Assembly (NCBI GenBank): GCA_017472925.1
Contig: JAFUNS010000046.1
Coordinates: 1 to 64,000 of the forward strand
Length of the DNA: 64,000 bases
DNA from: Bacteroides sp.
Lineage (GTDB): Bacteria > Bacteroidota > Bacteroidia > Bacteroidales > Bacteroidaceae
Direction of reading: 5' to 3'
The number at the start of each line of letters is the position of its first letter. Within the stretch, counting starts at the first letter, position 1. Position numbers and translations under genes: made by a program. A model generated the notes under the pieces. The model saw only the letters and a program-made list of their open reading frames with translations. It made no database searches and was not told where the DNA came from. Positions 1-64,000 of the stretch are shown in pieces.

Positions 1-171
1 CCAATCGGCACAGAGTATCGCCTGTAACATCCGTTGTCCTCCACAAAAAGGGCATTCCCATCCCGTTATCCGATGAAGCGGGCAAGGAATCATCCACCTT
101 TCATCTATAAAGAGAGAAAAGCCCAGAAGTCCACCAACAATACATATCAAATAAAGAATACGTAGTTTCAT
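1..171 (-). CDS. DUF2752 family small membrane protein (partial, cut by window edge)
   Basis: An open frame reads from an ATG at 171 down to base 1 without a stop, giving 57 residues. The N-terminus is a hydrophobic segment (MKLRILYLICIVGGLLGF), followed by CP-x-H-R-x-T-G-W and then the signature CPFCGGQRM near residue 40. The Cys-Pro-x-Cys-Gly-x-x-Arg pattern next to a membrane helix is the hallmark of DUF2752, a family of short integral membrane proteins of unknown function common in Bacteroidota. The C-terminal helix lies outside the window. The frame is too short to be noticed by length alone; the motif is the evidence. Confidence 0.75.
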   Translation of the reverse strand, partial: MKLRILYLICIVGGLLGFSLFIDERWMIPCPLHRITGWECPFCGGQRMLQAILCADW

Positions 172-275
172 AGTTTCAACCCATATTTATTGCAAAAGTA
201 ATAGGAATGATACGTAAAATGGATAGCTTATAATTCTTTAACTATTGAAATAACATAACATAACGAAAGATTTTT

Positions 276-283
276 TAGTTTTG
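276..283 (+). promoter_or_regulatory. Bacteroidota -7 box of the DUF805 gene
   Basis: TAGTTTTG matches the Bacteroidota -7 consensus TAnnTTTG and lies 31 bases before the ATG at 315. No clear TTTG -33 element is seen at the right distance. Confidence 0.45.
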
Positions 284-314
284 TTATATTATTAACCCTA
301 AAAATAGATAGAGT

Positions 315-647
315 ATGGGATTTATAGAAGCTTTTAAGGTTTGCATCGGTAAGTATGCTACATTGGACGGACGTGCCCGTCGTTCTGAGTTTTGGTATTG
401 GACATTAGCCAATTTGCTGATAGGAATCGTATTGGGATGGATACCTTTTATAGGAATCTTGATTTCCATTGCTTTGTTCATCCCGAGCATTGCAGTAGGT
501 ATACGCCGTCTTCACGACATTGGCAAGAGTGGTTGGTGGTATCTGCTGATATTGCTTCCTCTTGTTAATCTGGTCTTGATTTATTTCTTCATTCTCGACA
601 GCCAACCGGGAGAAAACCAGTACGGACCTAATCCTAAAGGAGTATAA
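315..647 (+). CDS. DUF805 family inner-membrane protein
   Basis: 110 residues. The N-terminal part carries the DUF805 signature: a YATLDGRARRSEFWYW stretch, followed by two hydrophobic helices (about residues 31-58 and 73-92) with the R-R-L-H-D-I-G-K-S-G-W-W motif between them, and a C-terminal GENQYGPNP motif. This is the complete family length. DUF805 proteins (YhaH/YhaI type in enterics) are small membrane proteins with no firmly assigned role. The gene stands alone: the flanking minus-strand DUF2752 gene is transcribed away from it, and a bidirectional hairpin separates it from the convergent GH31 gene. Confidence 0.9.
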   Translation: MGFIEAFKVCIGKYATLDGRARRSEFWYWTLANLLIGIVLGWIPFIGILISIALFIPSIAVGIRRLHDIGKSGWWYLLILLPLVNLVLIYFFILDSQPGENQYGPNPKGV

Positions 648-742
648 CTTCCAAGTTAGGATATTATAGGTAGATTCGGAGGATAAATGTATCGAATCCT
701 TATAGAAGGTAGATTTAACTTTTAAATGCAATCAAATCTAAT

Positions 743-786
743 TAAAAACTCCCTTGGCAAAAGAATGTCAAGGGAGTTTTCTTAAT
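743..786. terminator. Bidirectional intrinsic terminator between DUF805 and GH31 genes
   Basis: A 12-bp perfect stem (AAAACTCCCTTG, 745-756, pairing with CAAGGGAGTTTT, 769-780) with a 12-base loop. T-rich runs follow on both strands, so it can end both convergent transcripts. Confidence 0.8.
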
Positions 787-812
787 TTGAAGGCGGGTAA
801 CTTTCACATCAG

Positions 813-3143
813 TTAGAAACTTACCTTTTGCAATTTACCATCGGAAGGCAGACAAAGCAAGCCTTCGGCAGTCTTCTTGTCGGCCTTGTATTGCTTCCAG
901 GTAACTTTGTCCCATTTCAGTTGGTCGGTACATTGAGCTACAGGTACATGAGGAATGGCCGAACCGTCCTTCACCATAATGACAATTTCCAGTTCACCAC
1001 AGTCTATGTGGTTCCAACCAGGATTATATACCTTACCGGTTTGATAGTCAATCCACTTGTCCTTACCCGGCAGATATACATCACGACCGGTACCGTCTTC
1101 CAACATAGGAGCCACCAACAGATTGTTACCAAACAAATACTCATCTTCTACCAACCAGGCACCCGGATCGTCGGGGTATTCAAACAACAAGGCACGCATC
1201 ATAGGCCAACCGTTTTCGGATGATTCCTTAGCCTGTGCATACACGTATGGCATCAGTTTGTACTTCAACTCAGCACATTTACGGAAATAGTTCAGGAAGT
1301 TCTTGTCATTATACAACCACGGCTCGGTAGGAGGTGCACCATGCAAACGGCTATGCGATGTCAAGAAACCGTATGGCAACCAACGGCGATACAGATTCTG
1401 GGGTGTGGAGGTTACAAAACCGCCAATGTCGTTGCTCCAGAATGAGAAACCACTCAAACCAATGGAAAGACCGGCACGAACAGTACCCTGGAAACCGGTA
1501 TTGGTGGTAGCGGCATCGCCTCCCCAATGCAACGGATATCGCTGAGAACCTGCCCAAGCCGAACGGGCCCAAATGATGTTTTCACCATGAATCTGACGAG
1601 TGATATCGGCTACGGCCTTATTGTATCGCAACGGATAGAGGTTGTGTTCATACAAACCCGAACGGCCGTTGGCATAAACCGCATCGAGTGGGGCACCTTC
1701 GCCAAAGTCCACCTTGATGGCACCTACACCCATTTCAATCAAATTGCCCAACTTTTCCTGATACCACTTCACGGTTTCGGGATTGGTAAAATCGAGCACT
1801 ACATCTTCGTAAGGCAACTGACCTTTACCGTTCTTGACATATAACCCTTTCTCGATGAGTTCGGGGAAGAACTTGTTCTTCGGTGTAAAGTAAGGCAACT
1901 GCCACAAACAAGTACGGAAACCTTGTGACTTCAAGTCGGCCAACATCTGTTTGGGGTTATCAAAGCGGTCGGCAGCAAAGGCATAATCACATTGCCAGTC
2001 CACTCCAAACCAACCGGTATCGAAATGAATCACATCACTCGGAATCTTGTTGGTACGAAGTTGCTTGGCCACCTCACGCCCTTCGGCTTCGCTGAAGTAA
2101 GTGATGCGGCTCATCCAAGTACCGAACGACCACAATGGCGGCATCTGCGGACGGCCCACCAAAGCGGTGTATTCACTCAAGATATCCTTAGGCTCACCAA
2201 AGAAGATAAAAATATCCATGGTTTCATCGGCCATGAACAATTTGGTGGAACCAATGTATGTACGACCGAAATCGCAAGTAACCGGAGCCGATGTATGCAT
2301 GAACATGCCATACCCACGGTTGCTGAAGAAGAACGGAATGGGCTTATACATATCCGGACTTTCAGGACCTTGCGGGTCGGTTACAAACAAATTCACTTTC
2401 TGTCCGGCCTTGTTCAGTGCTGTAGGCGATTCACCACAACCGAAAATCTTTTCTCCCGGTGCCAAACTGAACACGGGATTGATGCTGCGCGAATTGTCCG
2501 ATCCACGCTTGATAAAACTGAATGGCGGTACTTTGATTTGGGTAGAGTCATTGTCGCTCCAGCAACGGGTATGGGTGAGTTCCTTGCCGTCTGCATCTTT
2601 CAGTACCAATCTCCATGGATAGTTCTCAATAATCAGACTTCCGTATTTCGAAGAATAGACAGTCTGTTTACCGTCTTGAGTTGTTTTCCAAGCAGCACGA
2701 CCGTCCGCCGGTTTTCCAGCCAACATAGGCGAGTCCTCTTCTTGCGGTACCACCGGTGTGGTAAGCATACGGATACGAAGGGTACGTTCGTTCACCGGTT
2801 CCACCGTGAACTGCAATTGTGGGTCCTGATCATAGGCCGTATTGGGAAAATCAAGTGACTTCAACGGTTGATGCAAGAATGTATTTGCATTGAAAGCCTG
2901 GCGTGGCATCAGTTGCTGACGTTTCCATTGAATCACCCCTTTACCGGTTGCTGTATCCATCGACACCAAACTGTCGGCAAAGAAATAGGTATTACTGAAA
3001 TCAAGGAAATCCTGGCTCATGTCTTTGGTTTGAGACAACAAGTAAGCCAGCCCTGCATTGGTTTTCTGTTGAGCGGGTGCTGTCAGAGAAGCAGCAGCAA
3101 ACAGGGCAAAAGCCGTACTTTTCAACAAGTGTTGTTTTTTCAT
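813..3143 (-). CDS. GH31 family glycosidase, alpha-xylosidase-like
   Basis: 776 residues with a Sec signal peptide (MKKQHLLKSTAFALFAAAS..., probable cleavage near residue 24), so periplasmic or surface. The (beta/alpha)8 barrel carries the GH31 nucleophile motif K-V-D-F-G-E-G (Asp479) and the acid/base motif H-W-G-G-D-A (Asp543), preceded by W-A-R-S-A-W-A-G-S-Q. The K-x-D-F-G-E pattern resembles the YicI alpha-xylosidase branch more than the WxDMNE pattern of many alpha-glucosidases, so alpha-xylosidase or a related alpha-glycosidase is the best reading. Substrate is inferred from motif only. It is a single-gene unit, divergent from the DUF2723 gene, and is not linked to a SusCD pair here. 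Confidence 0.85.
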   Translation of the reverse strand: MKKQHLLKSTAFALFAAASLTAPAQQKTNAGLAYLLSQTKDMSQDFLDFSNTYFFADSLVSMDTATGKGVIQWKRQQLMPRQAFNANTFLHQPLKSLDFPNTAYDQDPQLQFTVEPVNERTLRIRMLTTPVVPQEEDSPMLAGKPADGRAAWKTTQDGKQTVYSSKYGSLIIENYPWRLVLKDADGKELTHTRCWSDNDSTQIKVPPFSFIKRGSDNSRSINPVFSLAPGEKIFGCGESPTALNKAGQKVNLFVTDPQGPESPDMYKPIPFFFSNRGYGMFMHTSAPVTCDFGRTYIGSTKLFMADETMDIFIFFGEPKDILSEYTALVGRPQMPPLWSFGTWMSRITYFSEAEGREVAKQLRTNKIPSDVIHFDTGWFGVDWQCDYAFAADRFDNPKQMLADLKSQGFRTCLWQLPYFTPKNKFFPELIEKGLYVKNGKGQLPYEDVVLDFTNPETVKWYQEKLGNLIEMGVGAIKVDFGEGAPLDAVYANGRSGLYEHNLYPLRYNKAVADITRQIHGENIIWARSAWAGSQRYPLHWGGDAATTNTGFQGTVRAGLSIGLSGFSFWSNDIGGFVTSTPQNLYRRWLPYGFLTSHSRLHGAPPTEPWLYNDKNFLNYFRKCAELKYKLMPYVYAQAKESSENGWPMMRALLFEYPDDPGAWLVEDEYLFGNNLLVAPMLEDGTGRDVYLPGKDKWIDYQTGKVYNPGWNHIDCGELEIVIMVKDGSAIPHVPVAQCTDQLKWDKVTWKQYKADKKTAEGLLCLPSDGKLQKVSF

Positions 3144-3251
3144 GGTTAATGAATTTTAGCTGTTTTATTATATCTGCGGTAAAATTAGTGAATATATTCG
3201 TTAACGAAAGGAAATATATGTTTCGGTTAAGGGTATCATTTGTTTTTTTAC

Positions 3252-3259
3252 TATCTTTG
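3252..3259 (+). promoter_or_regulatory. -7 box of the DUF2723 gene
   Basis: TATCTTTG matches TAnnTTTG and lies 36 bases before the ATG at 3296, in the 152-base divergent gap between the GH31 and DUF2723 genes. Confidence 0.55.
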
Positions 3260-3295
3260 CGCCCGTTGAACGTTTAACGAAACTATTATCATTTC

Positions 3296-6200
3296 ATGAA
3301 ACAGTACAAATTGGTGAACAACCTGACCGGTTGGATCGCTTTTCTTATTGCAGCCATTACGTATTGTATGACTGTAGAACCGACAGCCAGTTTCTGGGAC
3401 TGTCCTGAATTCATTACTACCGGATATAAACTTGAAGTAGGACACCCGCCCGGTGCACCTTTCTTCATGCTTACCGCCAACTTATTCAGTCAATTTGCCA
3501 GCGACCCCAGTCAGGTTGCCTTGATGGTGAACATCATGAATGCACTGATGAGTGCCGCATGTATCATGTTCCTGTTCTGGAGTATTACGCACTTGGCCAA
3601 GAAACTGATATGCCCTGACGACAATGCCATGACCATAGGCAAAATGGTGACCATTATCGGTTCCGGATTGGTAGGTGCATTGGCCTATACTTGGAGCGAT
3701 ACCTTCTGGTACAGTGCCGTGGAAGGGGAAGTATATGCATACTCCAGTCTTTTTACCGCTGTGGTATTCTGGTTGATACTGAAGTGGGAAGGTGTAGCCG
3801 ACGACCCGCATAGCGACCGTTGGCTGATTCTTATAGCCTATTTGATGGGCTTGAGTATTGGTGTCCACTTGTTGAACTTGCTTTGTATCCCAGCCATTGT
3901 ATTGGTCTATTACTTCAAGAAAAATCCAAATGCCAACTTGAAAGGCAGTCTGCTTGCTTTGGTAGGTTCCGGTGCCTTGGTTGCTGCCGTATTGTACGGT
4001 ATCGTACCGGGTATTGTAAAAGTAGGTGGTTGGTTTGAGTTACTGTTTGTCAACAACCTGAGCATGCCGTTCAATACCGGCTTGATTGTCTATATCATTC
4101 TGTTGGCAGCTGCCATTATTTGGGGAGTATACGAAAGCTATACCCAAAAGAGCCGCAAGCGCATGAACATCTCTTTCCTCACTACCATTGGTATGACCGG
4201 TATTCCGTTCTACGGACACGGTACCATGAGTGTTGTCATAGGTGTTGTAGTGCTTGGTGCTTTGGCTATGTATTTATTTGCCAAGCTGGATGCCAAATGG
4301 CAAATCAGCGCCCGCACGTTGAATACTGCCCTACTCTGTATCATGATGATTGTAGTAGGTTACTCTTCTTATGCATTGATTGTTATCCGTTCTACAGCCA
4401 ATACTCCAATGGACCAGAACTCTCCGGAAGATATCTTCACGTTGGGTGATTATCTGGGACGTGAACAATATGGTACCCGCCCCTTGTTCTATGGACAAAC
4501 CTATGCTTCCAAACCGGCTTTGAAAGAAGTGGACGGCGGATGTATGTACGATGTCATTGAAGGTGCGCCTGTATACCAACGGAAAGAAAAAGCTTCGGCC
4601 GATGAAAAGGACAGCTACGAAGTTGTACGTAACAAGATGGAATACAGATATGCTCAAAACATGCTGTTCCCACGTATGTACAGCGAAGACCATGCCGAAG
4701 CCTACGAAAATTGGTTGGGTGGTATCAAAGGTAAACAAGTGCCTTACGACCAATGTGGAACCATGATGATGCTGAAGATTCCTACCCAATGGGAAAACAT
4801 CAAGTTCTTCTTCTCCTATCAAGTGAACTTCATGTATTGGCGTTACTTCATGTGGAACTTTGCCGGTCGTCAGAACGATATCCAAGGACACGGAGAAATT
4901 GAACATGGCAACTGGATTACCGGTATTCCATTTATCGACAATATGTTAGTAGGCAATCAGGAATTCTTGCCATCCGATTTGAAGAACAACAAGGGACACA
5001 ACGTATTCTTCTGCTTACCGTTAATCCTCGGCCTCATCGGTCTGTTCTGGCAAGCTTATAAGGGCGAAAAAGGTATCCAACAATTCTGGGTAGTATTCTT
5101 CCTGTTCTTTATGACCGGACTCGCCATCGTACTTTATTTGAACCAAACTCCTTTACAACCTCGTGAACGCGACTATGCATACGCTGGTTCGTTCTATGCC
5201 TTTGCCATCTGGATTGGTTTAGGCGTAGCCGGTATCTCCCAATGGTTGGAAAAGAAGATTGGCGAAAAACCAGCTGCTATCTTAGCCACTGTACTCGGTT
5301 TGTTTGTGCCCATCCAAATGGTCAGCCAAACTTGGGACGACCACGACCGTAGCGGACGCTATACTTGCAGCGACTTCGGAAAGAACTACTTGAATACATT
5401 GCCCGAAGAAGGTAACCCGATTATCTTTACCAACGGTGACAACGACACCTTCCCCTTGTGGTACAACCAGGAAGTGGAAGAATATCGCACCGATGCCCGT
5501 GTATGTAACTTGAGCTATCTGCAAACCGACTGGTACATCGACCAGATGAAGCGTGACGCGTACAACTCTCCGGCCGTACCTATCGATTGGAAGCGCTTGG
5601 AATATGTATCAGGACATAATGAAGCCATTGCTGTTCGTCCGGAAGTGAAGGAAACCATCGACAACTTCTACAAACAGAATCCGGAAGAAGCTGCCAAGAA
5701 CTTCGGTGACAATCCTTACGAACTGAAGAACATCTTGAAGTATTGGGTACGTGAGGCCAAAGACGGATTACAGATGATTCCTACCGACAGTATCGTTATC
5801 AAGATAGACAAGGAAGCTGTGAAGCGTTCGGGCATGATGATTCCAGATTCACTCCATGGCGAAATTCCTGAATACATGCATATCTCACTGAAAGGAAAGA
5901 GCCGCTTGTACAAGTACGAATTGATGATGCTCGAAATGTTGGCCAATACCAACTGGGAACGTCCTATCTACATGGCTATCACAGTAGCTGCCGAGAATCA
6001 CATGAATTTAGGAAACAACTTCATGCAGGAAGGTTTGGCTTATCGTATCACTCCGTTCAATACTGCAGCCTTGGATGCACGCATCGACAGTGAAAAGATG
6101 TACGACAACCTGATGAACCGTTACAAGTTCGGTAAGATTGACAATCCCGACATCTATTTGGATGAAACCGTTATGCGCATGTGCCAGACCCATCGACGCA

Positions 6201-6646
6201 TGTTTGTACAAGTAGCCGGACAATTGATAAAGGAAGGCAAGTACGACAAGGCCAAGAAGGCGTTGGACTACAGTTTGCAAGTCATTCCAAGTACAACCGT
6301 TCCGCACAGCTATGTAGCGAGCAGTTCCAAGGAGATGGCCGACCAATACATTGCTTTGGGCGATACAGCCTCCGCTAAAATGATTTTAAGCGATTTGGCC
6401 AACAAGTCTATAGAATATGTTACTTGGTACTTGAGCCTGAACGATTCTCAGTTCACCAATTCGTATATAGAATGCGGACAGAACATGCTTATGCTGGACG
6501 AAATCTGCAAGAGCCTTGCCCGCATTTCATCTGCAGGTGTAAGCAATAAGGAAGATCAGGAACAGTCTTCGGATATGGCTTTACACTATGCCAAGAAGTT
6601 TGAAGAACTCTATCACATGTTCAATGAACGGATAGGGAAGAAATAA
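3296..6646 (+). CDS. DUF2723 family multi-pass membrane protein
   Basis: 1116 residues, the usual length for the large Bacteroidota DUF2723 proteins. Many transmembrane helices fill the first half (about residues 10-390) and another cluster lies at about 570-690. The C-terminal third is soluble. The N-terminal signature FWDCPEF...GHPPGAP is typical of the family, whose glycosyltransferase-like fold resembles protein O-mannosyltransferases (eukaryotic TMEM260 belongs to the same family). In Bacteroidota these proteins may act in protein O-glycosylation, but this is not shown for this gene. The polysaccharide deacetylase gene follows after about 105 bases that contain a palindromic repeat. Confidence 0.85.
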   Translation: MKQYKLVNNLTGWIAFLIAAITYCMTVEPTASFWDCPEFITTGYKLEVGHPPGAPFFMLTANLFSQFASDPSQVALMVNIMNALMSAACIMFLFWSITHLAKKLICPDDNAMTIGKMVTIIGSGLVGALAYTWSDTFWYSAVEGEVYAYSSLFTAVVFWLILKWEGVADDPHSDRWLILIAYLMGLSIGVHLLNLLCIPAIVLVYYFKKNPNANLKGSLLALVGSGALVAAVLYGIVPGIVKVGGWFELLFVNNLSMPFNTGLIVYIILLAAAIIWGVYESYTQKSRKRMNISFLTTIGMTGIPFYGHGTMSVVIGVVVLGALAMYLFAKLDAKWQISARTLNTALLCIMMIVVGYSSYALIVIRSTANTPMDQNSPEDIFTLGDYLGREQYGTRPLFYGQTYASKPALKEVDGGCMYDVIEGAPVYQRKEKASADEKDSYEVVRNKMEYRYAQNMLFPRMYSEDHAEAYENWLGGIKGKQVPYDQCGTMMMLKIPTQWENIKFFFSYQVNFMYWRYFMWNFAGRQNDIQGHGEIEHGNWITGIPFIDNMLVGNQEFLPSDLKNNKGHNVFFCLPLILGLIGLFWQAYKGEKGIQQFWVVFFLFFMTGLAIVLYLNQTPLQPRERDYAYAGSFYAFAIWIGLGVAGISQWLEKKIGEKPAAILATVLGLFVPIQMVSQTWDDHDRSGRYTCSDFGKNYLNTLPEEGNPIIFTNGDNDTFPLWYNQEVEEYRTDARVCNLSYLQTDWYIDQMKRDAYNSPAVPIDWKRLEYVSGHNEAIAVRPEVKETIDNFYKQNPEEAAKNFGDNPYELKNILKYWVREAKDGLQMIPTDSIVIKIDKEAVKRSGMMIPDSLHGEIPEYMHISLKGKSRLYKYELMMLEMLANTNWERPIYMAITVAAENHMNLGNNFMQEGLAYRITPFNTAALDARIDSEKMYDNLMNRYKFGKIDNPDIYLDETVMRMCQTHRRMFVQVAGQLIKEGKYDKAKKALDYSLQVIPSTTVPHSYVASSSKEMADQYIALGDTASAKMILSDLANKSIEYVTWYLSLNDSQFTNSYIECGQNMLMLDEICKSLARISSAGVSNKEDQEQSSDMALHYAKKFEELYHMFNERIGKK

Positions 6647-6656
6647 ATTATAAAAC

Positions 6657-6720
6657 AGGCACGGATTACATGGATGAACATGGTTTAATAGTGTTTACAT
6701 AACCTGTAATCCGTGCCTAA
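6657..6720. repeat. Palindromic intergenic repeat, family 1, copy A
   Basis: Inverted arms of 14 bp (AGGCACGGATTACA at 6657-6670 and its complement at 6705-6718) enclose a 34-base loop that includes a GTTTACAT stretch. It is the shortest complete copy of the family seen also near 15.0, 19.4, 20.5, 34.1 and 59.1 kb. Confidence 0.85.
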
Positions 6721-6751
6721 AATATAATAGATGTAATACAAGAATCCAGAA

Positions 6752-7363
6752 ATGCTAATCGAACAACCCCCATTGCTACTACGTTGGATGTATCCGCGTG
6801 CCTTTTGGCGGATGAACAAGAATGAGAAAGCCGTATACCTGACTTTCGATGACGGTCCCATCCCTGAAATTACACCTTGGGTGCTCGATTTGCTGGATAA
6901 ATATCACATCAAGGCCACTTTCTTCTTGGTGGGCGACAACGTACGCAAGCATCCCGAAGAATTCAAAATGATTGTAGAACGTGGACACCGGTTGGGTAAC
7001 CACACCTTTAATCACATACAAGGATTAAAATATCTGAGCTATAACTATCTGGCCAATGTAAACAAGGCCGACGAACTGATAAAAAGTAATCTGTTCAGAC
7101 CCCCACACGGTTGGATGCGTTGGGCGCAATACATGGTATTAAGAAACCGGTACACCATTGTAATGTGGGATTTGGTAACCCGCGATTATAGCAAACGATT
7201 AAACGGGCCTCAAGTACTTAATAAAGTAAAGAAATACGTACGTAACGGTTCCATCATTACTTTCCACGACTCCCTCAAGTCCGAAAAGAATTTAAAATAT
7301 GCCTTGCCCCGAGCCATCGAATGGCTGCTGGAACAAGGCTATGAATTCAAAGTTTTCGACTGA
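6752..7363 (+). CDS. Polysaccharide deacetylase (NodB-type, carbohydrate esterase 4)
   Basis: 203 residues, a compact NodB domain with no signal peptide apparent. All CE4 motifs are present: TFDDGP at 31-36 (catalytic Asp33 and metal Asp34), H-x3-H at His84/His88 (NHTFNH), the RPPHG motif, an MWD segment and the ITFHD motif near the end. The family removes N- or O-acetyl groups from chitin-like or peptidoglycan sugars with a metal ion. The substrate here cannot be told from sequence. Without an export signal it may act on an intracellular or membrane-associated glycan, though the hydrophobic N-terminal LLLRWMYPRAFW segment could tether it. Confidence 0.88.
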   Translation: MLIEQPPLLLRWMYPRAFWRMNKNEKAVYLTFDDGPIPEITPWVLDLLDKYHIKATFFLVGDNVRKHPEEFKMIVERGHRLGNHTFNHIQGLKYLSYNYLANVNKADELIKSNLFRPPHGWMRWAQYMVLRNRYTIVMWDLVTRDYSKRLNGPQVLNKVKKYVRNGSIITFHDSLKSEKNLKYALPRAIEWLLEQGYEFKVFD

Positions 7364-7365
7364 TA

Positions 7366-8601
7366 TTATTTCAGACTAACTTCCAATGGAGTACGAACTT
7401 TCTGAGCGAAGTTCTTCATGTATTCGTTCCACTCCTCTGATGTCTGGATATCTGCTCTATCCCAAGCAAATCCCCAATAATAGACATATTCCCCATTCGG
7501 TTCGTATTCACTGACAGCCAATACATGACCATAAGCATTATTACGACGACGCTTTTCTTCTTCCGGGAAAAGAACCACTTTTGCATCCGTTACATCTGTA
7601 GGGAAAGCAGCTCCCATAAAAATCTTTCCTTGGTCGGGACCGGTAGTCGGATCTACATAAGTCATATAGCCATTCTTAGCATCCGCTACAACAGCACCAA
7701 TGGTATCATGCAATACGATACCAGTTACAACTGGTAATGATTCCTGCAGGCTACTATAGGATACAACCGTACGATTCAGATGAGAACCTGTATCCAGCGT
7801 AATGATACGGGTTTCTACTACGGTAGTATCTTCCTTCACTTTCAATGGATGGAATTCCAATTTTACGGTAAAACGAAGTGGTCCATTGTCCAATATTTCA
7901 TAATCTTTATAGCACCATGGATAAATAATGGCATCGCCTACCATCAAAGCAGCCACCCCTGCACCCAGTGTAGGTCCTACTGCATAGCAGTCCATACCAA
8001 AACCATGATCAACATGATAAGTGAATGAATTGACCAGTTCATTGGCTGCCTTCGGGTCGGTCTTTCTCAACTCATTGACTCTTGCCCAATTTTCGGAACT
8101 GTTCTGTTGGGCATACATTTCTTCCAGAACAGGCTCTGTAGTACCTCTTTTAGTGAAGATGTCATAACCAAATCCACGTTCTCCTCTTCTTTGTAAGGTT
8201 GGTCCGTAGGCTCGACAACCAATCAAGTCATTCTCCCAAGCTATATCATCCATACGTTCGGGATAAACACGTCCACAAGCCTTGACATTAACCGGATCAG
8301 GAGTGCCTATTTGTAACGTATATTGGCTGCTGCCCTGTGCAGCTACAGAGGCAGGAAAAATCAGTTTGTCATCGTGTGTAATCTGATAAGGTACCTCCAA
8401 TCCATCCTTGTCCAATACCACAATCTGTGCAGTATCTGCCAAGCCCAAATCTTTAGCCACCTTATTCATGGATACCTCCACCATTTCGCCTTGGCGTTCC
8501 ATGTCCAATGAATTGCTGACAGTAACCGTCAATGTATCCTTGACTTGTGTACAGGCTGTCAGTCCGGCCAAAGCTACTAATCCAATCAATAATTTCTTCA
8601 T
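7366..8601 (-). CDS. DUF4861 family lipoprotein in the kdu operon
   Basis: 411 residues from the chosen ATG at 8601. A longer frame to 8628 exists, but only the internal start places MKKLLIGLVALAGLTAC as a clean lipoprotein signal with lipobox LTAC. The body matches what I recognise as DUF4861, seen in Bacteroidota beside pectin, alginate and other uronate-degrading genes; its function is not firmly assigned. It is the third gene of an apparent operon kduI-kduD-DUF4861 (81 bases after kduD), which suggests a role in handling unsaturated or uronic-acid oligosaccharides in the periplasm or at the surface. His-rich and Asp-rich conserved segments (DHGFGMD, YPWCYKDYE) could be catalytic; this is a guess. 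Confidence 0.75.
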   Translation of the reverse strand: MKKLLIGLVALAGLTACTQVKDTLTVTVSNSLDMERQGEMVEVSMNKVAKDLGLADTAQIVVLDKDGLEVPYQITHDDKLIFPASVAAQGSSQYTLQIGTPDPVNVKACGRVYPERMDDIAWENDLIGCRAYGPTLQRRGERGFGYDIFTKRGTTEPVLEEMYAQQNSSENWARVNELRKTDPKAANELVNSFTYHVDHGFGMDCYAVGPTLGAGVAALMVGDAIIYPWCYKDYEILDNGPLRFTVKLEFHPLKVKEDTTVVETRIITLDTGSHLNRTVVSYSSLQESLPVVTGIVLHDTIGAVVADAKNGYMTYVDPTTGPDQGKIFMGAAFPTDVTDAKVVLFPEEEKRRRNNAYGHVLAVSEYEPNGEYVYYWGFAWDRADIQTSEEWNEYMKNFAQKVRTPLEVSLK

Positions 8602-8682
8602 AACAGACTTAAATGCAAAAACGGACAACCGAACAAGTTTTACTTTCCGATTATCCGTTTTCTGGTTATTTTCTATTTTTCA

Positions 8683-9480
8683 TTAGGGTTGCTTACCGAT
8701 GTATGCCAAGATACCACCGTCAACATACAATACGTGACCATTTACTGCATCCGAAGCCTTAGAAGCGAGGAATACTGCAGGTCCACCCAATTCTTCCGGA
8801 TCCAACCAACGGCCAGCCGGAGTCTTGGCACAAATAAAGCTGTCGAACGGATGACGGCTACCATCAGCCTGACGTTCACGCAACGGAGCTGTTTGAGGAG
8901 TAGCGATATAACCCGGGCCAATACCATTACATTGGATGTTGTATTCACCATATTCAGAGCAGATGTTACGAGTCAACATCTTCAAACCACCCTTGGCAGC
9001 AGCATAAGCCGATACAGTTTCACGACCCAATTCAGACATCATAGAACAGATGTTGATGATCTTACCTTCACGACGTTCCATCATTTCAGGAATAACGGCA
9101 CTTGCGCAGATGAATGGACCTACCAAGTCGATATCAATCACTTGTTGGAATTCAGAACGCTTCATTTCGTGCATAGGGATACGTTTGATGATACCTGCGT
9201 TGTTCACCAAAATATCAATCTGACCTACTTCAGCGTGAATCTTTTCTACGAGTTCCTTAACAGCAACTTCGTTAGTTACGTCGCACACATAACCGTGTAC
9301 ATTTTCAATACCGGCTTCCTTATAGTTAGCCAAACCCTTAGCCAATGCGTCTTCGTTGATATCATTGAAGATAATGTTCTTGATACCAGCCTGAGCAAAT
9401 GCCTTGGCAATGTTGAAACCGATACCGTAAGATGCGCCGGTAATCCACGCATTCTTACCTTCCAAAGAAAAAATGTTCAT
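8683..9480 (-). CDS. kduD: 2-dehydro-3-deoxy-D-gluconate 5-dehydrogenase (short-chain dehydrogenase)
   Basis: 265 residues, a classical short-chain dehydrogenase. The Rossmann motif TGASYGIG lies at about 14-21, followed by NNAG at about 92, a catalytic Ser in the CSMMSELG segment and the Y-x3-K pair (SAYAAAKGG). The C-terminal NGHVLYVDGG is typical. SDRs of this type are often labelled gluconate 5-dehydrogenase; the neighbouring kduI argues for the KduD reaction, which reduces 5-keto to 2-dehydro-3-deoxygluconate in breakdown of unsaturated galacturonate or glucuronate. Cytoplasmic. It follows kduI by 33 bases on the same strand. Confidence 0.9.
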   Translation of the reverse strand: MNIFSLEGKNAWITGASYGIGFNIAKAFAQAGIKNIIFNDINEDALAKGLANYKEAGIENVHGYVCDVTNEVAVKELVEKIHAEVGQIDILVNNAGIIKRIPMHEMKRSEFQQVIDIDLVGPFICASAVIPEMMERREGKIINICSMMSELGRETVSAYAAAKGGLKMLTRNICSEYGEYNIQCNGIGPGYIATPQTAPLRERQADGSRHPFDSFICAKTPAGRWLDPEELGGPAVFLASKASDAVNGHVLYVDGGILAYIGKQP

Positions 9481-9513
9481 GATAAATAAATGATTTAAGT
9501 AGTTAATAAGTTG

Positions 9514-10356
9514 TTATTTCAAATCAGTAATAGCAAAGAAATCCTGGTCGCCATAATCCAGATTTTCACCGCCCATTCCCCAAATGAATGTATAGTTATG
9601 GGTAGCGGCTGCACTATGAATGGACCATTCGGGAGAAAGAACAGCCTGATCGCCCTTCATCCATAAGTGACGGGTTTCCTGTGGTTCACCCATAAAGTGG
9701 CAAACAGCATGTTCTTCGGGTACTTCAAAATAGAAGTAAGCTTCCATACGACGGCTGTGCAAGTGTGCCGGCATGGTATTCCACACACTACCGTTCATCA
9801 ATTCGGTCATACCCATCTGCAACTGGCAGGTAGGCAATACCTGATTTACCAACATCTTGTTGATGCGACGGTCGTTCGAGCCTTCCAATGAACCCATTTC
9901 GGCCACGATGGCTTCCTTCTTGGTCACCAGCTTGTCGGGATAAGTACAATGGGCATTGGTGGAATTGAAATAGAATTTGGCAGGGTTTGCCGCATCCTTG
10001 CTTTCAAAAGTCACTTCACGGTCGCCTGCACCTAAATAGAGAGCTTCCTTGTAGTTTATTTCATATACGGCATCACCGGCCTTTACCAGACCCGGTCCAC
10101 CTACATTGAAAATACCTATTTCACGACGAGTCAAGAAATGCGGAGCCTTCAACGGATCAATGGCTTCCAAAAGCAAAACTTCATTTACCGGCATGGCACC
10201 TCCCACAATCATGCGGTCATACATGGAATATACCATGTTAACCTCATCAGCCGAGAACACTTTTTCTATCAGAAAATCCCGACGGATTCTTGCGGTATCA
10301 TAGCTCTTGGCATCTTCGGGATGCGCGGCATATCTTATTTCATAATTAGTCTTCAT
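9514..10356 (-). CDS. kduI: 5-dehydro-4-deoxy-D-glucuronate isomerase
   Basis: 280 residues, the standard length. The cupin-type zinc site is visible as H-L-H-S-R-R-M-E near residue 198, with a later HSAAATHNYTFIWGM motif that supplies the fourth ligand region. The C-terminus ends in the family-typical ENLDYGDQDFF. KduI converts 5-keto-4-deoxyuronate (from unsaturated uronic acids) to 2,5-diketo-3-deoxygluconate, the substrate of KduD encoded next. It is the first gene of the kduI-kduD-DUF4861 operon. A -7 box TAACTTTG lies at 10392-10399 on the minus strand. Confidence 0.95.
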   Translation of the reverse strand: MKTNYEIRYAAHPEDAKSYDTARIRRDFLIEKVFSADEVNMVYSMYDRMIVGGAMPVNEVLLLEAIDPLKAPHFLTRREIGIFNVGGPGLVKAGDAVYEINYKEALYLGAGDREVTFESKDAANPAKFYFNSTNAHCTYPDKLVTKKEAIVAEMGSLEGSNDRRINKMLVNQVLPTCQLQMGMTELMNGSVWNTMPAHLHSRRMEAYFYFEVPEEHAVCHFMGEPQETRHLWMKGDQAVLSPEWSIHSAAATHNYTFIWGMGGENLDYGDQDFFAITDLK

Positions 10357-10391
10357 AATCGTATGATGTCTTTAAGTTTATTCCGTTTTCG

Positions 10392-10399
10392 CAAAGTTA
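10392..10399 (-). promoter_or_regulatory. -7 box of the kduI-kduD-DUF4861 operon
   Basis: TAACTTTG on the minus strand fits TAnnTTTG and lies 35 bases upstream of the kduI ATG. No strong -33 TTTG is visible. Confidence 0.5.
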
Positions 10400-10477
10400 C
10401 GAAACTAATTCTATTTCTTGGTATAATTATCGTTCAGAAATATTGTAATTTTTGTTCCAAAACATGCAATATTTGAT

Positions 10478-11887
10478 TTATTGACACAAAATCATACATA
10501 TTTTGTCCTGAAAATCACGAGCCTTTCTTAACTTCATCACATTCTGGTTGATGATGACAAAGGCCAACTGATGCCCGTTGGCTGCCTTGGCATACCCTGC
10601 CAATGAACTCACTCCTGTCACCGAACCGGTCTTTGCCCGAACGTTCCGATAAGCCGAAGTTTTCTTCATCCGGTATTTTAGCGTACCGTCTATCCCCGCT
10701 ATGGGCAGCGATTCATAGAAAGGCAGAAACACTTCGCGGTGATAGTAGGCATACTTCAAATATTCCAATAGCAAGCGGGGCGACACATAGTTATACAAGG
10801 ACACTCCGCTACCATCGGCTATCTTATAGTGCTCGGGATTGAATCCTAACGCTTCCTTCATAAAGGCATACACTGCTTCGGTACCGTTTTCGGCCGTTAT
10901 GCCATGCTGCAATGTATCTTGCAGAGCCAAATGGTAGAACATGGATTCTGCACACAAGTTATCACTTTCCTTCAAAGCCTGCTTCAGCACTTCCCGAATG
11001 GGACGCCGAAGGGTAAACAGTGTCTGGACGCTATCTACCGGACAGACCGAATAAGTTTGCCGGCATACCTCCACACCTTTTTGTTTCAACCGCTCTACCA
11101 ACGTATACAAAAAGAAATCTTGTGAAGGATATACACTTAACGTGGTGGTTGTCTTTTTACTGACATTCCCCGAAATACTTATCACATTACCGTTTTCCAT
11201 CCAGTTTCGGGTAATCTTCAGTTTGCCCGCTTGGGGATTCCGACTCACCGCTTCATTTCTTATCTGATAATAATTGGAAACCGGTGTACATTCCACCACG
11301 GGTAATGAATCGGGTAGGGTAGGAACCACCGTCACTTCCACACATCCACGGTTCAGCATCAAGGGGGACAGATAAGGTTGGAAAGAATAAGGTGCGTCGT
11401 CCCACGACCATCCCGGTCCCCAATATACCGAATCCATCATAGACACATCGGCTACCAACGTATCGGCTATGTAGCGAATACCACTTTGCACCACCGCCTC
11501 CACCAAACTGTCCAGATGCTCTTCCATCAGTTCGGGATCAAATCCCCCTATCAGATACAAGTTCCCTTTCAGCGTATCGTTCTCTATCCATCCACTATGA
11601 CACAAACGGGTATTCATGGTATAATCCTCGCCCAACCGGGCCAACGCCGTAACCGAAGTTATCACCTTCTCGGTCGAAGCGGGGCGATACAGTTTCTCGT
11701 CCTGATACCGATACAATGACTCACCGGTAGTCAGGTCGAACACCGTTACGCCTACTTCCGAGGTTTTCAACACCTCTTCATTCAGTAGTGCATCCAACCG
11801 TTCGGCCATGGTTTGAGCTTTGAGCGAGCCAAAACAAAAACACATGCAAACGGCAAACAAATACCTCATTACATCATTCACGTCCAC
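10478..11887 (-). CDS. dacB: D-alanyl-D-alanine carboxypeptidase/endopeptidase, PBP4 type (peptidase S13)
   Basis: 469 residues. The three penicillin-binding motifs are present: S-T-E-K (Ser71, Lys74), S-D-N (ESDNLCAE) and K-T-G-S (AKTGSVTGVSSLAGY). This is the S13 class, with a large insertion between the first two motifs. The N-terminus has a Sec signal (MRYLFAVCMCFCFGSLKAQ); the internal ATG at 11869 gives a cleaner signal peptide than the ATG at 11887, so it may be the true start. It trims peptidoglycan peptides in the periplasm. It lies 25 bases after the dihydrolipoyl dehydrogenase gene on the same strand, but the two share no pathway. Confidence 0.9.
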   Translation of the reverse strand: MDVNDVMRYLFAVCMCFCFGSLKAQTMAERLDALLNEEVLKTSEVGVTVFDLTTGESLYRYQDEKLYRPASTEKVITSVTALARLGEDYTMNTRLCHSGWIENDTLKGNLYLIGGFDPELMEEHLDSLVEAVVQSGIRYIADTLVADVSMMDSVYWGPGWSWDDAPYSFQPYLSPLMLNRGCVEVTVVPTLPDSLPVVECTPVSNYYQIRNEAVSRNPQAGKLKITRNWMENGNVISISGNVSKKTTTTLSVYPSQDFFLYTLVERLKQKGVEVCRQTYSVCPVDSVQTLFTLRRPIREVLKQALKESDNLCAESMFYHLALQDTLQHGITAENGTEAVYAFMKEALGFNPEHYKIADGSGVSLYNYVSPRLLLEYLKYAYYHREVFLPFYESLPIAGIDGTLKYRMKKTSAYRNVRAKTGSVTGVSSLAGYAKAANGHQLAFVIINQNVMKLRKARDFQDKICMILCQ

Positions 11888-11912
11888 CTATTTTTTAGGC
11901 ACGGTTAAACCA

Positions 11913-13253
11913 TTATAACTCCCGGAAGATTTCTCCTACGGTAGGATGTGGGAATACATATCGTTTCCAGTCTTCTACCTTCTTGCGGTCTTCAATAGCG
12001 ATACCGGCCAACACAATCAGTTCGGAAGCCGGGTTACCCAACATACTGGCACCCAACACTTCACCGTCTTCGGCCACCAATACCTTACATACCCCATTCA
12101 TACCCTCGTTTTCGGCAACAAAACGGCCGGAAAAAGCCATCGGCAATTTAACGGCCTGATACGGGATACCTTCCTTTTGCAAAGCTTCTTCGCTGGCACC
12201 TACCGATGCGATTTCCGGATTGGTATAGACAATGCCCGGTATAGCCCGATAACTCATGGTGTCTTCCTTGCCGATAATATGATGTACAGCCACTTCGGCT
12301 TCGCGTACAGCCGTATGAGCCAATAATGATACACCGTTCAAGTCACCGCACACATATACCCCCGGTACGGACGACTGCAAATGTTCATCTACCTTAATAC
12401 ACTTCCGTTCGGTAAGTTCCAAGCCCAAGTTTTCCAATCCGAAGCCCTTCATTACCGGTCGGCGGCCTACACTCAACAACAGTTTTTCGGCTTCCACCGT
12501 AGCGGCTCCTTCCGCATTTTCGTACGCCACCACCGTACCGTTTTCTCCTTTCGACAAACCGGTTACCTTAGTACTCAACAAGAACTTGATGCCCTTCTTG
12601 GCATATTCTGCGCGAAGCAAGGCCGAAAGTTCCTTGTCTACGCCGCCCAATATCTCATCCATCATTTCGATAACCGTCACCTTTACGCCCAAGCTACAGA
12701 AGAACGAAGCAAACTCCATACCGATTACTCCACCGCCCACAATGACAAGCGATGCCGGCAGTTCCTTATTGTCCAACGCGTTACGATGTGTCCAGTAGTC
12801 CACTTCTTCCACTCCCGGAATCGGTGGAATGAATGTTTCACTACCGGTACAGAGCAACAGATTATCACATTCATAGATTTCTTCTCCACATTTCACTGTA
12901 TTCTTATCTACTACGGTAGCTTCTCCGGTTACGATGGTCACTTGGTGCGCCGTCAGTTTCGCCTTGATACCCAACACCAATTTACGAACCACCTTTTGCT
13001 TGCGTGCAATAATCTTGGCCAAGTCGAACGATGCTTCAGGCACAGTTACCGCATATTTGGATGCATGTTTGGCATAATCATATACTTTCGCTGAATAGAG
13101 CAATGTCTTGGTAGGGATGCAACCCTCGTTCAGACACACACCTCCCAAACTGTTCTTTTCAAACAACACTACACTCAGTCCTGCCTTACCAGCCGCTTCT
13201 GCTGCCGTATACCCTGCCGGTCCACCCCCGACAATTGCCAATTGATATTTCAT
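11913..13253 (-). CDS. lpdA: Dihydrolipoyl dehydrogenase
   Basis: 446 residues. FAD-binding GGGPAGYTAA at 9-18, the redox disulfide motif G-G-V-C-L-N-E-G-C-I-P-T-K (Cys40, Cys45), the NAD-binding GGGVIGMEFASF and the C-terminal H-P-T-V-G-E dimer motif that supplies the catalytic His-Glu. It reoxidises dihydrolipoamide in 2-oxoacid dehydrogenase or glycine cleavage complexes. No partner E1/E2 genes are in the window, so which complex it serves is open. The gene is divergent from nadB. Confidence 0.94.
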   Translation of the reverse strand: MKYQLAIVGGGPAGYTAAEAAGKAGLSVVLFEKNSLGGVCLNEGCIPTKTLLYSAKVYDYAKHASKYAVTVPEASFDLAKIIARKQKVVRKLVLGIKAKLTAHQVTIVTGEATVVDKNTVKCGEEIYECDNLLLCTGSETFIPPIPGVEEVDYWTHRNALDNKELPASLVIVGGGVIGMEFASFFCSLGVKVTVIEMMDEILGGVDKELSALLRAEYAKKGIKFLLSTKVTGLSKGENGTVVAYENAEGAATVEAEKLLLSVGRRPVMKGFGLENLGLELTERKCIKVDEHLQSSVPGVYVCGDLNGVSLLAHTAVREAEVAVHHIIGKEDTMSYRAIPGIVYTNPEIASVGASEEALQKEGIPYQAVKLPMAFSGRFVAENEGMNGVCKVLVAEDGEVLGASMLGNPASELIVLAGIAIEDRKKVEDWKRYVFPHPTVGEIFREL

Positions 13254-13338
13254 ACGTATTCTTTGTTAAAGGTTTATCATTTTGGGTGCAAGATAGGAAA
13301 AATCTCCCAAATAATGAACAACAAATAATAGAATTGCT

Positions 13339-13346
13339 TACATTTG
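13339..13346 (+). promoter_or_regulatory. -7 box of nadB
   Basis: TACATTTG, 21 bases before the nadB ATG at 13368, matches TAnnTTTG. Confidence 0.5.
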
Positions 13347-13367
13347 CAACCATAAATACATCTCATT

Positions 13368-14942
13368 ATGGTAAGAAAATTCGATTTCCTTGTCATCGGC
13401 TCCGGTATAGCCGGTATGAGTTTCGCCTTGAAGGTAGCTCACAAGGGTAAGGTAGCCTTGATTTGCAAGGCGGGATTAGAAGAAGCCAACACTTACTTTG
13501 CACAGGGAGGAATTGCCTCGGTAACCAACCTGAAAGTAGATAATTTTGAAAAGCATATCGAAGATACGATGATTGCCGGCGACTGGATAAGCGACCGCGC
13601 AGCCGTAGAAAAAGTAGTGCGCGAAGCACCTGCACAGATAGAGGAACTCATCAAGTGGGGAGTGGACTTCGACAAGAACGAAGACGGAGAATTCGACCTA
13701 CATAAAGAGGGCGGCCATTCCGAATTCCGTATCCTTCATCACAAAGACAATACAGGGGCTGAAATCCAGACCAGCTTGATAGAAACAGTGAAGGCACATC
13801 CCAATATCACTGTCTTCACCAACCACTATGCGGTGGAAATCATTACCCAGCACCATCTGGGTATTATCGTAACCCGCTATACACAAGGTATAAAGTGTTA
13901 TGGCGCATATATCCTTGACGAGAAGACCGGCGAGGTGGATACTTTCCTATCGAAAGTAACGGTTATGGCCACCGGCGGATGCGAGGCCGTGTACCGACAG
14001 ACCACCAACCCTCTTGTAGCTACCGGTGATGGTATCGCTATGGTATATCGCGCCAAGGGAGTAGTGAAAGATATGGAATTCATCCAGTTCCACCCAACCG
14101 CACTCTATCATCCGGGCGACCGTCCCAGCTACCTTATTACAGAGGCCATGCGTGGTTACGGGGGTATCCTGAAGACTAAGGACGGCAAGGAATTCATGCA
14201 GAAGTACGACCCACGTTTGTCACTCGCTCCACGCGACATCGTGGCACGGGCCATCGACAATGAAATGAAGCTCCGGGGCGAAGACCATGTGTACTTGGAC
14301 GTCACCCACAAGGATCCCGAAGAAACCAAGAAGCACTTCCCCAATATCTACCAGAAATGCTTGAGCATAGGTATTGATATTACCAAGGACTACATTCCGG
14401 TAGCACCGGCAGCACACTACTTGTGTGGAGGTATCAAGGTAGACCTCAACGGGCAGAGCAGCATCGGCCGCTTATATGCCATCGGCGAATGTTCGTGTAC
14501 CGGATTGCATGGTGGCAACCGATTGGCATCGAACTCTTTGATTGAAGCCGTGGTATATGCCGATGCAGCCGCCAAGCATGCACTGAGTGTACTCGAACGT
14601 TACGATTACAACGAAGACATCCCCGAATGGAATGCCGAAGGTACGATGAACCCCGAAGAACTGGTACTCATCACTCAAAGCATGAAGGAAGTGAACCAGA
14701 TTATGGAAGCCTATGTAGGTATCGTACGAAGTAATATCCGCCTCATCCGTGCCTGGAACCGACTGGACATTCTATACGAAGAAACCGAACGCCTCTTCAA
14801 ACGCTGCAAAGCATCGCGCGAACTTTGCGAACTGCGTAACATGATCAACATCGGTTACCTGATTACCCGTCAGGCTATGGAACGCAAGGAAAGTCGCGGC
14901 TTGCATTACACCATCGATTATCCACACGCTGATAAAAAATAG
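13368..14942 (+). CDS. nadB: L-aspartate oxidase
   Basis: 524 residues, full length. FAD motif GSGIAGMSFALKV near residue 10, then TYFAQGGIA, the active-site region EFIQFHPTAL, and the late flavin motif LHGGNRLASNSLIEA. The C-terminal helical domain is of the fumarate reductase/succinate dehydrogenase flavoprotein type. The enzyme oxidises L-aspartate to iminoaspartate, the first step of de novo NAD synthesis. nadA and nadC are not in the window. It is a monocistronic unit whose downstream gap carries repeat copy B and a terminator. Confidence 0.95.
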   Translation: MVRKFDFLVIGSGIAGMSFALKVAHKGKVALICKAGLEEANTYFAQGGIASVTNLKVDNFEKHIEDTMIAGDWISDRAAVEKVVREAPAQIEELIKWGVDFDKNEDGEFDLHKEGGHSEFRILHHKDNTGAEIQTSLIETVKAHPNITVFTNHYAVEIITQHHLGIIVTRYTQGIKCYGAYILDEKTGEVDTFLSKVTVMATGGCEAVYRQTTNPLVATGDGIAMVYRAKGVVKDMEFIQFHPTALYHPGDRPSYLITEAMRGYGGILKTKDGKEFMQKYDPRLSLAPRDIVARAIDNEMKLRGEDHVYLDVTHKDPEETKKHFPNIYQKCLSIGIDITKDYIPVAPAAHYLCGGIKVDLNGQSSIGRLYAIGECSCTGLHGGNRLASNSLIEAVVYADAAAKHALSVLERYDYNEDIPEWNAEGTMNPEELVLITQSMKEVNQIMEAYVGIVRSNIRLIRAWNRLDILYEETERLFKRCKASRELCELRNMINIGYLITRQAMERKESRGLHYTIDYPHADKK

Positions 14943-14975
14943 AAAATAAAGAAGAAGGTAAAGTCATAAATGTAC

Positions 14976-15113
14976 TTTAGGCACGGATTTTTTCGCTTTG
15001 CTCAACAACACGTCACGGATTGCACGGATAAATTTAATGTAAACATACACTAAAAACCGTGTTAATCCGTGACGTGTTGTTGAGGACTTCGTCCGAAAAA
15101 ATCCGTGCCTAAA
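14976..15113. repeat. Palindromic intergenic repeat, family 1, copy B (extended arms)
   Basis: Starts TTTAGGCACGG and ends CCGTGCCTAAA like the other copies, with the same central segment ATGTAAACATACACTAAAAACCGTG. Both arms carry matching extra blocks: a run of T then CG on the left, CG then a run of A on the right, and CTCAACAACACGTCACGG on the left against its exact complement on the right. The hairpin is therefore much longer than in copies A, C, D and F, yet still paired. Confidence 0.85.
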
Positions 15114-15152
15114 AATAGTGGATGTGCATTTGACACATCCACCTTTTTTTAT
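15113..15152. terminator. Intrinsic terminator module after repeat copy B
   Basis: A 9-bp stem GTGGATGTG / CACATCCAC with a short loop, then C and seven T on the plus strand. The minus strand side has ATTTTT after the stem. It lies between the convergent nadB and DPP IV-like genes. Related sequence follows repeat copies D and E. Confidence 0.75.
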
Positions 15153-15156
15153 TTAT

Positions 15157-17379
15157 TTATCGTCCTCCTGCAGGAAGATTCTTCTCCCAATAGTCTACCA
15201 TGCTCTTTCGCAAATGGTAAGTGGTACCTTGACGCTCGTTGATGCTATGCGAACGCATAGGATACGAAATCTGCGAGAATACCTTTCCGTGACGAATCAG
15301 TTCGTTCACCATCATTTCACAACTTTGATAGTGCACGTTGTCATCGCCTGTACCGTGGATAAGCAACAAGTTACCCTTCAGGCCGGCGGCATAGTGAATA
15401 GGTGAACCCTTGCGATAACCTTCGGGATTGTTCTGCGGAGTATTCATATATCGTTCCTGATAGATGGTATCGTACAAACGCTGGTCGGCCACAAAAGCTA
15501 CAGCAATACCGGTATGGAACACATCAGGATAACGGAACATACAGTTCAAAGTCTGGCTACCTCCACCACTCCAACCGGTTACACCGATACGGCTCAAGTC
15601 GATAAATGAATATTGCTTACCCAAATCTTGGATGGCTTGAGCTTGGTCCTGACAAGCAAAGGTACCCACTTCGCCGTAGATACATTTACGCCATTCACGA
15701 CCGCGCGGTGTATTGGCACCCCGGTTGTCTATACTCATTACGATATAGCCTTGATTAGCCAAGTGCTGGTGCCACAAGCTACCGCCACCCCATACATCCT
15801 GTACGGTAGAACTGGCTGGTTCACCATAGATATCAAGTACCACCGGATATTTCTTGTTCGGGTCAAAGTTAACAGGCTTGATCATCCAACCATCGAGCAT
15901 CAGTTCACCGGAACGGGCCTTGACGAATTCCTTCGGTTGCAAGCCCAATGCCTGGTATTGTTGCTTGGCTTCAGCATTGTCTGTAATCATACGCACACTC
16001 TTGTGAGCAGGGAACTGAACCATATCAATTACTGGAGGAGTTTCGGTATTACTGAAAGTATGTACCGCCCATTTACCGGTAGGAGACATGCTGTAGCTAT
16101 GCTGACCGGCCTGGTCCATCGGACTCAAACGCTTCACTTCACCCTTACCAAACAACTTGGCCTGATACAGATAACGTTGGGTAAAGTTATCGGGCGATGC
16201 GATGAAGTAAACCAATCCCTTCTGAGCATCCATACCTACTTCGTGTATAAAATCAAAATCACCCTTGGTAATAGGAATGATTTCCTTTCCGTCGCGACTT
16301 ACACGATACAGATGACGGTAACCGCTACGTTCGCTTTCCCAAGTAAAGTACTTGTTTCCTTTCAACCAGTGGATATTGTCATTGGTTTCCACCCAAGCAG
16401 CATCGGTTTCAGTAAAGATATTCACCGGCTGTGTTTCACCAATCTTCACGGTCCACACCTTATTGGTATTCTGTGGACGGTTCATCTGTTGGATAAAGAG
16501 TTCGTTGCATCCGGGAATGAATTCCATACGGGGAAGGTAATGTTCACGGGCATCACCGGGGATATTCACCCAAGTGGTAGCGCCACCGTCTACCGATACA
16601 TAACCCACCTTTACTGCCGAATTGGTTGTACCGGCCTTAGGATAAGGGAAACGTTGGATAGTAGGATACAAGGCATCTACATTATTAATGATATCAAACC
16701 AACCGGTTCCTTCTGTATCGCTCTGCCAATAAGCAATGTACTTGCTGTCGGGACTCCAACGGAAACCGTCACGACAACTGAATTCTTCTTCATACACCCA
16801 GTCGAAAGTACCGTTTACTATAAGGTCACTTCCATCGGTAGTCAATGCAGTCACCTTACCGTCTGCCAAGTTTTCGGCATAGATATTGTTCTTGGAAACA
16901 TAGGCCACCTTAGTACCGTCGGGCGAGAACTTGGCAAACATCAAGGTTGCTTCAGGACAATGCTTACCCACCTGTTGCAACTTGCCGCTTTGGATATCAA
17001 GTACCCAATAATCGCCACGGGTATCGTAACGCCATACCTGACGGGTATTGGTATAAATCAACACTTTCTGATTGTCGTCACTGAATGTGAAGCTACGTAC
17101 CGGTATGGGCTTTCCAGTTTCGGGATTCACCAACTTACTGCCCGGTATCAACACTTCCTTGGAATTGTCCTTGGCGCTATAGGCCATCACGTCAATGCCT
17201 CCTTCGGCATTACGTTCCATCTTGGAATAGTGCTCACCGTCTTTCATCCAGTTCACATAACCGCCCCCTTGGGTTTTAATCAAACCGCCATATACCGCTT
17301 CTTCAAGTGTCGGTATGTGTTGGGCATACATTGCTGTGACTACCAACAGGCACAGCGTCATTAAGAGATTTTTCTTCAT
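15157..17379 (-). CDS. Dipeptidyl-peptidase IV-like serine peptidase (S9)
   Basis: 740 residues with a signal peptide (MKKNLLMTLCLLVVTAMYAQ). An eight-bladed propeller (DPP IV N-terminal domain) occupies about residues 90-450, including the Y-W-Q-S-D-T-E-G segment and the E-E motif (VYEEEF) that in this family grips the substrate N-terminus. An alpha/beta-hydrolase domain follows, with nucleophile Ser604 in G-W-S-G-G-G, Asp in GTGDDNVH and His in the MRSHSI segment. It should release X-Pro or X-Ala dipeptides in the periplasm. The nucleophile elbow reads GWSGGG where DPP IV enzymes usually have GWSYGG. The next gene, divergent, is also a proline-directed peptidase. Confidence 0.9.
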   Translation of the reverse strand: MKKNLLMTLCLLVVTAMYAQHIPTLEEAVYGGLIKTQGGGYVNWMKDGEHYSKMERNAEGGIDVMAYSAKDNSKEVLIPGSKLVNPETGKPIPVRSFTFSDDNQKVLIYTNTRQVWRYDTRGDYWVLDIQSGKLQQVGKHCPEATLMFAKFSPDGTKVAYVSKNNIYAENLADGKVTALTTDGSDLIVNGTFDWVYEEEFSCRDGFRWSPDSKYIAYWQSDTEGTGWFDIINNVDALYPTIQRFPYPKAGTTNSAVKVGYVSVDGGATTWVNIPGDAREHYLPRMEFIPGCNELFIQQMNRPQNTNKVWTVKIGETQPVNIFTETDAAWVETNDNIHWLKGNKYFTWESERSGYRHLYRVSRDGKEIIPITKGDFDFIHEVGMDAQKGLVYFIASPDNFTQRYLYQAKLFGKGEVKRLSPMDQAGQHSYSMSPTGKWAVHTFSNTETPPVIDMVQFPAHKSVRMITDNAEAKQQYQALGLQPKEFVKARSGELMLDGWMIKPVNFDPNKKYPVVLDIYGEPASSTVQDVWGGGSLWHQHLANQGYIVMSIDNRGANTPRGREWRKCIYGEVGTFACQDQAQAIQDLGKQYSFIDLSRIGVTGWSGGGSQTLNCMFRYPDVFHTGIAVAFVADQRLYDTIYQERYMNTPQNNPEGYRKGSPIHYAAGLKGNLLLIHGTGDDNVHYQSCEMMVNELIRHGKVFSQISYPMRSHSINERQGTTYHLRKSMVDYWEKNLPAGGR

Positions 17380-17478
17380 TGTATAATTTATTAATTATTA
17401 TTTAGGCTTAAGAAAATACTTCGAAACAAAAATAACACATTTCTATCAAACTTCCTTAAAGTATTCAAAGAAAAGCCG

Positions 17479-17486
17479 TATCTTTA
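17479..17486 (+). promoter_or_regulatory. Probable -7 box of the Xaa-Pro aminopeptidase gene
   Basis: TATCTTTA, one base off TAnnTTTG, 35 bases before the ATG at 17522. Confidence 0.35.
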
Positions 17487-17521
17487 CAGCAAAACAGTAA
17501 TAACCTTAAATAATTCATATC

Positions 17522-18895
17522 ATGTTTGCAAAAGAAACGTATGAAAAAAGACGCGCCGCGCTGAAGAAAAGCGTAGGTAGCGGACTCTTGTTGTTCTTCG
17601 GTAACGAAGAATGTGGAATGAACTACGAAGACAATACCTATCACTTCCGTCAGGATTCCACTTTCCTGTATTTCTTCGGATTGAACTATGCCGGATTAGG
17701 TGCTATCATCGATATCGACGAAGACAAGGAAATCATCTTTGGTAATGAGCTTACCATCGACGACATTGTTTGGATGGGTACCCAACCTACTTTGCGCGAA
17801 AAGGCCCAATTGGTAGGCATTCACGAAACACGCCCCACTTGCGAGCTGAAGAAATACATCGAACAGGCCGTAGCCAAGAAACAGACCGTACATTATCTGC
17901 CGACTTACCGTGCCGAACACCGCATCAAATTGTTCGACTTGTTGGGCATCCGTCCGGGAACCGACCAACCTTCCGTACCTTTTATCCGGGGTGTAGTGAA
18001 TTTGCGTAATTACAAGACAGCCGAAGAAATTGTAGAACTGCAACGGGCTTGCGAAGTGACTGCCGATATGCACCTCTGCGCCATGAAGGTAGCTCAAGTA
18101 GGCATGAAGGAATATGAAGTGGCAGCTGCTTTGGAAGCAGTAGCACAAGCTGCCGGATGTTTCGTTTCATTCCCCACTATCGCTACAGTAAACGGCCAGA
18201 CCCTCCATAACCACTACCACGGTAACACCATCAAGGAAGGCGATATGGTATTGATTGATGCCGGAGCCGAAACTGCCATGGGCTATTGCGGTGACATGTC
18301 GTCTACCGTTTGTGCCGGAAAGAAGTTCTCTACCCGTCAACGTGAAATCCTCGATTTGCAGGTAGCTTCACACATGGCAGCCGTAAACGCTTTGAAGCCG
18401 GGTGTACCGTTCAAGGATGTATACGAACTCTCTTGCCGTGTTATCTGTGAAGGTTTGAAAGATATGGGATTGATGAAGGGCGATCCGGCTGAAGCCGTAG
18501 CTGCCGGTGCTCATGCCATGTTCTTCCCTTGCGGATTGGGCCACATGATGGGACTCGATGTACACGATATGGAAAACTTAGGCGAAGTATGGGTAGGCTA
18601 TAACGGAGAACCGAAGAGCACCCAGTTCGGACGCAAGTCTTTACGCTTGGCTCGTCCGTTGGAACCGGGCTTTGTTCTCACCATCGAACCGGGTATCTAC
18701 TTCATCCCTGAGTTGATTGACTACTGGAAATCCGAAAACCGCTTCACCGACTTCATCTGTTACGACAAGCTCGACGCTTGGCGCGACTTTACCGGATTAC
18801 GTAACGAAGAAGATTATCTCATCACCGAAACCGGTGCACAGCTTCTTGGTAAGCGCATCCCGTTGAATGCCGACGAAGTGGAAGCTATCCGATAA
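17522..18895 (+). CDS. pepP: Xaa-Pro aminopeptidase (M24B)
   Basis: 457 residues: an N-terminal aminopeptidase P domain (about 1-150), then a pita-bread metallopeptidase domain. Metal ligands are visible in LIDAGAE, GDMSST, LGHMMGLDVHD and the E-P-G-I-Y-F segment (TIEPGIYF), with a final Glu in the LRNEEDYLI stretch. No signal peptide, so cytoplasmic. It removes the N-terminal residue before proline. The following small gene is 19 bases downstream and probably cotranscribed. Confidence 0.92.
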   Translation: MFAKETYEKRRAALKKSVGSGLLLFFGNEECGMNYEDNTYHFRQDSTFLYFFGLNYAGLGAIIDIDEDKEIIFGNELTIDDIVWMGTQPTLREKAQLVGIHETRPTCELKKYIEQAVAKKQTVHYLPTYRAEHRIKLFDLLGIRPGTDQPSVPFIRGVVNLRNYKTAEEIVELQRACEVTADMHLCAMKVAQVGMKEYEVAAALEAVAQAAGCFVSFPTIATVNGQTLHNHYHGNTIKEGDMVLIDAGAETAMGYCGDMSSTVCAGKKFSTRQREILDLQVASHMAAVNALKPGVPFKDVYELSCRVICEGLKDMGLMKGDPAEAVAAGAHAMFFPCGLGHMMGLDVHDMENLGEVWVGYNGEPKSTQFGRKSLRLARPLEPGFVLTIEPGIYFIPELIDYWKSENRFTDFICYDKLDAWRDFTGLRNEEDYLITETGAQLLGKRIPLNADEVEAIR

Positions 18896-18914
18896 ACCAT
18901 AACCATTAAACATT

Positions 18915-19346
18915 ATGTCATTTATAACCGATTTAATTAAAGAAAAGGCTGGCGATATCTTAGGCAATGTATCACTGCCCGACAATTTGAAGGAACAGGT
19001 AGTAGGCGGTGTATCCGACTCTATCTTTGGAAGTATCAAGGAAACCGCTTTGAAAGAAGGCGGTATCGACCAACTGATTGAACTGTTTACAGGCCGTTCA
19101 TCGGCTGCAGCCAGTCCCGTAACCGATTTGGCCGGTAAATTATTCAGCTCAGATATAGCCAAGAAATTAGGCTTGTCACCCGCCATTGTCAGTGCCATCG
19201 TTCCTATGATTCCCAAAGTAATCGAAACATTCACTTCCAGCAAGAAGATTGATGTAAACGATTTGATAGCCGAAGTAACCCAATCGGGCGTAACCGACAA
19301 ATTGAAAGATGTAGCCGGTGGCATATTAGGTGGTTTCTTTAAATAA
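18915..19346 (+). CDS. Conserved hypothetical 143-residue protein
   Basis: No family recognised. The protein is rich in small and hydrophobic residues with regularly spaced glycine-containing helices (KAGDILGNV, GGVSDSIFGSI, GGILGGFFK) and no Cys. It looks soluble and helical, with an amphipathic GGILGGFFK tail. There is no signal peptide or obvious catalytic motif. It lies 19 bases after pepP on the same strand and ends just before repeat copy C, so it is probably the second gene of a short operon. Confidence 0.65.
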   Translation: MSFITDLIKEKAGDILGNVSLPDNLKEQVVGGVSDSIFGSIKETALKEGGIDQLIELFTGRSSAAASPVTDLAGKLFSSDIAKKLGLSPAIVSAIVPMIPKVIETFTSSKKIDVNDLIAEVTQSGVTDKLKDVAGGILGGFFK

Positions 19347-19366
19347 AAGATTCCCATCACATAGTA

Positions 19367-19482
19367 GTGTCATATTATAATTTAGGCACGGATTACACGG
19401 ATTGCACGGATAGAGTAGATGTAAACATACACTAAAAACCGTGTTAATCCGTGCAATCCGTGCCTAAAATTATTATGACACA
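19367..19482. repeat. Palindromic intergenic repeat, family 1, copy C (upstream of Rpn gene)
   Basis: The fullest palindrome of the family. The outer arms reach from GTGTCATATTATAATTTTAGG-like sequence on the left to its near complement ATTATTATGACAC on the right, and the inner arms are the AGGCACGGATTACACGG / CCGTGCAATCCGTGCCT type. Bases 19367-19445 are identical to 20526-20604 (79 bp) in the same orientation, downstream of the Rpn gene. Confidence 0.9.
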
Positions 19483-19522
19483 CCTACTTTTTTAATCAAA
19501 GTTTAATTTCCATATCAGATTA

Positions 19523-19553
19523 TTTGCACATAAAAGAACTTTCCATATCTTTG
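19523..19553 (+). promoter_or_regulatory. Promoter of the Rpn-family gene
   Basis: TTTG at 19523-19526 and TATCTTTG at 19546-19553 with a 19-base spacer: a near-ideal Bacteroidota promoter placed between repeat copy C and the gene. Confidence 0.7.
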
Positions 19554-19563
19554 CAATCGGCAC

Positions 19564-20490
19564 ATGCCACAAATTAAATACAATAAAGCTATGGGACGAT
19601 TTATAAATCCATTTACGGATATGGGCTTCAAGCGCATATTCGGGCAAGAAGCAACGAAAGATTTGCTGATTGATTTTTTGAATGACTTACTGGTCGGTGA
19701 GAAACAGATTAAGGACATCCGATTCTTGGATAAGGAACTTATTCCGGAATTTGAAGGCGATAGAGGAGTTATATACGACATCTATTGTACGACCGAAAAT
19801 GGTGAACATCTGATAGTAGAGATGCAGAACAAGCCTCAGGCGCGTTTTCGTGAGAGAGCTTTGTACTATCTGTCAAACACCGTTGTACGTCAAGGAGCCA
19901 AGGGCACTGAATGGAAGTTCAATTTAAAGGCTGTATATGGTATCTTCTTCATGAACTTCAATTTAAAGGATGCCTCTCCTAAGTTAAAGCGCAACATCAT
20001 GTTGCAAGACACCGAAACGCACGAAACCTTTTCAGACAAGTTGCGTTTCATCTTTATTGAGCTTCCGTGCTTCAAGAAGCAGGAAGAAGAGTGCGAGACA
20101 GATTTTGAACGTTGGATTTATGTATTGAAGAATATGGAAATACTGGAGAGAATGCCTTTCAAGGCCCGCAAGGCCGCTTTTGAAAAATTGGAGAAGATAA
20201 CGGATATCGCTGCCCTCTCCAAAGAGGATCGTATGAAGTATGACGAGAGCATCAAAGTCTATCGGGATTATTTGGTAACCATCGAAGGAGCCGTAGAAGA
20301 AGGGTTGGCTAAAGGTTTTGAGAAAGGAATGGCACAAGGAATCGCGCAAGGAATCGAGAAAGGAATTGAAAAAGGACGAACTGAAGGATTCATAGAAGCA
20401 GCCCGTAACATGAAGTCACTGGGAATTTCAACGGAACTAATCATAAAAGCAACCGGACTTACCGCAGAAGAAATAGAAAATATAGATTAA
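19564..20490 (+). CDS. Rpn-family recombination-promoting nuclease / PD-(D/E)XK transposase-like protein
   Basis: 308 residues, or 299 if the internal ATG at 19591 (MGRFINPFTD) is used, which is the usual start of this family. The N-terminal half carries the PD-(D/E)XK nuclease pattern: FKRIFG, an Asp in VIYDIYC, and V-E-M-Q-N-K (Glu-x-Gln-x-Lys) in the LIVEMQNK strand, followed by RFRERALYY. The C-terminal part is helical and ends in short repeats of G-x-x-K-G (KGFEKGMAQG, GIEKGIEKG, KGRTEG) before a terminal helix, as in many Rpn proteins. E. coli RpnA-like proteins cut DNA and raise RecA-independent recombination. The gene lies between two family-1 repeats identical over 79 bp, a composite layout discussed in the findings. 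Confidence 0.85.
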   Translation: MPQIKYNKAMGRFINPFTDMGFKRIFGQEATKDLLIDFLNDLLVGEKQIKDIRFLDKELIPEFEGDRGVIYDIYCTTENGEHLIVEMQNKPQARFRERALYYLSNTVVRQGAKGTEWKFNLKAVYGIFFMNFNLKDASPKLKRNIMLQDTETHETFSDKLRFIFIELPCFKKQEEECETDFERWIYVLKNMEILERMPFKARKAAFEKLEKITDIAALSKEDRMKYDESIKVYRDYLVTIEGAVEEGLAKGFEKGMAQGIAQGIEKGIEKGRTEGFIEAARNMKSLGISTELIIKATGLTAEEIENID

Positions 20491-20525
20491 TATACCTCTT
20501 CATATTAAAGAATTTAAAAGTGTGC

Positions 20526-20655
20526 GTGTCATATTATAATTTAGGCACGGATTACACGGATTGCACGGATAGAGTAGATGTAAACATACACTAAAAACCG
20601 TGTTTATCCGTGTAATCCGTGCCTAAAAAATAGTGGATGCGCATTTCGACACATA
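20526..20655. repeat. Palindromic intergenic repeat, family 1, copy D (downstream of Rpn gene)
   Basis: The left 79 bp (20526-20604) are identical to copy C. The right end differs: after CCGTGCCTAAAA it continues with the ATAGTGGATGCGCATTTCGACAC module found after copies B and E, not with the palindromic partner found in copy C. It therefore looks like a chimera of two subtypes. Confidence 0.88.
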
Positions 20656-20697
20656 GATTAACTACTTACCTCTTCATATTAATAAAGAACTTAAAAA

Positions 20698-20752
20698 ATC
20701 CGTACCTAAAAAAATAGTGGATGCGCATTTTGACGCACCCACTATTTTTAAT
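20698..20752. terminator. Bidirectional terminator with a partial family-1 right end
   Basis: A truncated right end (ATCCGTACCTAAAA) followed by the stem TAGTGGATGCG / CGCACCCACTA with loop CATTTTGA. TTTTT follows on the plus strand and seven T follow on the minus strand, so it can terminate the minus-strand lipoprotein gene ending at 20772. Its sequence repeats the tail of copy D some 84 bases away. Confidence 0.75.
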
Positions 20753-20771
20753 TAAAGTATGAGGAAGAAAA

Positions 20772-23021
20772 TTAGAACTGCATATTGAGGGTGATGGTAG
20801 CCTTGTATTGCTTACCGTCCTTGGTGTAAATCAAGGTTGGCTTCACGGAATAAGTCGTACCTTCCTTACAATGTGTAGGATATTGTCCGTAAGTAATGGT
20901 CAAGCCACTAAATTCCACATAAATGTAACCATTATCACCCCAAGCGGAGTTGTTACCATTGGCATCACACCAGAAACCACCATTGGCAGTATTCGAATAG
21001 CTATAAGATCCATCGGTTTGAGCCAATCCCCAAACAATCTTTCCTTCTGTAGGCTGTGCGCCAACAGCTTGAATCAACGCTTCTATTTCAGAAGGATTCA
21101 TTACGAATGCCTGAGCCAATTCCTTGCTTGTACCCAAGTTTACAGTACCACAAATATAATCTGTTGTAGAAACTTTGCAATCTAAATCTTTAGTTAATGT
21201 GATGTCTGTAGGCTCTTTGGTTTCATCAATGTTGAAGTTACCCAACAAGTCTGTACCTGTAAACTTCACACGATAAGGCCATTGGTCATCATCCTTACAA
21301 TCATCGTCCCATTCCTGCTGACGATATTCTGTAGGAGCACCCAATACTACCAAGAATAAACGTTCGGTATTGGCCGGTACTTCGAATGAAGCGTTGCTTG
21401 TACCTACCGAAGCACTGTTCATTTCACCATATACACGTGTACCGTCTTTCTTCATGGCAACAAAACCATACTTCCAACCTTCCTTACCGGCACCTATCTT
21501 GTTATAAGTACCTTGGCTTACCGACTTGCTTACCAAATCACCGTCCAAATAAGTACCTGTATCACCCGCAGGAAGTGCTGAGCCTACTGCCAAGCCTTCG
21601 AAAGTTACCGAAACCTTATTGTCACCTTCAGGTAAATTCAACGGAATTACATTGAAACCGGTAGTGGCCGGACAACTCATATACGATACTTGATAAGCAC
21701 CGTCTTCTACCTTAAAGAGTGTGGTATTGAGCAAACCTTGTGCACCACCTGCATATTCACGCACTCCATCAATATCAAAAGTAGCCATACGTGCAGCATA
21801 GTCATACAATTCGGCTTTAGTCTTTTCCCAATCACCTCCATTATAAACCTTGGTATAAGTTTTGATGGCATCTTCGGGGAATACCGATTGTCTCCAGATT
21901 TCACCATAAGCTTCCACACCATGCTTTTCTACCCAGTAACTCTGCAACCAGTAGCTGGCATAGCGCATCCATTCATGGTGGAAGTGACGTTGATATTGGT
22001 TCTTGAACACATCAATATCATAGCCGAACTGCTGTTCCGGATAATCCTGGAACGACTGCCATTGAGCGCATTGTTCCCAATAAGCGCAACCGCCTTCACC
22101 GTTGGGGCCGAAGCCGTAGCGGAAACCACTCTTCAAGTCATCTTTTCCTCCTTGATACAACTTGTCACAATATACTTGGTATTGGAAGGAGTGACCGATT
22201 TCGTGGGCAATCACTGATCCTACCGGCTGACAAGTACTCGGGTTCACCCAAAGTGCACCGATGGTATTGTCGTAACCACTACCTGTAGCAAGCCATTCAC
22301 TGCTGTAGAACAAGAAAATCTCCATCTTGTATTTATCCAAATAAGATTTTCCTTTACCCAATTCGGCCATTTTCAATGTTTCGATGTTGGTTTTAAAGAA
22401 CTGTTCAGCCTTCACCAACAAATCATCGATGTCAACCTGCATGTTTACTCCATTCAATGGTTCAGCCTTGCTGGGGTCATCACCGAATCCGGCTTCCCAG
22501 AACACCACAAAGTGTTCGCTTTGCTTGCTGCGATACCAAGAGAATCTAGAATCGTTACGGAAGAAGTTCAAGTTAGCATATTCACTTGGTTTCCAGAACT
22601 TGTCGAGGTCTTTAACTTCCGACGGTTCCATTTCTTCTACTGTTGTGCCCGCTTGTGTTACGGTAATTTCTTTCTTTACCTTTTGACAAGTTACAACAAT
22701 AACAGCTGTACGAGCTTCTTTCGACTTGTTCTCGTTGACTTCAAAACCCAATTTTTCGCTGCCTCCCACACCTTCGGCCTTTACCAAAGTCAGCCAATTG
22801 TTTGATTCCTGCAACGTAGCCTTCCAAGCCGCACGTGCATTAATGGATACCGACTGATAATGATAATCCGCATCAAAGGACCAGGCAAGATCTGTATCGG
22901 CAATATTTATCAGACTGACCTCATCTATTTCTCCTCCATCATCGTCACCACTACAAGCAGCAAAACCCAATGGAAGGAGCATAGCAAGCATCCAAATCCA
23001 AATGTTCTTCAATTTTTTCAT
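20772..23021 (-). CDS. Secreted HExxH zinc-peptidase-like lipoprotein with BACON and DUF4859-like domains
   Basis: 749 residues. Lipoprotein signal MKKLKNIWIWMLAMLLPLGFAAC with lipobox FAAC. Domains: a BACON-like Ig domain (about 35-130, with the NNWLTL and ITVTQAG strands), a peptidase-like domain (about 140-460) resembling DUF6055, a beta domain, and a C-terminal DUF4859-like module (about 620-749, GGFWCDANGNNSAWGDNG). The metal site is I-A-H-E-I-G-H (His273, Glu274, His277), with a candidate third ligand Glu316 in Y-W-E-Q-C-A-Q-W. Last gene of the minus-strand susC-susD-DUF4859 locus, 76 bases after the previous gene with a hairpin between. A shorter paralogue is at 54770. Peptidase activity is inferred from the motif. 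Confidence 0.7.
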   Translation of the reverse strand: MKKLKNIWIWMLAMLLPLGFAACSGDDDGGEIDEVSLINIADTDLAWSFDADYHYQSVSINARAAWKATLQESNNWLTLVKAEGVGGSEKLGFEVNENKSKEARTAVIVVTCQKVKKEITVTQAGTTVEEMEPSEVKDLDKFWKPSEYANLNFFRNDSRFSWYRSKQSEHFVVFWEAGFGDDPSKAEPLNGVNMQVDIDDLLVKAEQFFKTNIETLKMAELGKGKSYLDKYKMEIFLFYSSEWLATGSGYDNTIGALWVNPSTCQPVGSVIAHEIGHSFQYQVYCDKLYQGGKDDLKSGFRYGFGPNGEGGCAYWEQCAQWQSFQDYPEQQFGYDIDVFKNQYQRHFHHEWMRYASYWLQSYWVEKHGVEAYGEIWRQSVFPEDAIKTYTKVYNGGDWEKTKAELYDYAARMATFDIDGVREYAGGAQGLLNTTLFKVEDGAYQVSYMSCPATTGFNVIPLNLPEGDNKVSVTFEGLAVGSALPAGDTGTYLDGDLVSKSVSQGTYNKIGAGKEGWKYGFVAMKKDGTRVYGEMNSASVGTSNASFEVPANTERLFLVVLGAPTEYRQQEWDDDCKDDDQWPYRVKFTGTDLLGNFNIDETKEPTDITLTKDLDCKVSTTDYICGTVNLGTSKELAQAFVMNPSEIEALIQAVGAQPTEGKIVWGLAQTDGSYSYSNTANGGFWCDANGNNSAWGDNGYIYVEFSGLTITYGQYPTHCKEGTTYSVKPTLIYTKDGKQYKATITLNMQF

Positions 23022-23034
23022 GTCTATTAGCTTT

Positions 23035-23072
23035 AAAAAAAAACCGCCGCCATAAGGACTGGCTGGCGGTCT
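23035..23072 (-). terminator. Terminator or attenuator between the DUF4859 lipoprotein and peptidase genes
   Basis: On the minus strand CCGCCA-(11 bases)-TGGCGG is followed by CGG and nine T. It lies inside the apparent operon, so it should reduce but need not abolish transcription of the peptidase gene downstream. Confidence 0.7.
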
Positions 23073-23097
23073 TTTCTATATTTACAAACGTCAATAA

Positions 23098-24960
23098 TTA
23101 CTTGATTGTAATAGTGAAGTTAAACATCACCATCTTGTTGTTTGCTGACCACAAACCTAACTTACAAGCATAAGTTTCACCGGCAGTAAGTTTACCTGGC
23201 ATCTGACCTACATTGATATTCTTTTCACCGTCAAATTCAGCAAAGAATACGGTTTCACCATAGCTACCGATTGTACCGTCTGCATTAAACCAGAAACCAT
23301 TGTTTGCAGTATAAGCATAAGTATAACCACTTGGATCGTTGGCATCAATACCAAATACAGTTGCATCAGCAAGGCTTTCAATACCCAATGCTTCACATAC
23401 TTCTGCTACATTGATTTCATAAGCATCACCTGCATAATCTTCTGCAGAAGCTGCAAATGAAACAGCGACATCATAAGTCTTCACAGTTTCACCTTGAATT
23501 ACAATAGGTTCAATGATGTTCAAAGTTACATCCAAATAAAGTACCTTTTCACCAGCCTTGAAACCGATGTGCATAGTCTTAGAATCACCAGATTGTAATG
23601 TACCCATTGTACCTACATAAATAGTATAGTCATCTTCCGGCCATTCTTCACTACCCCAATAATATTCAAAGAAATAAGCTGCATCAGGCCATGTACCAAT
23701 AGTTCCATCCAAATTATACCACCAACCAGAGTTTGAAGTATAATTGCCTTCTGTCAAAGTACCGTCAGCATTTACATTTACCAAAGTAGCTTCCTTCATA
23801 GAAGTAATACCCAATGCTGTCATTACTGCATTATGATCAAATGTCAAAGTACCGGCAGTTTCTGACGGACGCATTTCAGTTTGAATAGCAATCTTATTAA
23901 CTGTAATATTAAGGTTGAACATTACAATCTTACCGTTTGCCATGAAACCAATCTGACCCGGATAATTGTCAAAGAATTGAGCTACACCAGGCATAGTACC
24001 TACATAAAGAGTATAACCGTCTTCCGGATAGTCTTCACTTGCACCGTAATATTCAATAAAGAACGGAGCTTCACCATACTGACCTACAGTACCATCTGCA
24101 TTATACCAATAACCTGCACCAGCTGTATACATATCAGTATAAGTACCATCAGCCTTCTTGGCAATTACTTTCGCATCCTTCATAGAAGTGATACCCAATG
24201 CAGCCATTACTTCTTCCTGATTGAATGTAACAGGAACTGAGAGGAATGCAGAAGCATCAGTCTTCGCATTTACAGCAATTTCCTTAGTATCAACAATTGT
24301 ACCTTCAATAGCAGCAGGATTATTGATATGGAAATTAATCTTCAACGCAACTCTTGTATCTTGGAACTTAACAGCTTCGAGTACAGTTACTGTTGCTGGT
24401 TCTGTAAAGTAACCCGGCATTTGACCTACAGCGAAATAACCTGCAATCGGTTCATCGTTTTCATCCCATTCACATTGGAATTCGGTGTAAACAGCTGAAT
24501 TATCACCCCAGTTAGTCACTTCACCGCTTGCCTTCCACCAGTGACCCCAACTTGAGCCAGATGTTGCAGCACCCATGTTATCTTGACGAGTTGTCCATTC
24601 AATACCATAGAATGTTACCTTAGCAGCATCAGCATTGGTATAACCCCAATATTCAGCAGCCTTATGAATCAATCCCATTTCAGAACAGCCCAAATCCTTG
24701 GCAATACCTGCTAGGTCTATTTCCAACTTTTGGCCTTCATAACCGGTACTACCTACCAACAATTCTACATCATATTCGTAAACGAATTCAGCAGGAATTA
24801 CATTTTTCAATGAATCTTTAACACGTTGTTGGCGTTCCAATTCAGCTATTTCATCGTCTGTCAATACGTGAATAGAGCTGAAATCCTCATTGTCGCCACA
24901 ACTGGTCAAGCCACCCAAAACGGTGACAGCCATAAATAAATATAGAAATATTTTTTTCAT
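23098..24960 (-). CDS. Surface lipoprotein made of DUF4859-like repeats (candidate surface glycan-binding protein)
   Basis: 620 residues with lipoprotein signal MKKIFLYLFMAVTVLGGLTSC (lipobox LTSC). After a short linker it contains four diverged repeats, each built on the theme G-x-W-[YFW]-N-x-D-G-T-[IV]-G-x-[WY]: GHWWKASGEVTNWG, GYWYNADGTVGQYG, GWWYNLDGTIGTW and GFWFNADGTIGSYG. Each is followed by an acidic aromatic strand (for example FFIEYYGASED) and a VGxMPG/VGTMG turn. The pattern is that of DUF4859. It lies 34 bases after susD, the slot normally held by SusE/SusF-type surface glycan-binding proteins, so it probably binds the ligand of this locus. The same module ends the neighbouring peptidase. 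Binding is inferred from position and aromatic repeats. Confidence 0.7.
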   Translation of the reverse strand: MKKIFLYLFMAVTVLGGLTSCGDNEDFSSIHVLTDDEIAELERQQRVKDSLKNVIPAEFVYEYDVELLVGSTGYEGQKLEIDLAGIAKDLGCSEMGLIHKAAEYWGYTNADAAKVTFYGIEWTTRQDNMGAATSGSSWGHWWKASGEVTNWGDNSAVYTEFQCEWDENDEPIAGYFAVGQMPGYFTEPATVTVLEAVKFQDTRVALKINFHINNPAAIEGTIVDTKEIAVNAKTDASAFLSVPVTFNQEEVMAALGITSMKDAKVIAKKADGTYTDMYTAGAGYWYNADGTVGQYGEAPFFIEYYGASEDYPEDGYTLYVGTMPGVAQFFDNYPGQIGFMANGKIVMFNLNITVNKIAIQTEMRPSETAGTLTFDHNAVMTALGITSMKEATLVNVNADGTLTEGNYTSNSGWWYNLDGTIGTWPDAAYFFEYYWGSEEWPEDDYTIYVGTMGTLQSGDSKTMHIGFKAGEKVLYLDVTLNIIEPIVIQGETVKTYDVAVSFAASAEDYAGDAYEINVAEVCEALGIESLADATVFGIDANDPSGYTYAYTANNGFWFNADGTIGSYGETVFFAEFDGEKNINVGQMPGKLTAGETYACKLGLWSANNKMVMFNFTITIK

Positions 24961-24994
24961 AATTGTTTCTCTTGATTAAAAGTTATCACTTGCA

Positions 24995-26686
24995 TTAATA
25001 ACCCGGATTCTGAACTAATTCTGAGTTAGTTTGCATAGCCGATGCTGGAATACAGTACCAATCGTAAGTTGTTGAAGAAGTAGCTTCTTTACAGAACCAG
25101 CTCTTACCATTCCATACACTACGACCGTCTGCCAGTTGGAAACGACGGAGGTCTTGACGACGGTGAAGTTCACAACAGAATTCCCAACCAAGATCATCCA
25201 ACAAACCACCTAAGATGATATCATCACCACCTTCATATTTCTTGTTCCAGTTACCCCAATCGCTATAACCTTCACTTGTACATTCTTCGATACCATATGC
25301 ATAAACACTACCACCTTCCAAATCAGCTACTGTACGCTTAGCCTTTGAAGTAGTTGTAAAAGAACGTTCACGAATTTGTGTAATCAATTCTGCAGCAGTT
25401 TCCTTATCACGTCCCAAACGCAACAAACATTCTGCCTTGATGAACAAAGCATCGGCATAACGGAATACAGGGAAGTCATTGGCAGTAGTACCATCGTCAG
25501 TACCACCTACAATTTCATACTTGTGCAAACGGGCACCTTCTTGTTGATAACAACCTGGGTTGTCAATAGAGTGACAAGCAATGCTGAAGTTCAAATAACC
25601 ATCACCATCAAAGTCATCGGCAGCGAATGGAATCGGGTCACCAGCATTTGGAGTCCAAGTACCGTCAGAATTCTTCACACCATAATGTTGCAAACCAAAT
25701 GCCCAAGTATCAGTCTTACGCAAGTCTGCGTCATCATAAGAGTTCACCCATTGTGGAATACCGCAAGAACCGTTATAACCGGCTGCAGTAGATCCGTAGG
25801 CTTCCATACCTGTTTGTGGGAAACAGTAGCTCTGCAAACCAAATTGAACAGTGTGAGTACGGTCACCAGGGATAGCAAAGATAATTTCCGGACAGCTTTC
25901 AATGTCTTCACGGAAATTGTCCAAATACTTAGGAGCCAATGAATACAAACCTCCGTCAATAATTTCTTGTACTTCCTTCAAAGCAGCTTCAAAACCATCG
26001 TTACCGGTAGTACCCAAATAAGCGTTCTTATTCAAATACAACTTTGCCAATGCCATATTAGCAGCAGCCTTGTTAGCCCAACCAAATGCATTGCTTTCAC
26101 CGATATTTGCTTTTACATATTGGAATTCTTCAATCAAGAAATCGTATACTGCCTGCAAACCTACTTGCTTAGGCAAATAACCAGGTTCCACATTTTGAGT
26201 TGTCTGCAAAGGTACATTACCGAACATATCAAACAAATGATAGTAGAACATACCACGGAAGAAACGAGCCTGAGCCTGAGTAGCTGTATCTTCTTCTGTA
26301 CAGTTGTCGAGCACCAAGTTAGCGTATGAAATACCACGGTAAGCGATATCCCAAGGATTCTGAATCTGGCCTACTTCTGTACCCCAGTTGTGCTTGTGGA
26401 GGTTGATGTAAGCATCACCCCAACCCACACCCGGACGAGCAGGTACCATGTATTGGTCGGTAGATTCTTCCAACAAGTGGAACATACCAAACCAGTCTTC
26501 TACCAAATAACGGTATTGTGCAACCGAAGCACCCAAAACCAGTGCCAAGTCGGTTTCATTGTTCAAGTCAACGTTTGTATCGTTGAGCTGATCGTAAAGA
26601 GTCTCATCCAAGTTGGTACAAGCGCCGAACGCCAAAGTGCAACAAGACACAAGACCCATGATTGTATTTCTAACTATTTTTTTCAT
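24995..26686 (-). CDS. SusD/RagB family outer-membrane lipoprotein (locus 1)
   Basis: 563 residues. Lipoprotein signal ending SCCTLAFGAC, then the SusD pattern: TPR-type helices interrupted by loops, RGISYANLVLDNC, the ARFFRGMFYYHLFDMFGNVPL segment and the C-terminal N-P-G-Y ending (ELVQNPGY). It forms the lid of the SusC transporter and helps capture glycan at the surface. It begins 15 bases after susC and is followed by the DUF4859 lipoprotein. Confidence 0.95.
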   Translation of the reverse strand: MKKIVRNTIMGLVSCCTLAFGACTNLDETLYDQLNDTNVDLNNETDLALVLGASVAQYRYLVEDWFGMFHLLEESTDQYMVPARPGVGWGDAYINLHKHNWGTEVGQIQNPWDIAYRGISYANLVLDNCTEEDTATQAQARFFRGMFYYHLFDMFGNVPLQTTQNVEPGYLPKQVGLQAVYDFLIEEFQYVKANIGESNAFGWANKAAANMALAKLYLNKNAYLGTTGNDGFEAALKEVQEIIDGGLYSLAPKYLDNFREDIESCPEIIFAIPGDRTHTVQFGLQSYCFPQTGMEAYGSTAAGYNGSCGIPQWVNSYDDADLRKTDTWAFGLQHYGVKNSDGTWTPNAGDPIPFAADDFDGDGYLNFSIACHSIDNPGCYQQEGARLHKYEIVGGTDDGTTANDFPVFRYADALFIKAECLLRLGRDKETAAELITQIRERSFTTTSKAKRTVADLEGGSVYAYGIEECTSEGYSDWGNWNKKYEGGDDIILGGLLDDLGWEFCCELHRRQDLRRFQLADGRSVWNGKSWFCKEATSSTTYDWYCIPASAMQTNSELVQNPGY

Positions 26687-26701
26687 AAGGCATTCAATGG
26701 A

Positions 26702-29700
26702 TTAGAAGTTAAACGACATACCTACTGTATAACTACGAGTAGTTGGGTACTTATCACGGTCGTCAATACCCGGAGCCATGAAGTAATTGCTTACTTCAGG
26801 GTCGATACCGGAATAACCGGTGAGACAGAACAAGTTAGTAGCTGAAGCATAGATACGAATGTTCTTGATATACTTGTCAACAGCACCCAATTTAGGGAAT
26901 GTATAACCCAAAGTTACGTTAGCCAACTTCAAGTAGTCACCATCTTCCAAGTGGTCGCTCCAGAAACCTTGTTGCAAAGAGTTAGACAAACGAACCATTT
27001 TCTGTTCACCTGTAGCAGGGTCGATGTATGGACTACCATCAAGATTGATAGCCGGACGGAAATCTGCTGCAGTCTTCAAACGGTTGTATGCGATAGAGTT
27101 GTTTTCGTAAAATGCACGTTGAGCATTCAAGATTTGGTAACCAAACTGACCGGTAAACTGCATGTTCAAATCAAAACCTTTGTAACGGAATGTATTGTTC
27201 CAACCGAAAATCAAATCAGGAGCACCATTACCCAAACGTTGACGGTTTGATTCATTATTCAAGTTAGCGTTGAATTGAGTAACTTCCCATTCACCTGTTG
27301 CAGCGTTCTTGGCTTCTACCAAAGCAAAACCATCCTTATCAACACCTACATATTTCAAGCCCCAGAAATCACCAAGTGATTTACCAACTTCCATACAGTG
27401 AGTTGCAACAGAAATCGGGTCAGAAATACCACCTACTTCTTCAAAGTCGTCAGTCTGATACAAATCATTTGACAAGCTTACCAACTTATTGGTGTTGTGA
27501 GACAAAGTAACGGTAGTTTCCCAAGTAAAGTCCTTAGTCTGAACCGGAATAGCATTAATCATCACTTCGATACCAGTATTACGCATTTCACCTACGTTAG
27601 CCAATGTATAACCATACAAGTTCGGAGGAGTCGGCACTGGATAGTGATAAAGCAAGTCCTTAGTAGTCTTCACATAGAAGTCAACTGTACCGCTCAAACG
27701 ATGGTTCAAAACAGCCCAATCCAAACCGAAGTTCAACTCGTTGGTTGTTTCCCACTTCAAGTCCCTGTTCACGTTCTGAACTACTTCGAGTGTCTTGATC
27801 CAGTCACCTTCCAAATTCAATACATCACCATAACCAGCAAAATTATACAAGTATTGAGCCATGTAAGAAGAAGTTGGAGTAATACCAGTAACACCATAAC
27901 CTACGCGCAAACGCAAATTATCCAACCAATTCTTTGTTTCTTCCATAAAACCTTCGTTAGAAATGGTCCATCCCAAAGACAATGATGGGAAAGTAGCCCA
28001 CTTGTTATTGGCACCAAACTTGGTAGAACCTTCGTGACGAACACTGATCAACGCATTATACTTATCTTTGTAACCGTAGCTTACACGACCGAAGAAACCA
28101 ACCAACTTATGGCTGTTGCGGTAAGAACTTACACTGGCATGACGGTCTTCTTCAGTAATCAAGGTACCGTTACCCAAATTGTTCCACAAGAATGCTTCTG
28201 TAGAGAAGTTACCATTACCTGCACCAAAACCATCGCTTTCTTCTTCCAAGTAACTGTAACCTACCAAAGCATCGAAACGGTGGTCTTCGTTAAATACAGT
28301 ATGGTAACGAGAAGTCAATTCCAAATTCTTGCTGATGAAGTTACCTTCACCCTTTGAAGCATAACCGTTGTAGTTGTCTTCACGAGCCAAGCTGTAATAG
28401 CGAGGGCTAGTCCAACTTTCAGAAGAAGAAGTCGATTCACCCAACGAAACCATCAACTTAGTTTCCCAACCTTCAATCGGAGTAATTGTAATATTACCAT
28501 TCAACTGAGAGAACTTGTTACGAACATTACCGTAATATTCGTTCTGAATTTCTATCGGATTGTAATACTGCAATTTATCAAAATTTTCATAGTAGCTACC
28601 ATCTTCATTGTAAATCGGTTCTGAAGGGTTACGAATTACAGCTTGACGATAAGCGTATGCATTGTTGTTGATGGCATATTTCTGACGAGTAACCAACATG
28701 TTGAAGTTCAATTTAATAATATCATCCCACATAAATTGGGTATAATCCAACTGAGCCTTCAAGTTCTCGTTATCGCTATTACGCATCACACCTTGCTCAT
28801 TATTATATGCGATGTTAGCTGAATAAGTTGAATTCTTGGTACCACCGTTTACCTGCAAAGAATGATTGTGCTTGAAACCGGCCTTACGTGATACAGCTTT
28901 CAACCAATCTGTATCATAACCTTCATAAGTCTGTTGAGTCAAACCATAAATAACATCGTGAGTATCCATGAAATCAGCTTTCTTACTCCATTGAGAGAAT
29001 GAGAAGTAATTAGAATATGAAGCTGTAACTTCCGCCTCACGCTTACCTTGCTTGGTAGTAATCAAGATAACACCGTTAGCACCACGAGTACCGTAGATAG
29101 CAGCTGCAGAAGCATCCTTCAATACGTCGATAGAAGCGATGTTTTCAGGAGCAACGGTATTCAAGCTACCTTCAATACCATCAACCAACACCAATGGAGA
29201 AACATTACCAACCAAAGTTGTCACACCACGAAGCATGATGGTTGAAGTAGCTGTCGGGTCACCCGATGTATTAGTTACCGAAAGACCGGCAATCTTACCC
29301 TTTACCAATTCAGCGGCGTCACCAATTTTACCGGCAGTAAAATCTTCAGCCTTAACAGAAGCAACGGCACTGGTCACATCCCCCTTCTTTTGTGTACCAT
29401 AACCGATAACTACCACTTCGTCCATCAATTCAGTATCGTCAACCAAAGTGATATTCAACTCCTTTTGGCCGCCTACTACAATTTCCTGAGTCTTGTAACC
29501 AATGAAAGAAACAACTACTACAGAGTTCTTGTTGGCTACTTGCAAAGAGAAATTACCATCAAAGTCGGTAATCACACCGTTTGTGGTTCCTTTCTCCAAT
29601 ACGTTAGCACCGATGATAGGTTCACCGGTCTTGTCCTTTACTACACCCTTGATTGTAACGCTTTGCTGTACAATCTGGGTACCCATGTTTTCTGTAGATT

Positions 29701-29794
29701 CCTCAGCTGCGTATAGCGGACTAAATCCAGCGCTTGCAGCAAGGAAAAGACAGGCTGTGGCCTTTAATAAGGCCGAATTACTGCTTTTTTTCAT
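26702..29794 (-). CDS. SusC/RagA family TonB-dependent transporter (locus 1)
   Basis: 1030 residues. Signal peptide, then the carboxypeptidase-regulatory-like domain (TIKGVVKDKTGEPIIGANV, about 48-130), the TonB-box/plug start DEVVVIGYGTQKKGDVTSA, the plug with SIDVLKDASAAAIYGTRGANGVI, and a 22-strand barrel ending in a terminal Phe (TVGMSFNF). It imports oligosaccharides or glycopeptides across the outer membrane with the SusD lid. First gene of the susC-susD-DUF4859-peptidase series. The 254-base upstream gap carries family-2 repeats but no clear GACnATT operator. Confidence 0.96.
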   Translation of the reverse strand: MKKSSNSALLKATACLFLAASAGFSPLYAAEESTENMGTQIVQQSVTIKGVVKDKTGEPIIGANVLEKGTTNGVITDFDGNFSLQVANKNSVVVVSFIGYKTQEIVVGGQKELNITLVDDTELMDEVVVIGYGTQKKGDVTSAVASVKAEDFTAGKIGDAAELVKGKIAGLSVTNTSGDPTATSTIMLRGVTTLVGNVSPLVLVDGIEGSLNTVAPENIASIDVLKDASAAAIYGTRGANGVILITTKQGKREAEVTASYSNYFSFSQWSKKADFMDTHDVIYGLTQQTYEGYDTDWLKAVSRKAGFKHNHSLQVNGGTKNSTYSANIAYNNEQGVMRNSDNENLKAQLDYTQFMWDDIIKLNFNMLVTRQKYAINNNAYAYRQAVIRNPSEPIYNEDGSYYENFDKLQYYNPIEIQNEYYGNVRNKFSQLNGNITITPIEGWETKLMVSLGESTSSSESWTSPRYYSLAREDNYNGYASKGEGNFISKNLELTSRYHTVFNEDHRFDALVGYSYLEEESDGFGAGNGNFSTEAFLWNNLGNGTLITEEDRHASVSSYRNSHKLVGFFGRVSYGYKDKYNALISVRHEGSTKFGANNKWATFPSLSLGWTISNEGFMEETKNWLDNLRLRVGYGVTGITPTSSYMAQYLYNFAGYGDVLNLEGDWIKTLEVVQNVNRDLKWETTNELNFGLDWAVLNHRLSGTVDFYVKTTKDLLYHYPVPTPPNLYGYTLANVGEMRNTGIEVMINAIPVQTKDFTWETTVTLSHNTNKLVSLSNDLYQTDDFEEVGGISDPISVATHCMEVGKSLGDFWGLKYVGVDKDGFALVEAKNAATGEWEVTQFNANLNNESNRQRLGNGAPDLIFGWNNTFRYKGFDLNMQFTGQFGYQILNAQRAFYENNSIAYNRLKTAADFRPAINLDGSPYIDPATGEQKMVRLSNSLQQGFWSDHLEDGDYLKLANVTLGYTFPKLGAVDKYIKNIRIYASATNLFCLTGYSGIDPEVSNYFMAPGIDDRDKYPTTRSYTVGMSFNF

Positions 29795-29902
29795 ACTACA
29801 TTTGTTTAAAATTAAAGGTTAAGTACTTTATACTTTCCATTGTTTATTAATTTTCCAAAATTTACTTTCTTTACTCTGTCATTCTGACGACTATTTTTTT
29901 CA

Positions 29903-30033
29903 TGTCATTCTGACGACCAAAGGGAGGAAGAATCTGTTTACATCCCACTTTGTGTTTCCAGATCCTTCGCTTTGCTCAGGATGACAAGGGGCGGAAGTGT
30001 CTTCAGATCCTTCGCTTTGCTCAGGATGACAAG
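29903..30033. repeat. Family-2 dispersed repeat cluster
   Basis: Two direct copies of CAGATCCTTCGCTTTGCTCAGGATGACAAG (29959-29988 and 30004-30033) and, to their left, a diverged inverted copy (TGTCATTCTGA...GAATCTG, 29903-29936). A TCATTCTGACGAC half copy is also at about 29878-29891. It lies between GH127 and susC, on the untranslated leader side of susC. Confidence 0.75.
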
Positions 30034-30048
30034 AGGGGAAGATGATAT

Positions 30049-32484
30049 TTATCTAACCTTCCATTCTATAATACCACCGGAAACTCCTTCCTGCAACTGG
30101 GCGGCAATCTTCAGGCCGGTAGTCTTTACGGGCTTGAAGTCGAGGCTGTTGTAACAGTCCTTCTTCACGGTGTATTCATTCAAGGCTTCCACTTCCTTCC
30201 AAGTGCCGTTCACCTTATAATAAAGCTTCCAGCTGGCCGGTATGCGGAAATCGCCGTCGTAGTGGTCGAAGTCGAGCCAATACACTTCTACATTCTGTAC
30301 GGTGTATTCCTGGTCGAATTCATAAGCCAATGTTTCGAGCGAACCTTTCTTCAGCCACCAGTAGTGGTACGGCGTGCTGATGTCGTTGGAGCGCTTGGGT
30401 TCCATCTGGTCGTTGGCACCCCAGGCTTCCACCAAGGTAGAGGCCGATTCGGGAGCATCCTTCTGAATAGGAGCCTGAATCACAAAGGTCTTGGCCTTGC
30501 TGGCGATGGTGGCTTCGGGAGTAGGCAATGCCACTTCCTGTGAAGCTGCAATCCATACGGTCATGTGGTCACGGCCACGGTTGTTCCAGGTAGAATAAGG
30601 AATGGCCTTGAAAGGAACATCCTTCACATTGCCTTCCAGATCCACTTCCTTGGCGGTACCGGTCAGTGTCATCACACCATTCAGCAATCCGGCTTCGTAA
30701 GTGGCTTCCATCGGAGTACCGGCAGGGATGAACTTGTTGAATACCTTACCGTCGGTCTGGTCCTGACCTTCCAAGCAGAACATGATAGGACCGCGTTCAA
30801 TGGCAAGTTTGCCACGGTTCACTTCCACCTGGTCGTTGGCCTCGATTTGACGTACTTCCATCGGGAGGTCGAGTTCAATCACATCGCCTGCCTTCCAAGT
30901 ACGTGCAATGGTAGCGTAACCATCACCTTGGGCAGCCTGTACGGCAGCGCCGTTCACCTTCAAGGTGTAGTTCTTTACCTTATTAATATAAGTATAGAGG
31001 TCGTTGTTGGCCGGAGCATCCTTCACCCAGCTTGGGATACGGAGGCGGATGGCAAACTGTCCTTCGGTTTCGGGAGTCACTTCGATGGCTACCTTTCCGT
31101 CCCATGGATAACCGGTAGTCTGTACCATCTTCACCTTGCCGTTGGCAGTAGTGAGTTCGGCATCACCCTGTGCATAGAGGTTCACATAGATGTCGCTACC
31201 CTGAGTGGCATATACATAATTAGGTACCGAAGCTACGAAACGGGTTACATTGCCCGGGCAGCAAGCGCAACCAAACCATTCGGCACGGTCGTGTTCGCCC
31301 ATAGACTGCAACGGATTGTCATAGAAGAAACGGTCACCACTGAGCGATACACCCGACATGACACCGTTGTACAAGGCACGTTCTACAATATCGTAATACT
31401 TGCTTTCGCCGGTAGCGAGGAACATGCGGTGGTTCCAGTACACATTCGAGATGGAAGCACAGGTTTCGCAATAACCGGTGTGGTTGCTGAGCTCGTAGTT
31501 AGGTCCGAAGCCTTCGCCCTGTGGACGGGAACCGATACCACCGGTGATATAGAGTTTCTTGGACGACATGTTTTCCCACACACGTTGGATGGCTTCAAAG
31601 TAAGCGGTGTCGTTGGTCAAGGCTGCTACATCGGCTACACCCGAATAGAGATAACCGGCACGTACGGCATGACCCACAATTTCTTCCTGCAGGAGGATAG
31701 GCATGTGGTCCTGACTGTATTCGCTGGGCTTGCGGCCGTTGCTGAAACGTCCGGTTTCTTCCACAAAGTAACGGGCTTCGTCCAGATACTTCTGGTCGCC
31801 GGTTACCTTATATAATTTAGCGAGTGCCATTTCGATGATGGGGTGACCCGACGGATACTTGATCTGGTCTTCGCCCAAACCGAAGGTCTTGCAAACCAAA
31901 TCGGCATTCTTGATGGCTACATCGAGCAACGAGCGCTTGCCGGTAGCGCGGTAGTGGGCTACAGCTGCTTCGTACAAGTGTCCGCTGTTATAAAGTTCGT
32001 GGCTGTTCATCTTTTCCCAACGGCTGCGTCCCCACCAGCCCGAGAGGCGGTAGCACTTGTTGGTTACACAAGTAGTGAGGTATCCGTCCGGTTCCTGAGC
32101 AGCGGCAATGATAGTGATGACACTATCCAAATAGTGGTCCAACTTTTCATCATACTGTACGGCGAGGGAATAAGAGGCTCCTTCGATAATCTTGTAAGGG
32201 TCGGTATCGTCGAACGAGAAATCGCCCTTGTGTTCACCCTTCATCAGTCCGCCTGCAATGGCAAAGTTGTCAAAGCGTCCGTTGATTTCGCATTGGTAGA
32301 AAGCGGAAGGGATGGATACGGTACGATTGGTTTCGATACGCGGTGTCCAGAACTGGTCATGAATATGTACCTGTGTAAACGGAACCTCCTGAATAGGAGC
32401 ATCCGGTTGTTGATAAGTAGGAGCACTACAAGATGCAAGACCTAATAATGCAAGTCCACTTAAGAGGAAAGAGGTTTTTTTCAT
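30049..32484 (-). CDS. GH127 family beta-L-arabinofuranosidase-like lipoprotein (copy 1)
   Basis: 811 residues. Lipoprotein signal MKKTSFLLSGLALLGLASC. The alpha/alpha-barrel carries the GH127 zinc/cysteine site: Glu340 and Cys342 in Y-C-E-T-C and the pair Cys408-Cys409 in F-G-C-A-C-C-P, matching Glu338, Cys340, Cys417 and Cys418 of Bifidobacterium HypBA1, where the first of the paired cysteines is the nucleophile. C-terminal beta domains follow, the last of carbohydrate-module type. HypBA1 cleaves beta-1,2-arabinobiose from hydroxyproline-linked arabinosides. It has its own promoter with the shared 62-bp operator module. 45% or so of the surface motifs recur in the copy at 44509, but the two are clearly separate genes. 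Confidence 0.9.
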   Translation of the reverse strand: MKKTSFLLSGLALLGLASCSAPTYQQPDAPIQEVPFTQVHIHDQFWTPRIETNRTVSIPSAFYQCEINGRFDNFAIAGGLMKGEHKGDFSFDDTDPYKIIEGASYSLAVQYDEKLDHYLDSVITIIAAAQEPDGYLTTCVTNKCYRLSGWWGRSRWEKMNSHELYNSGHLYEAAVAHYRATGKRSLLDVAIKNADLVCKTFGLGEDQIKYPSGHPIIEMALAKLYKVTGDQKYLDEARYFVEETGRFSNGRKPSEYSQDHMPILLQEEIVGHAVRAGYLYSGVADVAALTNDTAYFEAIQRVWENMSSKKLYITGGIGSRPQGEGFGPNYELSNHTGYCETCASISNVYWNHRMFLATGESKYYDIVERALYNGVMSGVSLSGDRFFYDNPLQSMGEHDRAEWFGCACCPGNVTRFVASVPNYVYATQGSDIYVNLYAQGDAELTTANGKVKMVQTTGYPWDGKVAIEVTPETEGQFAIRLRIPSWVKDAPANNDLYTYINKVKNYTLKVNGAAVQAAQGDGYATIARTWKAGDVIELDLPMEVRQIEANDQVEVNRGKLAIERGPIMFCLEGQDQTDGKVFNKFIPAGTPMEATYEAGLLNGVMTLTGTAKEVDLEGNVKDVPFKAIPYSTWNNRGRDHMTVWIAASQEVALPTPEATIASKAKTFVIQAPIQKDAPESASTLVEAWGANDQMEPKRSNDISTPYHYWWLKKGSLETLAYEFDQEYTVQNVEVYWLDFDHYDGDFRIPASWKLYYKVNGTWKEVEALNEYTVKKDCYNSLDFKPVKTTGLKIAAQLQEGVSGGIIEWKVR

Positions 32485-32528
32485 AAAATTTAATTAGGGT
32501 TGTTAGCTAACACGCTTTATTACGGGTG

Positions 32529-32591
32529 CAAAAGTATAAATTAAGTGGGACGTAGAATAATCCAATCGTCCAATTGAGTACAAAAATAGTC
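32529..32591 (-). promoter_or_regulatory. Predicted HTCS operator and promoter of GH127 copy 1
   Basis: Reading the minus strand from 32591: GACTATTTTTG, then 21 bases on GACGATTGG, then the -7 box TACTTTTG ending at 32529. First base to final G of the -7 box is 62 bp, as at 42259 and 54675. Confidence 0.65.
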
Positions 32592-32632
32592 TATAAATTG
32601 TATAAAATTTAAATTAATTTACACCATAGAAT

Positions 32633-32676
32633 TTGCCCATCCATCGGGCTTTTTTACGATGGAATGGGCATTTTTT
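32633..32676. terminator. Hairpin between GH27 and GH127 genes
   Basis: TGCCCATCCATCG (32634-32646) pairs with CGATGGAATGGGCA (32657-32670) with one bulge; six T follow on the plus strand only. For the minus-strand GH27 transcript it lacks a U-tract, so it may be an mRNA 3-prime stabiliser rather than a strong terminator. Confidence 0.5.
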
Positions 32677-32678
32677 GA

Positions 32679-33908
32679 TTATTTTACCTTACTTAGTCTC
32701 ACCATCAGCACACCATGAGGCGGGATTTCGGCCACCAAATTCTGCTTGGTTGTACCCAAATCCTTGTGTTGCCACAAATCGCGTACCTTATATTCAAAAC
32801 GGCGGATGCTTACATCGGTAGCGAAGTAGATGGTTTGCTTGCGCCAGTTGTAATCTAATTTCCAAGGGAACTCGGTGCGGTTCATGAAGCACACGGCCAG
32901 TTCGCCATTGGCAAGAGGCTTGGCCCAGATTTCCTTTTCGCCCATATCCATAAAGCGGCGGGCCTGTTCACCTTTGGGGTCCTGGTTCACGGCAATCACT
33001 TCCTTGTTGGTCAGAATCTCGATGGTTTCCTTGTCCATACTGCGAAGATCGTTTCCGCTCATCAGTGGAGCAGCCAACATACACCACATGGAGAAGTGAG
33101 TGATGTATTCGTCGCGGGTCATGCCACCGTTGCCTACTTCCAGCATTTCGGCATCGTTCCAATGGCCGGGACCGGCATACGGATAGAGGTCGGCCATCTT
33201 GTCGATGATTTCAAGCACACCTACACCACCCCAATCGAAAGTACATTGGTAGCAGTCGCGGATATCGGGAGTGACACGCCACAAATGGCCGATACCCTTT
33301 CCCCACTTCCACGGTTCGTTTTCACCCCATTCGCAAATGCTGAACACAATGGGACGTCCGCAAGCCTTCAAGGCATCGCTCATGGTGCGGTAAGCCGCTT
33401 CAGCCTTCTGACCTTCGTTGGAACACCAGTCGTACTTCAGGTAGTCTATTTCCCACTTGGCATACTGGCGGGCATCCTGGAACTGATAGCCACGGCTACC
33501 GGGACGGCCCTGACAAGTTTCGGAGCCTGCACACGAATAGATACCAATCTTCAAGCCTTTGGAGTGAATATAATCGGAAAGGGCCTTCATTCCGTTGGGG
33601 AACCGTTCGGGGTCTACAATGATGTTACCCTCTTCGTCGCGGCCCACCTGCCAGCAGTCGTCAATCACAATGTATTCATATCCGGCATCCTTCATGCCCG
33701 AGGCCACCATGGCATCCGCCATTTCCTTCAATAACTTTTCGCTTACATCGCAACCGAACTTGTTCCAGCTGTTCCATCCCATAGGGGGAGTCTGTGCCAG
33801 GGAGTTGAATACAGAATCGGATACTTCTTTCTTTTCGCCGAAATACATTTGTGCGTTGGCGGTAAGAGTAAATGCCAACACAAGGAGGGTACAAAGTGCT
33901 TTTCTCAT
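32679..33908 (-). CDS. GH27 family alpha-galactosidase or beta-L-arabinopyranosidase
   Basis: 409 residues with signal peptide MRKALCTLLVLAFTLTANAQ. GH27 hallmarks: TPPMGWNSWNKFGC at 40-53, IVIDDCW at 80-86, nucleophile Asp160 in Y-L-K-Y-D-W-C and acid/base Asp215 in R-V-T-P-D-I. The C-terminal beta domain is complete (ends near VRLSKVK). GH27 contains alpha-galactosidases, alpha-N-acetylgalactosaminidases and beta-L-arabinopyranosidases; the motifs here do not decide. In this locus either removal of alpha-galactose (for example from serine in extensin) or of terminal arabinopyranose fits. A -7 box TATTTTTG lies at 33941-33948. Confidence 0.9.
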   Translation of the reverse strand: MRKALCTLLVLAFTLTANAQMYFGEKKEVSDSVFNSLAQTPPMGWNSWNKFGCDVSEKLLKEMADAMVASGMKDAGYEYIVIDDCWQVGRDEEGNIIVDPERFPNGMKALSDYIHSKGLKIGIYSCAGSETCQGRPGSRGYQFQDARQYAKWEIDYLKYDWCSNEGQKAEAAYRTMSDALKACGRPIVFSICEWGENEPWKWGKGIGHLWRVTPDIRDCYQCTFDWGGVGVLEIIDKMADLYPYAGPGHWNDAEMLEVGNGGMTRDEYITHFSMWCMLAAPLMSGNDLRSMDKETIEILTNKEVIAVNQDPKGEQARRFMDMGEKEIWAKPLANGELAVCFMNRTEFPWKLDYNWRKQTIYFATDVSIRRFEYKVRDLWQHKDLGTTKQNLVAEIPPHGVLMVRLSKVK

Positions 33909-33940
33909 AACAGATATATGGTCTTTTTAGATTAACGGAA

Positions 33941-33948
33941 CAAAAATA
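33941..33948 (-). promoter_or_regulatory. -7 box of the GH27 gene
   Basis: TATTTTTG on the minus strand, 32 bases before the ATG. Directly upstream lie two tandem copies of a roughly 51-bp sequence (33961-34070) that may hold operators. Confidence 0.5.
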
Positions 33949-33960
33949 CTACTTATTTTG

Positions 33961-34070
33961 AGATAGTAGAGCTAAAACGATGTTTTTTTTATCGGTTTAG
34001 CTCTATTATCTTCTATTGCAGTGCTAAACTGACATTTTTTTTATCGATTTAGCTCTACTATCTTCTATTA
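33961..34070. repeat. Two tandem copies of a roughly 51-bp sequence upstream of GH27
   Basis: Read on the minus strand: AATAGAAGATAGTAGAGC and AATAGAAGATAATAGAGC start two units, each continuing TAAAyCGATAAAAAAAA and then a GTTTAGC-like end. The right-hand side (33961-33980) also forms an inverted partner (GATAGTAGAGCTAAAACGAT) with the second unit. The 34071-34330 remainder of this 422-base gap holds a half repeat (copy E), a hairpin and the promoter of the next gene. Confidence 0.7.
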
Positions 34071-34131
34071 AACATAAAACCGTGTTAATCCGTGCAATCC
34101 GAGCCTAAAAAATAGTGGATGCGTATTTCGA
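34070..34131. repeat. Family-1 repeat, copy E (right half only)
   Basis: Only the right arm is left: AACCGTGTTAATCCGTGCAATCCG then AGCCTAAAA and the ATAGTGGATGCGTATTTCGA module. No left arm is present, so it cannot fold like the others. Confidence 0.8.
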
Positions 34132-34212
34132 TGATTTATTTAAGCTTTGATTTGCCATTAGGGCGGCAGTGCTCTGCCAACAGCATTGCACAGTATTGCC
34201 AACAATATGACA

Positions 34213-34240
34213 CAACTCTGCCAGCCTTTTGGCAGAGTTG
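34213..34240. other. Hairpin upstream of the DUF6078-like gene
   Basis: Perfect 11-bp stem CAACTCTGCCA / TGGCAGAGTTG with a 6-base loop and no following U-tract. A second, overlapping pairing of CTGCCAAC (34174-34181) with GTTGGCAG (34237-34244) is possible. Confidence 0.5.
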
Positions 34241-34295
34241 GCAGAAATAATAGAATAATAAAACGGAAACTGTTGATTTGCTCAAATAAAGAGTG

Positions 34296-34303
34296 TATCT
34301 TTG
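34296..34303 (+). promoter_or_regulatory. -7 box of the DUF6078-like gene
   Basis: TATCTTTG, 27 bases before the ATG at 34331. A TTTG at 34277-34280 is 15 bases upstream, a shorter spacer than usual. Confidence 0.5.
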
Positions 34304-34330
34304 TTGGCAAATCAATATTAACCAATAATC

Positions 34331-34765
34331 ATGAATACAGAAATCGATTTGGGGAGCATGCCGCTGAACTATATGAAGTGCACTAATGCATCTTGTGCGA
34401 AATGTCATACTTGTCTACGCTATTTGGCTTACGAAAGTTTGCCCGATTCGGAAGTCAGTCTTAAAATAGTCAATCCCAAACTCCTTTCTCAGCAAACTGA
34501 TGAATGCCCGTATTTCCGTTCGTCAGAAAAGATACGCTATGCCAAAGGATTTATCGAAATTTTAGAAAGCTTACCCAATAAAATATGGAAATCGGTGAGC
34601 GGTAAACTGCAATACCTTTATAATGGGCGCAATTATTACCGGGTAAGAAAGGGTGAAAAGTTGCTTACCCCCAAAGAACAGGAAAGAATTATAGCCATTA
34701 TCCGACAACATGGGGTGAAAAACATCCCCGATTTCGATGCTTATGTAGACGATTATGCGTGGTAA
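34331..34765 (+). CDS. DUF6078-like small protein with N-terminal cysteine cluster
   Basis: 144 residues. Four Cys lie close together near the N-terminus (C-T-N-A-S-C-A-K-C-H-T-C), with another Cys in DECPYF, suggesting a metal site. The C-terminal half is basic (RGRNYYRVRKGEKLLTPKEQERI) and helical, and ends in DDYAW. I recognise it as similar to Bacteroides DUF6078 proteins, whose role is unknown. The gene stands between the GH27 promoter and the zeta-toxin cassette, with its own promoter. Confidence 0.65.
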   Translation: MNTEIDLGSMPLNYMKCTNASCAKCHTCLRYLAYESLPDSEVSLKIVNPKLLSQQTDECPYFRSSEKIRYAKGFIEILESLPNKIWKSVSGKLQYLYNGRNYYRVRKGEKLLTPKEQERIIAIIRQHGVKNIPDFDAYVDDYAW

Positions 34766-34824
34766 AACTTTTTAAAATGACTCCTTCCAAGTCTACTTTT
34801 TCTAAGCTGGTACAAATCTTTTTA

Positions 34825-34900
34825 AACATTTGGTGGATAACGGCAAAATACATAAAAACATTTGGTGGATAACGGCAAAATACATAAAAACATTTGGTGG
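34825..34900. repeat. 32-bp tandem repeat (2.4 units) at the left end of the zeta cassette
   Basis: Units at 34825-34856 and 34857-34888 are identical (AACATTTGGTGGATAACGGC then AAAATACATAAA), and a third begins at 34889 but changes after AACATTTGGTGG into the inverted-repeat sequence. CATTTGGTGG is thus present three times at exact 32-bp spacing. Confidence 0.9.
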
Positions 34901-34924
34901 GGATTGAATTAAAGGATATATTTG
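34893..34924 (+). promoter_or_regulatory. Promoter within the left inverted repeat of the zeta cassette
   Basis: TTTG at 34893-34896 and TATATTTG at 34917-34924 with a 20-base spacer: a full Bacteroidota promoter pointing into the cassette. The right repeat carries TTTG and a degraded TATTTTATTG pointing in from the other side. Confidence 0.6.
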
Positions 34925-35024
34925 CAAGAAAAATTAAGGAGACTGCAATAAACGATTTTGTGCAAAATATGGTTATTACAATAAATTTCTCTGGTTTTAT
35001 AAAAACATTTTTATAACGTATAAA

Positions 35025-35054
35025 TTTGGTTATAAATAGAAATGTGTATCTTTG
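35025..35054 (+). promoter_or_regulatory. Second promoter, directly in front of the zeta-like gene
   Basis: TTTG at 35025-35028, 18-base spacer, TATCTTTG at 35047-35054. The ATG at 35061 is only six bases after the -7 box, so a transcript from here would be leaderless or nearly so. Confidence 0.6.
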
Positions 35055-35060
35055 TAGAAC

Positions 35061-35636
35061 ATGAGCAAAAACCTATACATAATCAGTGGTTGTAACGGAG
35101 CAGGCAAAACTACAGCTTCATTCACGGTATTGCCCGAAATTCTGCAATGTCGTGAGTTCGTAAATGCTGATGAGATAGCCAAAGGTCTATCGCCCTTTAA
35201 TCCAGAAAGTGTAGCAATAGAGGCAGGAAGGTTAATGTTACAACGAATAGATGAACTATTGGAACGGGATGAAACATTCTCTATTGAAACCACTCTTGCC
35301 ACAAAATCTTACATCAACTTAGTACGAAGGGCTCAAGCCAAAGGATATCGTGTACACTTAATATTTTTCTGGCTCGAAACATCTGAATTGGCTGTACAGC
35401 GTGTGGCAGAACGAGTAAACAAAGGCGGGCACAACATCCCGACGGAGGTAATACATCGCCGATACGTAGCTGGGATTCGCAACCTTTTCAAAACTTTCAT
35501 GTCGGAGGTTGACTTGTGGATGATATATGATAACAGCCGTACACCACGAATCTTTGTAGCTAAAGGGGGACGAGCTACGGACGAAGAAATAGTTTCAGAA
35601 ATAATATATAATAAAATCAAAGCCTATGTCGGATAA
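35061..35636 (+). CDS. Zeta-toxin-like P-loop kinase
   Basis: 191 residues. The P-loop G-C-N-G-A-G-K-T-T is at 10-18, followed by FVNADEIAKGLSPFNPE, the SIETTLATKSY segment, and the zeta-type RVAERVNKGGHNIPTEVIHRRYVAGIRNL region with conserved Arg residues. Zeta/PezT toxins phosphorylate UDP-N-acetylglucosamine; many Bacteroidota homologues of this size are annotated only as zeta-toxin family or AAA ATPase. No epsilon-type antitoxin lies upstream. A 59-codon gene overlaps its 3-prime end by 11 bases and is the likely partner. The start cannot move downstream without losing the P-loop strand. Confidence 0.82.
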   Translation: MSKNLYIISGCNGAGKTTASFTVLPEILQCREFVNADEIAKGLSPFNPESVAIEAGRLMLQRIDELLERDETFSIETTLATKSYINLVRRAQAKGYRVHLIFFWLETSELAVQRVAERVNKGGHNIPTEVIHRRYVAGIRNLFKTFMSEVDLWMIYDNSRTPRIFVAKGGRATDEEIVSEIIYNKIKAYVG

Positions 35637-35805
35637 GGAAGTAAAAGAATTTATGGAGAAACTGGATGCCGGTTTAAAACTAGCCGAAGAACGGATGTTG
35701 CAAGAGAAGTCCTTGCGAGGTGAAACCGTGGTGATATATACCGAAGACAAAGGCATTCAGCACATTCCGGCAAGTCAAGTCATAGCTGGTCAGGGCAGAG
35801 TGTAA
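35626..35805 (+). CDS. 59-residue protein overlapping the zeta-like gene, candidate antitoxin
   Basis: ATG at 35626, stop TAA at 35803-35805, in a different frame from the zeta-like gene it overlaps by 11 bases, which indicates translational coupling. The first half is a charged helix (MSDKEVKEFMEKLDAGLKLA) and the second is a beta-like strand region (GETVVIYTEDKGIQHIPASQ). No family recognised. Its size, acidic/helical character and coupling fit an antitoxin or an accessory partner of the kinase, but this is inference from layout. A reversed toxin-then-partner order is unlike epsilon-zeta. Confidence 0.65.
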   Translation: MSDKEVKEFMEKLDAGLKLAEERMLQEKSLRGETVVIYTEDKGIQHIPASQVIAGQGRV

Positions 35806-36010
35806 ATTTATGTAGGATAAATGTAGGATGATGTAGGATAAAAACAAGCATCCTACATGCATTATTATATTGATATACAATGCTATATATTAAATAATGT
35901 AGGCATGTAGGATACTTTGCAATAAAATATCCTTTAACTCAATCCCCATCAAATGTTCGGAAAAACAATGCTACTGTAACTATGTAACGAAAATAAGTAA
36001 AAGTTTAATA

Positions 36011-36322
36011 CTATAATATTGTTAATTGGACACGACGACCAAGACCTTCGAATATTCTAAATAAAGTATTTAATTGTATATCAGCTTTACCATTTTCGAG
36101 TCGAGAAATATATGTTTTCTTTGTTCCAATCTTTTCGGCAAGTTGTTCTTGAGTGAGTCCAGCACGGATACGCTCTTCTTTAAGAGTTAAAGCAAGGCAA
36201 AATGCCTCGGTTTCTTTATCAAACTCTTTACGAGAAGGAGTACCCACCTCACCAAACTCTATATTAAGAAGTTCATCGAGAGTGTTACAATTCATTAGGG
36301 CATCTTCTTTTGTCTTTTTCAT
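36011..36322 (-). CDS. HigA/XRE-family antitoxin
   Basis: 103 residues. After a short N-terminal arm, a Cro/C1-type helix-turn-helix covers about 48-100: IRAGLTQEQLAEKIGTKKTY then ISRLENGKADIQ. It starts 3 bases after the toxin gene stop, in toxin-antitoxin order as in HigBA. As antitoxin it should bind and repress the shared promoter (-7 box at 36689-36696). Confidence 0.88.
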   Translation of the reverse strand: MKKTKEDALMNCNTLDELLNIEFGEVGTPSRKEFDKETEAFCLALTLKEERIRAGLTQEQLAEKIGTKKTYISRLENGKADIQLNTLFRIFEGLGRRVQLTIL

Positions 36323-36325
36323 AAC

Positions 36326-36664
36326 TCAATATTTGTTTTTAAAATATTCTTTCATCAATTTCTCAGCTTTTTCTATCTCTGCAAGGGGCGTTTTCTGAGT
36401 TTTCTTTTGGAATCCATTGAAAAGAATCACTAACGCTCCCTCATCAAAGCAACAAAAAACTCTGAATATATCGCCTCCAAATTCAATTCTAATTTCATAT
36501 AATCCCCTTTTACCCTCTATACTTTTAAGTATGGTAATAGGTAAACGTTCAAGTGTTTGCAGCCAAACTAAAGTTTGTGCTATTTTGCGTCTGACTTTCT
36601 CTGATTGGGCTATATAAAACTCGTTGAAGTAGTTTTTATAGAATCGTATTTCTCTTTTTGCCAT
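36326..36664 (-). CDS. HigB/RelE-type toxin (phage-derived Gp49-like)
   Basis: 112 residues from the ATG at 36664. An upstream non-ATG extension to 36691 is rejected because it overlaps the -7 box TAACTTTG at 36689-36696. The fold pattern is HigB-like: Y-F-N-E-F-Y-x5-K-V-R-R-K-I, then LPITILKSIEG, GLYEIRIEFGGDIFRVFCCF, a hydrophobic LVILFNGFQKKTQKTP and a terminal helix. Such toxins cut ribosome-bound mRNA. The antitoxin gene follows at 36322. Confidence 0.88.
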   Translation of the reverse strand: MAKREIRFYKNYFNEFYIAQSEKVRRKIAQTLVWLQTLERLPITILKSIEGKRGLYEIRIEFGGDIFRVFCCFDEGALVILFNGFQKKTQKTPLAEIEKAEKLMKEYFKNKY

Positions 36665-36688
36665 ATATTCATGTAATCTAATGAACGA

Positions 36689-36696
36689 CAAAGTTA
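36689..36696 (-). promoter_or_regulatory. -7 box of the HigBA-type pair
   Basis: TAACTTTG on the minus strand, 24 bases before the ATG at 36664. Its position fixes the toxin start. Confidence 0.6.
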
Positions 36697-36793
36697 ACGA
36701 AAAAGTTTACAGAAGACAATTTTTTCAGATTTATTTTGATTTATGAGTGCTAATTTTCTTCCTTTTTACTTTTAACTTGCAAAAGTAAATATA

Positions 36794-36960
36794 TTACAAT
36801 AACTGAAAACAGGGGAATATGCTGTCAATCATTTCTTTCGGTACGTTGCAATCTTCGGCTATTGCAGGCCACTTGGATGCGGTATCACAGATTTCATCAA
36901 TAATTAGTGATGCCTCATCGGGTCTGCCATTGTGTAAATGTCATTCATAAGAGTTGCCGA
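36794..36960 (-). pseudogene. Decayed fragment resembling the C-terminus of a HipA-like kinase
   Basis: On the minus strand one frame reads G-N-S-Y-E, a stop, then HLHNGRPDEASLIIDEIC... with SKWPAIAEDCNVPKEMI and FPCFQLL before a stop at 36794. The spacing of SKW--IAED-NVP-EMI--I resembles the extreme C-terminus of HipA-type toxins (W-x-x-x-A-x-E-x-G-V-x-x-x-x-I). There is no start and an in-frame stop, so it is not functional. The rest of the 662-base gap 36665-37326 holds a short hairpin (AAAGGGTCTTTTACCCC, near 37062) and the terminator at 37238-37272; nothing else is seen. Confidence 0.4.
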
Positions 36961-37237
36961 TTAAACTATTACGGCACAAATATAACGATTATGGTTTAAA
37001 TTAAAGCTATAATATTAATATTTTTTTCTATGCAAATATTCGAAATTCCTAACCAGTAAAAGGGTCTTTTACCCCAATGTACATGGCTCTTTTTTGCCCT
37101 TCATTTGCTTTTACACATTTCGTAACTTTACGATAAATTTAAAAGCAAGATTGATTGTCGCAATTATCCAAAGCAAAACACCCCTATTTTATGCATTTTT
37201 CCAAAAAACATAATGCATCACAATTTAAGGGAGAGAT

Positions 37238-37272
37238 GAAAAAAAGCGGGTGTGCCAATCGGCACACCCGCT
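37238..37272 (-). terminator. Terminator of the susC-susD unit (locus 2)
   Basis: Perfect 12-bp stem AGCGGGTGTGCC / GGCACACCCGCT with a 4-base loop; seven T follow on the minus strand. It lies 55 bases after the susD stop. Confidence 0.9.
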
Positions 37273-37326
37273 CCCTTTCAGTGAATAATCACTATAAATG
37301 TAGTATAAAAAAGGGAATTCCTCTTC

Positions 37327-38946
37327 TTAATAACCAGGATTCTGTTTCAAGTTTGGATTGGTTTGAAGTTCATCATACGGAATTGGGAAAATAGTAACGT
37401 GGTTACCCTGTGGAGTATGATTGAACCAGTTCTTGGTAGTAAATGTACCGAAACGAATCATTTGTGAACGACGCTGAGCTTCGCAAGCAAATTCAAAGCC
37501 CCATTCATCATACAAACCACCCAAATATACTGGAGTCTGGTCACCCAATTGATCAAGATTACCATCCCAATCCAAAGTACCGTATTGAATACGAGTATCA
37601 GCCTTCAAGTCTTCCGGAGTAACGGTTGCTTGAGCTGCATCGTCGAATACACGGGCACGAATTTGAGAAACCAAATCAGCAGCTACATTTTCATCCTTAC
37701 CCATACGCATCAATGCTTCAGCCTTAGACAATAAGATTTCAGCATAACGGAAGTAAGCAAAGTCATTGCTCCAACCACCGGTTGTTTCAATATCATATTC
37801 AAACTTACCTACACGGTAACCCCAATTGATACTTGTTTCATTTTTAGGCTTACCATCCTCTCCTGTGCGCATACAAGTCAAAGAAGGCAGTTTATTGATA
37901 CATTCCCAAACTACTACTTCAGGATTGTCGTGACGGTAACGCTTACCCATCAACCAAGTCTTTTCCAAACGCTTGTCACCCGGTTCGTAAGCATTGATAA
38001 ATTGAGGATTGGCACAAGAACCACCCCAGAAATAGTCGCTATAGTTACCGAAGTGGTCGCGAGCTACCGGAGGATACCACTTGTGTTGTTGATGGAAACC
38101 ACCATACAATTTGTCATAAACCACTGCAAAAATAACTTCCTTATTGTTATAGTCATTATCTACAGCAAAGTTATCCGAGAAGTCAGGAGCCAAGGCAAAG
38201 ATACCTGAATTGATGATTTGGTCAGCAGTTTCTACCACCTTCTGCCATTGAGGAGTACCGGTATACACTTCTGCATTCAAGTACACACGACAAAGAGTAG
38301 CCAAAGCAGCCCATTTGTTCATACGGCCATAAGTAGTAGCGTCATTAGCTGTACTCAAACCAGGAATCGCTTCAGTCAATTCCTTTACCACAAAATCATA
38401 CACTTCCTGACGAGTAGCCTGAGTAGGAATCTCGTCAGACCAAGTAGTTACCAAAGGTACATTGCCGAAGTTATCCAACAACATGTAGTACCACAACGCA
38501 CGAATAGCGCGAAGTTCAGCAATCATCGGTTCCTTCAAATCGCCTACCGGCAATTCATCGCTATCCAACTGAGCCTTTACACGGTTAGCTGTATTGATAC
38601 CAGAATAACAATACCAATGAGTATTACCCGGTTGACCGGATTGATCATGCCATTGATGTTGATGCATGGCACGATATACACCACCGTCTTCCCAACCATT
38701 CGGACGGGCCGGAGTAATGATAACGTCACCCGATTCTTCCTGCAAATCGAAATATCCATACCAGTCATAGATAAAACGAAGCGGAGTATAAGCCTTTGCC
38801 ATCAAAGCAGCCGCATCCTGTTCGGTAGGTATGAATGATTCCTCGGTAATTTCCGAGTACGGTTCTTCATCAAGATTGAAGCAACCTGTCAGTGTCATAG
38901 TGGAACATGCCAATAAGGCAAGCATTCCGTATTTCATCTTTTTCAT
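37327..38946 (-). CDS. SusD/RagB family outer-membrane lipoprotein (locus 2)
   Basis: 539 residues. Lipoprotein signal MKKMKYGMLALLACSTMTLTGC (lipobox LTGC). SusD features: GINTANRVKAQLD, IRALWYYMLLDNFGNVPLV, and the C-terminal LKQNPGY, the same N-P-G-Y ending as the SusD at 24995. It begins 19 bases after susC of locus 2 and is last before a strong terminator, so this unit has no surface glycan-binding protein gene of its own. Confidence 0.95.
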   Translation of the reverse strand: MKKMKYGMLALLACSTMTLTGCFNLDEEPYSEITEESFIPTEQDAAALMAKAYTPLRFIYDWYGYFDLQEESGDVIITPARPNGWEDGGVYRAMHQHQWHDQSGQPGNTHWYCYSGINTANRVKAQLDSDELPVGDLKEPMIAELRAIRALWYYMLLDNFGNVPLVTTWSDEIPTQATRQEVYDFVVKELTEAIPGLSTANDATTYGRMNKWAALATLCRVYLNAEVYTGTPQWQKVVETADQIINSGIFALAPDFSDNFAVDNDYNNKEVIFAVVYDKLYGGFHQQHKWYPPVARDHFGNYSDYFWGGSCANPQFINAYEPGDKRLEKTWLMGKRYRHDNPEVVVWECINKLPSLTCMRTGEDGKPKNETSINWGYRVGKFEYDIETTGGWSNDFAYFRYAEILLSKAEALMRMGKDENVAADLVSQIRARVFDDAAQATVTPEDLKADTRIQYGTLDWDGNLDQLGDQTPVYLGGLYDEWGFEFACEAQRRSQMIRFGTFTTKNWFNHTPQGNHVTIFPIPYDELQTNPNLKQNPGY

Positions 38947-38965
38947 ATTCTCAATTGTTTAAAGA

Positions 38966-41900
38966 TTAGAATGTAACATTAAGACCGAATGTAAATGAAC
39001 GGTTAGTAGGATACTTGTCACGGTTATCGGTACCTGCATCCAAACCTGTCATCTGTACTTCAGGGTCAATACCCTTATAACCAGTAAGAACTGCCAAGTT
39101 CAAACAAGAAGCATATACACGCAAATTCTTTACATGTTTCCACTTCTTGGTATTGAATGTGTAACCCAAAGTTACGTTGTCAATCTTCCAATAGTCACCG
39201 TCTTCTACATATTCACTTACATAACGTTGAGAGTCAACAATATTAGTTTCACCAACCTTCTTCAAACCATAACCACCGTCAGTAATTTCGAATGCAGCAT
39301 GCTTATCAAATGCGCTGTTCAATACATTGTATTGGATGGTAGGATTTGCATAATACATTTCCTGGAAATTCAAGATTTGGAAACCGAAGGCACCACGCAT
39401 ACCGATAGAAAAGTCCCAATTCTTGTAACGCAATGAGTTGTTGAAATTCAAATAGTGCTTAGGTACACCATTACCTAATATCTGACGGTCAGCATCTGTA
39501 GCATTACTTGCCAAATCGTAGAACACCTTACCGTTTTCATCAAAACGTTCTACCAACCACTTACCATCTTTATCCAAACCTACAGACTTCAAACCAAAGA
39601 AGTCACCGATAGGAGAACCTACTTTTACGCGGTGAGTATATTGCTGGATAGGTTCACCGGTATGACCAGCCATAAACCAATCTGATGACATTGAGAACTG
39701 ATCATTAGAGATAGACTTCAATTCGTTCTTGTTGGTAGAATAAGAAAGGTTAGCATTCCATTCAAAGTTCTTAGTACGAACCGGAACAGCATTTACCAAC
39801 ACTTCCAAACCGGTGTTACGAATTTCGGCTACGTTCGCACGGATAGAACCGTATTGGTATGGAGGAGATGGAACTGAATAGTCCCACAAACCGTCCTTAG
39901 TATCGCGCATATAGAAGTCGATGGCACCGCCCAAACGTCCACCAAATATATCAAAGTCGATACCTACGTTATATTCATACTTCTTTTCCCAACGGAGGTC
40001 AGGGTTCGCATTACGCACCGGACCCAATGAATTAATCCATTGGCCATTGTAGAAGAAGTAGCCGCTATAGTCCAAAGAAGCTTGAGAATAATAAGGAGCA
40101 CCTACGTTGATACCGGTAATACCGAAACCGGCACGTACCTTCAAGTTATCCAACCAATCGATACCCTTCATGAATTCTTCGTTGTTCAAACGCCAACCGA
40201 TAGATGCACCCGGGAAAGTACCCCACTTGTGATCCTTACCGAACTTGGAAGAACCTTCGCGACGGAGTGAGAACATAAACAAGTAACGGTCGTCATAGTT
40301 CCAAGTAGCACGGGCAAAGAGACCGATCAACTTGCTGTCTTCCTTGTATGAAGACATACCGGCTCTACCATCCTTGATACCGTTACCGGCTTCCAACTTG
40401 TTATAAGAATAACCGTCTGTCGGGAAATCCTTGTTGTTTACAGAGAAGTTTTCAGACATTTCGTCTTCGTAGTTGTAACCGATGATAGCACCGAGGTTGT
40501 GCTTACCGATTTGCTTATGCCAATCGGCTGTCAATTCCACCAAGTTATTGATATAGTCGCTGGTGTAGCGGCTTGCATAACCATTGTTACCACCTTCTGT
40601 AGTATTAGGATGTTGCTTGGTATAATAGTAACCGTTCAAATAGCTTTGACCCTTACGAGTGTACATAGCCTTCAAAGTCAAGTCAGAAGTTGGTTTGTAA
40701 GTTACACTACCGGTAAAGCGCACGTTACGGCTGCGAGTCATACCTTGAGTTTCGTTCAACATAGAAACCGGGTTATCATAGAAATACACATCGCGTTCTA
40801 CATAGCTACCGTCTTCATTATAGATAGGTTGAGTAGGGTTCTGGATACAAGCATAACGATATACACTGCTATTGAAACCGGCACCAGTTGTACGTTCATT
40901 AGCGATGATAGCCAAGTTGGTAGTCAACTTATCATTAAACATACGGTGAGTCACTTCCAAACGAGCACGAATGTTTTCACTATCCGACTTCTTGAATGTA
41001 CCCTGACGATTAGAATAGTTCAAGCTACCGATCAAACTGGTAGTCTTACCACCCCCACGGAAAGTCAAGTTATGATTATGGCTGATACCGGTACGACTCA
41101 CTTCTTTAACCCAATCTACATTGTCACCATAATCAGCATCGTTAGCACCAGAGAATTCCCAACCTTCTTTCATAACTCGACGCAAATCATCAGCAGTCAT
41201 AAAGTCAGCTTCCTTAGCACGAGTAGAAACAGACATATAACCATTATATTCAATGGTTGCCGGCATTTCACGGTTAGCATTCTTGGTGGTGATGATGATT
41301 ACACCATTAGTACCACGAGTACCGTAGATAGCTGTAGCCGAACCGTCCTTCAATACGTCGATAGATTCAATTTCTTCCGGAGCTACTGTAGAGAATGAAC
41401 CCGGTACACCGTCTACCAAAATCAACGGTTGAGAAGTACCCATCAATGTAGAGTTACCACGGAGCATTACCGAAGTAGAAGCTGTAGGGTCACCCGAAGG
41501 CAATGAGATTTGAAGACCGGCTACCTTACCTTGTACCAACTGACCGGCATCGAGGATGGCACCCTTGTTAAAGCCTTCAGACTTAACTGAAGCAACGGCA
41601 CTGGTTACATCGGCCTTCTTCTGAGTACCGTAACCGATAACTACCACTTCTTCCAACGCTTCTGAATCTTCCTGCAACGTTACATCGAGCTTACCGCTCT
41701 TGGCTTGGGCAGCCGGAACTTCGATAGTCTTGTAACCGATGTAGCTGATAATCAAAGAAGACTTTCTGGAAACGCTCAATGTAAAATTACCGTCGAAATC
41801 GGTAATGGTACCGTTGGTTGTTCCCTTTTCCATTACGTTAGCACCAATGATAGGTTCACCATTGGCATCCTTCACTGTACCGCGGAGGTTCACTGTCTGT

Positions 41901-42037
41901 TGAACCACTTCAACGGCATCTGTTCCCATACTACCGGTTTCGGCCCAAACAGGCAGACAACCCATAGAGAGGAAAGCACAAGCAGTTGCTTTTATCAAAG
42001 CACTACCAAACACATGATTAGAAGTTTTTTCCATCAT
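38966..42037 (-). CDS. SusC/RagA family TonB-dependent transporter (locus 2)
   Basis: About 1023 residues from MMEKTSNHVF at 42037; a longer frame runs to 42058 but adds a non-signal-like MFNIKFI. Signal peptide, carboxypeptidase-like domain (NLRGTVKDANGEPIIGANV), plug start EEVVVIGYGTQKKADVTSA, SIDVLKDGSATAIYGTRGTNGVI and a barrel ending TFGLNVTF. Its promoter (-7 TATATTTG at 42126-42133) faces the GH97 promoter across a 300-base divergent region carrying phased GACnATT half-sites. Confidence 0.95.
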   Translation of the reverse strand: MMEKTSNHVFGSALIKATACAFLSMGCLPVWAETGSMGTDAVEVVQQTVNLRGTVKDANGEPIIGANVMEKGTTNGTITDFDGNFTLSVSRKSSLIISYIGYKTIEVPAAQAKSGKLDVTLQEDSEALEEVVVIGYGTQKKADVTSAVASVKSEGFNKGAILDAGQLVQGKVAGLQISLPSGDPTASTSVMLRGNSTLMGTSQPLILVDGVPGSFSTVAPEEIESIDVLKDGSATAIYGTRGTNGVIIITTKNANREMPATIEYNGYMSVSTRAKEADFMTADDLRRVMKEGWEFSGANDADYGDNVDWVKEVSRTGISHNHNLTFRGGGKTTSLIGSLNYSNRQGTFKKSDSENIRARLEVTHRMFNDKLTTNLAIIANERTTGAGFNSSVYRYACIQNPTQPIYNEDGSYVERDVYFYDNPVSMLNETQGMTRSRNVRFTGSVTYKPTSDLTLKAMYTRKGQSYLNGYYYTKQHPNTTEGGNNGYASRYTSDYINNLVELTADWHKQIGKHNLGAIIGYNYEDEMSENFSVNNKDFPTDGYSYNKLEAGNGIKDGRAGMSSYKEDSKLIGLFARATWNYDDRYLFMFSLRREGSSKFGKDHKWGTFPGASIGWRLNNEEFMKGIDWLDNLKVRAGFGITGINVGAPYYSQASLDYSGYFFYNGQWINSLGPVRNANPDLRWEKKYEYNVGIDFDIFGGRLGGAIDFYMRDTKDGLWDYSVPSPPYQYGSIRANVAEIRNTGLEVLVNAVPVRTKNFEWNANLSYSTNKNELKSISNDQFSMSSDWFMAGHTGEPIQQYTHRVKVGSPIGDFFGLKSVGLDKDGKWLVERFDENGKVFYDLASNATDADRQILGNGVPKHYLNFNNSLRYKNWDFSIGMRGAFGFQILNFQEMYYANPTIQYNVLNSAFDKHAAFEITDGGYGLKKVGETNIVDSQRYVSEYVEDGDYWKIDNVTLGYTFNTKKWKHVKNLRVYASCLNLAVLTGYKGIDPEVQMTGLDAGTDNRDKYPTNRSFTFGLNVTF

Positions 42038-42125
42038 TATGAATTTAATGTTAAACAAAATAGGTTAATAATATTCTCAATAAATTTGTCCACCCATCGT
42101 GGACATACATTCATTTTTGACGGGG

Positions 42126-42133
42126 CAAATATA
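42126..42133 (-). promoter_or_regulatory. -7 box of susC (locus 2)
   Basis: TATATTTG on the minus strand, about 89 bases before the ATG at 42037, matches TAnnTTTG. Confidence 0.6.
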
Positions 42134-42195
42134 TTAAATAAACATTAAAGAAGACAATTTAAATCATCTAAAAATCCACCTCAAAACCGCTTTTG

Positions 42196-42321
42196 GACAA
42201 TTGTTGCATTGAAAAAGACGATTTTTGCATTGCCTCCATCGATAAAGAATGAACCTTGGACTATTTTTTTATCAGTTTGTAGTATTTAGTCTTTGATATT
42301 TCAAAAAATTCACTTACTTTG
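42196..42321 (+). promoter_or_regulatory. Phased GACnATT array and promoter of GH97-GH127 (predicted HTCS operator)
   Basis: GACAATT at 42196 and GACGATT at 42217, both extended by nTTGCATTG, then GACTATT at 42259 and TAGTATT at 42280: all spaced by 21 bp or its double. The -7 box TACTTTG ends at 42321, 62 bp after the 42259 half-site. The first pair sits between the divergent promoters and may serve susC. Confidence 0.65.
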
Positions 42322-42362
42322 CGGTGTCCTTAAATGATAACAATTTGTATACGGAAAGTTAT

Positions 42363-44339
42363 ATGATGAAAAAGTCACTACTCATTACCTTATTAATTAT
42401 GGTCGGCTCTGCACTGACCTTGTCGGCTGCTGAAAAGCGCTATTCTTTGGTATCCCCCAACGGAAAAATCAATGTGGAAGTCACCGCCGGTGACGGCCTC
42501 TCTTACCAGATATCATACGGAAACAGTGTAATTCTTTCTAATTCAACTATTGATTTAATTTTACCTAAAGGACTTTCGGTAGGTAAAGGGGTACGCGTAA
42601 GTGGCGTACAGAGGAAAAAGATTGTAGAAAAGGTAGACGCTCCGTTCTACCGCTTCAGTGAGTTCGTTGCGGGATGCAACGAACTCACCCTGAAGCTCAA
42701 AGGCGGATTCGGTGTTACCTTCCGTGCCTACGATGAAGGAATTGCCTATCGTTTCTATATAAATAAGAAAGAGCAAGTGGTCATTGAAAATGAAGTGGCC
42801 GAACTGAACTTCCCAAGCGACTATACCGCTTACTTGCCCTATTCTACCAACGACAAGAATCCGATGGCCATGGCCTTCCAGAATATCTACGATGTAACTC
42901 CACTTTCAAAGGCACAACCTAAATTGGCCTTCTTGCCTGTAACCGTAGATTGCGGGAAAGCCAAAATTACCGTATTGGAAAGTGACTTGGAAGCCTATCC
43001 GGGTATGTTCGTGAAAGCCGAAGGTACTTCGCTGAAAGGTGTGTTCGCCCCCTATCCTACTAAAACGGATTTCTATCCATGGCGTATGCAGGAATATGTG
43101 ACCGAAACTGCCGATTTCATCGCAAAAATCGACGGTAAACGCAACTTGCCATGGCGTGTATTGGCCATCACCGAAAAGGATACCGATATGCCGACCAACA
43201 ACTTGGTATATGCCTTGGCTTCGCCCAACCGCATCGGCGATACTTCATGGATCAAGACCGGTAAGGTAGCCTGGGACTGGTGGAACGACTGGAACCTGAA
43301 GGGTGTACCGTTCAAGGCAGGCATCAACATGGATACCTATAAATATTATATAGACTTCGCCAGCAAGAACGGCATTGAATTCATTGTATTGGACGAAGGC
43401 TGGTACAACCCGAAGAGCGGTGACATGCTGACCGTGATTCCGGAACTGGACCTCGCCGAACTGATTGCATACGGTAAGCAGAAGAATGTGGGCATTGTGC
43501 TTTGGACCGTATTCAATGTGCTCGACAAGCAATTGGAAGCTGCGTGCCAGAAGTACAGCGCCATGGGTATCAAGGGATTCAAGGTAGACTTCCTGGACCG
43601 TGACGACCAGACTGCCGTAGAAATGGTGTACCGCATTGCCGAAGCAACTGCCAAGCACAAGCTGACATTAGATTTGCACGGCATCTACAAACCGACAGGT
43701 ATCAACCGTACATACCCCAATATCATCAACTTTGAAGGAGTGTTCGGTATGGAAGAAGTGAAGTGGACTGACATCAAGAACAACATGCCGCTTTACGATG
43801 TGACTTTCCCTTACATCCGCATGATGGCCGGACCGGTAGACTATACACCGGGTGCCATGAGCAATGCCACCAAGGCCGACTGGAAAGCCATGTACTACAC
43901 TCCGCAGAGTATGGGTACACGCTGCCACCAATTGGCTACCTATATTGTACACGATTCGCCGTTCACCATGTTGTGTGATGCACCGACCAACTACATCGGC
44001 GAAGAAGAGTGTGTGGACTTCATTACTTCCATTCCGGTAGAAGTGGACTCAACGTTCATTGCCGACGGTAAATTGGGAGAACACATCGTTACCGTACGCA
44101 AGGCCGGCGAAAACTGGTATGTGGGCGGTATGACCAACTGGGACGAACGCGATGTAACCATCGACTTCTCGTTCCTGCCCGAAGGCGTTACTTACCAGGC
44201 TACCCTCTTTACAGACGGTATCAATGCCAACAAGAATGCCGAAGATTATGCAAAGCAAACCTTGACCGTAAAGAAAGGTGACTCGAAGAAGATTCACCTG
44301 GCATCGGGCGGTGGCTTTGCCATGAAACTAATTAAATAA
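42363..44339 (+). CDS. GH97 family glycosidase, retaining type (alpha-galactosidase or beta-L-arabinopyranosidase)
   Basis: 658 residues from ATG at 42363 (MMKKSLLITLLIMVGSAL, signal peptide). The open frame extends upstream to a GTG at 42324, but that lies 3 bases after the -7 box. The N-terminal beta domain (SLVSPNGKINVEV) precedes the barrel with DWWNDWN, IEFIVLDEGWY and G-F-K-V-D-F-L-D-R-D-D-Q; Asp409 there is the position that is the nucleophile in retaining GH97 enzymes and is absent from inverting SusB-type alpha-glucosidases. HGIYKPTGINRTYPN and a Glu in FGMEE follow. The retaining branch includes alpha-galactosidases and beta-L-arabinopyranosidases. First gene of a two-gene unit with GH127 copy 2. 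Confidence 0.88.
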   Translation: MMKKSLLITLLIMVGSALTLSAAEKRYSLVSPNGKINVEVTAGDGLSYQISYGNSVILSNSTIDLILPKGLSVGKGVRVSGVQRKKIVEKVDAPFYRFSEFVAGCNELTLKLKGGFGVTFRAYDEGIAYRFYINKKEQVVIENEVAELNFPSDYTAYLPYSTNDKNPMAMAFQNIYDVTPLSKAQPKLAFLPVTVDCGKAKITVLESDLEAYPGMFVKAEGTSLKGVFAPYPTKTDFYPWRMQEYVTETADFIAKIDGKRNLPWRVLAITEKDTDMPTNNLVYALASPNRIGDTSWIKTGKVAWDWWNDWNLKGVPFKAGINMDTYKYYIDFASKNGIEFIVLDEGWYNPKSGDMLTVIPELDLAELIAYGKQKNVGIVLWTVFNVLDKQLEAACQKYSAMGIKGFKVDFLDRDDQTAVEMVYRIAEATAKHKLTLDLHGIYKPTGINRTYPNIINFEGVFGMEEVKWTDIKNNMPLYDVTFPYIRMMAGPVDYTPGAMSNATKADWKAMYYTPQSMGTRCHQLATYIVHDSPFTMLCDAPTNYIGEEECVDFITSIPVEVDSTFIADGKLGEHIVTVRKAGENWYVGGMTNWDERDVTIDFSFLPEGVTYQATLFTDGINANKNAEDYAKQTLTVKKGDSKKIHLASGGGFAMKLIK

Positions 44340-44385
44340 GGACTCAGTAATGAGTTGGTTTATAGGTTAGGTAGGTAGCAAAGCT

Positions 44386-44418
44386 ATGGCGGGGAAGAGG
44401 TAGTAGGCTTCCCCCCAT
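44386..44418 (+). other. Intercistronic hairpin between GH97 and GH127
   Basis: ATGG-(C bulge)-GGGGAAG pairs with CTTCCCCCCAT around a 10-base loop. No U-tract follows, so it looks like an mRNA stability or processing element in the 169-base gap. No promoter is obvious between the genes. Confidence 0.45.
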
Positions 44419-44508
44419 GGCAATGCTTAAAAACTTATCAAACGGACAACCGCTCATGTCACCATACAATGAAAATAAACAGTTAATTAAATACTAACTT
44501 TTTAAACC

Positions 44509-46935
44509 ATGAAGAAAATCTTTTTAACCGCACTTGTTGCCGCTACAGCATTGAGCGTACAAGCGCAAAAGACTGAATCACACGGGTATCCTTATGACCC
44601 AGTACCTTTTACTTCGGTAAAAGTAACAGATGCTTTCTGGGGCCAACGCCTCCAGGCAAGCCGTGAAGTAACCATCCCTCTCGCATTCAGCAAATGTGAA
44701 GAAACCGGACGTTACGAAAACTTTGTGAAAGCCGCCAATCCAAGCGATGACTATGTAGTAGGCGGTTTGGCATTCGATGACACCGACGTTTACAAGACTA
44801 TCGAAGGTGCCAGCTATTTGTTGCAGACTTATCCCGACAAGAAGTTGATGAAGTACATCGACAGTGTGTTGGTAATTGTTGCTGCCGCTCAGGAACCTGA
44901 CGGTTACTTGTACACCAGCCGTACCATGAACCCCAAGAAGCCACACGAATGGGCAGGTACCAAGCGTTGGGAATTGGTAGAAGACTTGAGCCACGAATTC
45001 TATAACCTCGGCCACATGGTAGAAGGTGCTATCGCTCACTACCAAGCTACCGGCAAGCGTAACTTCTTGGATATCGCTATCCGTTATGCAGACTGTGTAT
45101 GCCGCGAAATCGGTGAAGGTGAAGGTCAGGTAGTACGTGTACCGGGTCACCAGATTGCTGAAATGGCATTGGCCAAGTTGTATCGCATCACCGGTGAAAA
45201 GAAGTACCTCGACATGGCCAAGTTCTTCTTGGACAAGCGTGGTTACACTACCCGTACCGATGAATACAGCCAGGCTCACAAGCCAGTATTGGAACAAGAT
45301 GAAGCTGTAGGCCACGCAGTACGTGCCGCTTACATGTATGCAGGTATGGCCGACGTTGCCGCTATGACAGGTGACAAGAGCTACATCGAAGCTATCGACC
45401 GTATTTGGGACAACATCGTAACCAAGAAGCTTTACATTACCGGTGGTATCGGTGCAACCAACCACGGTGAAGCATTTGGTAAGAACTACCAATTGCCTAA
45501 CATGTCGGCTTATTGCGAAACTTGTGCAGCTATCGGTAACGTATATGTAAACCACCGTTTGTTCTTGTTGCACGGTCACGCCAAGTACTATGATGTATTG
45601 GAACGTACTCTTTACAACGGTTTGATTTCAGGTATCTCATTGGACGGTGGTGGTTTCTTCTACCCGAACCCATTGGAATCTATGGGTCAACACCAACGCA
45701 GACCTTGGTTCGGTTGTGCTTGCTGTCCGTCAAACGTTTGCCGTTTCATCCCTTCATTGCCAGGTTATATCTACGCTGTTAAGGACAACGACGTATATGT
45801 GAACTTGTTCATGGCCAACGATGTGGACTTGAAGGTAAACGGCAAGAAGGTTAGCTTGAAGCAAACTACTGAATATCCTTGGAACGGTGATGTAAACGTA
45901 GAAGTTACACGTAACTCTGCCGGTAAGTTCGCTATGAAGATCCGTATTCCGGGTTGGGTACAAGGCGAAGTGGTACCAAGCGACCTCTATACTTATACAG
46001 ATGGCAAGCGTTTGAAATATAACGTAAAGGTGAACGGTGAAGACGTGACTTCTGAATTGAACAACGGTTACTTCACTATCGACCGCAAGTGGAAGAAGGG
46101 TGACAAGGTATCTGTTCACTTCGATATGGAACCACGTACAGTGAAGGCTCATGGTAAGGTAGAAGCTGACCGTGGTCGTGTAGCTGTTGAAAGAGGTCCG
46201 GTAGTATATTGTGCTGAATGGCCAGACAACAACTTCGACGTATTGAGCGTATTGATGAACCGCAATCCGAAGTTTGAAGTGGAAAAAGCCAGCATGACTA
46301 TCGAAAACGCCGGTGTAACCGTTACTCATCCATTCCAAAAGATCAAGACTTCTGTTCAGACTTTGAAGTATGATGAAAAGGGTCGTTTGACTGCTCAAGA
46401 CCACACATTGAACATGATTCCTTACTATGCATGGGCTCACCGCGGTACTGGTAACATGGCTGTATGGTTGCCAAATGAAGTAAGTTCAACTCGTCCTGTA
46501 ACTGCCGCTACTTTGGCTTCAAAGAGTAAGATTGATGCTTCTCACCAAGCTACTTCTTTGAGCTCAATCACAGACGGTCTGGTTCCTGCTGACGAAAACG
46601 ACCGTACTATTCCTTACTACCACTGGTGGCCAAAGGAAGGTACTACTGAATGGATTTCTTACGAATTCCCAACAGAAATGACCGTATCAAGCTCTACAGT
46701 ATATTGGTATGACGACGCTCCTTGGGGTGGTTGCCGTGTTCCTAAGTCTTGGAAGATCTATTACAAAGATGCTTCAGGCAACTGGGCTCCGGTTCAAAAT
46801 CCTGACAAGTACGGTGTATCAAAGGGTAACCCGAACGTGGTGAACTTTGATCCTGTCAAGACCAAGGCTGTGAAACTGGAAATCGTTCAACCTGAAAAGA
46901 ACGCATCCGGTATCTTTGAATGGGAGGTTAAGTAA
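44509..46935 (+). CDS. GH127 family beta-L-arabinofuranosidase-like enzyme (copy 2)
   Basis: 808 residues with a Sec signal (MKKIFLTALVAATALSVQAQ), not a lipoprotein, unlike copy 1. The GH127 site is complete: Glu337 and Cys339 in Y-C-E-T-C and Cys405-Cys406 in F-G-C-A-C-C-P. Downstream beta domains end in a discoidin-like module (IPYYHWWPKEGTTEWISYEF). Codons are strongly biased to GGT, CGT, AAC and GAA compared with GH97, a sign of high expression. Secretion as a soluble protein beside a lipidated paralogue suggests periplasmic and surface versions of one activity. It follows GH97 by 169 bases. Confidence 0.9.
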   Translation: MKKIFLTALVAATALSVQAQKTESHGYPYDPVPFTSVKVTDAFWGQRLQASREVTIPLAFSKCEETGRYENFVKAANPSDDYVVGGLAFDDTDVYKTIEGASYLLQTYPDKKLMKYIDSVLVIVAAAQEPDGYLYTSRTMNPKKPHEWAGTKRWELVEDLSHEFYNLGHMVEGAIAHYQATGKRNFLDIAIRYADCVCREIGEGEGQVVRVPGHQIAEMALAKLYRITGEKKYLDMAKFFLDKRGYTTRTDEYSQAHKPVLEQDEAVGHAVRAAYMYAGMADVAAMTGDKSYIEAIDRIWDNIVTKKLYITGGIGATNHGEAFGKNYQLPNMSAYCETCAAIGNVYVNHRLFLLHGHAKYYDVLERTLYNGLISGISLDGGGFFYPNPLESMGQHQRRPWFGCACCPSNVCRFIPSLPGYIYAVKDNDVYVNLFMANDVDLKVNGKKVSLKQTTEYPWNGDVNVEVTRNSAGKFAMKIRIPGWVQGEVVPSDLYTYTDGKRLKYNVKVNGEDVTSELNNGYFTIDRKWKKGDKVSVHFDMEPRTVKAHGKVEADRGRVAVERGPVVYCAEWPDNNFDVLSVLMNRNPKFEVEKASMTIENAGVTVTHPFQKIKTSVQTLKYDEKGRLTAQDHTLNMIPYYAWAHRGTGNMAVWLPNEVSSTRPVTAATLASKSKIDASHQATSLSSITDGLVPADENDRTIPYYHWWPKEGTTEWISYEFPTEMTVSSSTVYWYDDAPWGGCRVPKSWKIYYKDASGNWAPVQNPDKYGVSKGNPNVVNFDPVKTKAVKLEIVQPEKNASGIFEWEVK

Positions 46936-47000
46936 TAATCCTTTAGCCCTATTTAATTCTAACTATAAATAAATGATTAAGAAAAACCTTAACGAGAATG

Positions 47001-47032
47001 ACCATGCTCCTGCGAAGGAGCATGGTTTTTTT
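47001..47032 (+). terminator. Terminator after GH127 copy 2
   Basis: 11-bp stem ACCATGCTCCT / AGGAGCATGGT with loop GCGA and seven T, ending the GH97-GH127 unit just before the CotH gene. Confidence 0.85.
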
Positions 47033-47054
47033 GAAGAGGTAAAATTATCATCGC

Positions 47055-48356
47055 ATGAAAAGAAACTATTTGCTGCTAAACTTATTCTGCCTATCGATGT
47101 TGTGTATAGGCTGCTCGGAGGAAGAAAATAACATCCCCGAACAAGAAGAACCCGAAACACCTGAAGAAGTGATCACAGATTACACCTACAGTGTTTCCAA
47201 ACTAACTATAGAAACTCAATACAAAGCCCCTATCTTGGGAAAAGAAAAGGAACACTACGTAAACTTTACTTTGACCGTAGATTCTGATAACGATGAATGG
47301 GACTACGAAGGAACCGGCCGCATCCGTGGACGCGGAAACTCCACCTGGTTGTGGTACGACAAGAAACCGTACCGCATCAAATTGGATAAAAAAGCTTCTA
47401 TCTTGGGATTGGCTGAAGAAAAAGACTGGGTACTGCTGGCCAACTACCGTGACCCGACCAATCTGATGAATACATTCGTCTTTACAGCCGGCGAAAAACT
47501 CGGTATGCCATTTACCAACCACACACGCTTTGTGGAAGTGACATTGAATGGAGACTACATAGGGCTTTACCATTTGACCGAACAAGTGGAACAAGGAGAA
47601 ACCCGTGTGAATGTGGCCGATGAAGGCGGTATCCTGTTATCGTTGGATAAAGACGACGGTCCTGAACTGGCTCCCAATGAAGGAGATAACTTCTGGTCGG
47701 AAGTATACAGCATGCCCATCTGTGTAAAGCATCCCGAAGACCAGACCTCTGCCCAATTAAATGCCATCAAGGAAGAATTCGCCCAATTGGAACAGGCTAT
47801 CAAGAGCCATAACTATAAAACTACTGCCCAATTGATGGACATGCAATCGTTTATCGATTATATGATTTTACAGGAATTGGTGTACAACGTAGAAGTGGAT
47901 GCTCCGCGAAGCGTTTATATGCACAAGGACAAAGGGGGGAAATGGTATATGGGACCGTTGTGGGACTTTGATGCCGGTTTTGATTTCGACTGGAGTACCA
48001 TGTACACCGGACACAACTATTTCACCACCTATAAGGAATTGGTATTGGGAACCGACCCGGCGCGTAGAATCGGTGGTTATCAAGTACCTAAATTCTTTGT
48101 CGATTTATTCAACAACAAACAATTTGTCAGCGAATACAAGGCCCGTTGGAAAGAAGTACGTGAACTCATCATGACCGATTTTTGGGAAACAACCGCCCGT
48201 TATGCCGAAGGAGCTTCCGAAGCCATGAAGCGGGATGCCAAACGTTGGCCCATCGACAAGAAGTACGCTACCGAAATAGGCCGCATGAAAGACTGGTTAA
48301 ATAATCGTTGTAACTATTTGGATATAGTCATTGCCAATTATCCAGCAGGAAAATAG
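47055..48356 (+). CDS. CotH-family kinase-like lipoprotein
   Basis: 433 residues. Lipoprotein signal MKRNYLLLNLFCLSMLCIGC (lipobox CIGC), then a Glu-rich linker. CotH features: R-G-R-G-N-S-T-W, KKPYRIKLDKK, DWVLLANYRDPTNLMN, VEVTLNGDYIGLYHLTEQVE, and the catalytic-type G-P-L-W-D-F-D-A-G segment. CotH is an atypical secreted protein kinase known from Bacillus spore coats; Bacteroidota copies are common and unassigned. It starts 23 bases after the terminator of the glycosidase unit, with no clear -7 box, so it may depend on readthrough. Confidence 0.88.
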   Translation: MKRNYLLLNLFCLSMLCIGCSEEENNIPEQEEPETPEEVITDYTYSVSKLTIETQYKAPILGKEKEHYVNFTLTVDSDNDEWDYEGTGRIRGRGNSTWLWYDKKPYRIKLDKKASILGLAEEKDWVLLANYRDPTNLMNTFVFTAGEKLGMPFTNHTRFVEVTLNGDYIGLYHLTEQVEQGETRVNVADEGGILLSLDKDDGPELAPNEGDNFWSEVYSMPICVKHPEDQTSAQLNAIKEEFAQLEQAIKSHNYKTTAQLMDMQSFIDYMILQELVYNVEVDAPRSVYMHKDKGGKWYMGPLWDFDAGFDFDWSTMYTGHNYFTTYKELVLGTDPARRIGGYQVPKFFVDLFNNKQFVSEYKARWKEVRELIMTDFWETTARYAEGASEAMKRDAKRWPIDKKYATEIGRMKDWLNNRCNYLDIVIANYPAGK

Positions 48357-48375
48357 AATTAATGTGCTATTTGTA

Positions 48376-48405
48376 TTTGATTCTTACAAATAATAGCTAC
48401 ATTTG
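48376..48405 (+). promoter_or_regulatory. Promoter of the TonB-receptor operon
   Basis: TTTG at 48376-48379, 18-base spacer, TACATTTG at 48398-48405, 22 bases before the ATG at 48427. An inverted repeat (CTATTTGTA ... TACAAATAATAG, 48367-48395) covers the -33 element and could be an operator. Confidence 0.65.
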
Positions 48406-48426
48406 TAAATCAAATTGATTTTAACC

Positions 48427-49122
48427 ATGAAAAGACACATTCTATACATCTTGGCAACATTTTGGGGACTTTCCCTTTCGGCCCAGTCTACGGAAAAAAT
48501 CTTTGAAGACTTCCGCAAGGCAGCCGGAGACCATAGTGCCATCTATACTGGTAAAGTTTCTTACATCTATAGCCAGCAGAAATATGCCGACCTCCCTTAT
48601 TGGGAAACGGATGAGTACCGCACCGGAACCCTGTCTTTCGAAGGACGGGTATATACCAACGTACTCCTGCGCTATGACCCCTTCCGGAAAGATTTGAACA
48701 TTGTTTCACCCCAAAGCCAAGTGAATGTGGTGGTGAATCCACTCAAGATAGACTATTTTATACTGAACGGGATTCGTTTTGTGCCCAACAATCAGGGTGA
48801 CTATTTGATGATGCTGCACGAAACGCCTTATCTGACACTGACTTCACAACTGAAATGTATAGCAGGAGTGGAAGAAATCAGGGACAATGCCAGTTTCCGT
48901 ACATTTGTGACCAAAGAACAATTTACACTGACCATAAACGGAGTATCGCACGAGGTAAACAAGCGCAATTCCTTCATCAAGTGCTTTCCCGCTTATAAGA
49001 AACAACTGAAAAAGTATGCCAAAGAAAACCACTTGGACTTCTCGGATCACAAAAGAGAAGCATTCATCGCTTTGGCACGCTATACCGAAACCCTGATAAA
49101 AGCCGACCGTCATGAAAAGTAA
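48427..49122 (+). CDS. Hypothetical secreted protein, first gene of the TonB-receptor operon
   Basis: 231 residues from the ATG at 48427; the frame extends to 48415 but MKRHILYILATFWGLSLSAQ is the clear signal peptide. No family recognised. The mature protein is mixed alpha/beta with many aromatic residues and a basic C-terminal helix (AYKKQLKKYAKENHLDF). It overlaps the TonB receptor gene by 11 bases, so the two are translationally coupled and probably act together in the periplasm or at the outer membrane. Confidence 0.65.
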   Translation: MKRHILYILATFWGLSLSAQSTEKIFEDFRKAAGDHSAIYTGKVSYIYSQQKYADLPYWETDEYRTGTLSFEGRVYTNVLLRYDPFRKDLNIVSPQSQVNVVVNPLKIDYFILNGIRFVPNNQGDYLMMLHETPYLTLTSQLKCIAGVEEIRDNASFRTFVTKEQFTLTINGVSHEVNKRNSFIKCFPAYKKQLKKYAKENHLDFSDHKREAFIALARYTETLIKADRHEK

Positions 49123-51841
49123 CCGACTGACCTGCCTGCTCTTTGCGGGATTCCTGATGCTTTGTGGCAGAGTAGCCGCACAGACTGCATCCGACAGTAT
49201 CTCCATCTTCTCGCTGATAGAGGCGGTGGAAAAAAATACTTCGTGCCGCATCTTTACTACCATTGACCAACCTTTCCTGGTCAAGAAAACGGGAACACTG
49301 AAACCCGGTGTAGAACATTTGCAAAGAGCACTGAACGGAACCATCTATCAGGTAACCGTCTATCAAGACTATATCTTTGTGCTGCCGGCCGCACCTTTGG
49401 AAACTTCACTTCCCCGGTTCTGGCAGAAAAACGGACAAGCAGGTGCCGAAAGCAGTCGGGCTGTATTGACTGCCGTACGGGCCACTTCCGAAAACATGGT
49501 ATACGACATCGGCGACAAATACAAGCCTTCTACTCAAAAACAAATCACCCTGACCGGTGAAATCATCGACTTCAAGACGGGACAACCCATGATGGGAGTC
49601 AACGTTATCCACCGGAAACCATGGGCAGCGGCCGTAACCGATGTAAACGGACACTTTACACTCACCTTACCGGCCGGTCACAACGTACTGGAAATAAGTG
49701 GTATCAACATCAAGGATACCCAACGCCAATACATGCTTTATGCCGATGGAACCACCCACATCATTCTGGAAGAAGAAGACCACTTGTTGGACGAAGTGGT
49801 AGTAACTTCGGGACGAGTGGAAAACGTGAGAGGCCTGCAATTGGGTATGGAGAAATTCCAACCCAAGCTATTGAAGAACATCCCTACTGCTATGGGGGAA
49901 GTGGATGTGCTGAAAATGATACAGACACTACCGGGCGTAAAGACAGTGGGCGAAGCTTCCAGCGGATACAATGTACGTGGAGGTGCTACCGACCAGAACC
50001 TGTTGCTGTTGAACAACGGAACCATCTATAATCCCAACCACTTGTTCGGCTTCTTCTCGGCCTTCAACTCGGACATGGTACAGGATGTGGAACTGTACAA
50101 GAGCAGTATCCCGGCCCAATACGGTGGACGTATCTCGTCGGTACTGAACATTACCGGCAAAGAAGCCAGCAAGGAAGAGTTTACGGGAGCCGCCAACATT
50201 GGTTTAGTGACCAGCAAACTGAATTTGGAAATTCCAATCGTCAAGGAAAAGATGTCGCTATTGCTGAGCGGACGTACTACCTATTCGGACTGGATTATGA
50301 AGAAACTGCCCGAAAAGAGCGGATACAAGGATGGTAATGCCGGATTCTATGACTTGGGAGCTACCTGGTCGTACACCATCGACCCTTTCAATAAAGTAAA
50401 TGTATATGGTTATTACAGCCACGACCGTTTTGAATTCAACGAAAACGAGAAGTATGCCTATAGCAATATGAACGCTTCGGTGAATTGGCGTGCCATCTTC
50501 AACGAAAAGATAACGGCCAACTTTGCCGCCGGGTACGACCATTACGACTATATGAACGATGAAAGCGTGGATATAGTAGCCGCAGCCCGATTGAAGTTTG
50601 CCATCAACCAAGTCTATGCCAAAGCAAACTTCGACCACCAGTTGGGTAACGGACACACCTTGAACTACGGACTTTCTTCCATGTTCTATGACTTGAAGCC
50701 GGGCATTTATGAACCGTTACTTGAAGAGTCGACCATCCAACGAAAGGAATTACAAAAGGAAAAGGCTTTGGAAAGCGCCCTCTATATAGGCGACCAATGG
50801 GAAATCAGCCCCAAATTATCGGTTGATGCCGGTGTACGCCTATCCATCTTCAACGCTTTGGGTGCACGTACCTATTATAACTATGCCAACGGTGAACTGC
50901 CTTCGCTCACCAACCTGACCGATACGGCAACCGTAGGAAGTGGAAAGATACTCAAGACTTACATGGGTCCCGAAATCCGTTTGTCGGCCCGTTATGCCTT
51001 CTCCGACGACTGGTCGGTAAAAGCCGGTTTCAACACCATGCGCCAATACATCCACAAATTGTCGAACACCACTATCATGTCTCCCACCGACACCTGGAAG
51101 TTGAGTGACAAACACATCAAGCCTCAACGAGGCTGGCAATTGGCCGGTGGTGTATATTACAACACTCCTAACAAGATGCTGGAATTCTCGTTGGAAGGTT
51201 ATTACAAGAAACTGAACGACTATCTGGATTACCGGAGCGGTGCACAACTCATTATGAACGAACATTTGGAAACCGATGTCATCAATACAGAAGGTTATGC
51301 ATACGGAGTGGAATTCCAAGTAAAGAAGCCCGAAGGAAAACTGAACGGATGGATGAGCTATACCTACTCGCGTACTTTCCTCCGCCAGAACGACCCGCGC
51401 ATCGCCAATCCCGTAAATCACGGAGAATGGTATCCGACGGAATACGACAAGCCACACGACTTCAAACTGATAGCCAACTACAAGTTTACCCGTCGGTACA
51501 GCATGTCGCTTAATTTGGACTACAGTACCGGACGACCTACTACGGTACCTGCCGGACAATATTGGGATAACTCCTTGAACCGGATGCAAGTGTATTATAC
51601 CGACCGTAACAGCTATCGGGTGCCTGACTATTTCCGTATCGACTGGTCAATCAACATCGAGCCGAGCCATCACCTGACTTTGCTTACCCACAGCTCCATC
51701 TCCATCGGTGTATACAACCTGACCGGACGCAAGAACGTATATTCCATTTATTACGTTCCCGAAGGAGAAAAAATCAAAGGTTACAAGATGTCTATTTTTG
51801 GTTCGCCCATACCTTTTGTAACATATAACATCAAATTCTGA
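49112..51841 (+). CDS. TonB-dependent outer-membrane receptor (non-SusC)
   Basis: 909 residues. Signal peptide MKSNRLTCLLFAGFLMLCGRVAAQ, an N-terminal STN-like domain (about 25-95), a carboxypeptidase-regulatory-like domain (LTGEIIDFKTGQPMMGVNV, about 148-230), a plug with DEVVVTSGR, GGATDQNLLLLNNGTIYNPN and the AQYGGRISSVLN motif, and a barrel ending in Phe (FVTYNIKF). It lacks the SusC signature and has no SusD partner; it is followed 5 bases later by a DUF4249 lipoprotein. STN domains often talk to anti-sigma factors, but no sigma/anti-sigma gene is nearby. Substrate unknown. Confidence 0.92.
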   Translation: MKSNRLTCLLFAGFLMLCGRVAAQTASDSISIFSLIEAVEKNTSCRIFTTIDQPFLVKKTGTLKPGVEHLQRALNGTIYQVTVYQDYIFVLPAAPLETSLPRFWQKNGQAGAESSRAVLTAVRATSENMVYDIGDKYKPSTQKQITLTGEIIDFKTGQPMMGVNVIHRKPWAAAVTDVNGHFTLTLPAGHNVLEISGINIKDTQRQYMLYADGTTHIILEEEDHLLDEVVVTSGRVENVRGLQLGMEKFQPKLLKNIPTAMGEVDVLKMIQTLPGVKTVGEASSGYNVRGGATDQNLLLLNNGTIYNPNHLFGFFSAFNSDMVQDVELYKSSIPAQYGGRISSVLNITGKEASKEEFTGAANIGLVTSKLNLEIPIVKEKMSLLLSGRTTYSDWIMKKLPEKSGYKDGNAGFYDLGATWSYTIDPFNKVNVYGYYSHDRFEFNENEKYAYSNMNASVNWRAIFNEKITANFAAGYDHYDYMNDESVDIVAAARLKFAINQVYAKANFDHQLGNGHTLNYGLSSMFYDLKPGIYEPLLEESTIQRKELQKEKALESALYIGDQWEISPKLSVDAGVRLSIFNALGARTYYNYANGELPSLTNLTDTATVGSGKILKTYMGPEIRLSARYAFSDDWSVKAGFNTMRQYIHKLSNTTIMSPTDTWKLSDKHIKPQRGWQLAGGVYYNTPNKMLEFSLEGYYKKLNDYLDYRSGAQLIMNEHLETDVINTEGYAYGVEFQVKKPEGKLNGWMSYTYSRTFLRQNDPRIANPVNHGEWYPTEYDKPHDFKLIANYKFTRRYSMSLNLDYSTGRPTTVPAGQYWDNSLNRMQVYYTDRNSYRVPDYFRIDWSINIEPSHHLTLLTHSSISIGVYNLTGRKNVYSIYYVPEGEKIKGYKMSIFGSPIPFVTYNIKF

Positions 51842-51846
51842 CGCCC

Positions 51847-53028
51847 ATGAAACGATTGAAATATATAGTCCTCTCTTTGTGCTGCCTCACCGTCATGATT
51901 TGCAGCTGTATAGAAGAATTCAATGCCCAACTGCCCGAAGGTGACAGCAACCTGTTGGTAGTGGACGGAAACATCATTTCCGATTCTACTTGTGTGTTTA
52001 CATTAACCCGAAGCTTCTCCTTGAACGAAGAAGGAATACCCGAAGACTATAACCAAATAAATGCCGACGTATGCGTCAAGGGAAGCGATGGAAGTGTCTA
52101 TACCGGTACTTCCATGGGAAACGGGAAATACAGTGTCAAGATAGGTACACTGAATCCACAGCAGACCTACCATGTAGAAATAGTATGGGAAGGAAGCACT
52201 TATACTTCCATTCCACAACAACCTTTGGCTACCGAAGGCCTGTCCTTGAAGTTCACCCAACCCGACAGCAACGGTCCGGTACATATCCTTCTCTCTACGG
52301 AATCGCCTGCCAACAACGAAGCAGCCTATTATACATGGAACTATATCGAAGACTGGGAAGTACGTACCAACTTCAGAACCAATGCGGAATTCAATCCCAA
52401 AGATTCTTCCATCATTGAGTATGACTATTTCCCTTATGCAAAAGGATGGGTGCACCGCCAGTCGAAAGATATACTCATCAATACAACAGCCAATTACAAC
52501 AATAACCAGTTGAAGGATAAAACACTTTATTCCATTGGTAACCAAGACCTCCGCATATCACATTTGTACAGTACTTTTGTGGTACAACGAAAGATGACCA
52601 AGGGTGAATACGAGTATTACGAATGCAAGAAACGGTTTACCAACGATATGGGCGGACTGTTTACTCCACAACCTTCCGAACTGCCTACCAACTTGAGATG
52701 CAATGATAACAGAAAGCGAGTGATTGGTTATGTAGGCGTAAACATGAATGTCAGCATCCAACAACTGTATATACCGACCACCGAGGTGAATTATGTACAG
52801 GCATTCAGATGTGAAGAGACAGAAGAAAAAGAACTTTTAGGTAAACTTAGCCAATTAGGTATAAAAAACACCACCGACTTGTATAATTACGGTTATCGGG
52901 TTTCTTATTATTTGTATTTAGGTCCTATGTCTCCGCCTATGATAACATGGGCCGAATACCGATGTGTGGACTGCCGTGCACTGGGTGCCGACCCTAATGC
53001 AAGACCTGATTTTTGGCCTGATTTTTAA
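51847..53028 (+). CDS. DUF4249 family lipoprotein
   Basis: 393 residues. Lipoprotein signal MKRLKYIVLSLCCLTVMICSC. The N-terminal half is Ig-like (LVVDGNIISDSTCVFTLTRS, QTYHVEIVWEGSTYTS), typical of DUF4249, and the C-terminus is Cys- and Asp-containing (YRCVDCRALGADPNARPDF). DUF4249 proteins regularly follow this type of TonB receptor in Bacteroidota and are thought to be its surface partner. Gaps of 5 and 11 bases to its neighbours mark an operon. Confidence 0.85.
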   Translation: MKRLKYIVLSLCCLTVMICSCIEEFNAQLPEGDSNLLVVDGNIISDSTCVFTLTRSFSLNEEGIPEDYNQINADVCVKGSDGSVYTGTSMGNGKYSVKIGTLNPQQTYHVEIVWEGSTYTSIPQQPLATEGLSLKFTQPDSNGPVHILLSTESPANNEAAYYTWNYIEDWEVRTNFRTNAEFNPKDSSIIEYDYFPYAKGWVHRQSKDILINTTANYNNNQLKDKTLYSIGNQDLRISHLYSTFVVQRKMTKGEYEYYECKKRFTNDMGGLFTPQPSELPTNLRCNDNRKRVIGYVGVNMNVSIQQLYIPTTEVNYVQAFRCEETEEKELLGKLSQLGIKNTTDLYNYGYRVSYYLYLGPMSPPMITWAEYRCVDCRALGADPNARPDFWPDF

Positions 53029-53039
53029 ATGAAAGAAGT

Positions 53040-54653
53040 ATGAAAAGAATTGTCATCCTCCTAAGCTGCATCCTTTCCTTTTTGAATGTAGGTGCACAAC
53101 AACAAGAATATATCCGCCTGATAACAGACAAAGACTGCTATTTGGCCGGTGAAGAATTATGGCTGAAAGTTTGCGTCAGTGATAAGGACAACCAACCGAT
53201 GGACATCAGCAAGGTAGCCTATATTGAAGTAAGTGACGCTGAACAGGTGTATGCCCAGGCCAAGATAGACCTGAACAATGGATGGGGAAGCGGACGCATT
53301 CAATTGCCAAGAACCATGCCTTCGGGTACTTTCCAACTTACCGCCTACACCCGCTATCTACGGAATTGGGGAGAAGAAGCCTTCAACCGCCAACTGATAG
53401 CTGTTGTCAACACCTTGCAATCGTCGGACAAAGACCGCGTGGAATGGACCGATTCATTACCGTCCCTACCTGTTGCCACTTCTTCCAAACTAAGCAGTGA
53501 CAAGCAGACATACAACAAACGCAGCAAGGTAGTACTGTCGTGGAAAGACCTGCCATCCGATGCTTTTGGTTGGACACTGTCGGTTGTACGGAAAGACTAT
53601 GCTTTGGGAGGTGTTCCCCAACCGGCATCGTACACTCCTGTAAGCCAGCCTCAAGCCTTTCCATGGATAGCCGAATGCGAAGGACACATTGTTCAAGCTA
53701 CATTGACTAATCCTACCGTCCAGACAAGAACCGCCCGAATGGGATGCGTAGGAAAGAACATCCGCATGTTTGAAGGGAAAGTTTCCAAAGAAGGCAAGGA
53801 TTATTTCTTCTATACCTACGGAATCAACAACATGCAAGATATAGCCTTCGATGCGGTGCTTGTAAATCCTGAAGAGAAAGTACGTCTGGACATTGTTTCT
53901 CCCTTTGCAGAAATCAAGGCCAAGGAACTTCCTATCCTTCCGCTGTACAGTCCGGAAAAAGCTTTGTTGGAACGCAGTGTAATGATGCAAGTACATACAT
54001 TGGTGCCCGATAGCAGCAACAGTCAGTCAGTGGCCCGTGCACTCCATAATTTTACTCCCTACATCACTTACAAATTGGATGAATGGACCCGTTTCAACAG
54101 TGTGCGTGAAACATTCATTGAATTTATTCCCGGTATCCGAAGCATCAAACGGGGAAATACCCACATTATCCAAGTCTTTTCGGAAGAAACCGGCCAATTC
54201 AGTTATTTCAAATCATTGGTACTGATTGACGGTGTACCCATTGACAACCACGAACAAGCCTTGGATTACGATGCACGCCTGTTGGAATACATCCACCAAT
54301 ACAGAGGAAGTTATGCATTCAGCGGACAGATATACGACGGAATTGTTTCCATGACTACCTATAAGGGAGCCTTGAACGGCCTCCGCCTGGAAGAAAACGC
54401 CTCACTCTTTGCTTATGAATTTCCACAAAAAGGCATCGGTTTCCCCATGAAGGACTATAGTGATGAAGCGGAGAAAGCATCTCGCGTTCCCGATTTCCGA
54501 CACACTTTGTACTGGAATCCTTCTTTGGAAAAAGATTCGCATACCGTAGAATTCTACACATCCGACTTGAAAGGAACCTATCAAGCGACCTTACGAGGCT
54601 TTACTGAAAAAGGGGCTTTTTGGGAAGAAAAAGTCGATTTCATCGTAGAATAA
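53040..54653 (+). CDS. Secreted macroglobulin-like (MG2-type) hypothetical protein
   Basis: 537 residues with a signal peptide (MKRIVILLSCILSFLNVGAQ). The first 110 residues follow the MG2 pattern of alpha-2-macroglobulins: I-R-L-x-T-D-K-D-C-Y-L-A-G-E-E-L-W-L-K, then MPSGTFQLTAYTRYLRNWGE. No thioester motif (CxEQ) is present, so it is not a trapping macroglobulin. The C-terminal 200 residues include a second beta domain that resembles a plug-like DGVPIDNHEQAL motif. Last gene of the four-gene operon. Confidence 0.7.
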   Translation: MKRIVILLSCILSFLNVGAQQQEYIRLITDKDCYLAGEELWLKVCVSDKDNQPMDISKVAYIEVSDAEQVYAQAKIDLNNGWGSGRIQLPRTMPSGTFQLTAYTRYLRNWGEEAFNRQLIAVVNTLQSSDKDRVEWTDSLPSLPVATSSKLSSDKQTYNKRSKVVLSWKDLPSDAFGWTLSVVRKDYALGGVPQPASYTPVSQPQAFPWIAECEGHIVQATLTNPTVQTRTARMGCVGKNIRMFEGKVSKEGKDYFFYTYGINNMQDIAFDAVLVNPEEKVRLDIVSPFAEIKAKELPILPLYSPEKALLERSVMMQVHTLVPDSSNSQSVARALHNFTPYITYKLDEWTRFNSVRETFIEFIPGIRSIKRGNTHIIQVFSEETGQFSYFKSLVLIDGVPIDNHEQALDYDARLLEYIHQYRGSYAFSGQIYDGIVSMTTYKGALNGLRLEENASLFAYEFPQKGIGFPMKDYSDEAEKASRVPDFRHTLYWNPSLEKDSHTVEFYTSDLKGTYQATLRGFTEKGAFWEEKVDFIVE

Positions 54654-54674
54654 ACAGAATTCGATTACTATTTA

Positions 54675-54737
54675 GACTATTTTTTCATCAAATTGGAGGA
54701 TTTTGTTGGCTTATTTGGGTTTATTCAACTTACTTTG
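54675..54737 (+). promoter_or_regulatory. Predicted HTCS operator and promoter of the peptidase-GH146 unit
   Basis: GACTATTTTTTCATCA at 54675, a second half-site GAGGATTTTG near 54696 (21 bp on), and TTACTTTG ending at 54737. GACTAT to final G is 62 bp. The stretch from GACTAT to the -7 box matches the GH97 promoter at most positions. Confidence 0.65.
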
Positions 54738-54769
54738 TACCAGTAAAAGAATAAACCCAAATAAATATT

Positions 54770-56095
54770 ATGAAAAAGAGCCTCTTACTTCTATTGATGT
54801 CAGTGGTATTATTTTCATGCGATAATACCGAAAAAAAGAACGAAAAAGAAATCTACATTCCGAAAGACTTGCAGGATATGGATTTGAAGAATCCTGAAAG
54901 CAAATGGAGCTATGACCGCATGGAATGTACCGAAAACTTTGCCATCTTCTGGGAAAAAGGATTTGGCAACGACCTCAGCAATCCACCTCAGCTGGAAGGT
55001 AACCCCATGGCAGTAGACTTGGAAAACCTGAAAGAAAAGTTGGAAAGCTTCTACGATTATTTCTATCACACCCTTCAATTTGCCAAAAAAGGATCCAAAT
55101 GCGACAAATATCGCATGATGGTCATGATAAACTATTCATTGGAAGGCACCGCTTATGGTGGCGACTACGATGGAGAAATTGGTGCCTTGTGGGTAGCGCC
55201 CAACCGAGTACAAGACAAAAAGCTGAACTGTATTGCCCACGAATTGGGACACAGCTTCCAAAGTCAGATTACCTGTGACGGACAAGGCGAAGCCTGGGGA
55301 GGCAGCGGATTCTTTGAAATGACTTCGCAATGGATGCTCTGGCATGTTAATCCAGAATGGGTAACCGATGAAAACTATCACTGGGTAGCCTTCTGTAAGG
55401 ATACACACAAGGCATTCCTGCAACTCACCAACATCTACCGCTCTCCTTATGTATTGGAATACTGGAGCCAGAAGCATGGATTGACCGTTATAGCCGACCT
55501 ATTCAGACAAGGAAAGAAAGGCGAAGACCCTGCCATGACTTACAAACAGATGTTCAACCTCACTCAAGAACAGTTCAACGATGAAATGTTCGACGCCAGC
55601 CGTCGCATCGTAAACTTGGACTTTACTCATGCCTTCGACGTAACCCGCAAGCATGCCGGACAAATGACAACCAAACTTGGTGCTCCCGATGCTGAAGGAT
55701 GGCGAATGATTACTCCTGAAAACTGTCCGGAAAACTACGGTTTCAATGCCATTCCTTTGAACCTTCCTGAAGCCGGAACAACCGTATCGGTAGACTTTAA
55801 GGGACAAGCCGGTACCAAAGGATTCAATGCCGTAAACACAGATAAGGCCGGTTGGAGATATGGCTTCATTGCCACTGACAAGGAGGGCAAATGTACCTAC
55901 AGTGAAATGGGCAAGGAAAACATCGGTAAACTCAGTTACCAAGTGCCGGAAGGAACCGAACAATTGTGGTTGGTGGTAATGGGTGCTCCTACCGAATATT
56001 GGAGAACTCCTGAACGCTGGGGTAATGAAGGCGAAGACAAAGAAAGTGCCCAATGGCCTTACAGCATCAAATTAAACGGAACAACCTGTAAATAA
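54770..56095 (+). CDS. Secreted HExxH zinc-peptidase-like lipoprotein (short form)
   Basis: 441 residues. Lipoprotein signal MKKSLLLLLMSVVLFSC. The peptidase-like domain matches the one at 20772: W-S-Y-D-R then ENFAIFWEKGFGND, IGALWVAPNRVQ, I-A-H-E-L-G-H (His157, Glu158, His161) and a candidate third ligand Glu183 in F-F-E-M-T-S-Q-W, then FNAIPLNLPE and WLVVMGAPTEY. It lacks the BACON and DUF4859-like modules. It is first in a unit with the GH146-like gene 17 bases downstream, so a peptidase and an arabinosidase are co-expressed. Peptidase activity is inferred from the motif. Confidence 0.72.
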   Translation: MKKSLLLLLMSVVLFSCDNTEKKNEKEIYIPKDLQDMDLKNPESKWSYDRMECTENFAIFWEKGFGNDLSNPPQLEGNPMAVDLENLKEKLESFYDYFYHTLQFAKKGSKCDKYRMMVMINYSLEGTAYGGDYDGEIGALWVAPNRVQDKKLNCIAHELGHSFQSQITCDGQGEAWGGSGFFEMTSQWMLWHVNPEWVTDENYHWVAFCKDTHKAFLQLTNIYRSPYVLEYWSQKHGLTVIADLFRQGKKGEDPAMTYKQMFNLTQEQFNDEMFDASRRIVNLDFTHAFDVTRKHAGQMTTKLGAPDAEGWRMITPENCPENYGFNAIPLNLPEAGTTVSVDFKGQAGTKGFNAVNTDKAGWRYGFIATDKEGKCTYSEMGKENIGKLSYQVPEGTEQLWLVVMGAPTEYWRTPERWGNEGEDKESAQWPYSIKLNGTTCK

Positions 56096-56112
56096 CATAT
56101 AATACATACATC

Positions 56113-59052
56113 ATGATGAAAAAGAACATGAAAACCATTGCATGTGGAGTAATGAGTCTGCTGTTGGCAGCTCCTTTGTCTGCTTCCACAACTGAATCAA
56201 ACCTGGTTGTAGCACAAGCTACTCAAAGTTTACGAAAAATTGTCAGCGTTGAAACCATCAACGTCCAATCACCGGTAGGTACTGTTCCCAGACTGCCTTT
56301 CCAAGTATGGGTAACCTATTCTGACGGTACTTCTGAATACCGCCAGACCAAATGGGGTAACGCTGCTTTGGCTGCCGAACAAGAACAAGCCAAGTATCCG
56401 GTAGGTAAGGAATATCAAATCAACGGTGTGATTACCGGTGACAACACAACCGCCAACGGTTATCCTATTGTAGCCAACATCAAGGTGGTGGAAGGTACTT
56501 ATACTACTCCATCCAACCAAACCGTGGCTGAACCATTGCCGTTAAACAAAGTGACTTTGAATGGTGACAACCGTTTGACATCCAACCGTGAACTGGCCAT
56601 CCAAACAATTTTGAGTTGGGACGTTTCACAACAAATCTATAACTATCGTGACACTTACGGTCTTCCTACAGAAGGCTATACCGTAGCCGATGGTTGGGAT
56701 TCACCTACTACCAAGTTGAAAGGACATGGCTCCGGTCACTACATGTCGGCCCTTGCCTTTGCTTTTGCCAGTGCAACCGACCCTGCACAAAAGGACCAGC
56801 TCCGCAAGAACATTACCCGTATGGTAAACGAATTGCGTGAATGCCAAGAAAGAACTTTTGTATGGAACGAAGAATTAGGACGTTACTGGGAAGCACGCGA
56901 CTTTGCTCCGGAAGAAGAACTGAAGAAGATGGAAGGTACTTGGAAGGCATACGAAACCCACAAGACCGAATATACCAAGTACGGATACGGTTATTTAAAT
57001 GCTATCCCGGCACACCATGCTGTTATGATTGAAAAATATGCACCTTATAACAATGAAAAAGGTGTATGGGCTCCTTACTATACCATCCACAAACAATTGG
57101 CCGGTTTGATTGACATTGCCAATTATGTAGACGACAAGGAAGTAGCTGCCAAGGCATTGCTTATTGCCAAGGATATGGGTCTTTGGATTTGGAACCGTTT
57201 GCACTATCGTACTTTTGTAAACAAGGAAGGTACTCAGGAAGAACGTAGAGCCAAGCCAGGTAACCGTTATGAAATGTGGAACATGTACATTGCCGGTGAA
57301 GTAGGTGGTGTAGGTGAATCATTGGCACGTCTTTCTACTATGGTAAAAGACAAGACCGAAAAAGCTCGTTTGCTTGAAGCATCGAACTATTTCGACAGTC
57401 CTGCCTTCTATGAACCATTGACTGTTAACATTGACGATATCCGTACCCGTCATGCCAACCAGCACATCCCAATGATTGTAGCTGCTCTTTACAGCTATCG
57501 TGCCAACAACAATCCAGACTATTATAACTTGTCAAAAAACTTCTGGAACCTGTTGCAAGGCCGCTACATCTATTCATCGGGTGGTGTAGGTAACGGTGAA
57601 ATGTTCCGTCAGCCATATACTCAAATCATGAGTATGAACAATAACGTAAGTTCTGACCGCAACCGCAACATTCATCCGAATCCAAACATCAACGAAACTT
57701 GTTGTGCCTATAACCTGGCCAAGTTGAGCAAGGACTTGAACTGCTTCAATCCGGACAATGCCCAATATATGGACTATTATGAACGTGTATTGTACAACCA
57801 ATTGATTGGTTCATTGCACCCCACTCATTACATGACTACTTATCACTATGCCGTAGGTTTGGATGCTTCCAAGCAATGGGGTAACTCTACTCCAGGTATG
57901 TCTTGTTGTGGTGGTACAGGTTCAGAAAACCACGTGAAGTACCAGGAAGCTGCTTACTTTGTTTCAGACGACGCTATTTGGGTAGGTCTTTATCTTCCTA
58001 CTACTGCTACTTGGGATGCCAAGAAGGTAACTATCCAACAAGATTGTTTGTGGCCGGCCGAAAAGTCAACCATCAAGATTGCTAAGGGTAAGGGTAAGTT
58101 CGCCATGAAGTTGCGTGTACCTTATTGGGCAACTCAAGGATTTGATGTAAAATTGAACGGAAAATCCATTGCAGACAAATACCAACCTTGTTCATACGTA
58201 ACTATTCCTACCCGTAAATGGACAGAAAAGGATGTAGTGGAAGTAATCATGCCATTCGGCAAGCACGTAAACTATGGTCCTGACAAGATGGAAATCGCCG
58301 CTACCGGCATGAACGAAACCAATACCGTATTTACTCCGATGTGGACCGGTACATTGATGTATGGTCCTTTGGCTATGGTATCAACCGGTATCGACCATTG
58401 GAACAAGGCTGTAATTGGCCTCAACTCTGACTTGAGCAATGTAAAGATGAACGGTGCCACTACTGAAACCGGTACAAACGGCAACCTTTATACATTGACC
58501 GTAGACGGCCGTACTTTCCAACCTGACTACTTTGTTGACAAGCATTCTACCCACTACTTCCGCATCAAGCAGAACGATGGTACTTTTGAATGGATGACCA
58601 ACCAAAAGGTAGACAAGAGCAAATTGGCCGAAGCCTTGCAAGTGGCCAAGGAAAGAAAAGATGCACAAGAAGCTTGGAATGCCTTGACTGTGAAAGTTCC
58701 TGAATACGCACCTTGGGCTCCTCACGGTTATGCCCGATTGATGAGCAAATACGATGAAGCCATCAAGGTGAACGAAAACAAGGAAGCTATCCAAGACGAA
58801 GTAAGTACAGCTGCTGCTGCCTTGAACGCTGCTATCAACAGCATGCGTCCGGGTAACCTCCCCGAATTGGAAGACATGGATGAACTCTTCCAATTGATGA
58901 GAGAAGCCAGAAGATTGAGCAGAGACAATGCCGAAGTAAAAGAAGCTATGGATTATGCCGGTATGGTAGTAGAATATGTAGGCGATGGTAGTGGTACTAT
59001 GGATATGATTACCAAGGCTTGCGATAAATTGAAAGCTTTACTGAAGAAATAA
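56113..59052 (+). CDS. GH146-like beta-L-arabinofuranosidase (DUF1680 superfamily) with N-terminal Big_4-like domain
   Basis: 979 residues. Signal peptide, a bacterial Ig-like domain (about 40-135, PFQVWVTYSDGTSEYRQT), then the alpha/alpha barrel. The zinc/cysteine site reads N-E-T-C-C (Glu528, Cys530, Cys531) and S-C-C-G-G-T-G-S-E-N-H (Cys598, Cys599), the pattern I associate with GH146 rather than GH127 (which has CETC and CACCP). A helical C-terminal segment (about 830-979) is rich in Ala, Glu and Lys. GH146 enzymes remove beta-L-arabinofuranose from plant glycans. Family number is from motif memory; a GH127-like label is the fallback. Codon use is biased as in GH127 copy 2. Confidence 0.82.
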   Translation: MMKKNMKTIACGVMSLLLAAPLSASTTESNLVVAQATQSLRKIVSVETINVQSPVGTVPRLPFQVWVTYSDGTSEYRQTKWGNAALAAEQEQAKYPVGKEYQINGVITGDNTTANGYPIVANIKVVEGTYTTPSNQTVAEPLPLNKVTLNGDNRLTSNRELAIQTILSWDVSQQIYNYRDTYGLPTEGYTVADGWDSPTTKLKGHGSGHYMSALAFAFASATDPAQKDQLRKNITRMVNELRECQERTFVWNEELGRYWEARDFAPEEELKKMEGTWKAYETHKTEYTKYGYGYLNAIPAHHAVMIEKYAPYNNEKGVWAPYYTIHKQLAGLIDIANYVDDKEVAAKALLIAKDMGLWIWNRLHYRTFVNKEGTQEERRAKPGNRYEMWNMYIAGEVGGVGESLARLSTMVKDKTEKARLLEASNYFDSPAFYEPLTVNIDDIRTRHANQHIPMIVAALYSYRANNNPDYYNLSKNFWNLLQGRYIYSSGGVGNGEMFRQPYTQIMSMNNNVSSDRNRNIHPNPNINETCCAYNLAKLSKDLNCFNPDNAQYMDYYERVLYNQLIGSLHPTHYMTTYHYAVGLDASKQWGNSTPGMSCCGGTGSENHVKYQEAAYFVSDDAIWVGLYLPTTATWDAKKVTIQQDCLWPAEKSTIKIAKGKGKFAMKLRVPYWATQGFDVKLNGKSIADKYQPCSYVTIPTRKWTEKDVVEVIMPFGKHVNYGPDKMEIAATGMNETNTVFTPMWTGTLMYGPLAMVSTGIDHWNKAVIGLNSDLSNVKMNGATTETGTNGNLYTLTVDGRTFQPDYFVDKHSTHYFRIKQNDGTFEWMTNQKVDKSKLAEALQVAKERKDAQEAWNALTVKVPEYAPWAPHGYARLMSKYDEAIKVNENKEAIQDEVSTAAAALNAAINSMRPGNLPELEDMDELFQLMREARRLSRDNAEVKEAMDYAGMVVEYVGDGSGTMDMITKACDKLKALLKK

Positions 59053-59072
59053 ATTCATTCTTAGGCGCATAT

Positions 59073-59159
59073 TTTAGGCGCGGATTACACGGATTTCACG
59101 GATTTTAAGTATATGTATACATTTACTTATCCGTGAAATCCGTGTAATCCGTGCCTAAA
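59073..59159. repeat. Palindromic intergenic repeat, family 1, copy F
   Basis: TTTAGGCGCGGATTACACGG and ATTTCACGGAT on the left pair almost perfectly with the right half ending CCGTGCCTAAA. The central loop (ATGTATACATTTAC) is diverged from ATGTAAACATACAC in copies B, C and D. Confidence 0.85.
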
Positions 59160-59201
59160 TTTATATTACGAAACACTTTCTAAATAATAGGTATATATCC
59201 T

Positions 59202-59231
59202 TTTGTAAATTAATAATTCTCTTTATCTTTG
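59202..59231 (+). promoter_or_regulatory. Promoter of the hybrid two-component regulator
   Basis: TTTG at 59202-59205, 18-base spacer, TATCTTTG at 59224-59231, 14 bases before the ATG at 59246. No GACnATT operator is seen, so constitutive low expression is likely. Confidence 0.65.
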
Positions 59232-59245
59232 TTCATCCTAAAAAG

Positions 59246-62200
59246 ATGAATACCATGAAAAAATACTTGCTTTCCCTATTGATAAGCTTACTATCGGCAC
59301 TTACTTTATCTGCCGCCATTAATTACGAATTCCGTTTCCGACATCTTACCGTAGAAAATGGCCTTTCTTCCAATGGAATCCGTGCCATTGTTCAAGACAA
59401 ACATGGTTATATATGGTTTGGTACAGACGAAGGTTTGAATCGTTATGATGGAAAAAACATCAAATCGTTCAAGATAGACAATTTAGGTGTAAACGAATAT
59501 ATTTACACACTCTATGCCACCCAAGACCTATTATGGGTAGGAACAGGAAAAGGATTATATACCTTTGTATATGAGACAGAAGAAGTAAAACCCTTTTTGA
59601 TAAAAACCGCTAATAATCAACATATCCAATCTTCCATTCAACACATAGTAGAAGACAAACAAAACAATTTGTGGTTTTCGACCTTCGGGCAAGGCGCTTT
59701 CAAATATGACCCTCAAAAACAAGAACTTGTCCAATATGATTTTACTGAAATCAATGGAATGGTAGCTTCTGTCTGCATAGATAGTGATAACCAGATATGG
59801 GTTACTACCAATTGGGGAGACCATTCACTGTTCAAACTTAATAAAGTAAAAGACAGTTTTGAACCTACCCCATTAAAATACAATCATCCCAAGTATAATT
59901 CATACGCACTGGCCATGTTTGAAGACAGCCATCATAACTTGTGGCTCGGTACTTGGGAAAGTGGTTTACAAAAAATTGATAAATATACAGGAGAAACACA
60001 AGTATATCTTCACCCCAGTGATGGAATAAAAGGAACCATGCACATTCATACCATTACCGAATATATGCCTGGAGAGTTACTGATAGGCTCGGACGATGGT
60101 TTGCTCCACTTCAACACTTTTACCAAAGAATACCGGCTTCATACCAAAGATGATGCTAACCCCCATTCTTTATCCAATAACTTTGTGTATCCCATCTTGA
60201 AAGATCACGAAGGAGGAATTTGGATTGGAACCTATTATGGCGGGGTTAATTATATTTCCCCACATGCCAACCAATTTGAAAACTATACTCCATCCACCTA
60301 CCGAAACTCTGTAAGCGGTTCGGTAATCGGACGATTCTGCGAAGGTCCCGACGGTGAAATATGGATTGCCTCTGACGATGGTGGTCTGAGTTGCCTTCTC
60401 CCGCAAACCAAACAGTTCACTCATTATTTACCCAATGAGAATAAAAACAGCCTTTCCTATCATAACGTACATGCTCTCTGTATTGATGAAAACAACCTAT
60501 GGATTGGTACATATTCCGGGAATCTCAATGTATTGAATTTGAAAAACAAGCAATTCAAACAATACATCTCATACAGCAACAAGCCAAACACTATAGATGG
60601 TAGCAGTTGTTACTCCATATTTAAGAATAGAGAAAACCAGTTATGGATGGGAACCATGTCGGGCGTCAACATCTACAACCATAACACCGATGACTTTACC
60701 CGAATAAAGGCAATAGATGCCATGATTATTGACATCGACCAAGATCAAGAGGGAAACATGTGGTTCTGTACACAAGGAGAAGGCGTATACAAATACATTT
60801 CTTCGACCAAAAGTTGGAAGAACTATACGTATGCCACTACTGAAGGTAAATTAGCCAACGACCAATGTAACTGCATCCTGATAGACCGTAGCGGAGAACT
60901 TTGGTTGGGTACTATGAACGGACTTTACAAATACATAGCAGAAAACGACCAATTTGAACGAATAGAACTGGAAATACCGAGCCAAAATATCTGTTGTATC
61001 ATTGAAGACCAAGGAATTCTATGGATGACAACCGGCAAAGGATTGATACGCTACATTCCCAATCAATACGGATGCCAAGTATTTACAAAGAGCGACGGAC
61101 TTCAAAGTGACCAGTTCCTGCCTAATGCCGGATTAATGACCAAAGAAGGTAAAATATATGTAGGTACTGCCAATGGCTTCAATGCTTTCTATCCACATCT
61201 TATCAAGACCAACCAGAGTGTACCACCGGTAGTGATTACCAATATTGAACTGTTCAACAAAGAAATACTGGTAGGCGACAAACGCCTTCCCAAATCATTG
61301 ACACAAACCAAAGAACTGAATCTTTCCTACAAGGATCATGCCATCAGTCTATTGTTTGCATCATTGAGTTACTGTACCCCCGAAAAGAACCAATTTGCCT
61401 ATATGCTCGAAGGATTTGATAAGGAGTGGAACTATGTAGGCTCCCAAAACAAGGCAACCTACACCAATCTCCCTCCCGGAAGCTATACTTTCCTCGTAAA
61501 GGCCACCAACAACGATGGGGTTTGGAATGACGAAGGTACCAGTTTGGTAATACACGTTCATCCCCCATTCTATTGGAACAACTATTCCAAGTTCCTTTAT
61601 GTAGTATTGTTCATTGTTGTGCTTACTTATTTTTTCCGTTTCTTACTGAAACGTTCGGAAAAGAAACACTCATTGGAAATCAAGGAATTGAATGCTATCA
61701 AGGAACATGAAATACACGAAGCAAAAATCAAGTTCTTCACCACCATTGCTCACGAAATACGTACACCGGTATCACTCATCATCGGCCCGTTGGAAAAGAT
61801 TATGCGTTCATTGAATACCTTCCCCGAAGCTGTATCCAACGACCTGAAGATTATCGACCGCAACAGCCAACGACTTCTTTTCTTAGTTAACCAGTTGCTT
61901 GATTTCCGCAAGGTGGAACAAGAAGGCATGAAGATGAAATTTGTCCGTCAAAACATCAGCCAGATGCTGAAAGCGGTATGCGAACGCTTTGAACCTTCCA
62001 TTACCCACAACGGCTCAAGGATGGAAGTGGAATACCCCGACGAAAACTTTACCGCTATGATAGACAATGAAGCGGTTACCAAGCTGGTAAGTAACCTGTT
62101 GACCAATGCCAACAAATACACCAAAGACTATGTAAAAGTGTCATGTATGACACAACCCAACCAACAGACCTTCACCATCATAGTGACTGATAATGGTATG

Positions 62201-63256
62201 GGTATCAGCAAAGAAGAACAGAAGAAAATATTCAAGCCCTTCTATCAGGCCATGGACAACAAACCGGGAACCGGAATCGGGTTAAGCCTCGTAAAGAGCA
62301 TTGTGGAAGGACACAACGGAAGCATCGAAGTAAAATCAGAAATAGGACAAGGCAGTTCATTCATCGTCACCTTACCTATTGAACAACCCGAAGGAGTGCC
62401 CGCAGAAGAAAACAGTCCGATAAATCCAAGCATTCCCGAAGATATCCTCCAGGAATCATTGCACGTTCCTACCGATAAGGAAAAATCGACCATCCTAATA
62501 GTGGACGACAATCAGGAAATGCTTCATTTCCTCTCTACCAGTTTCTCCGACAAAGCAACCATCCTTACCGCCGAAGACGGTTTGCAAGCTTTGGACATTC
62601 TGAATGAAAACGAAGTAACCCTAATCATCAGCGACTGGATGATGCCTAATATGGACGGTATTGAATTCTGTAAAACAGTGCGTGCCAACCAACTGACCAG
62701 TCATATTCCGTTTATTCTGCTTACGGCCAAGACCGATACCAGCTCAAAGATAGAAGGAATGGATTGTGGTGCCGATGCCTACATAGAGAAACCCTTCTCC
62801 GTTCAATATTTGGATTCTTGTATCCGCAACTTGGTAGAAATGCGTATTTTGTTGCACAAGAAATTCTCCAAGACTCCGTTGATGCCACTCAATAGCATTG
62901 CCAACAATACGGTGGATGATCATTTCCTACGCCGATTGAACCAGTTGATAGAAGATAATTTCTCCAACTCCAACCTGTCGGTAGACTTCCTGGCCGAACA
63001 ACTCTGCATCAGTCGCTCGGGCTTGTTTGCTAAAATCAAGACACTGGCCAATGTCACTCCTAACGAACTGATACAAGTGGTGCGTCTGAAGAAAGCCGCT
63101 TCGCTTTTATTGGAAAATAAGTATCGGGTAAGCGAAATCTGCTACATGATTGGCTTCAACAATCCTTCTTACTTCAGCAAATGTTTCCAAAAGCAGTTTG
63201 GCATGAAACCGGGAGAATTTGCCATTAGTGGAGGAAACAAGCAAATGGAAGAATAA
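59246..63256 (+). CDS. Hybrid two-component system sensor/regulator (HTCS)
   Basis: 1336 residues in one chain: signal peptide; periplasmic beta-propeller repeats of the W-[FIL]-G-T type (about 45-690; WFGTDEGLNRYDG, WIGTYYGGVNYIS); a Y_Y_Y domain (about 700-775); one membrane helix (about 781-798); a histidine kinase with His836 in A-H-E-I-R-T-P, N-box LLTNANKYT and G-box GTGIGLSL; a receiver with Asp1130 in I-I-S-D-W-M-M-P; and a C-terminal AraC-type helix-turn-helix (about 1230-1330). HTCS proteins sense an oligosaccharide in the periplasm and activate their utilisation genes. It closes locus 2 and is the only such regulator in the window, so it is the best candidate for binding the GACnATT repeats. 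Confidence 0.95.
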   Translation: MNTMKKYLLSLLISLLSALTLSAAINYEFRFRHLTVENGLSSNGIRAIVQDKHGYIWFGTDEGLNRYDGKNIKSFKIDNLGVNEYIYTLYATQDLLWVGTGKGLYTFVYETEEVKPFLIKTANNQHIQSSIQHIVEDKQNNLWFSTFGQGAFKYDPQKQELVQYDFTEINGMVASVCIDSDNQIWVTTNWGDHSLFKLNKVKDSFEPTPLKYNHPKYNSYALAMFEDSHHNLWLGTWESGLQKIDKYTGETQVYLHPSDGIKGTMHIHTITEYMPGELLIGSDDGLLHFNTFTKEYRLHTKDDANPHSLSNNFVYPILKDHEGGIWIGTYYGGVNYISPHANQFENYTPSTYRNSVSGSVIGRFCEGPDGEIWIASDDGGLSCLLPQTKQFTHYLPNENKNSLSYHNVHALCIDENNLWIGTYSGNLNVLNLKNKQFKQYISYSNKPNTIDGSSCYSIFKNRENQLWMGTMSGVNIYNHNTDDFTRIKAIDAMIIDIDQDQEGNMWFCTQGEGVYKYISSTKSWKNYTYATTEGKLANDQCNCILIDRSGELWLGTMNGLYKYIAENDQFERIELEIPSQNICCIIEDQGILWMTTGKGLIRYIPNQYGCQVFTKSDGLQSDQFLPNAGLMTKEGKIYVGTANGFNAFYPHLIKTNQSVPPVVITNIELFNKEILVGDKRLPKSLTQTKELNLSYKDHAISLLFASLSYCTPEKNQFAYMLEGFDKEWNYVGSQNKATYTNLPPGSYTFLVKATNNDGVWNDEGTSLVIHVHPPFYWNNYSKFLYVVLFIVVLTYFFRFLLKRSEKKHSLEIKELNAIKEHEIHEAKIKFFTTIAHEIRTPVSLIIGPLEKIMRSLNTFPEAVSNDLKIIDRNSQRLLFLVNQLLDFRKVEQEGMKMKFVRQNISQMLKAVCERFEPSITHNGSRMEVEYPDENFTAMIDNEAVTKLVSNLLTNANKYTKDYVKVSCMTQPNQQTFTIIVTDNGMGISKEEQKKIFKPFYQAMDNKPGTGIGLSLVKSIVEGHNGSIEVKSEIGQGSSFIVTLPIEQPEGVPAEENSPINPSIPEDILQESLHVPTDKEKSTILIVDDNQEMLHFLSTSFSDKATILTAEDGLQALDILNENEVTLIISDWMMPNMDGIEFCKTVRANQLTSHIPFILLTAKTDTSSKIEGMDCGADAYIEKPFSVQYLDSCIRNLVEMRILLHKKFSKTPLMPLNSIANNTVDDHFLRRLNQLIEDNFSNSNLSVDFLAEQLCISRSGLFAKIKTLANVTPNELIQVVRLKKAASLLLENKYRVSEICYMIGFNNPSYFSKCFQKQFGMKPGEFAISGGNKQMEE

Positions 63257-63262
63257 ACAAAA

Positions 63263-63300
63263 GTGAGAGTACTCTCGTTGCTCTACGAGAATACTCTCAC
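63263..63300 (+). terminator. Hairpin after the HTCS gene
   Basis: GTGAGAGTACTCTCGT pairs with ACGAGAATACTCTCAC (one mismatch) around TTGCTC-type loop, 7 bases after the HTCS stop. No U-tract follows directly. Confidence 0.6.
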
Positions 63301-63353
63301 CATAACTTGTAAGCAAATGTGTACCCCTATGAAAGTAGTCACACACTTCCACG

Positions 63354-63392
63354 CTTGTACTCTCATGAACATACGAGAGTACAAGTGTTTTT
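63354..63392. terminator. Second hairpin, terminator between HTCS and rubrerythrin genes
   Basis: 11-bp stem CTTGTACTCTC / GAGAGTACAAG with a 10-base loop, then TGTTTTT on the plus strand. It shares the GTACTCTC / GAGAGTAC sequence with the first hairpin 60 bases upstream. Confidence 0.65.
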
Positions 63393-63397
63393 AATCA

Positions 63398-63976
63398 TTA
63401 ATAATTAGTCTTCTTCACTTCGAAGTGAGCCTGTGGGTGAAGACATGCCGGACAAGTTTCAGGAGCTTCTGTACCTACGTGTATGTAACCACAGTTACGG
63501 CACTGCCATACGGTTTCTTCAGCTTTCTTGAACACGGTACCGTTTTCTACATTGGCTAACAAAGCCAAGTATCTTTCTTCGTGCCCTTTTTCGGCTTCGG
63601 CAATGCGACGATACATCACAGCAATAGCGGGGAAACCTTCCTGGTCGGCCACATCGGCAAAGTGAGGATAGTCGGTTGTCCATTCTTCGTTTTCACCGGC
63701 AGCAGCAGCCTTCAAGTTTTCGGCAGTAGTACCGATAACACCAGCCGGATACTTGGCTGTAATTTCTACCATACCACCTTCCAACCATTTGAACATACGC
63801 TTAGCGTGTTCCTTTTCCTGGTCGGCTGTTTCCTGGAAGATAGCCGAGATTTGTTCGTAACCTTCCTTCTTTGCCACACTGGCAAAATATGTATAACGCA
63901 TTCTGGCTTGTGATTCACCGGCAAATGAAGTCAACAAGTTCTTTTCTGTCTGAGTTCCTTTAATACTCTTTTCCAT
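63398..63976 (-). CDS. rbr: Rubrerythrin
   Basis: 192 residues, standard length. The N-terminal four-helix domain carries the di-iron ligands in E-S-Q-A-R-M-R-Y and E-K-E-H-A-K-R, and in a second pair ([18 protein letters not shown]). The C-terminal rubredoxin-like domain has C-R-N-C-G and C-P-A-C for one Fe(SCys)4. It reduces hydrogen peroxide with electrons from NADH-linked carriers and protects strict anaerobes. Cytoplasmic. Start at 63976 ([14 protein letters not shown]). Transcribed towards the HTCS gene, with a hairpin between. Confidence 0.96.
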
Positions 63977-64000
63977 GCTGAAATTCGTTTTAATTAGTTA

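Follow-up and report, generated by a model that had tools for sequence, protein, structure and literature searches.

In Bacteroides, operators of hybrid two-component systems (HTCS) have been predicted to be direct repeats averaging 21 bp (Ravcheev 2013, PMC3878776). In B. thetaiotaomicron, these operators, like the repeat described here, lie before glycan-utilisation genes near an HTCS gene, and the HTCS_Man operator, with two 16-bp sites and a 5-bp spacer, has the same layout as ours; however, these operators belong to other regulators and other glycans, and the likeness noted here is one of layout (PMC3878776). A fixed distance to the -7 box is not described for them in the parts of this source available to us, in which HTCS motifs are assigned for 16 of the 36 B. 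thetaiotaomicron HTCSs, leaving many glycan clusters without a known operator (PMC3878776). The predicted SusR operators are also direct repeats in Bacteroides polysaccharide promoters, but with centres 67 or 77 bp apart rather than 21 bp (PMC3878776). In another cluster for an arabinose polymer, a fragment of the HTCS BT0366 comprising the receiver and the DNA-binding part shifts arabinan PUL promoters in EMSA (PMC5061871); BT0366 is likened to the HTCS analysed here by description. Because 21-bp direct repeats had already been predicted for HTCSs (PMC3878776), what we describe is a new regulon under a known kind of switch; new here are the fixed promoter register, a fourth in-phase site and back-to-back paired sites in relatives.

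The window, i.e. the whole 64-kb stretch of Bacteroides sp. DNA that was analysed, had been proposed in an initial annotation to contain three promoters that share a direct repeat. By direct reading and by script, GACTATTTTT begins at 32591 (minus strand), 42259 (plus strand) and 54675 (plus strand), in each case at a distance of exactly 62 bp from the final G of a downstream TAC(T)TTTG box. Site 1 (32529..32591, minus strand) has units starting at 32591 and 32570 and the -7 box TACTTTTG ending at 32529; site 2 (42259..42321, plus strand) has units starting at 42259 and 42280 and the box TACTTTG ending at 42321; and site 3 (54675..54737, plus strand) has units starting at 54675 and 54696 and the box TACTTTG ending at 54737. 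The second half-sites, 21 bp on, read GACGATT, TAGTATT and GAGGATT for sites 1, 2 and 3, respectively, as had been annotated. The half-site GACnATT is present, but the true unit is longer, spanning ~16 bp with the consensus GAC(G/T)ATTnTTnCAT(C/T), recurring every 21 bp, with T9, A13 and T20 as conserved positions outside the earlier wording. Two of the three promoters do match at most positions, i.e. sites 2 and 3, which are identical at 40 of 63 positions; the other pairs are identical at 32 and 33 of 63, and only sites 2 and 3 are therefore clearly above half. By contrast, the promoters are not unlinked as had been claimed, because one 22-kb cluster holds all of them. Moreover, a fourth site, absent from the initial annotation, is present at 42196..42232 on the same (plus) strand as site 2 and 63 bp (3 x 21) upstream of 42259, with units starting at 42196 and 42217 and without a -7 box at 62 bp. 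The fourth occurrence of GACTATTTTT in the window, at 29889 (plus strand), has neither a second half-site nor a box.

The putative target genes belong to a polysaccharide locus that contains susC/susD and encodes an HTCS. Site 1 lies upstream of GH127 copy 1 (30049..32484, minus strand; Pfam PF07944), downstream of which SusC1 and SusD1 are encoded on the same strand (24995..29794, minus strand; Pfam). No site was found upstream of SusC1 or SusD1 (best PWM scores -21.0 and -13.5, respectively), and these two genes probably share a transcript with GH127 copy 1. Sites 2 and 4 lie upstream of GH97 (likely start 42363) and GH127 copy 2 (together 42324..46935, plus strand; Pfam), the latter presumably on the GH97 transcript. 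Site 3 lies upstream of a DUF6055 protein and a GH127/GH146-type enzyme (54770..59052, plus strand; Pfam); the first of these had been called a peptidase, a label not borne out by Pfam, in which only DUF6055, a family of unknown function there, was matched. In the window, no site faces the divergent SusC2 (best PWM score in that orientation -9.4), though the SusC2 of genome G033 has one. Autoregulation of the HTCS was considered and rejected for the window, the HTCS promoter having no site (best PWM score -5.1). A possible B. thetaiotaomicron counterpart of the locus is the BT3674-87 PUL with the HTCS BT3678, in which BT3674 is presumably a GH127 gene. The substrate listed for this PUL is arabinogalactan, and growth on arabinogalactan was not lowered by deletion of BT3678 (149.9% of wild type) (PMC3243724, Table 2). 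BT3678 carries no regulon name in Table 1 of PMC3878776, and its motif has thus apparently not been assigned in that source.

To describe the motif, we used patterns, a position weight matrix (PWM) and a profile. In the own assembly (2.8 Mb, 79.7% complete), GACNATT-N14-KANNATT-N31-TTTG and GACTATTTTT-N11-KANKATT, both derived from the sites themselves, each have three perfect matches, which are sites 1-3. With up to two mismatches, the first pattern gave 23+21 matches against 11+14 in the reversed control, whereas the second, when up to three mismatches were allowed, was no more frequent than its reversed control (127+119 versus 147+125); for this reason, the analysis turned to a 37-bp PWM and a 63-position model. 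The PWM was trained on 24 sites from other genomes, leaving out the window sites, near-duplicates, a site containing N letters and one doubtful site in locus L132. With this independent PWM, sites 1, 3, 4 and 2 scored 29.6, 29.6, 27.4 and 24.4, respectively, while the next match in the window scored 7.5. Many genome matches before unrelated genes, which the initial annotation had named as evidence against a shared activator, were not observed with the R1 profile: among the best 150 first-look candidates scored in the own genome, the four top matches were the four window sites (E 7.3e-5, 0.0031, 1.3e-5 and 0.0095 for sites 1 to 4). A fifth match, C75:59960 (E 0.015; PWM score 14.1), was not counted as a member.

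In relatives, the promoters of orthologous GH127a, GH97, SusC2 and DUF6055/GH146 genes carry the repeat at the same 62-bp register, and in some further Bacteroidales MAGs this also holds for promoters of GH146, SusC, DUF6055 or CotH genes. Among 80 named GH146-type loci, 13 had a site and 67 had none at the threshold used; 12 of the 80 were carried into later comparisons (10 for the site and two for the HTCS), from which L067, L085 and L090 (site) and L071, L072, L135 and L136 (HTCS) were left out. An order-wide strict pattern with variable box distance matched one of 393 genomes, and its reversed control also gave one match; because this pattern misses the window's own sites, it shows little beyond that the motif is not ubiquitous.

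Spacing and distance were counted in the window and in loci chosen by protein homology alone, with the box unscored and repeated sequences counted once. The 21-bp spacing accounted for 26 distinct GACnATT pairs, and no other spacing between 8 and 59 bp had more than six. Of 72 looser 21-bp pairs, 13 had the box at 62 bp, and no other distance was shared by more than three. Control spacings gave four boxes at 62 bp for spacing 24 and one for spacing 23, and all five were 21-bp sites recounted via a chance second match. Loci fetched with R1 favour 62 bp because the box is in the model, and the unbiased evidence for the distance thus comes from the homology-chosen loci.

Likeness of the promoters could also reflect recent duplication of promoter DNA or chance, without regulatory meaning; the GH127 copies within the window are paralogous, as are the SusCD pairs, and the identity of sites 2 and 3 would fit such an origin. 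However, across 23 sites (28 less five near-identical ones), conservation is concentrated in both units and in the box and is slight in the DNA between these elements, the unselected positions T9, A13 and T20 are conserved in 23, 22 and 22 of 23 sites, respectively, and promoters in distant genomes keep the repeat. Moreover, PWM scores in 30 windows simulated with a first-order Markov model peaked at 18.0, i.e. below the lowest of the four window sites. Duplication or chance is therefore highly improbable.

The proposed activator is an HTCS of 1336 amino acids encoded at 59246..63256 (plus strand). Its Pfam chain comprises Reg_prop (PF07494), Y_Y_Y (PF07495), HisKA (PF00512), HATPase_c (PF02518), REC (PF00072) and a C-terminal AraC-type HTH (PF12833), and thus ends in an AraC-type domain as annotated, with all parts of a hybrid two-component system, from the sensor to the HTH, in a single polypeptide. 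For comparisons, HTCSs at least 52% identical over the whole protein were counted as orthologues; in these, the DNA-binding part (amino acids 1215-1336; 62888..63253, plus strand) is 62-84% identical. In the own assembly, 12 other Y_Y_Y proteins were found; in 11 of these, a comparable DNA-binding domain is present, with no more than 42% identity to that of the HTCS at 59246, and the twelfth gave no match.

Considering the best 87 site candidates and the best 10 HTCS candidates per genome, we found the site in 18/18 genus genomes in which the HTCS at 59246 has an orthologue and in 3/43 of the others, counts in which the model and the genome comparison partly reuse the same genomes; without the 11 model-training genomes (of 61), and with the same candidate numbers, the site was present in 8/8 genomes with an orthologue and 2/42 without. 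When neighbourhoods extending to at most 20 kb were split by HTCS identity alone, a site was present at 8/9 orthologous HTCS genes (52-53% identity; nine of the 17 non-own orthologues) and 0/11 paralogous ones (Fisher p 7e-5), several of the loci L046-L054 having already been seen with sites before this comparison. Several of the 11 paralogue neighbourhoods hold SusC, GH97, GH127 or GH146 genes, yet none has the site. Considering the best 10 HTCS candidates per genome, a same-contig site lay within 15 kb in 13 of the 17 non-own orthologue genomes (p 7e-5 versus 0/11) and within 10 kb in 11 (p 9e-4). The HTCS and site-bearing genes share one contig in four named genomes (G452, G453, G454 and G456 (L118)), while in G024, G069 and G019 the fetched HTCS contig stretches were without a site at 62 bp and the sites were on other contigs. 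Thus, as in direct-repeat operators, two similar direct sites lie ~21 bp apart and are conserved before orthologous operons together with an orthologous regulator, with three exceptions: G463 has an orthologue (domain 64%) and no model match at E<=1e-3, with a 37-bp PWM score of 31.2 in locus L132 at 9534; G455 has two sites and no HTCS found at E<=1e-150; and G035 (79% complete) has two sites and no HTCS found among the best 10 candidates. Because relatives that keep the HTCS keep the repeat, the repeat is very probably the binding site of that HTCS.

The repeat could instead be bound by another HTCS or by an AraC-type regulator not linked to the cluster, with the HTCS at 59246 merely travelling along with these genes. 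The sites in G455 and G035 would accord with this, motifs can be common to related HTCSs (Ravcheev 2013, PMC3878776), and in L138 and L146, HTCS domains 53-55% identical to that of the window accompany a similar repeat at 62 bp; moreover, as the own assembly is incomplete, a closer paralogue could be missing. The genome counts, the site-free paralogue neighbourhoods and the low identity of own-genome paralogue domains argue against another regulator, which we consider unlikely, and support the annotated proposal of one activator, the HTCS at 59246. The bare pattern at the 62-bp register matched 11/61 genus genomes, five of them without an orthologue (reversed control, one match), and GACnATT pairs alone are therefore not specific to this HTCS. 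In an insensitive test of whether the arrangement is general among HTCSs, covering 138 promoters close to paralogue HTCSs of the own genome and the genus, period-21 self-similarity was not prominent (seven counts versus 57 for period 22) and was located at 62 bp in a single promoter.

From these sequence comparisons, we hold it to be very likely that the repeat is the predicted operator of the HTCS at 59246 and serves to switch on the three units together. The periplasmic propeller/Y_Y_Y sensor would bind a degradation product of a plant glycan bearing beta-arabinofuranosides, upon which the kinase would phosphorylate the fused receiver. Two AraC-type domains would then occupy the same face of the DNA in a head-to-tail arrangement, each on a 21-bp unit corresponding to two helical turns, with one helix-turn-helix of each domain reading GAC(G/T)ATT and the other T..CAT about one turn on. 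The gene-proximal unit would cover the -33 region, and from its fixed position at 62 bp the dimer would recruit RNA polymerase. GH127 copy 1 with SusC1/D1, GH97-GH127 copy 2 and DUF6055-GH146 would be jointly activated, taking the direction of regulation and the operon extents as presumed here.

Alternatively, the HTCS might bind and chiefly repress, or the repeat might serve another initiation step. BT2391 is one HTCS demonstrated to act as a repressor of its PUL (PMC11253607), and some strong sites in relatives are without a box at 62 bp. However, BT2391 is given as FHIP-QK, while the consensus of most HTCSs has an S/CHIP motif in the REC and a DK pair in the DBD (PMC11253607, in the parts available), and the REC of the window HTCS has the S/CHIP part, as SHIP at amino acid 1152. 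Moreover, the sites lie upstream of the -7 box. This is the usual position of activators. Repression or another step is thus quite unlikely, and activation by the HTCS is preferred.

The sigma-ABfr promoter has TAnnTTTG at -7 and TTTG near -33 (PMC7366714). In the site promoters, the -7 box is present by sequence, at sites 2 and 3 as TTACTTTG with one mismatch. TTG starting at box-relative positions 33-34 was found in 0/24 site promoters versus about 20% of 518 controls (12% and 8%), a modest difference at positions chosen after looking, and TTTG within positions 30-40 did not differ (3/24 sites versus 96/518 controls). With its fixed register in several genera, the motif defines a regulon for the use of beta-arabinofuranosides that can be tested, and it suggests concretely how HTCSs might activate promoters with a poor -33 element. 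We tentatively suggest, as a possibility about which we are more doubtful, that stereochemistry is strict in this HTCS clade, i.e. that the unit stays 62 bp (rarely 61 or 63 bp) from the -7 box since the gene-proximal half replaces the -33 element, and that extra in-phase or back-to-back sites let HTCS dimers cooperate on one intergenic region; if true, this would provide a positional code for reading HTCS regulons from sequence. The paired back-to-back sites in relatives face opposite ways, and their starts are about 28-79 bp apart.

The initial annotation placed 21-bp tandem repeats at 32591 (minus strand), 42259 (plus) and 54675 (plus), before GH127 copy 1, GH97-GH127 copy 2 and DUF6055-GH146, respectively (sites 1 to 3), and this description holds: at each site, GACTATTTTT starts 62 bp upstream of the final G in the -7 box (a TAnnTTTG-type promoter element), and a second half-site, a weaker copy of the first, follows 21 bp on. 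The combined pattern GACNATT-N14-KANNATT-N31-TTTG gave three perfect matches in the window's draft assembly (79.7% complete; 2.81 Mb in 79 contigs), i.e. sites 1 to 3. This pattern was derived from the sites themselves and, in the same genome, matched no better than a reversed control when loosened; therefore, independent evidence was sought.

A PWM trained on 24 sites, window excluded, scored four sites in the window at 29.6, 29.6, 27.4 and 24.4, while the next best scored 7.5 and the top score in 30 simulated windows was 18.0. The additional tandem repeat (site 4, 42196-42232) is on the same strand as site 2 and 63 bp (3 x 21) upstream of it; thus, the intergenic region between SusC2, the susC gene divergent from GH97, and GH97 contains four half-sites that share one register and are interrupted by a single gap. 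Site 4 has no -7 box at 62 bp, and a short stretch of it (32 bp) is paired by blastn with the GH97 site of the relative G033 (E 0.002). Moreover, a 63-position profile built from 27 sites of relatives, applied to the best 150 of 2,861 first-look candidates in the own genome, placed the window's four sites on top (E 1.3e-5, 7.3e-5, 0.003 and 0.0095), with C75:59960 in fifth place (E 0.015).

Relatives were represented by loci retrieved by protein homology only, i.e. 80 named loci around GH127/GH146-type genes and same-genus orthologue stretches. The repeat with the 62-bp register is present upstream of GH127a (the orthologue group of GH127 copy 1), GH97, SusC2 and DUF6055 in G033, of GH127a and GH97 in G010 and G063, and of GH127a in G001, GH97 in G031, SusC in G024 and GH146 in G035; in named MAGs (L082, L089/L090, L109, L118, L124 and L129), the repeat precedes GH146, SusC1, DUF6055 or CotH. 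At the search threshold, 13 of the 80 named loci had a site and 67 had none. In 171 kb of intergenic DNA from the homology-fetched loci and the window, there were 26 distinct GACnATT pairs spaced 21 bp apart, and no other spacing from 8 to 59 gave more than 6. Among 72 looser 21-bp pairs, selected with the box left unscored, the box distance was 62 in 13 cases, and no other single value occurred in more than 3; five 62-bp boxes under the control spacings 23 and 24 were 21-bp sites counted again. Many sites in relatives form back-to-back, oppositely facing pairs, with starts mostly ~28, 41, 50-52 or 67-68 bp apart and a 62-bp box on both sides in some (L089, L118) and on one side in others, and in L048 the second site of the pair faces the HTCS gene; by contrast, the two neighbouring sites in the window point in one direction. 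In a single case, the L261 promoter before ORF 12091-13278, close to a paralogue HTCS, a 21-bp tandem of different sequence (ACCGTATTTGTTGTTT...) likewise has its box at exactly 62 bp.

Alignment of 23 non-redundant sites, window included, gave the consensus GACKATTnTTnCATy-N3-TTR, repeating with a 21-bp period. Unit positions that played no role in choosing these sites, namely 9, 13 and 20, were T in 23/23, A in 22/23 and T in 22/23, respectively. Each unit may be read as a pair of boxes spaced by roughly one helical turn, an arrangement that would suit the two helix-turn-helix motifs of an AraC-type domain.

The HTCS at 59246 (59246..63256, plus strand, 1336 aa), proposed initially as the regulator, has a propeller/Y_Y_Y sensor, a kinase, a receiver and an AraC-type domain, and is one of 13 Y_Y_Y matches in its genome; of the other 12, 11 have a comparable DNA-binding domain that is at most 42% identical and one has no match. 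Across 61 genomes of the genus, own genome counted, with orthologues defined by at least 52% identity over the whole protein and sites by E ≤ 1e-3, a site was found in 18/18 genomes with an orthologue vs 3/43 without, in support of this candidate. The three exceptions are G035 (E 4.5e-9, incomplete assembly), G032 and G080 (E 3-5e-4), and dropping the 11 genomes from which training sites had been taken left 8/8 vs 2/42 (p 8e-8). The bare GACnATT pair with box matched in 11/61 genomes, five of them lacking the orthologue; the short pattern alone is therefore not specific.

When gene neighbourhoods (up to 20 kb) were compared, sites were present at 8/9 orthologous HTCS genes (the 52-53% identity group) vs 0/11 paralogous ones. 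The orthologous neighbourhoods held ten sites, eight before GH127a and two before GH27, and the site-less ninth (L257) ends at a contig end, the sites of its genome, G067, being on another contig. The 11 paralogues have domains 45-54% identical, and several adjoin SusC, GH97, GH127 or GH146 genes yet lack the site. In five of the remaining eight non-own orthologue genomes, a site shares its contig with the HTCS, at a distance of 0.2 kb (G001), 4.4 kb (G033), 9 kb (G063), 11 kb (G010) and 14 kb (G031), and in G024, G069 and G019 the sites are on other contigs. Further analysis covered 12 of the 80 named loci, ten chosen for a site and two for an HTCS; ten of these genomes had a site at E ≤ 1e-3 and eight an HTCS 47-55% identical, on the same contig in four. 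G455 has sites and no detected orthologue; G463 has an orthologue and no model match, and its locus L132 has a PWM score of 31.2. In total, these comparative data make it highly probable that the repeat is the operator of the HTCS at 59246; the three orthologue genomes whose sites are unlinked to the HTCS, and the 67 named loci with no site, count slightly against this. Between the HTCS itself (59246-63256) and its G033 counterpart (L191 9170-13234), identity is only 68%, with 82% in the DNA-binding part and 91% in the adjacent GH146, consistent with either fast divergence of the sensor or replacement.

Direct repeats averaging 21 bp, among them a pair of 16-bp sites separated by a 5-bp spacer, have been predicted as HTCS operators (Ravcheev et al. 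2013, PMC3878776), so that this kind of site is already known. The passages considered of PMC3878776, PMC11253607, PMC5061871, PMC6874557 and PMC7366714 state no fixed distance between such a repeat and the -7 box; according to its legend, a supplement of PMC5061871 marks both predicted sites of BT0366 and -7 boxes. Arabinogalactan is listed in a passage of PMC3243724 as substrate of PUL BT3674-87 with HTCS BT3678, a possible counterpart of the present cluster.

The second unit ends ~26 bp upstream of the last base of the -7 box, in the region expected for the -33 element. At the position where controls most often have TTG, it occurred in 0/24 site promoters vs ~20% of 518 controls, a modest, post hoc difference, and in a wider count of TTTG the site promoters were no different from controls. 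Most likely, a head-to-tail HTCS dimer at the repeat would replace the -33 element and recruit polymerase. We infer binding and activation by the HTCS, together with its ligand and phosphorylation; GH127 copy 1, SusC1 and SusD1 would all depend on site 1, given the gene order and the absence of another site.

Upstream of SusC1 there is a lone GACTATTTTT at 29889, without second half or box, and, by eye, copies of GTCATCCTGAGCAAAGCGAAGGATCTG at 29900-30045. A SusC2-facing site, present in G033, was not found in the window; the SusC2-GH97 intergenic region is ~805 bp and repeat-rich in G033 (L190 12698-13503) vs ~265 bp in the window (42058-42324). A long inverted repeat formed by GGATTACACGGATTTCACGGAT and its complement, also noted by eye, lies between GH146 and the HTCS gene (59065-59170). 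Finally, between GH27 and SusD2 (35061-36691) the glycan cluster contains a Zeta-toxin-like ORF together with an HTH_3/Gp49-like pair (toxin-antitoxin-like), and a PD-(D/E)XK family transposase ORF is present at the cluster edge (19564-20490).
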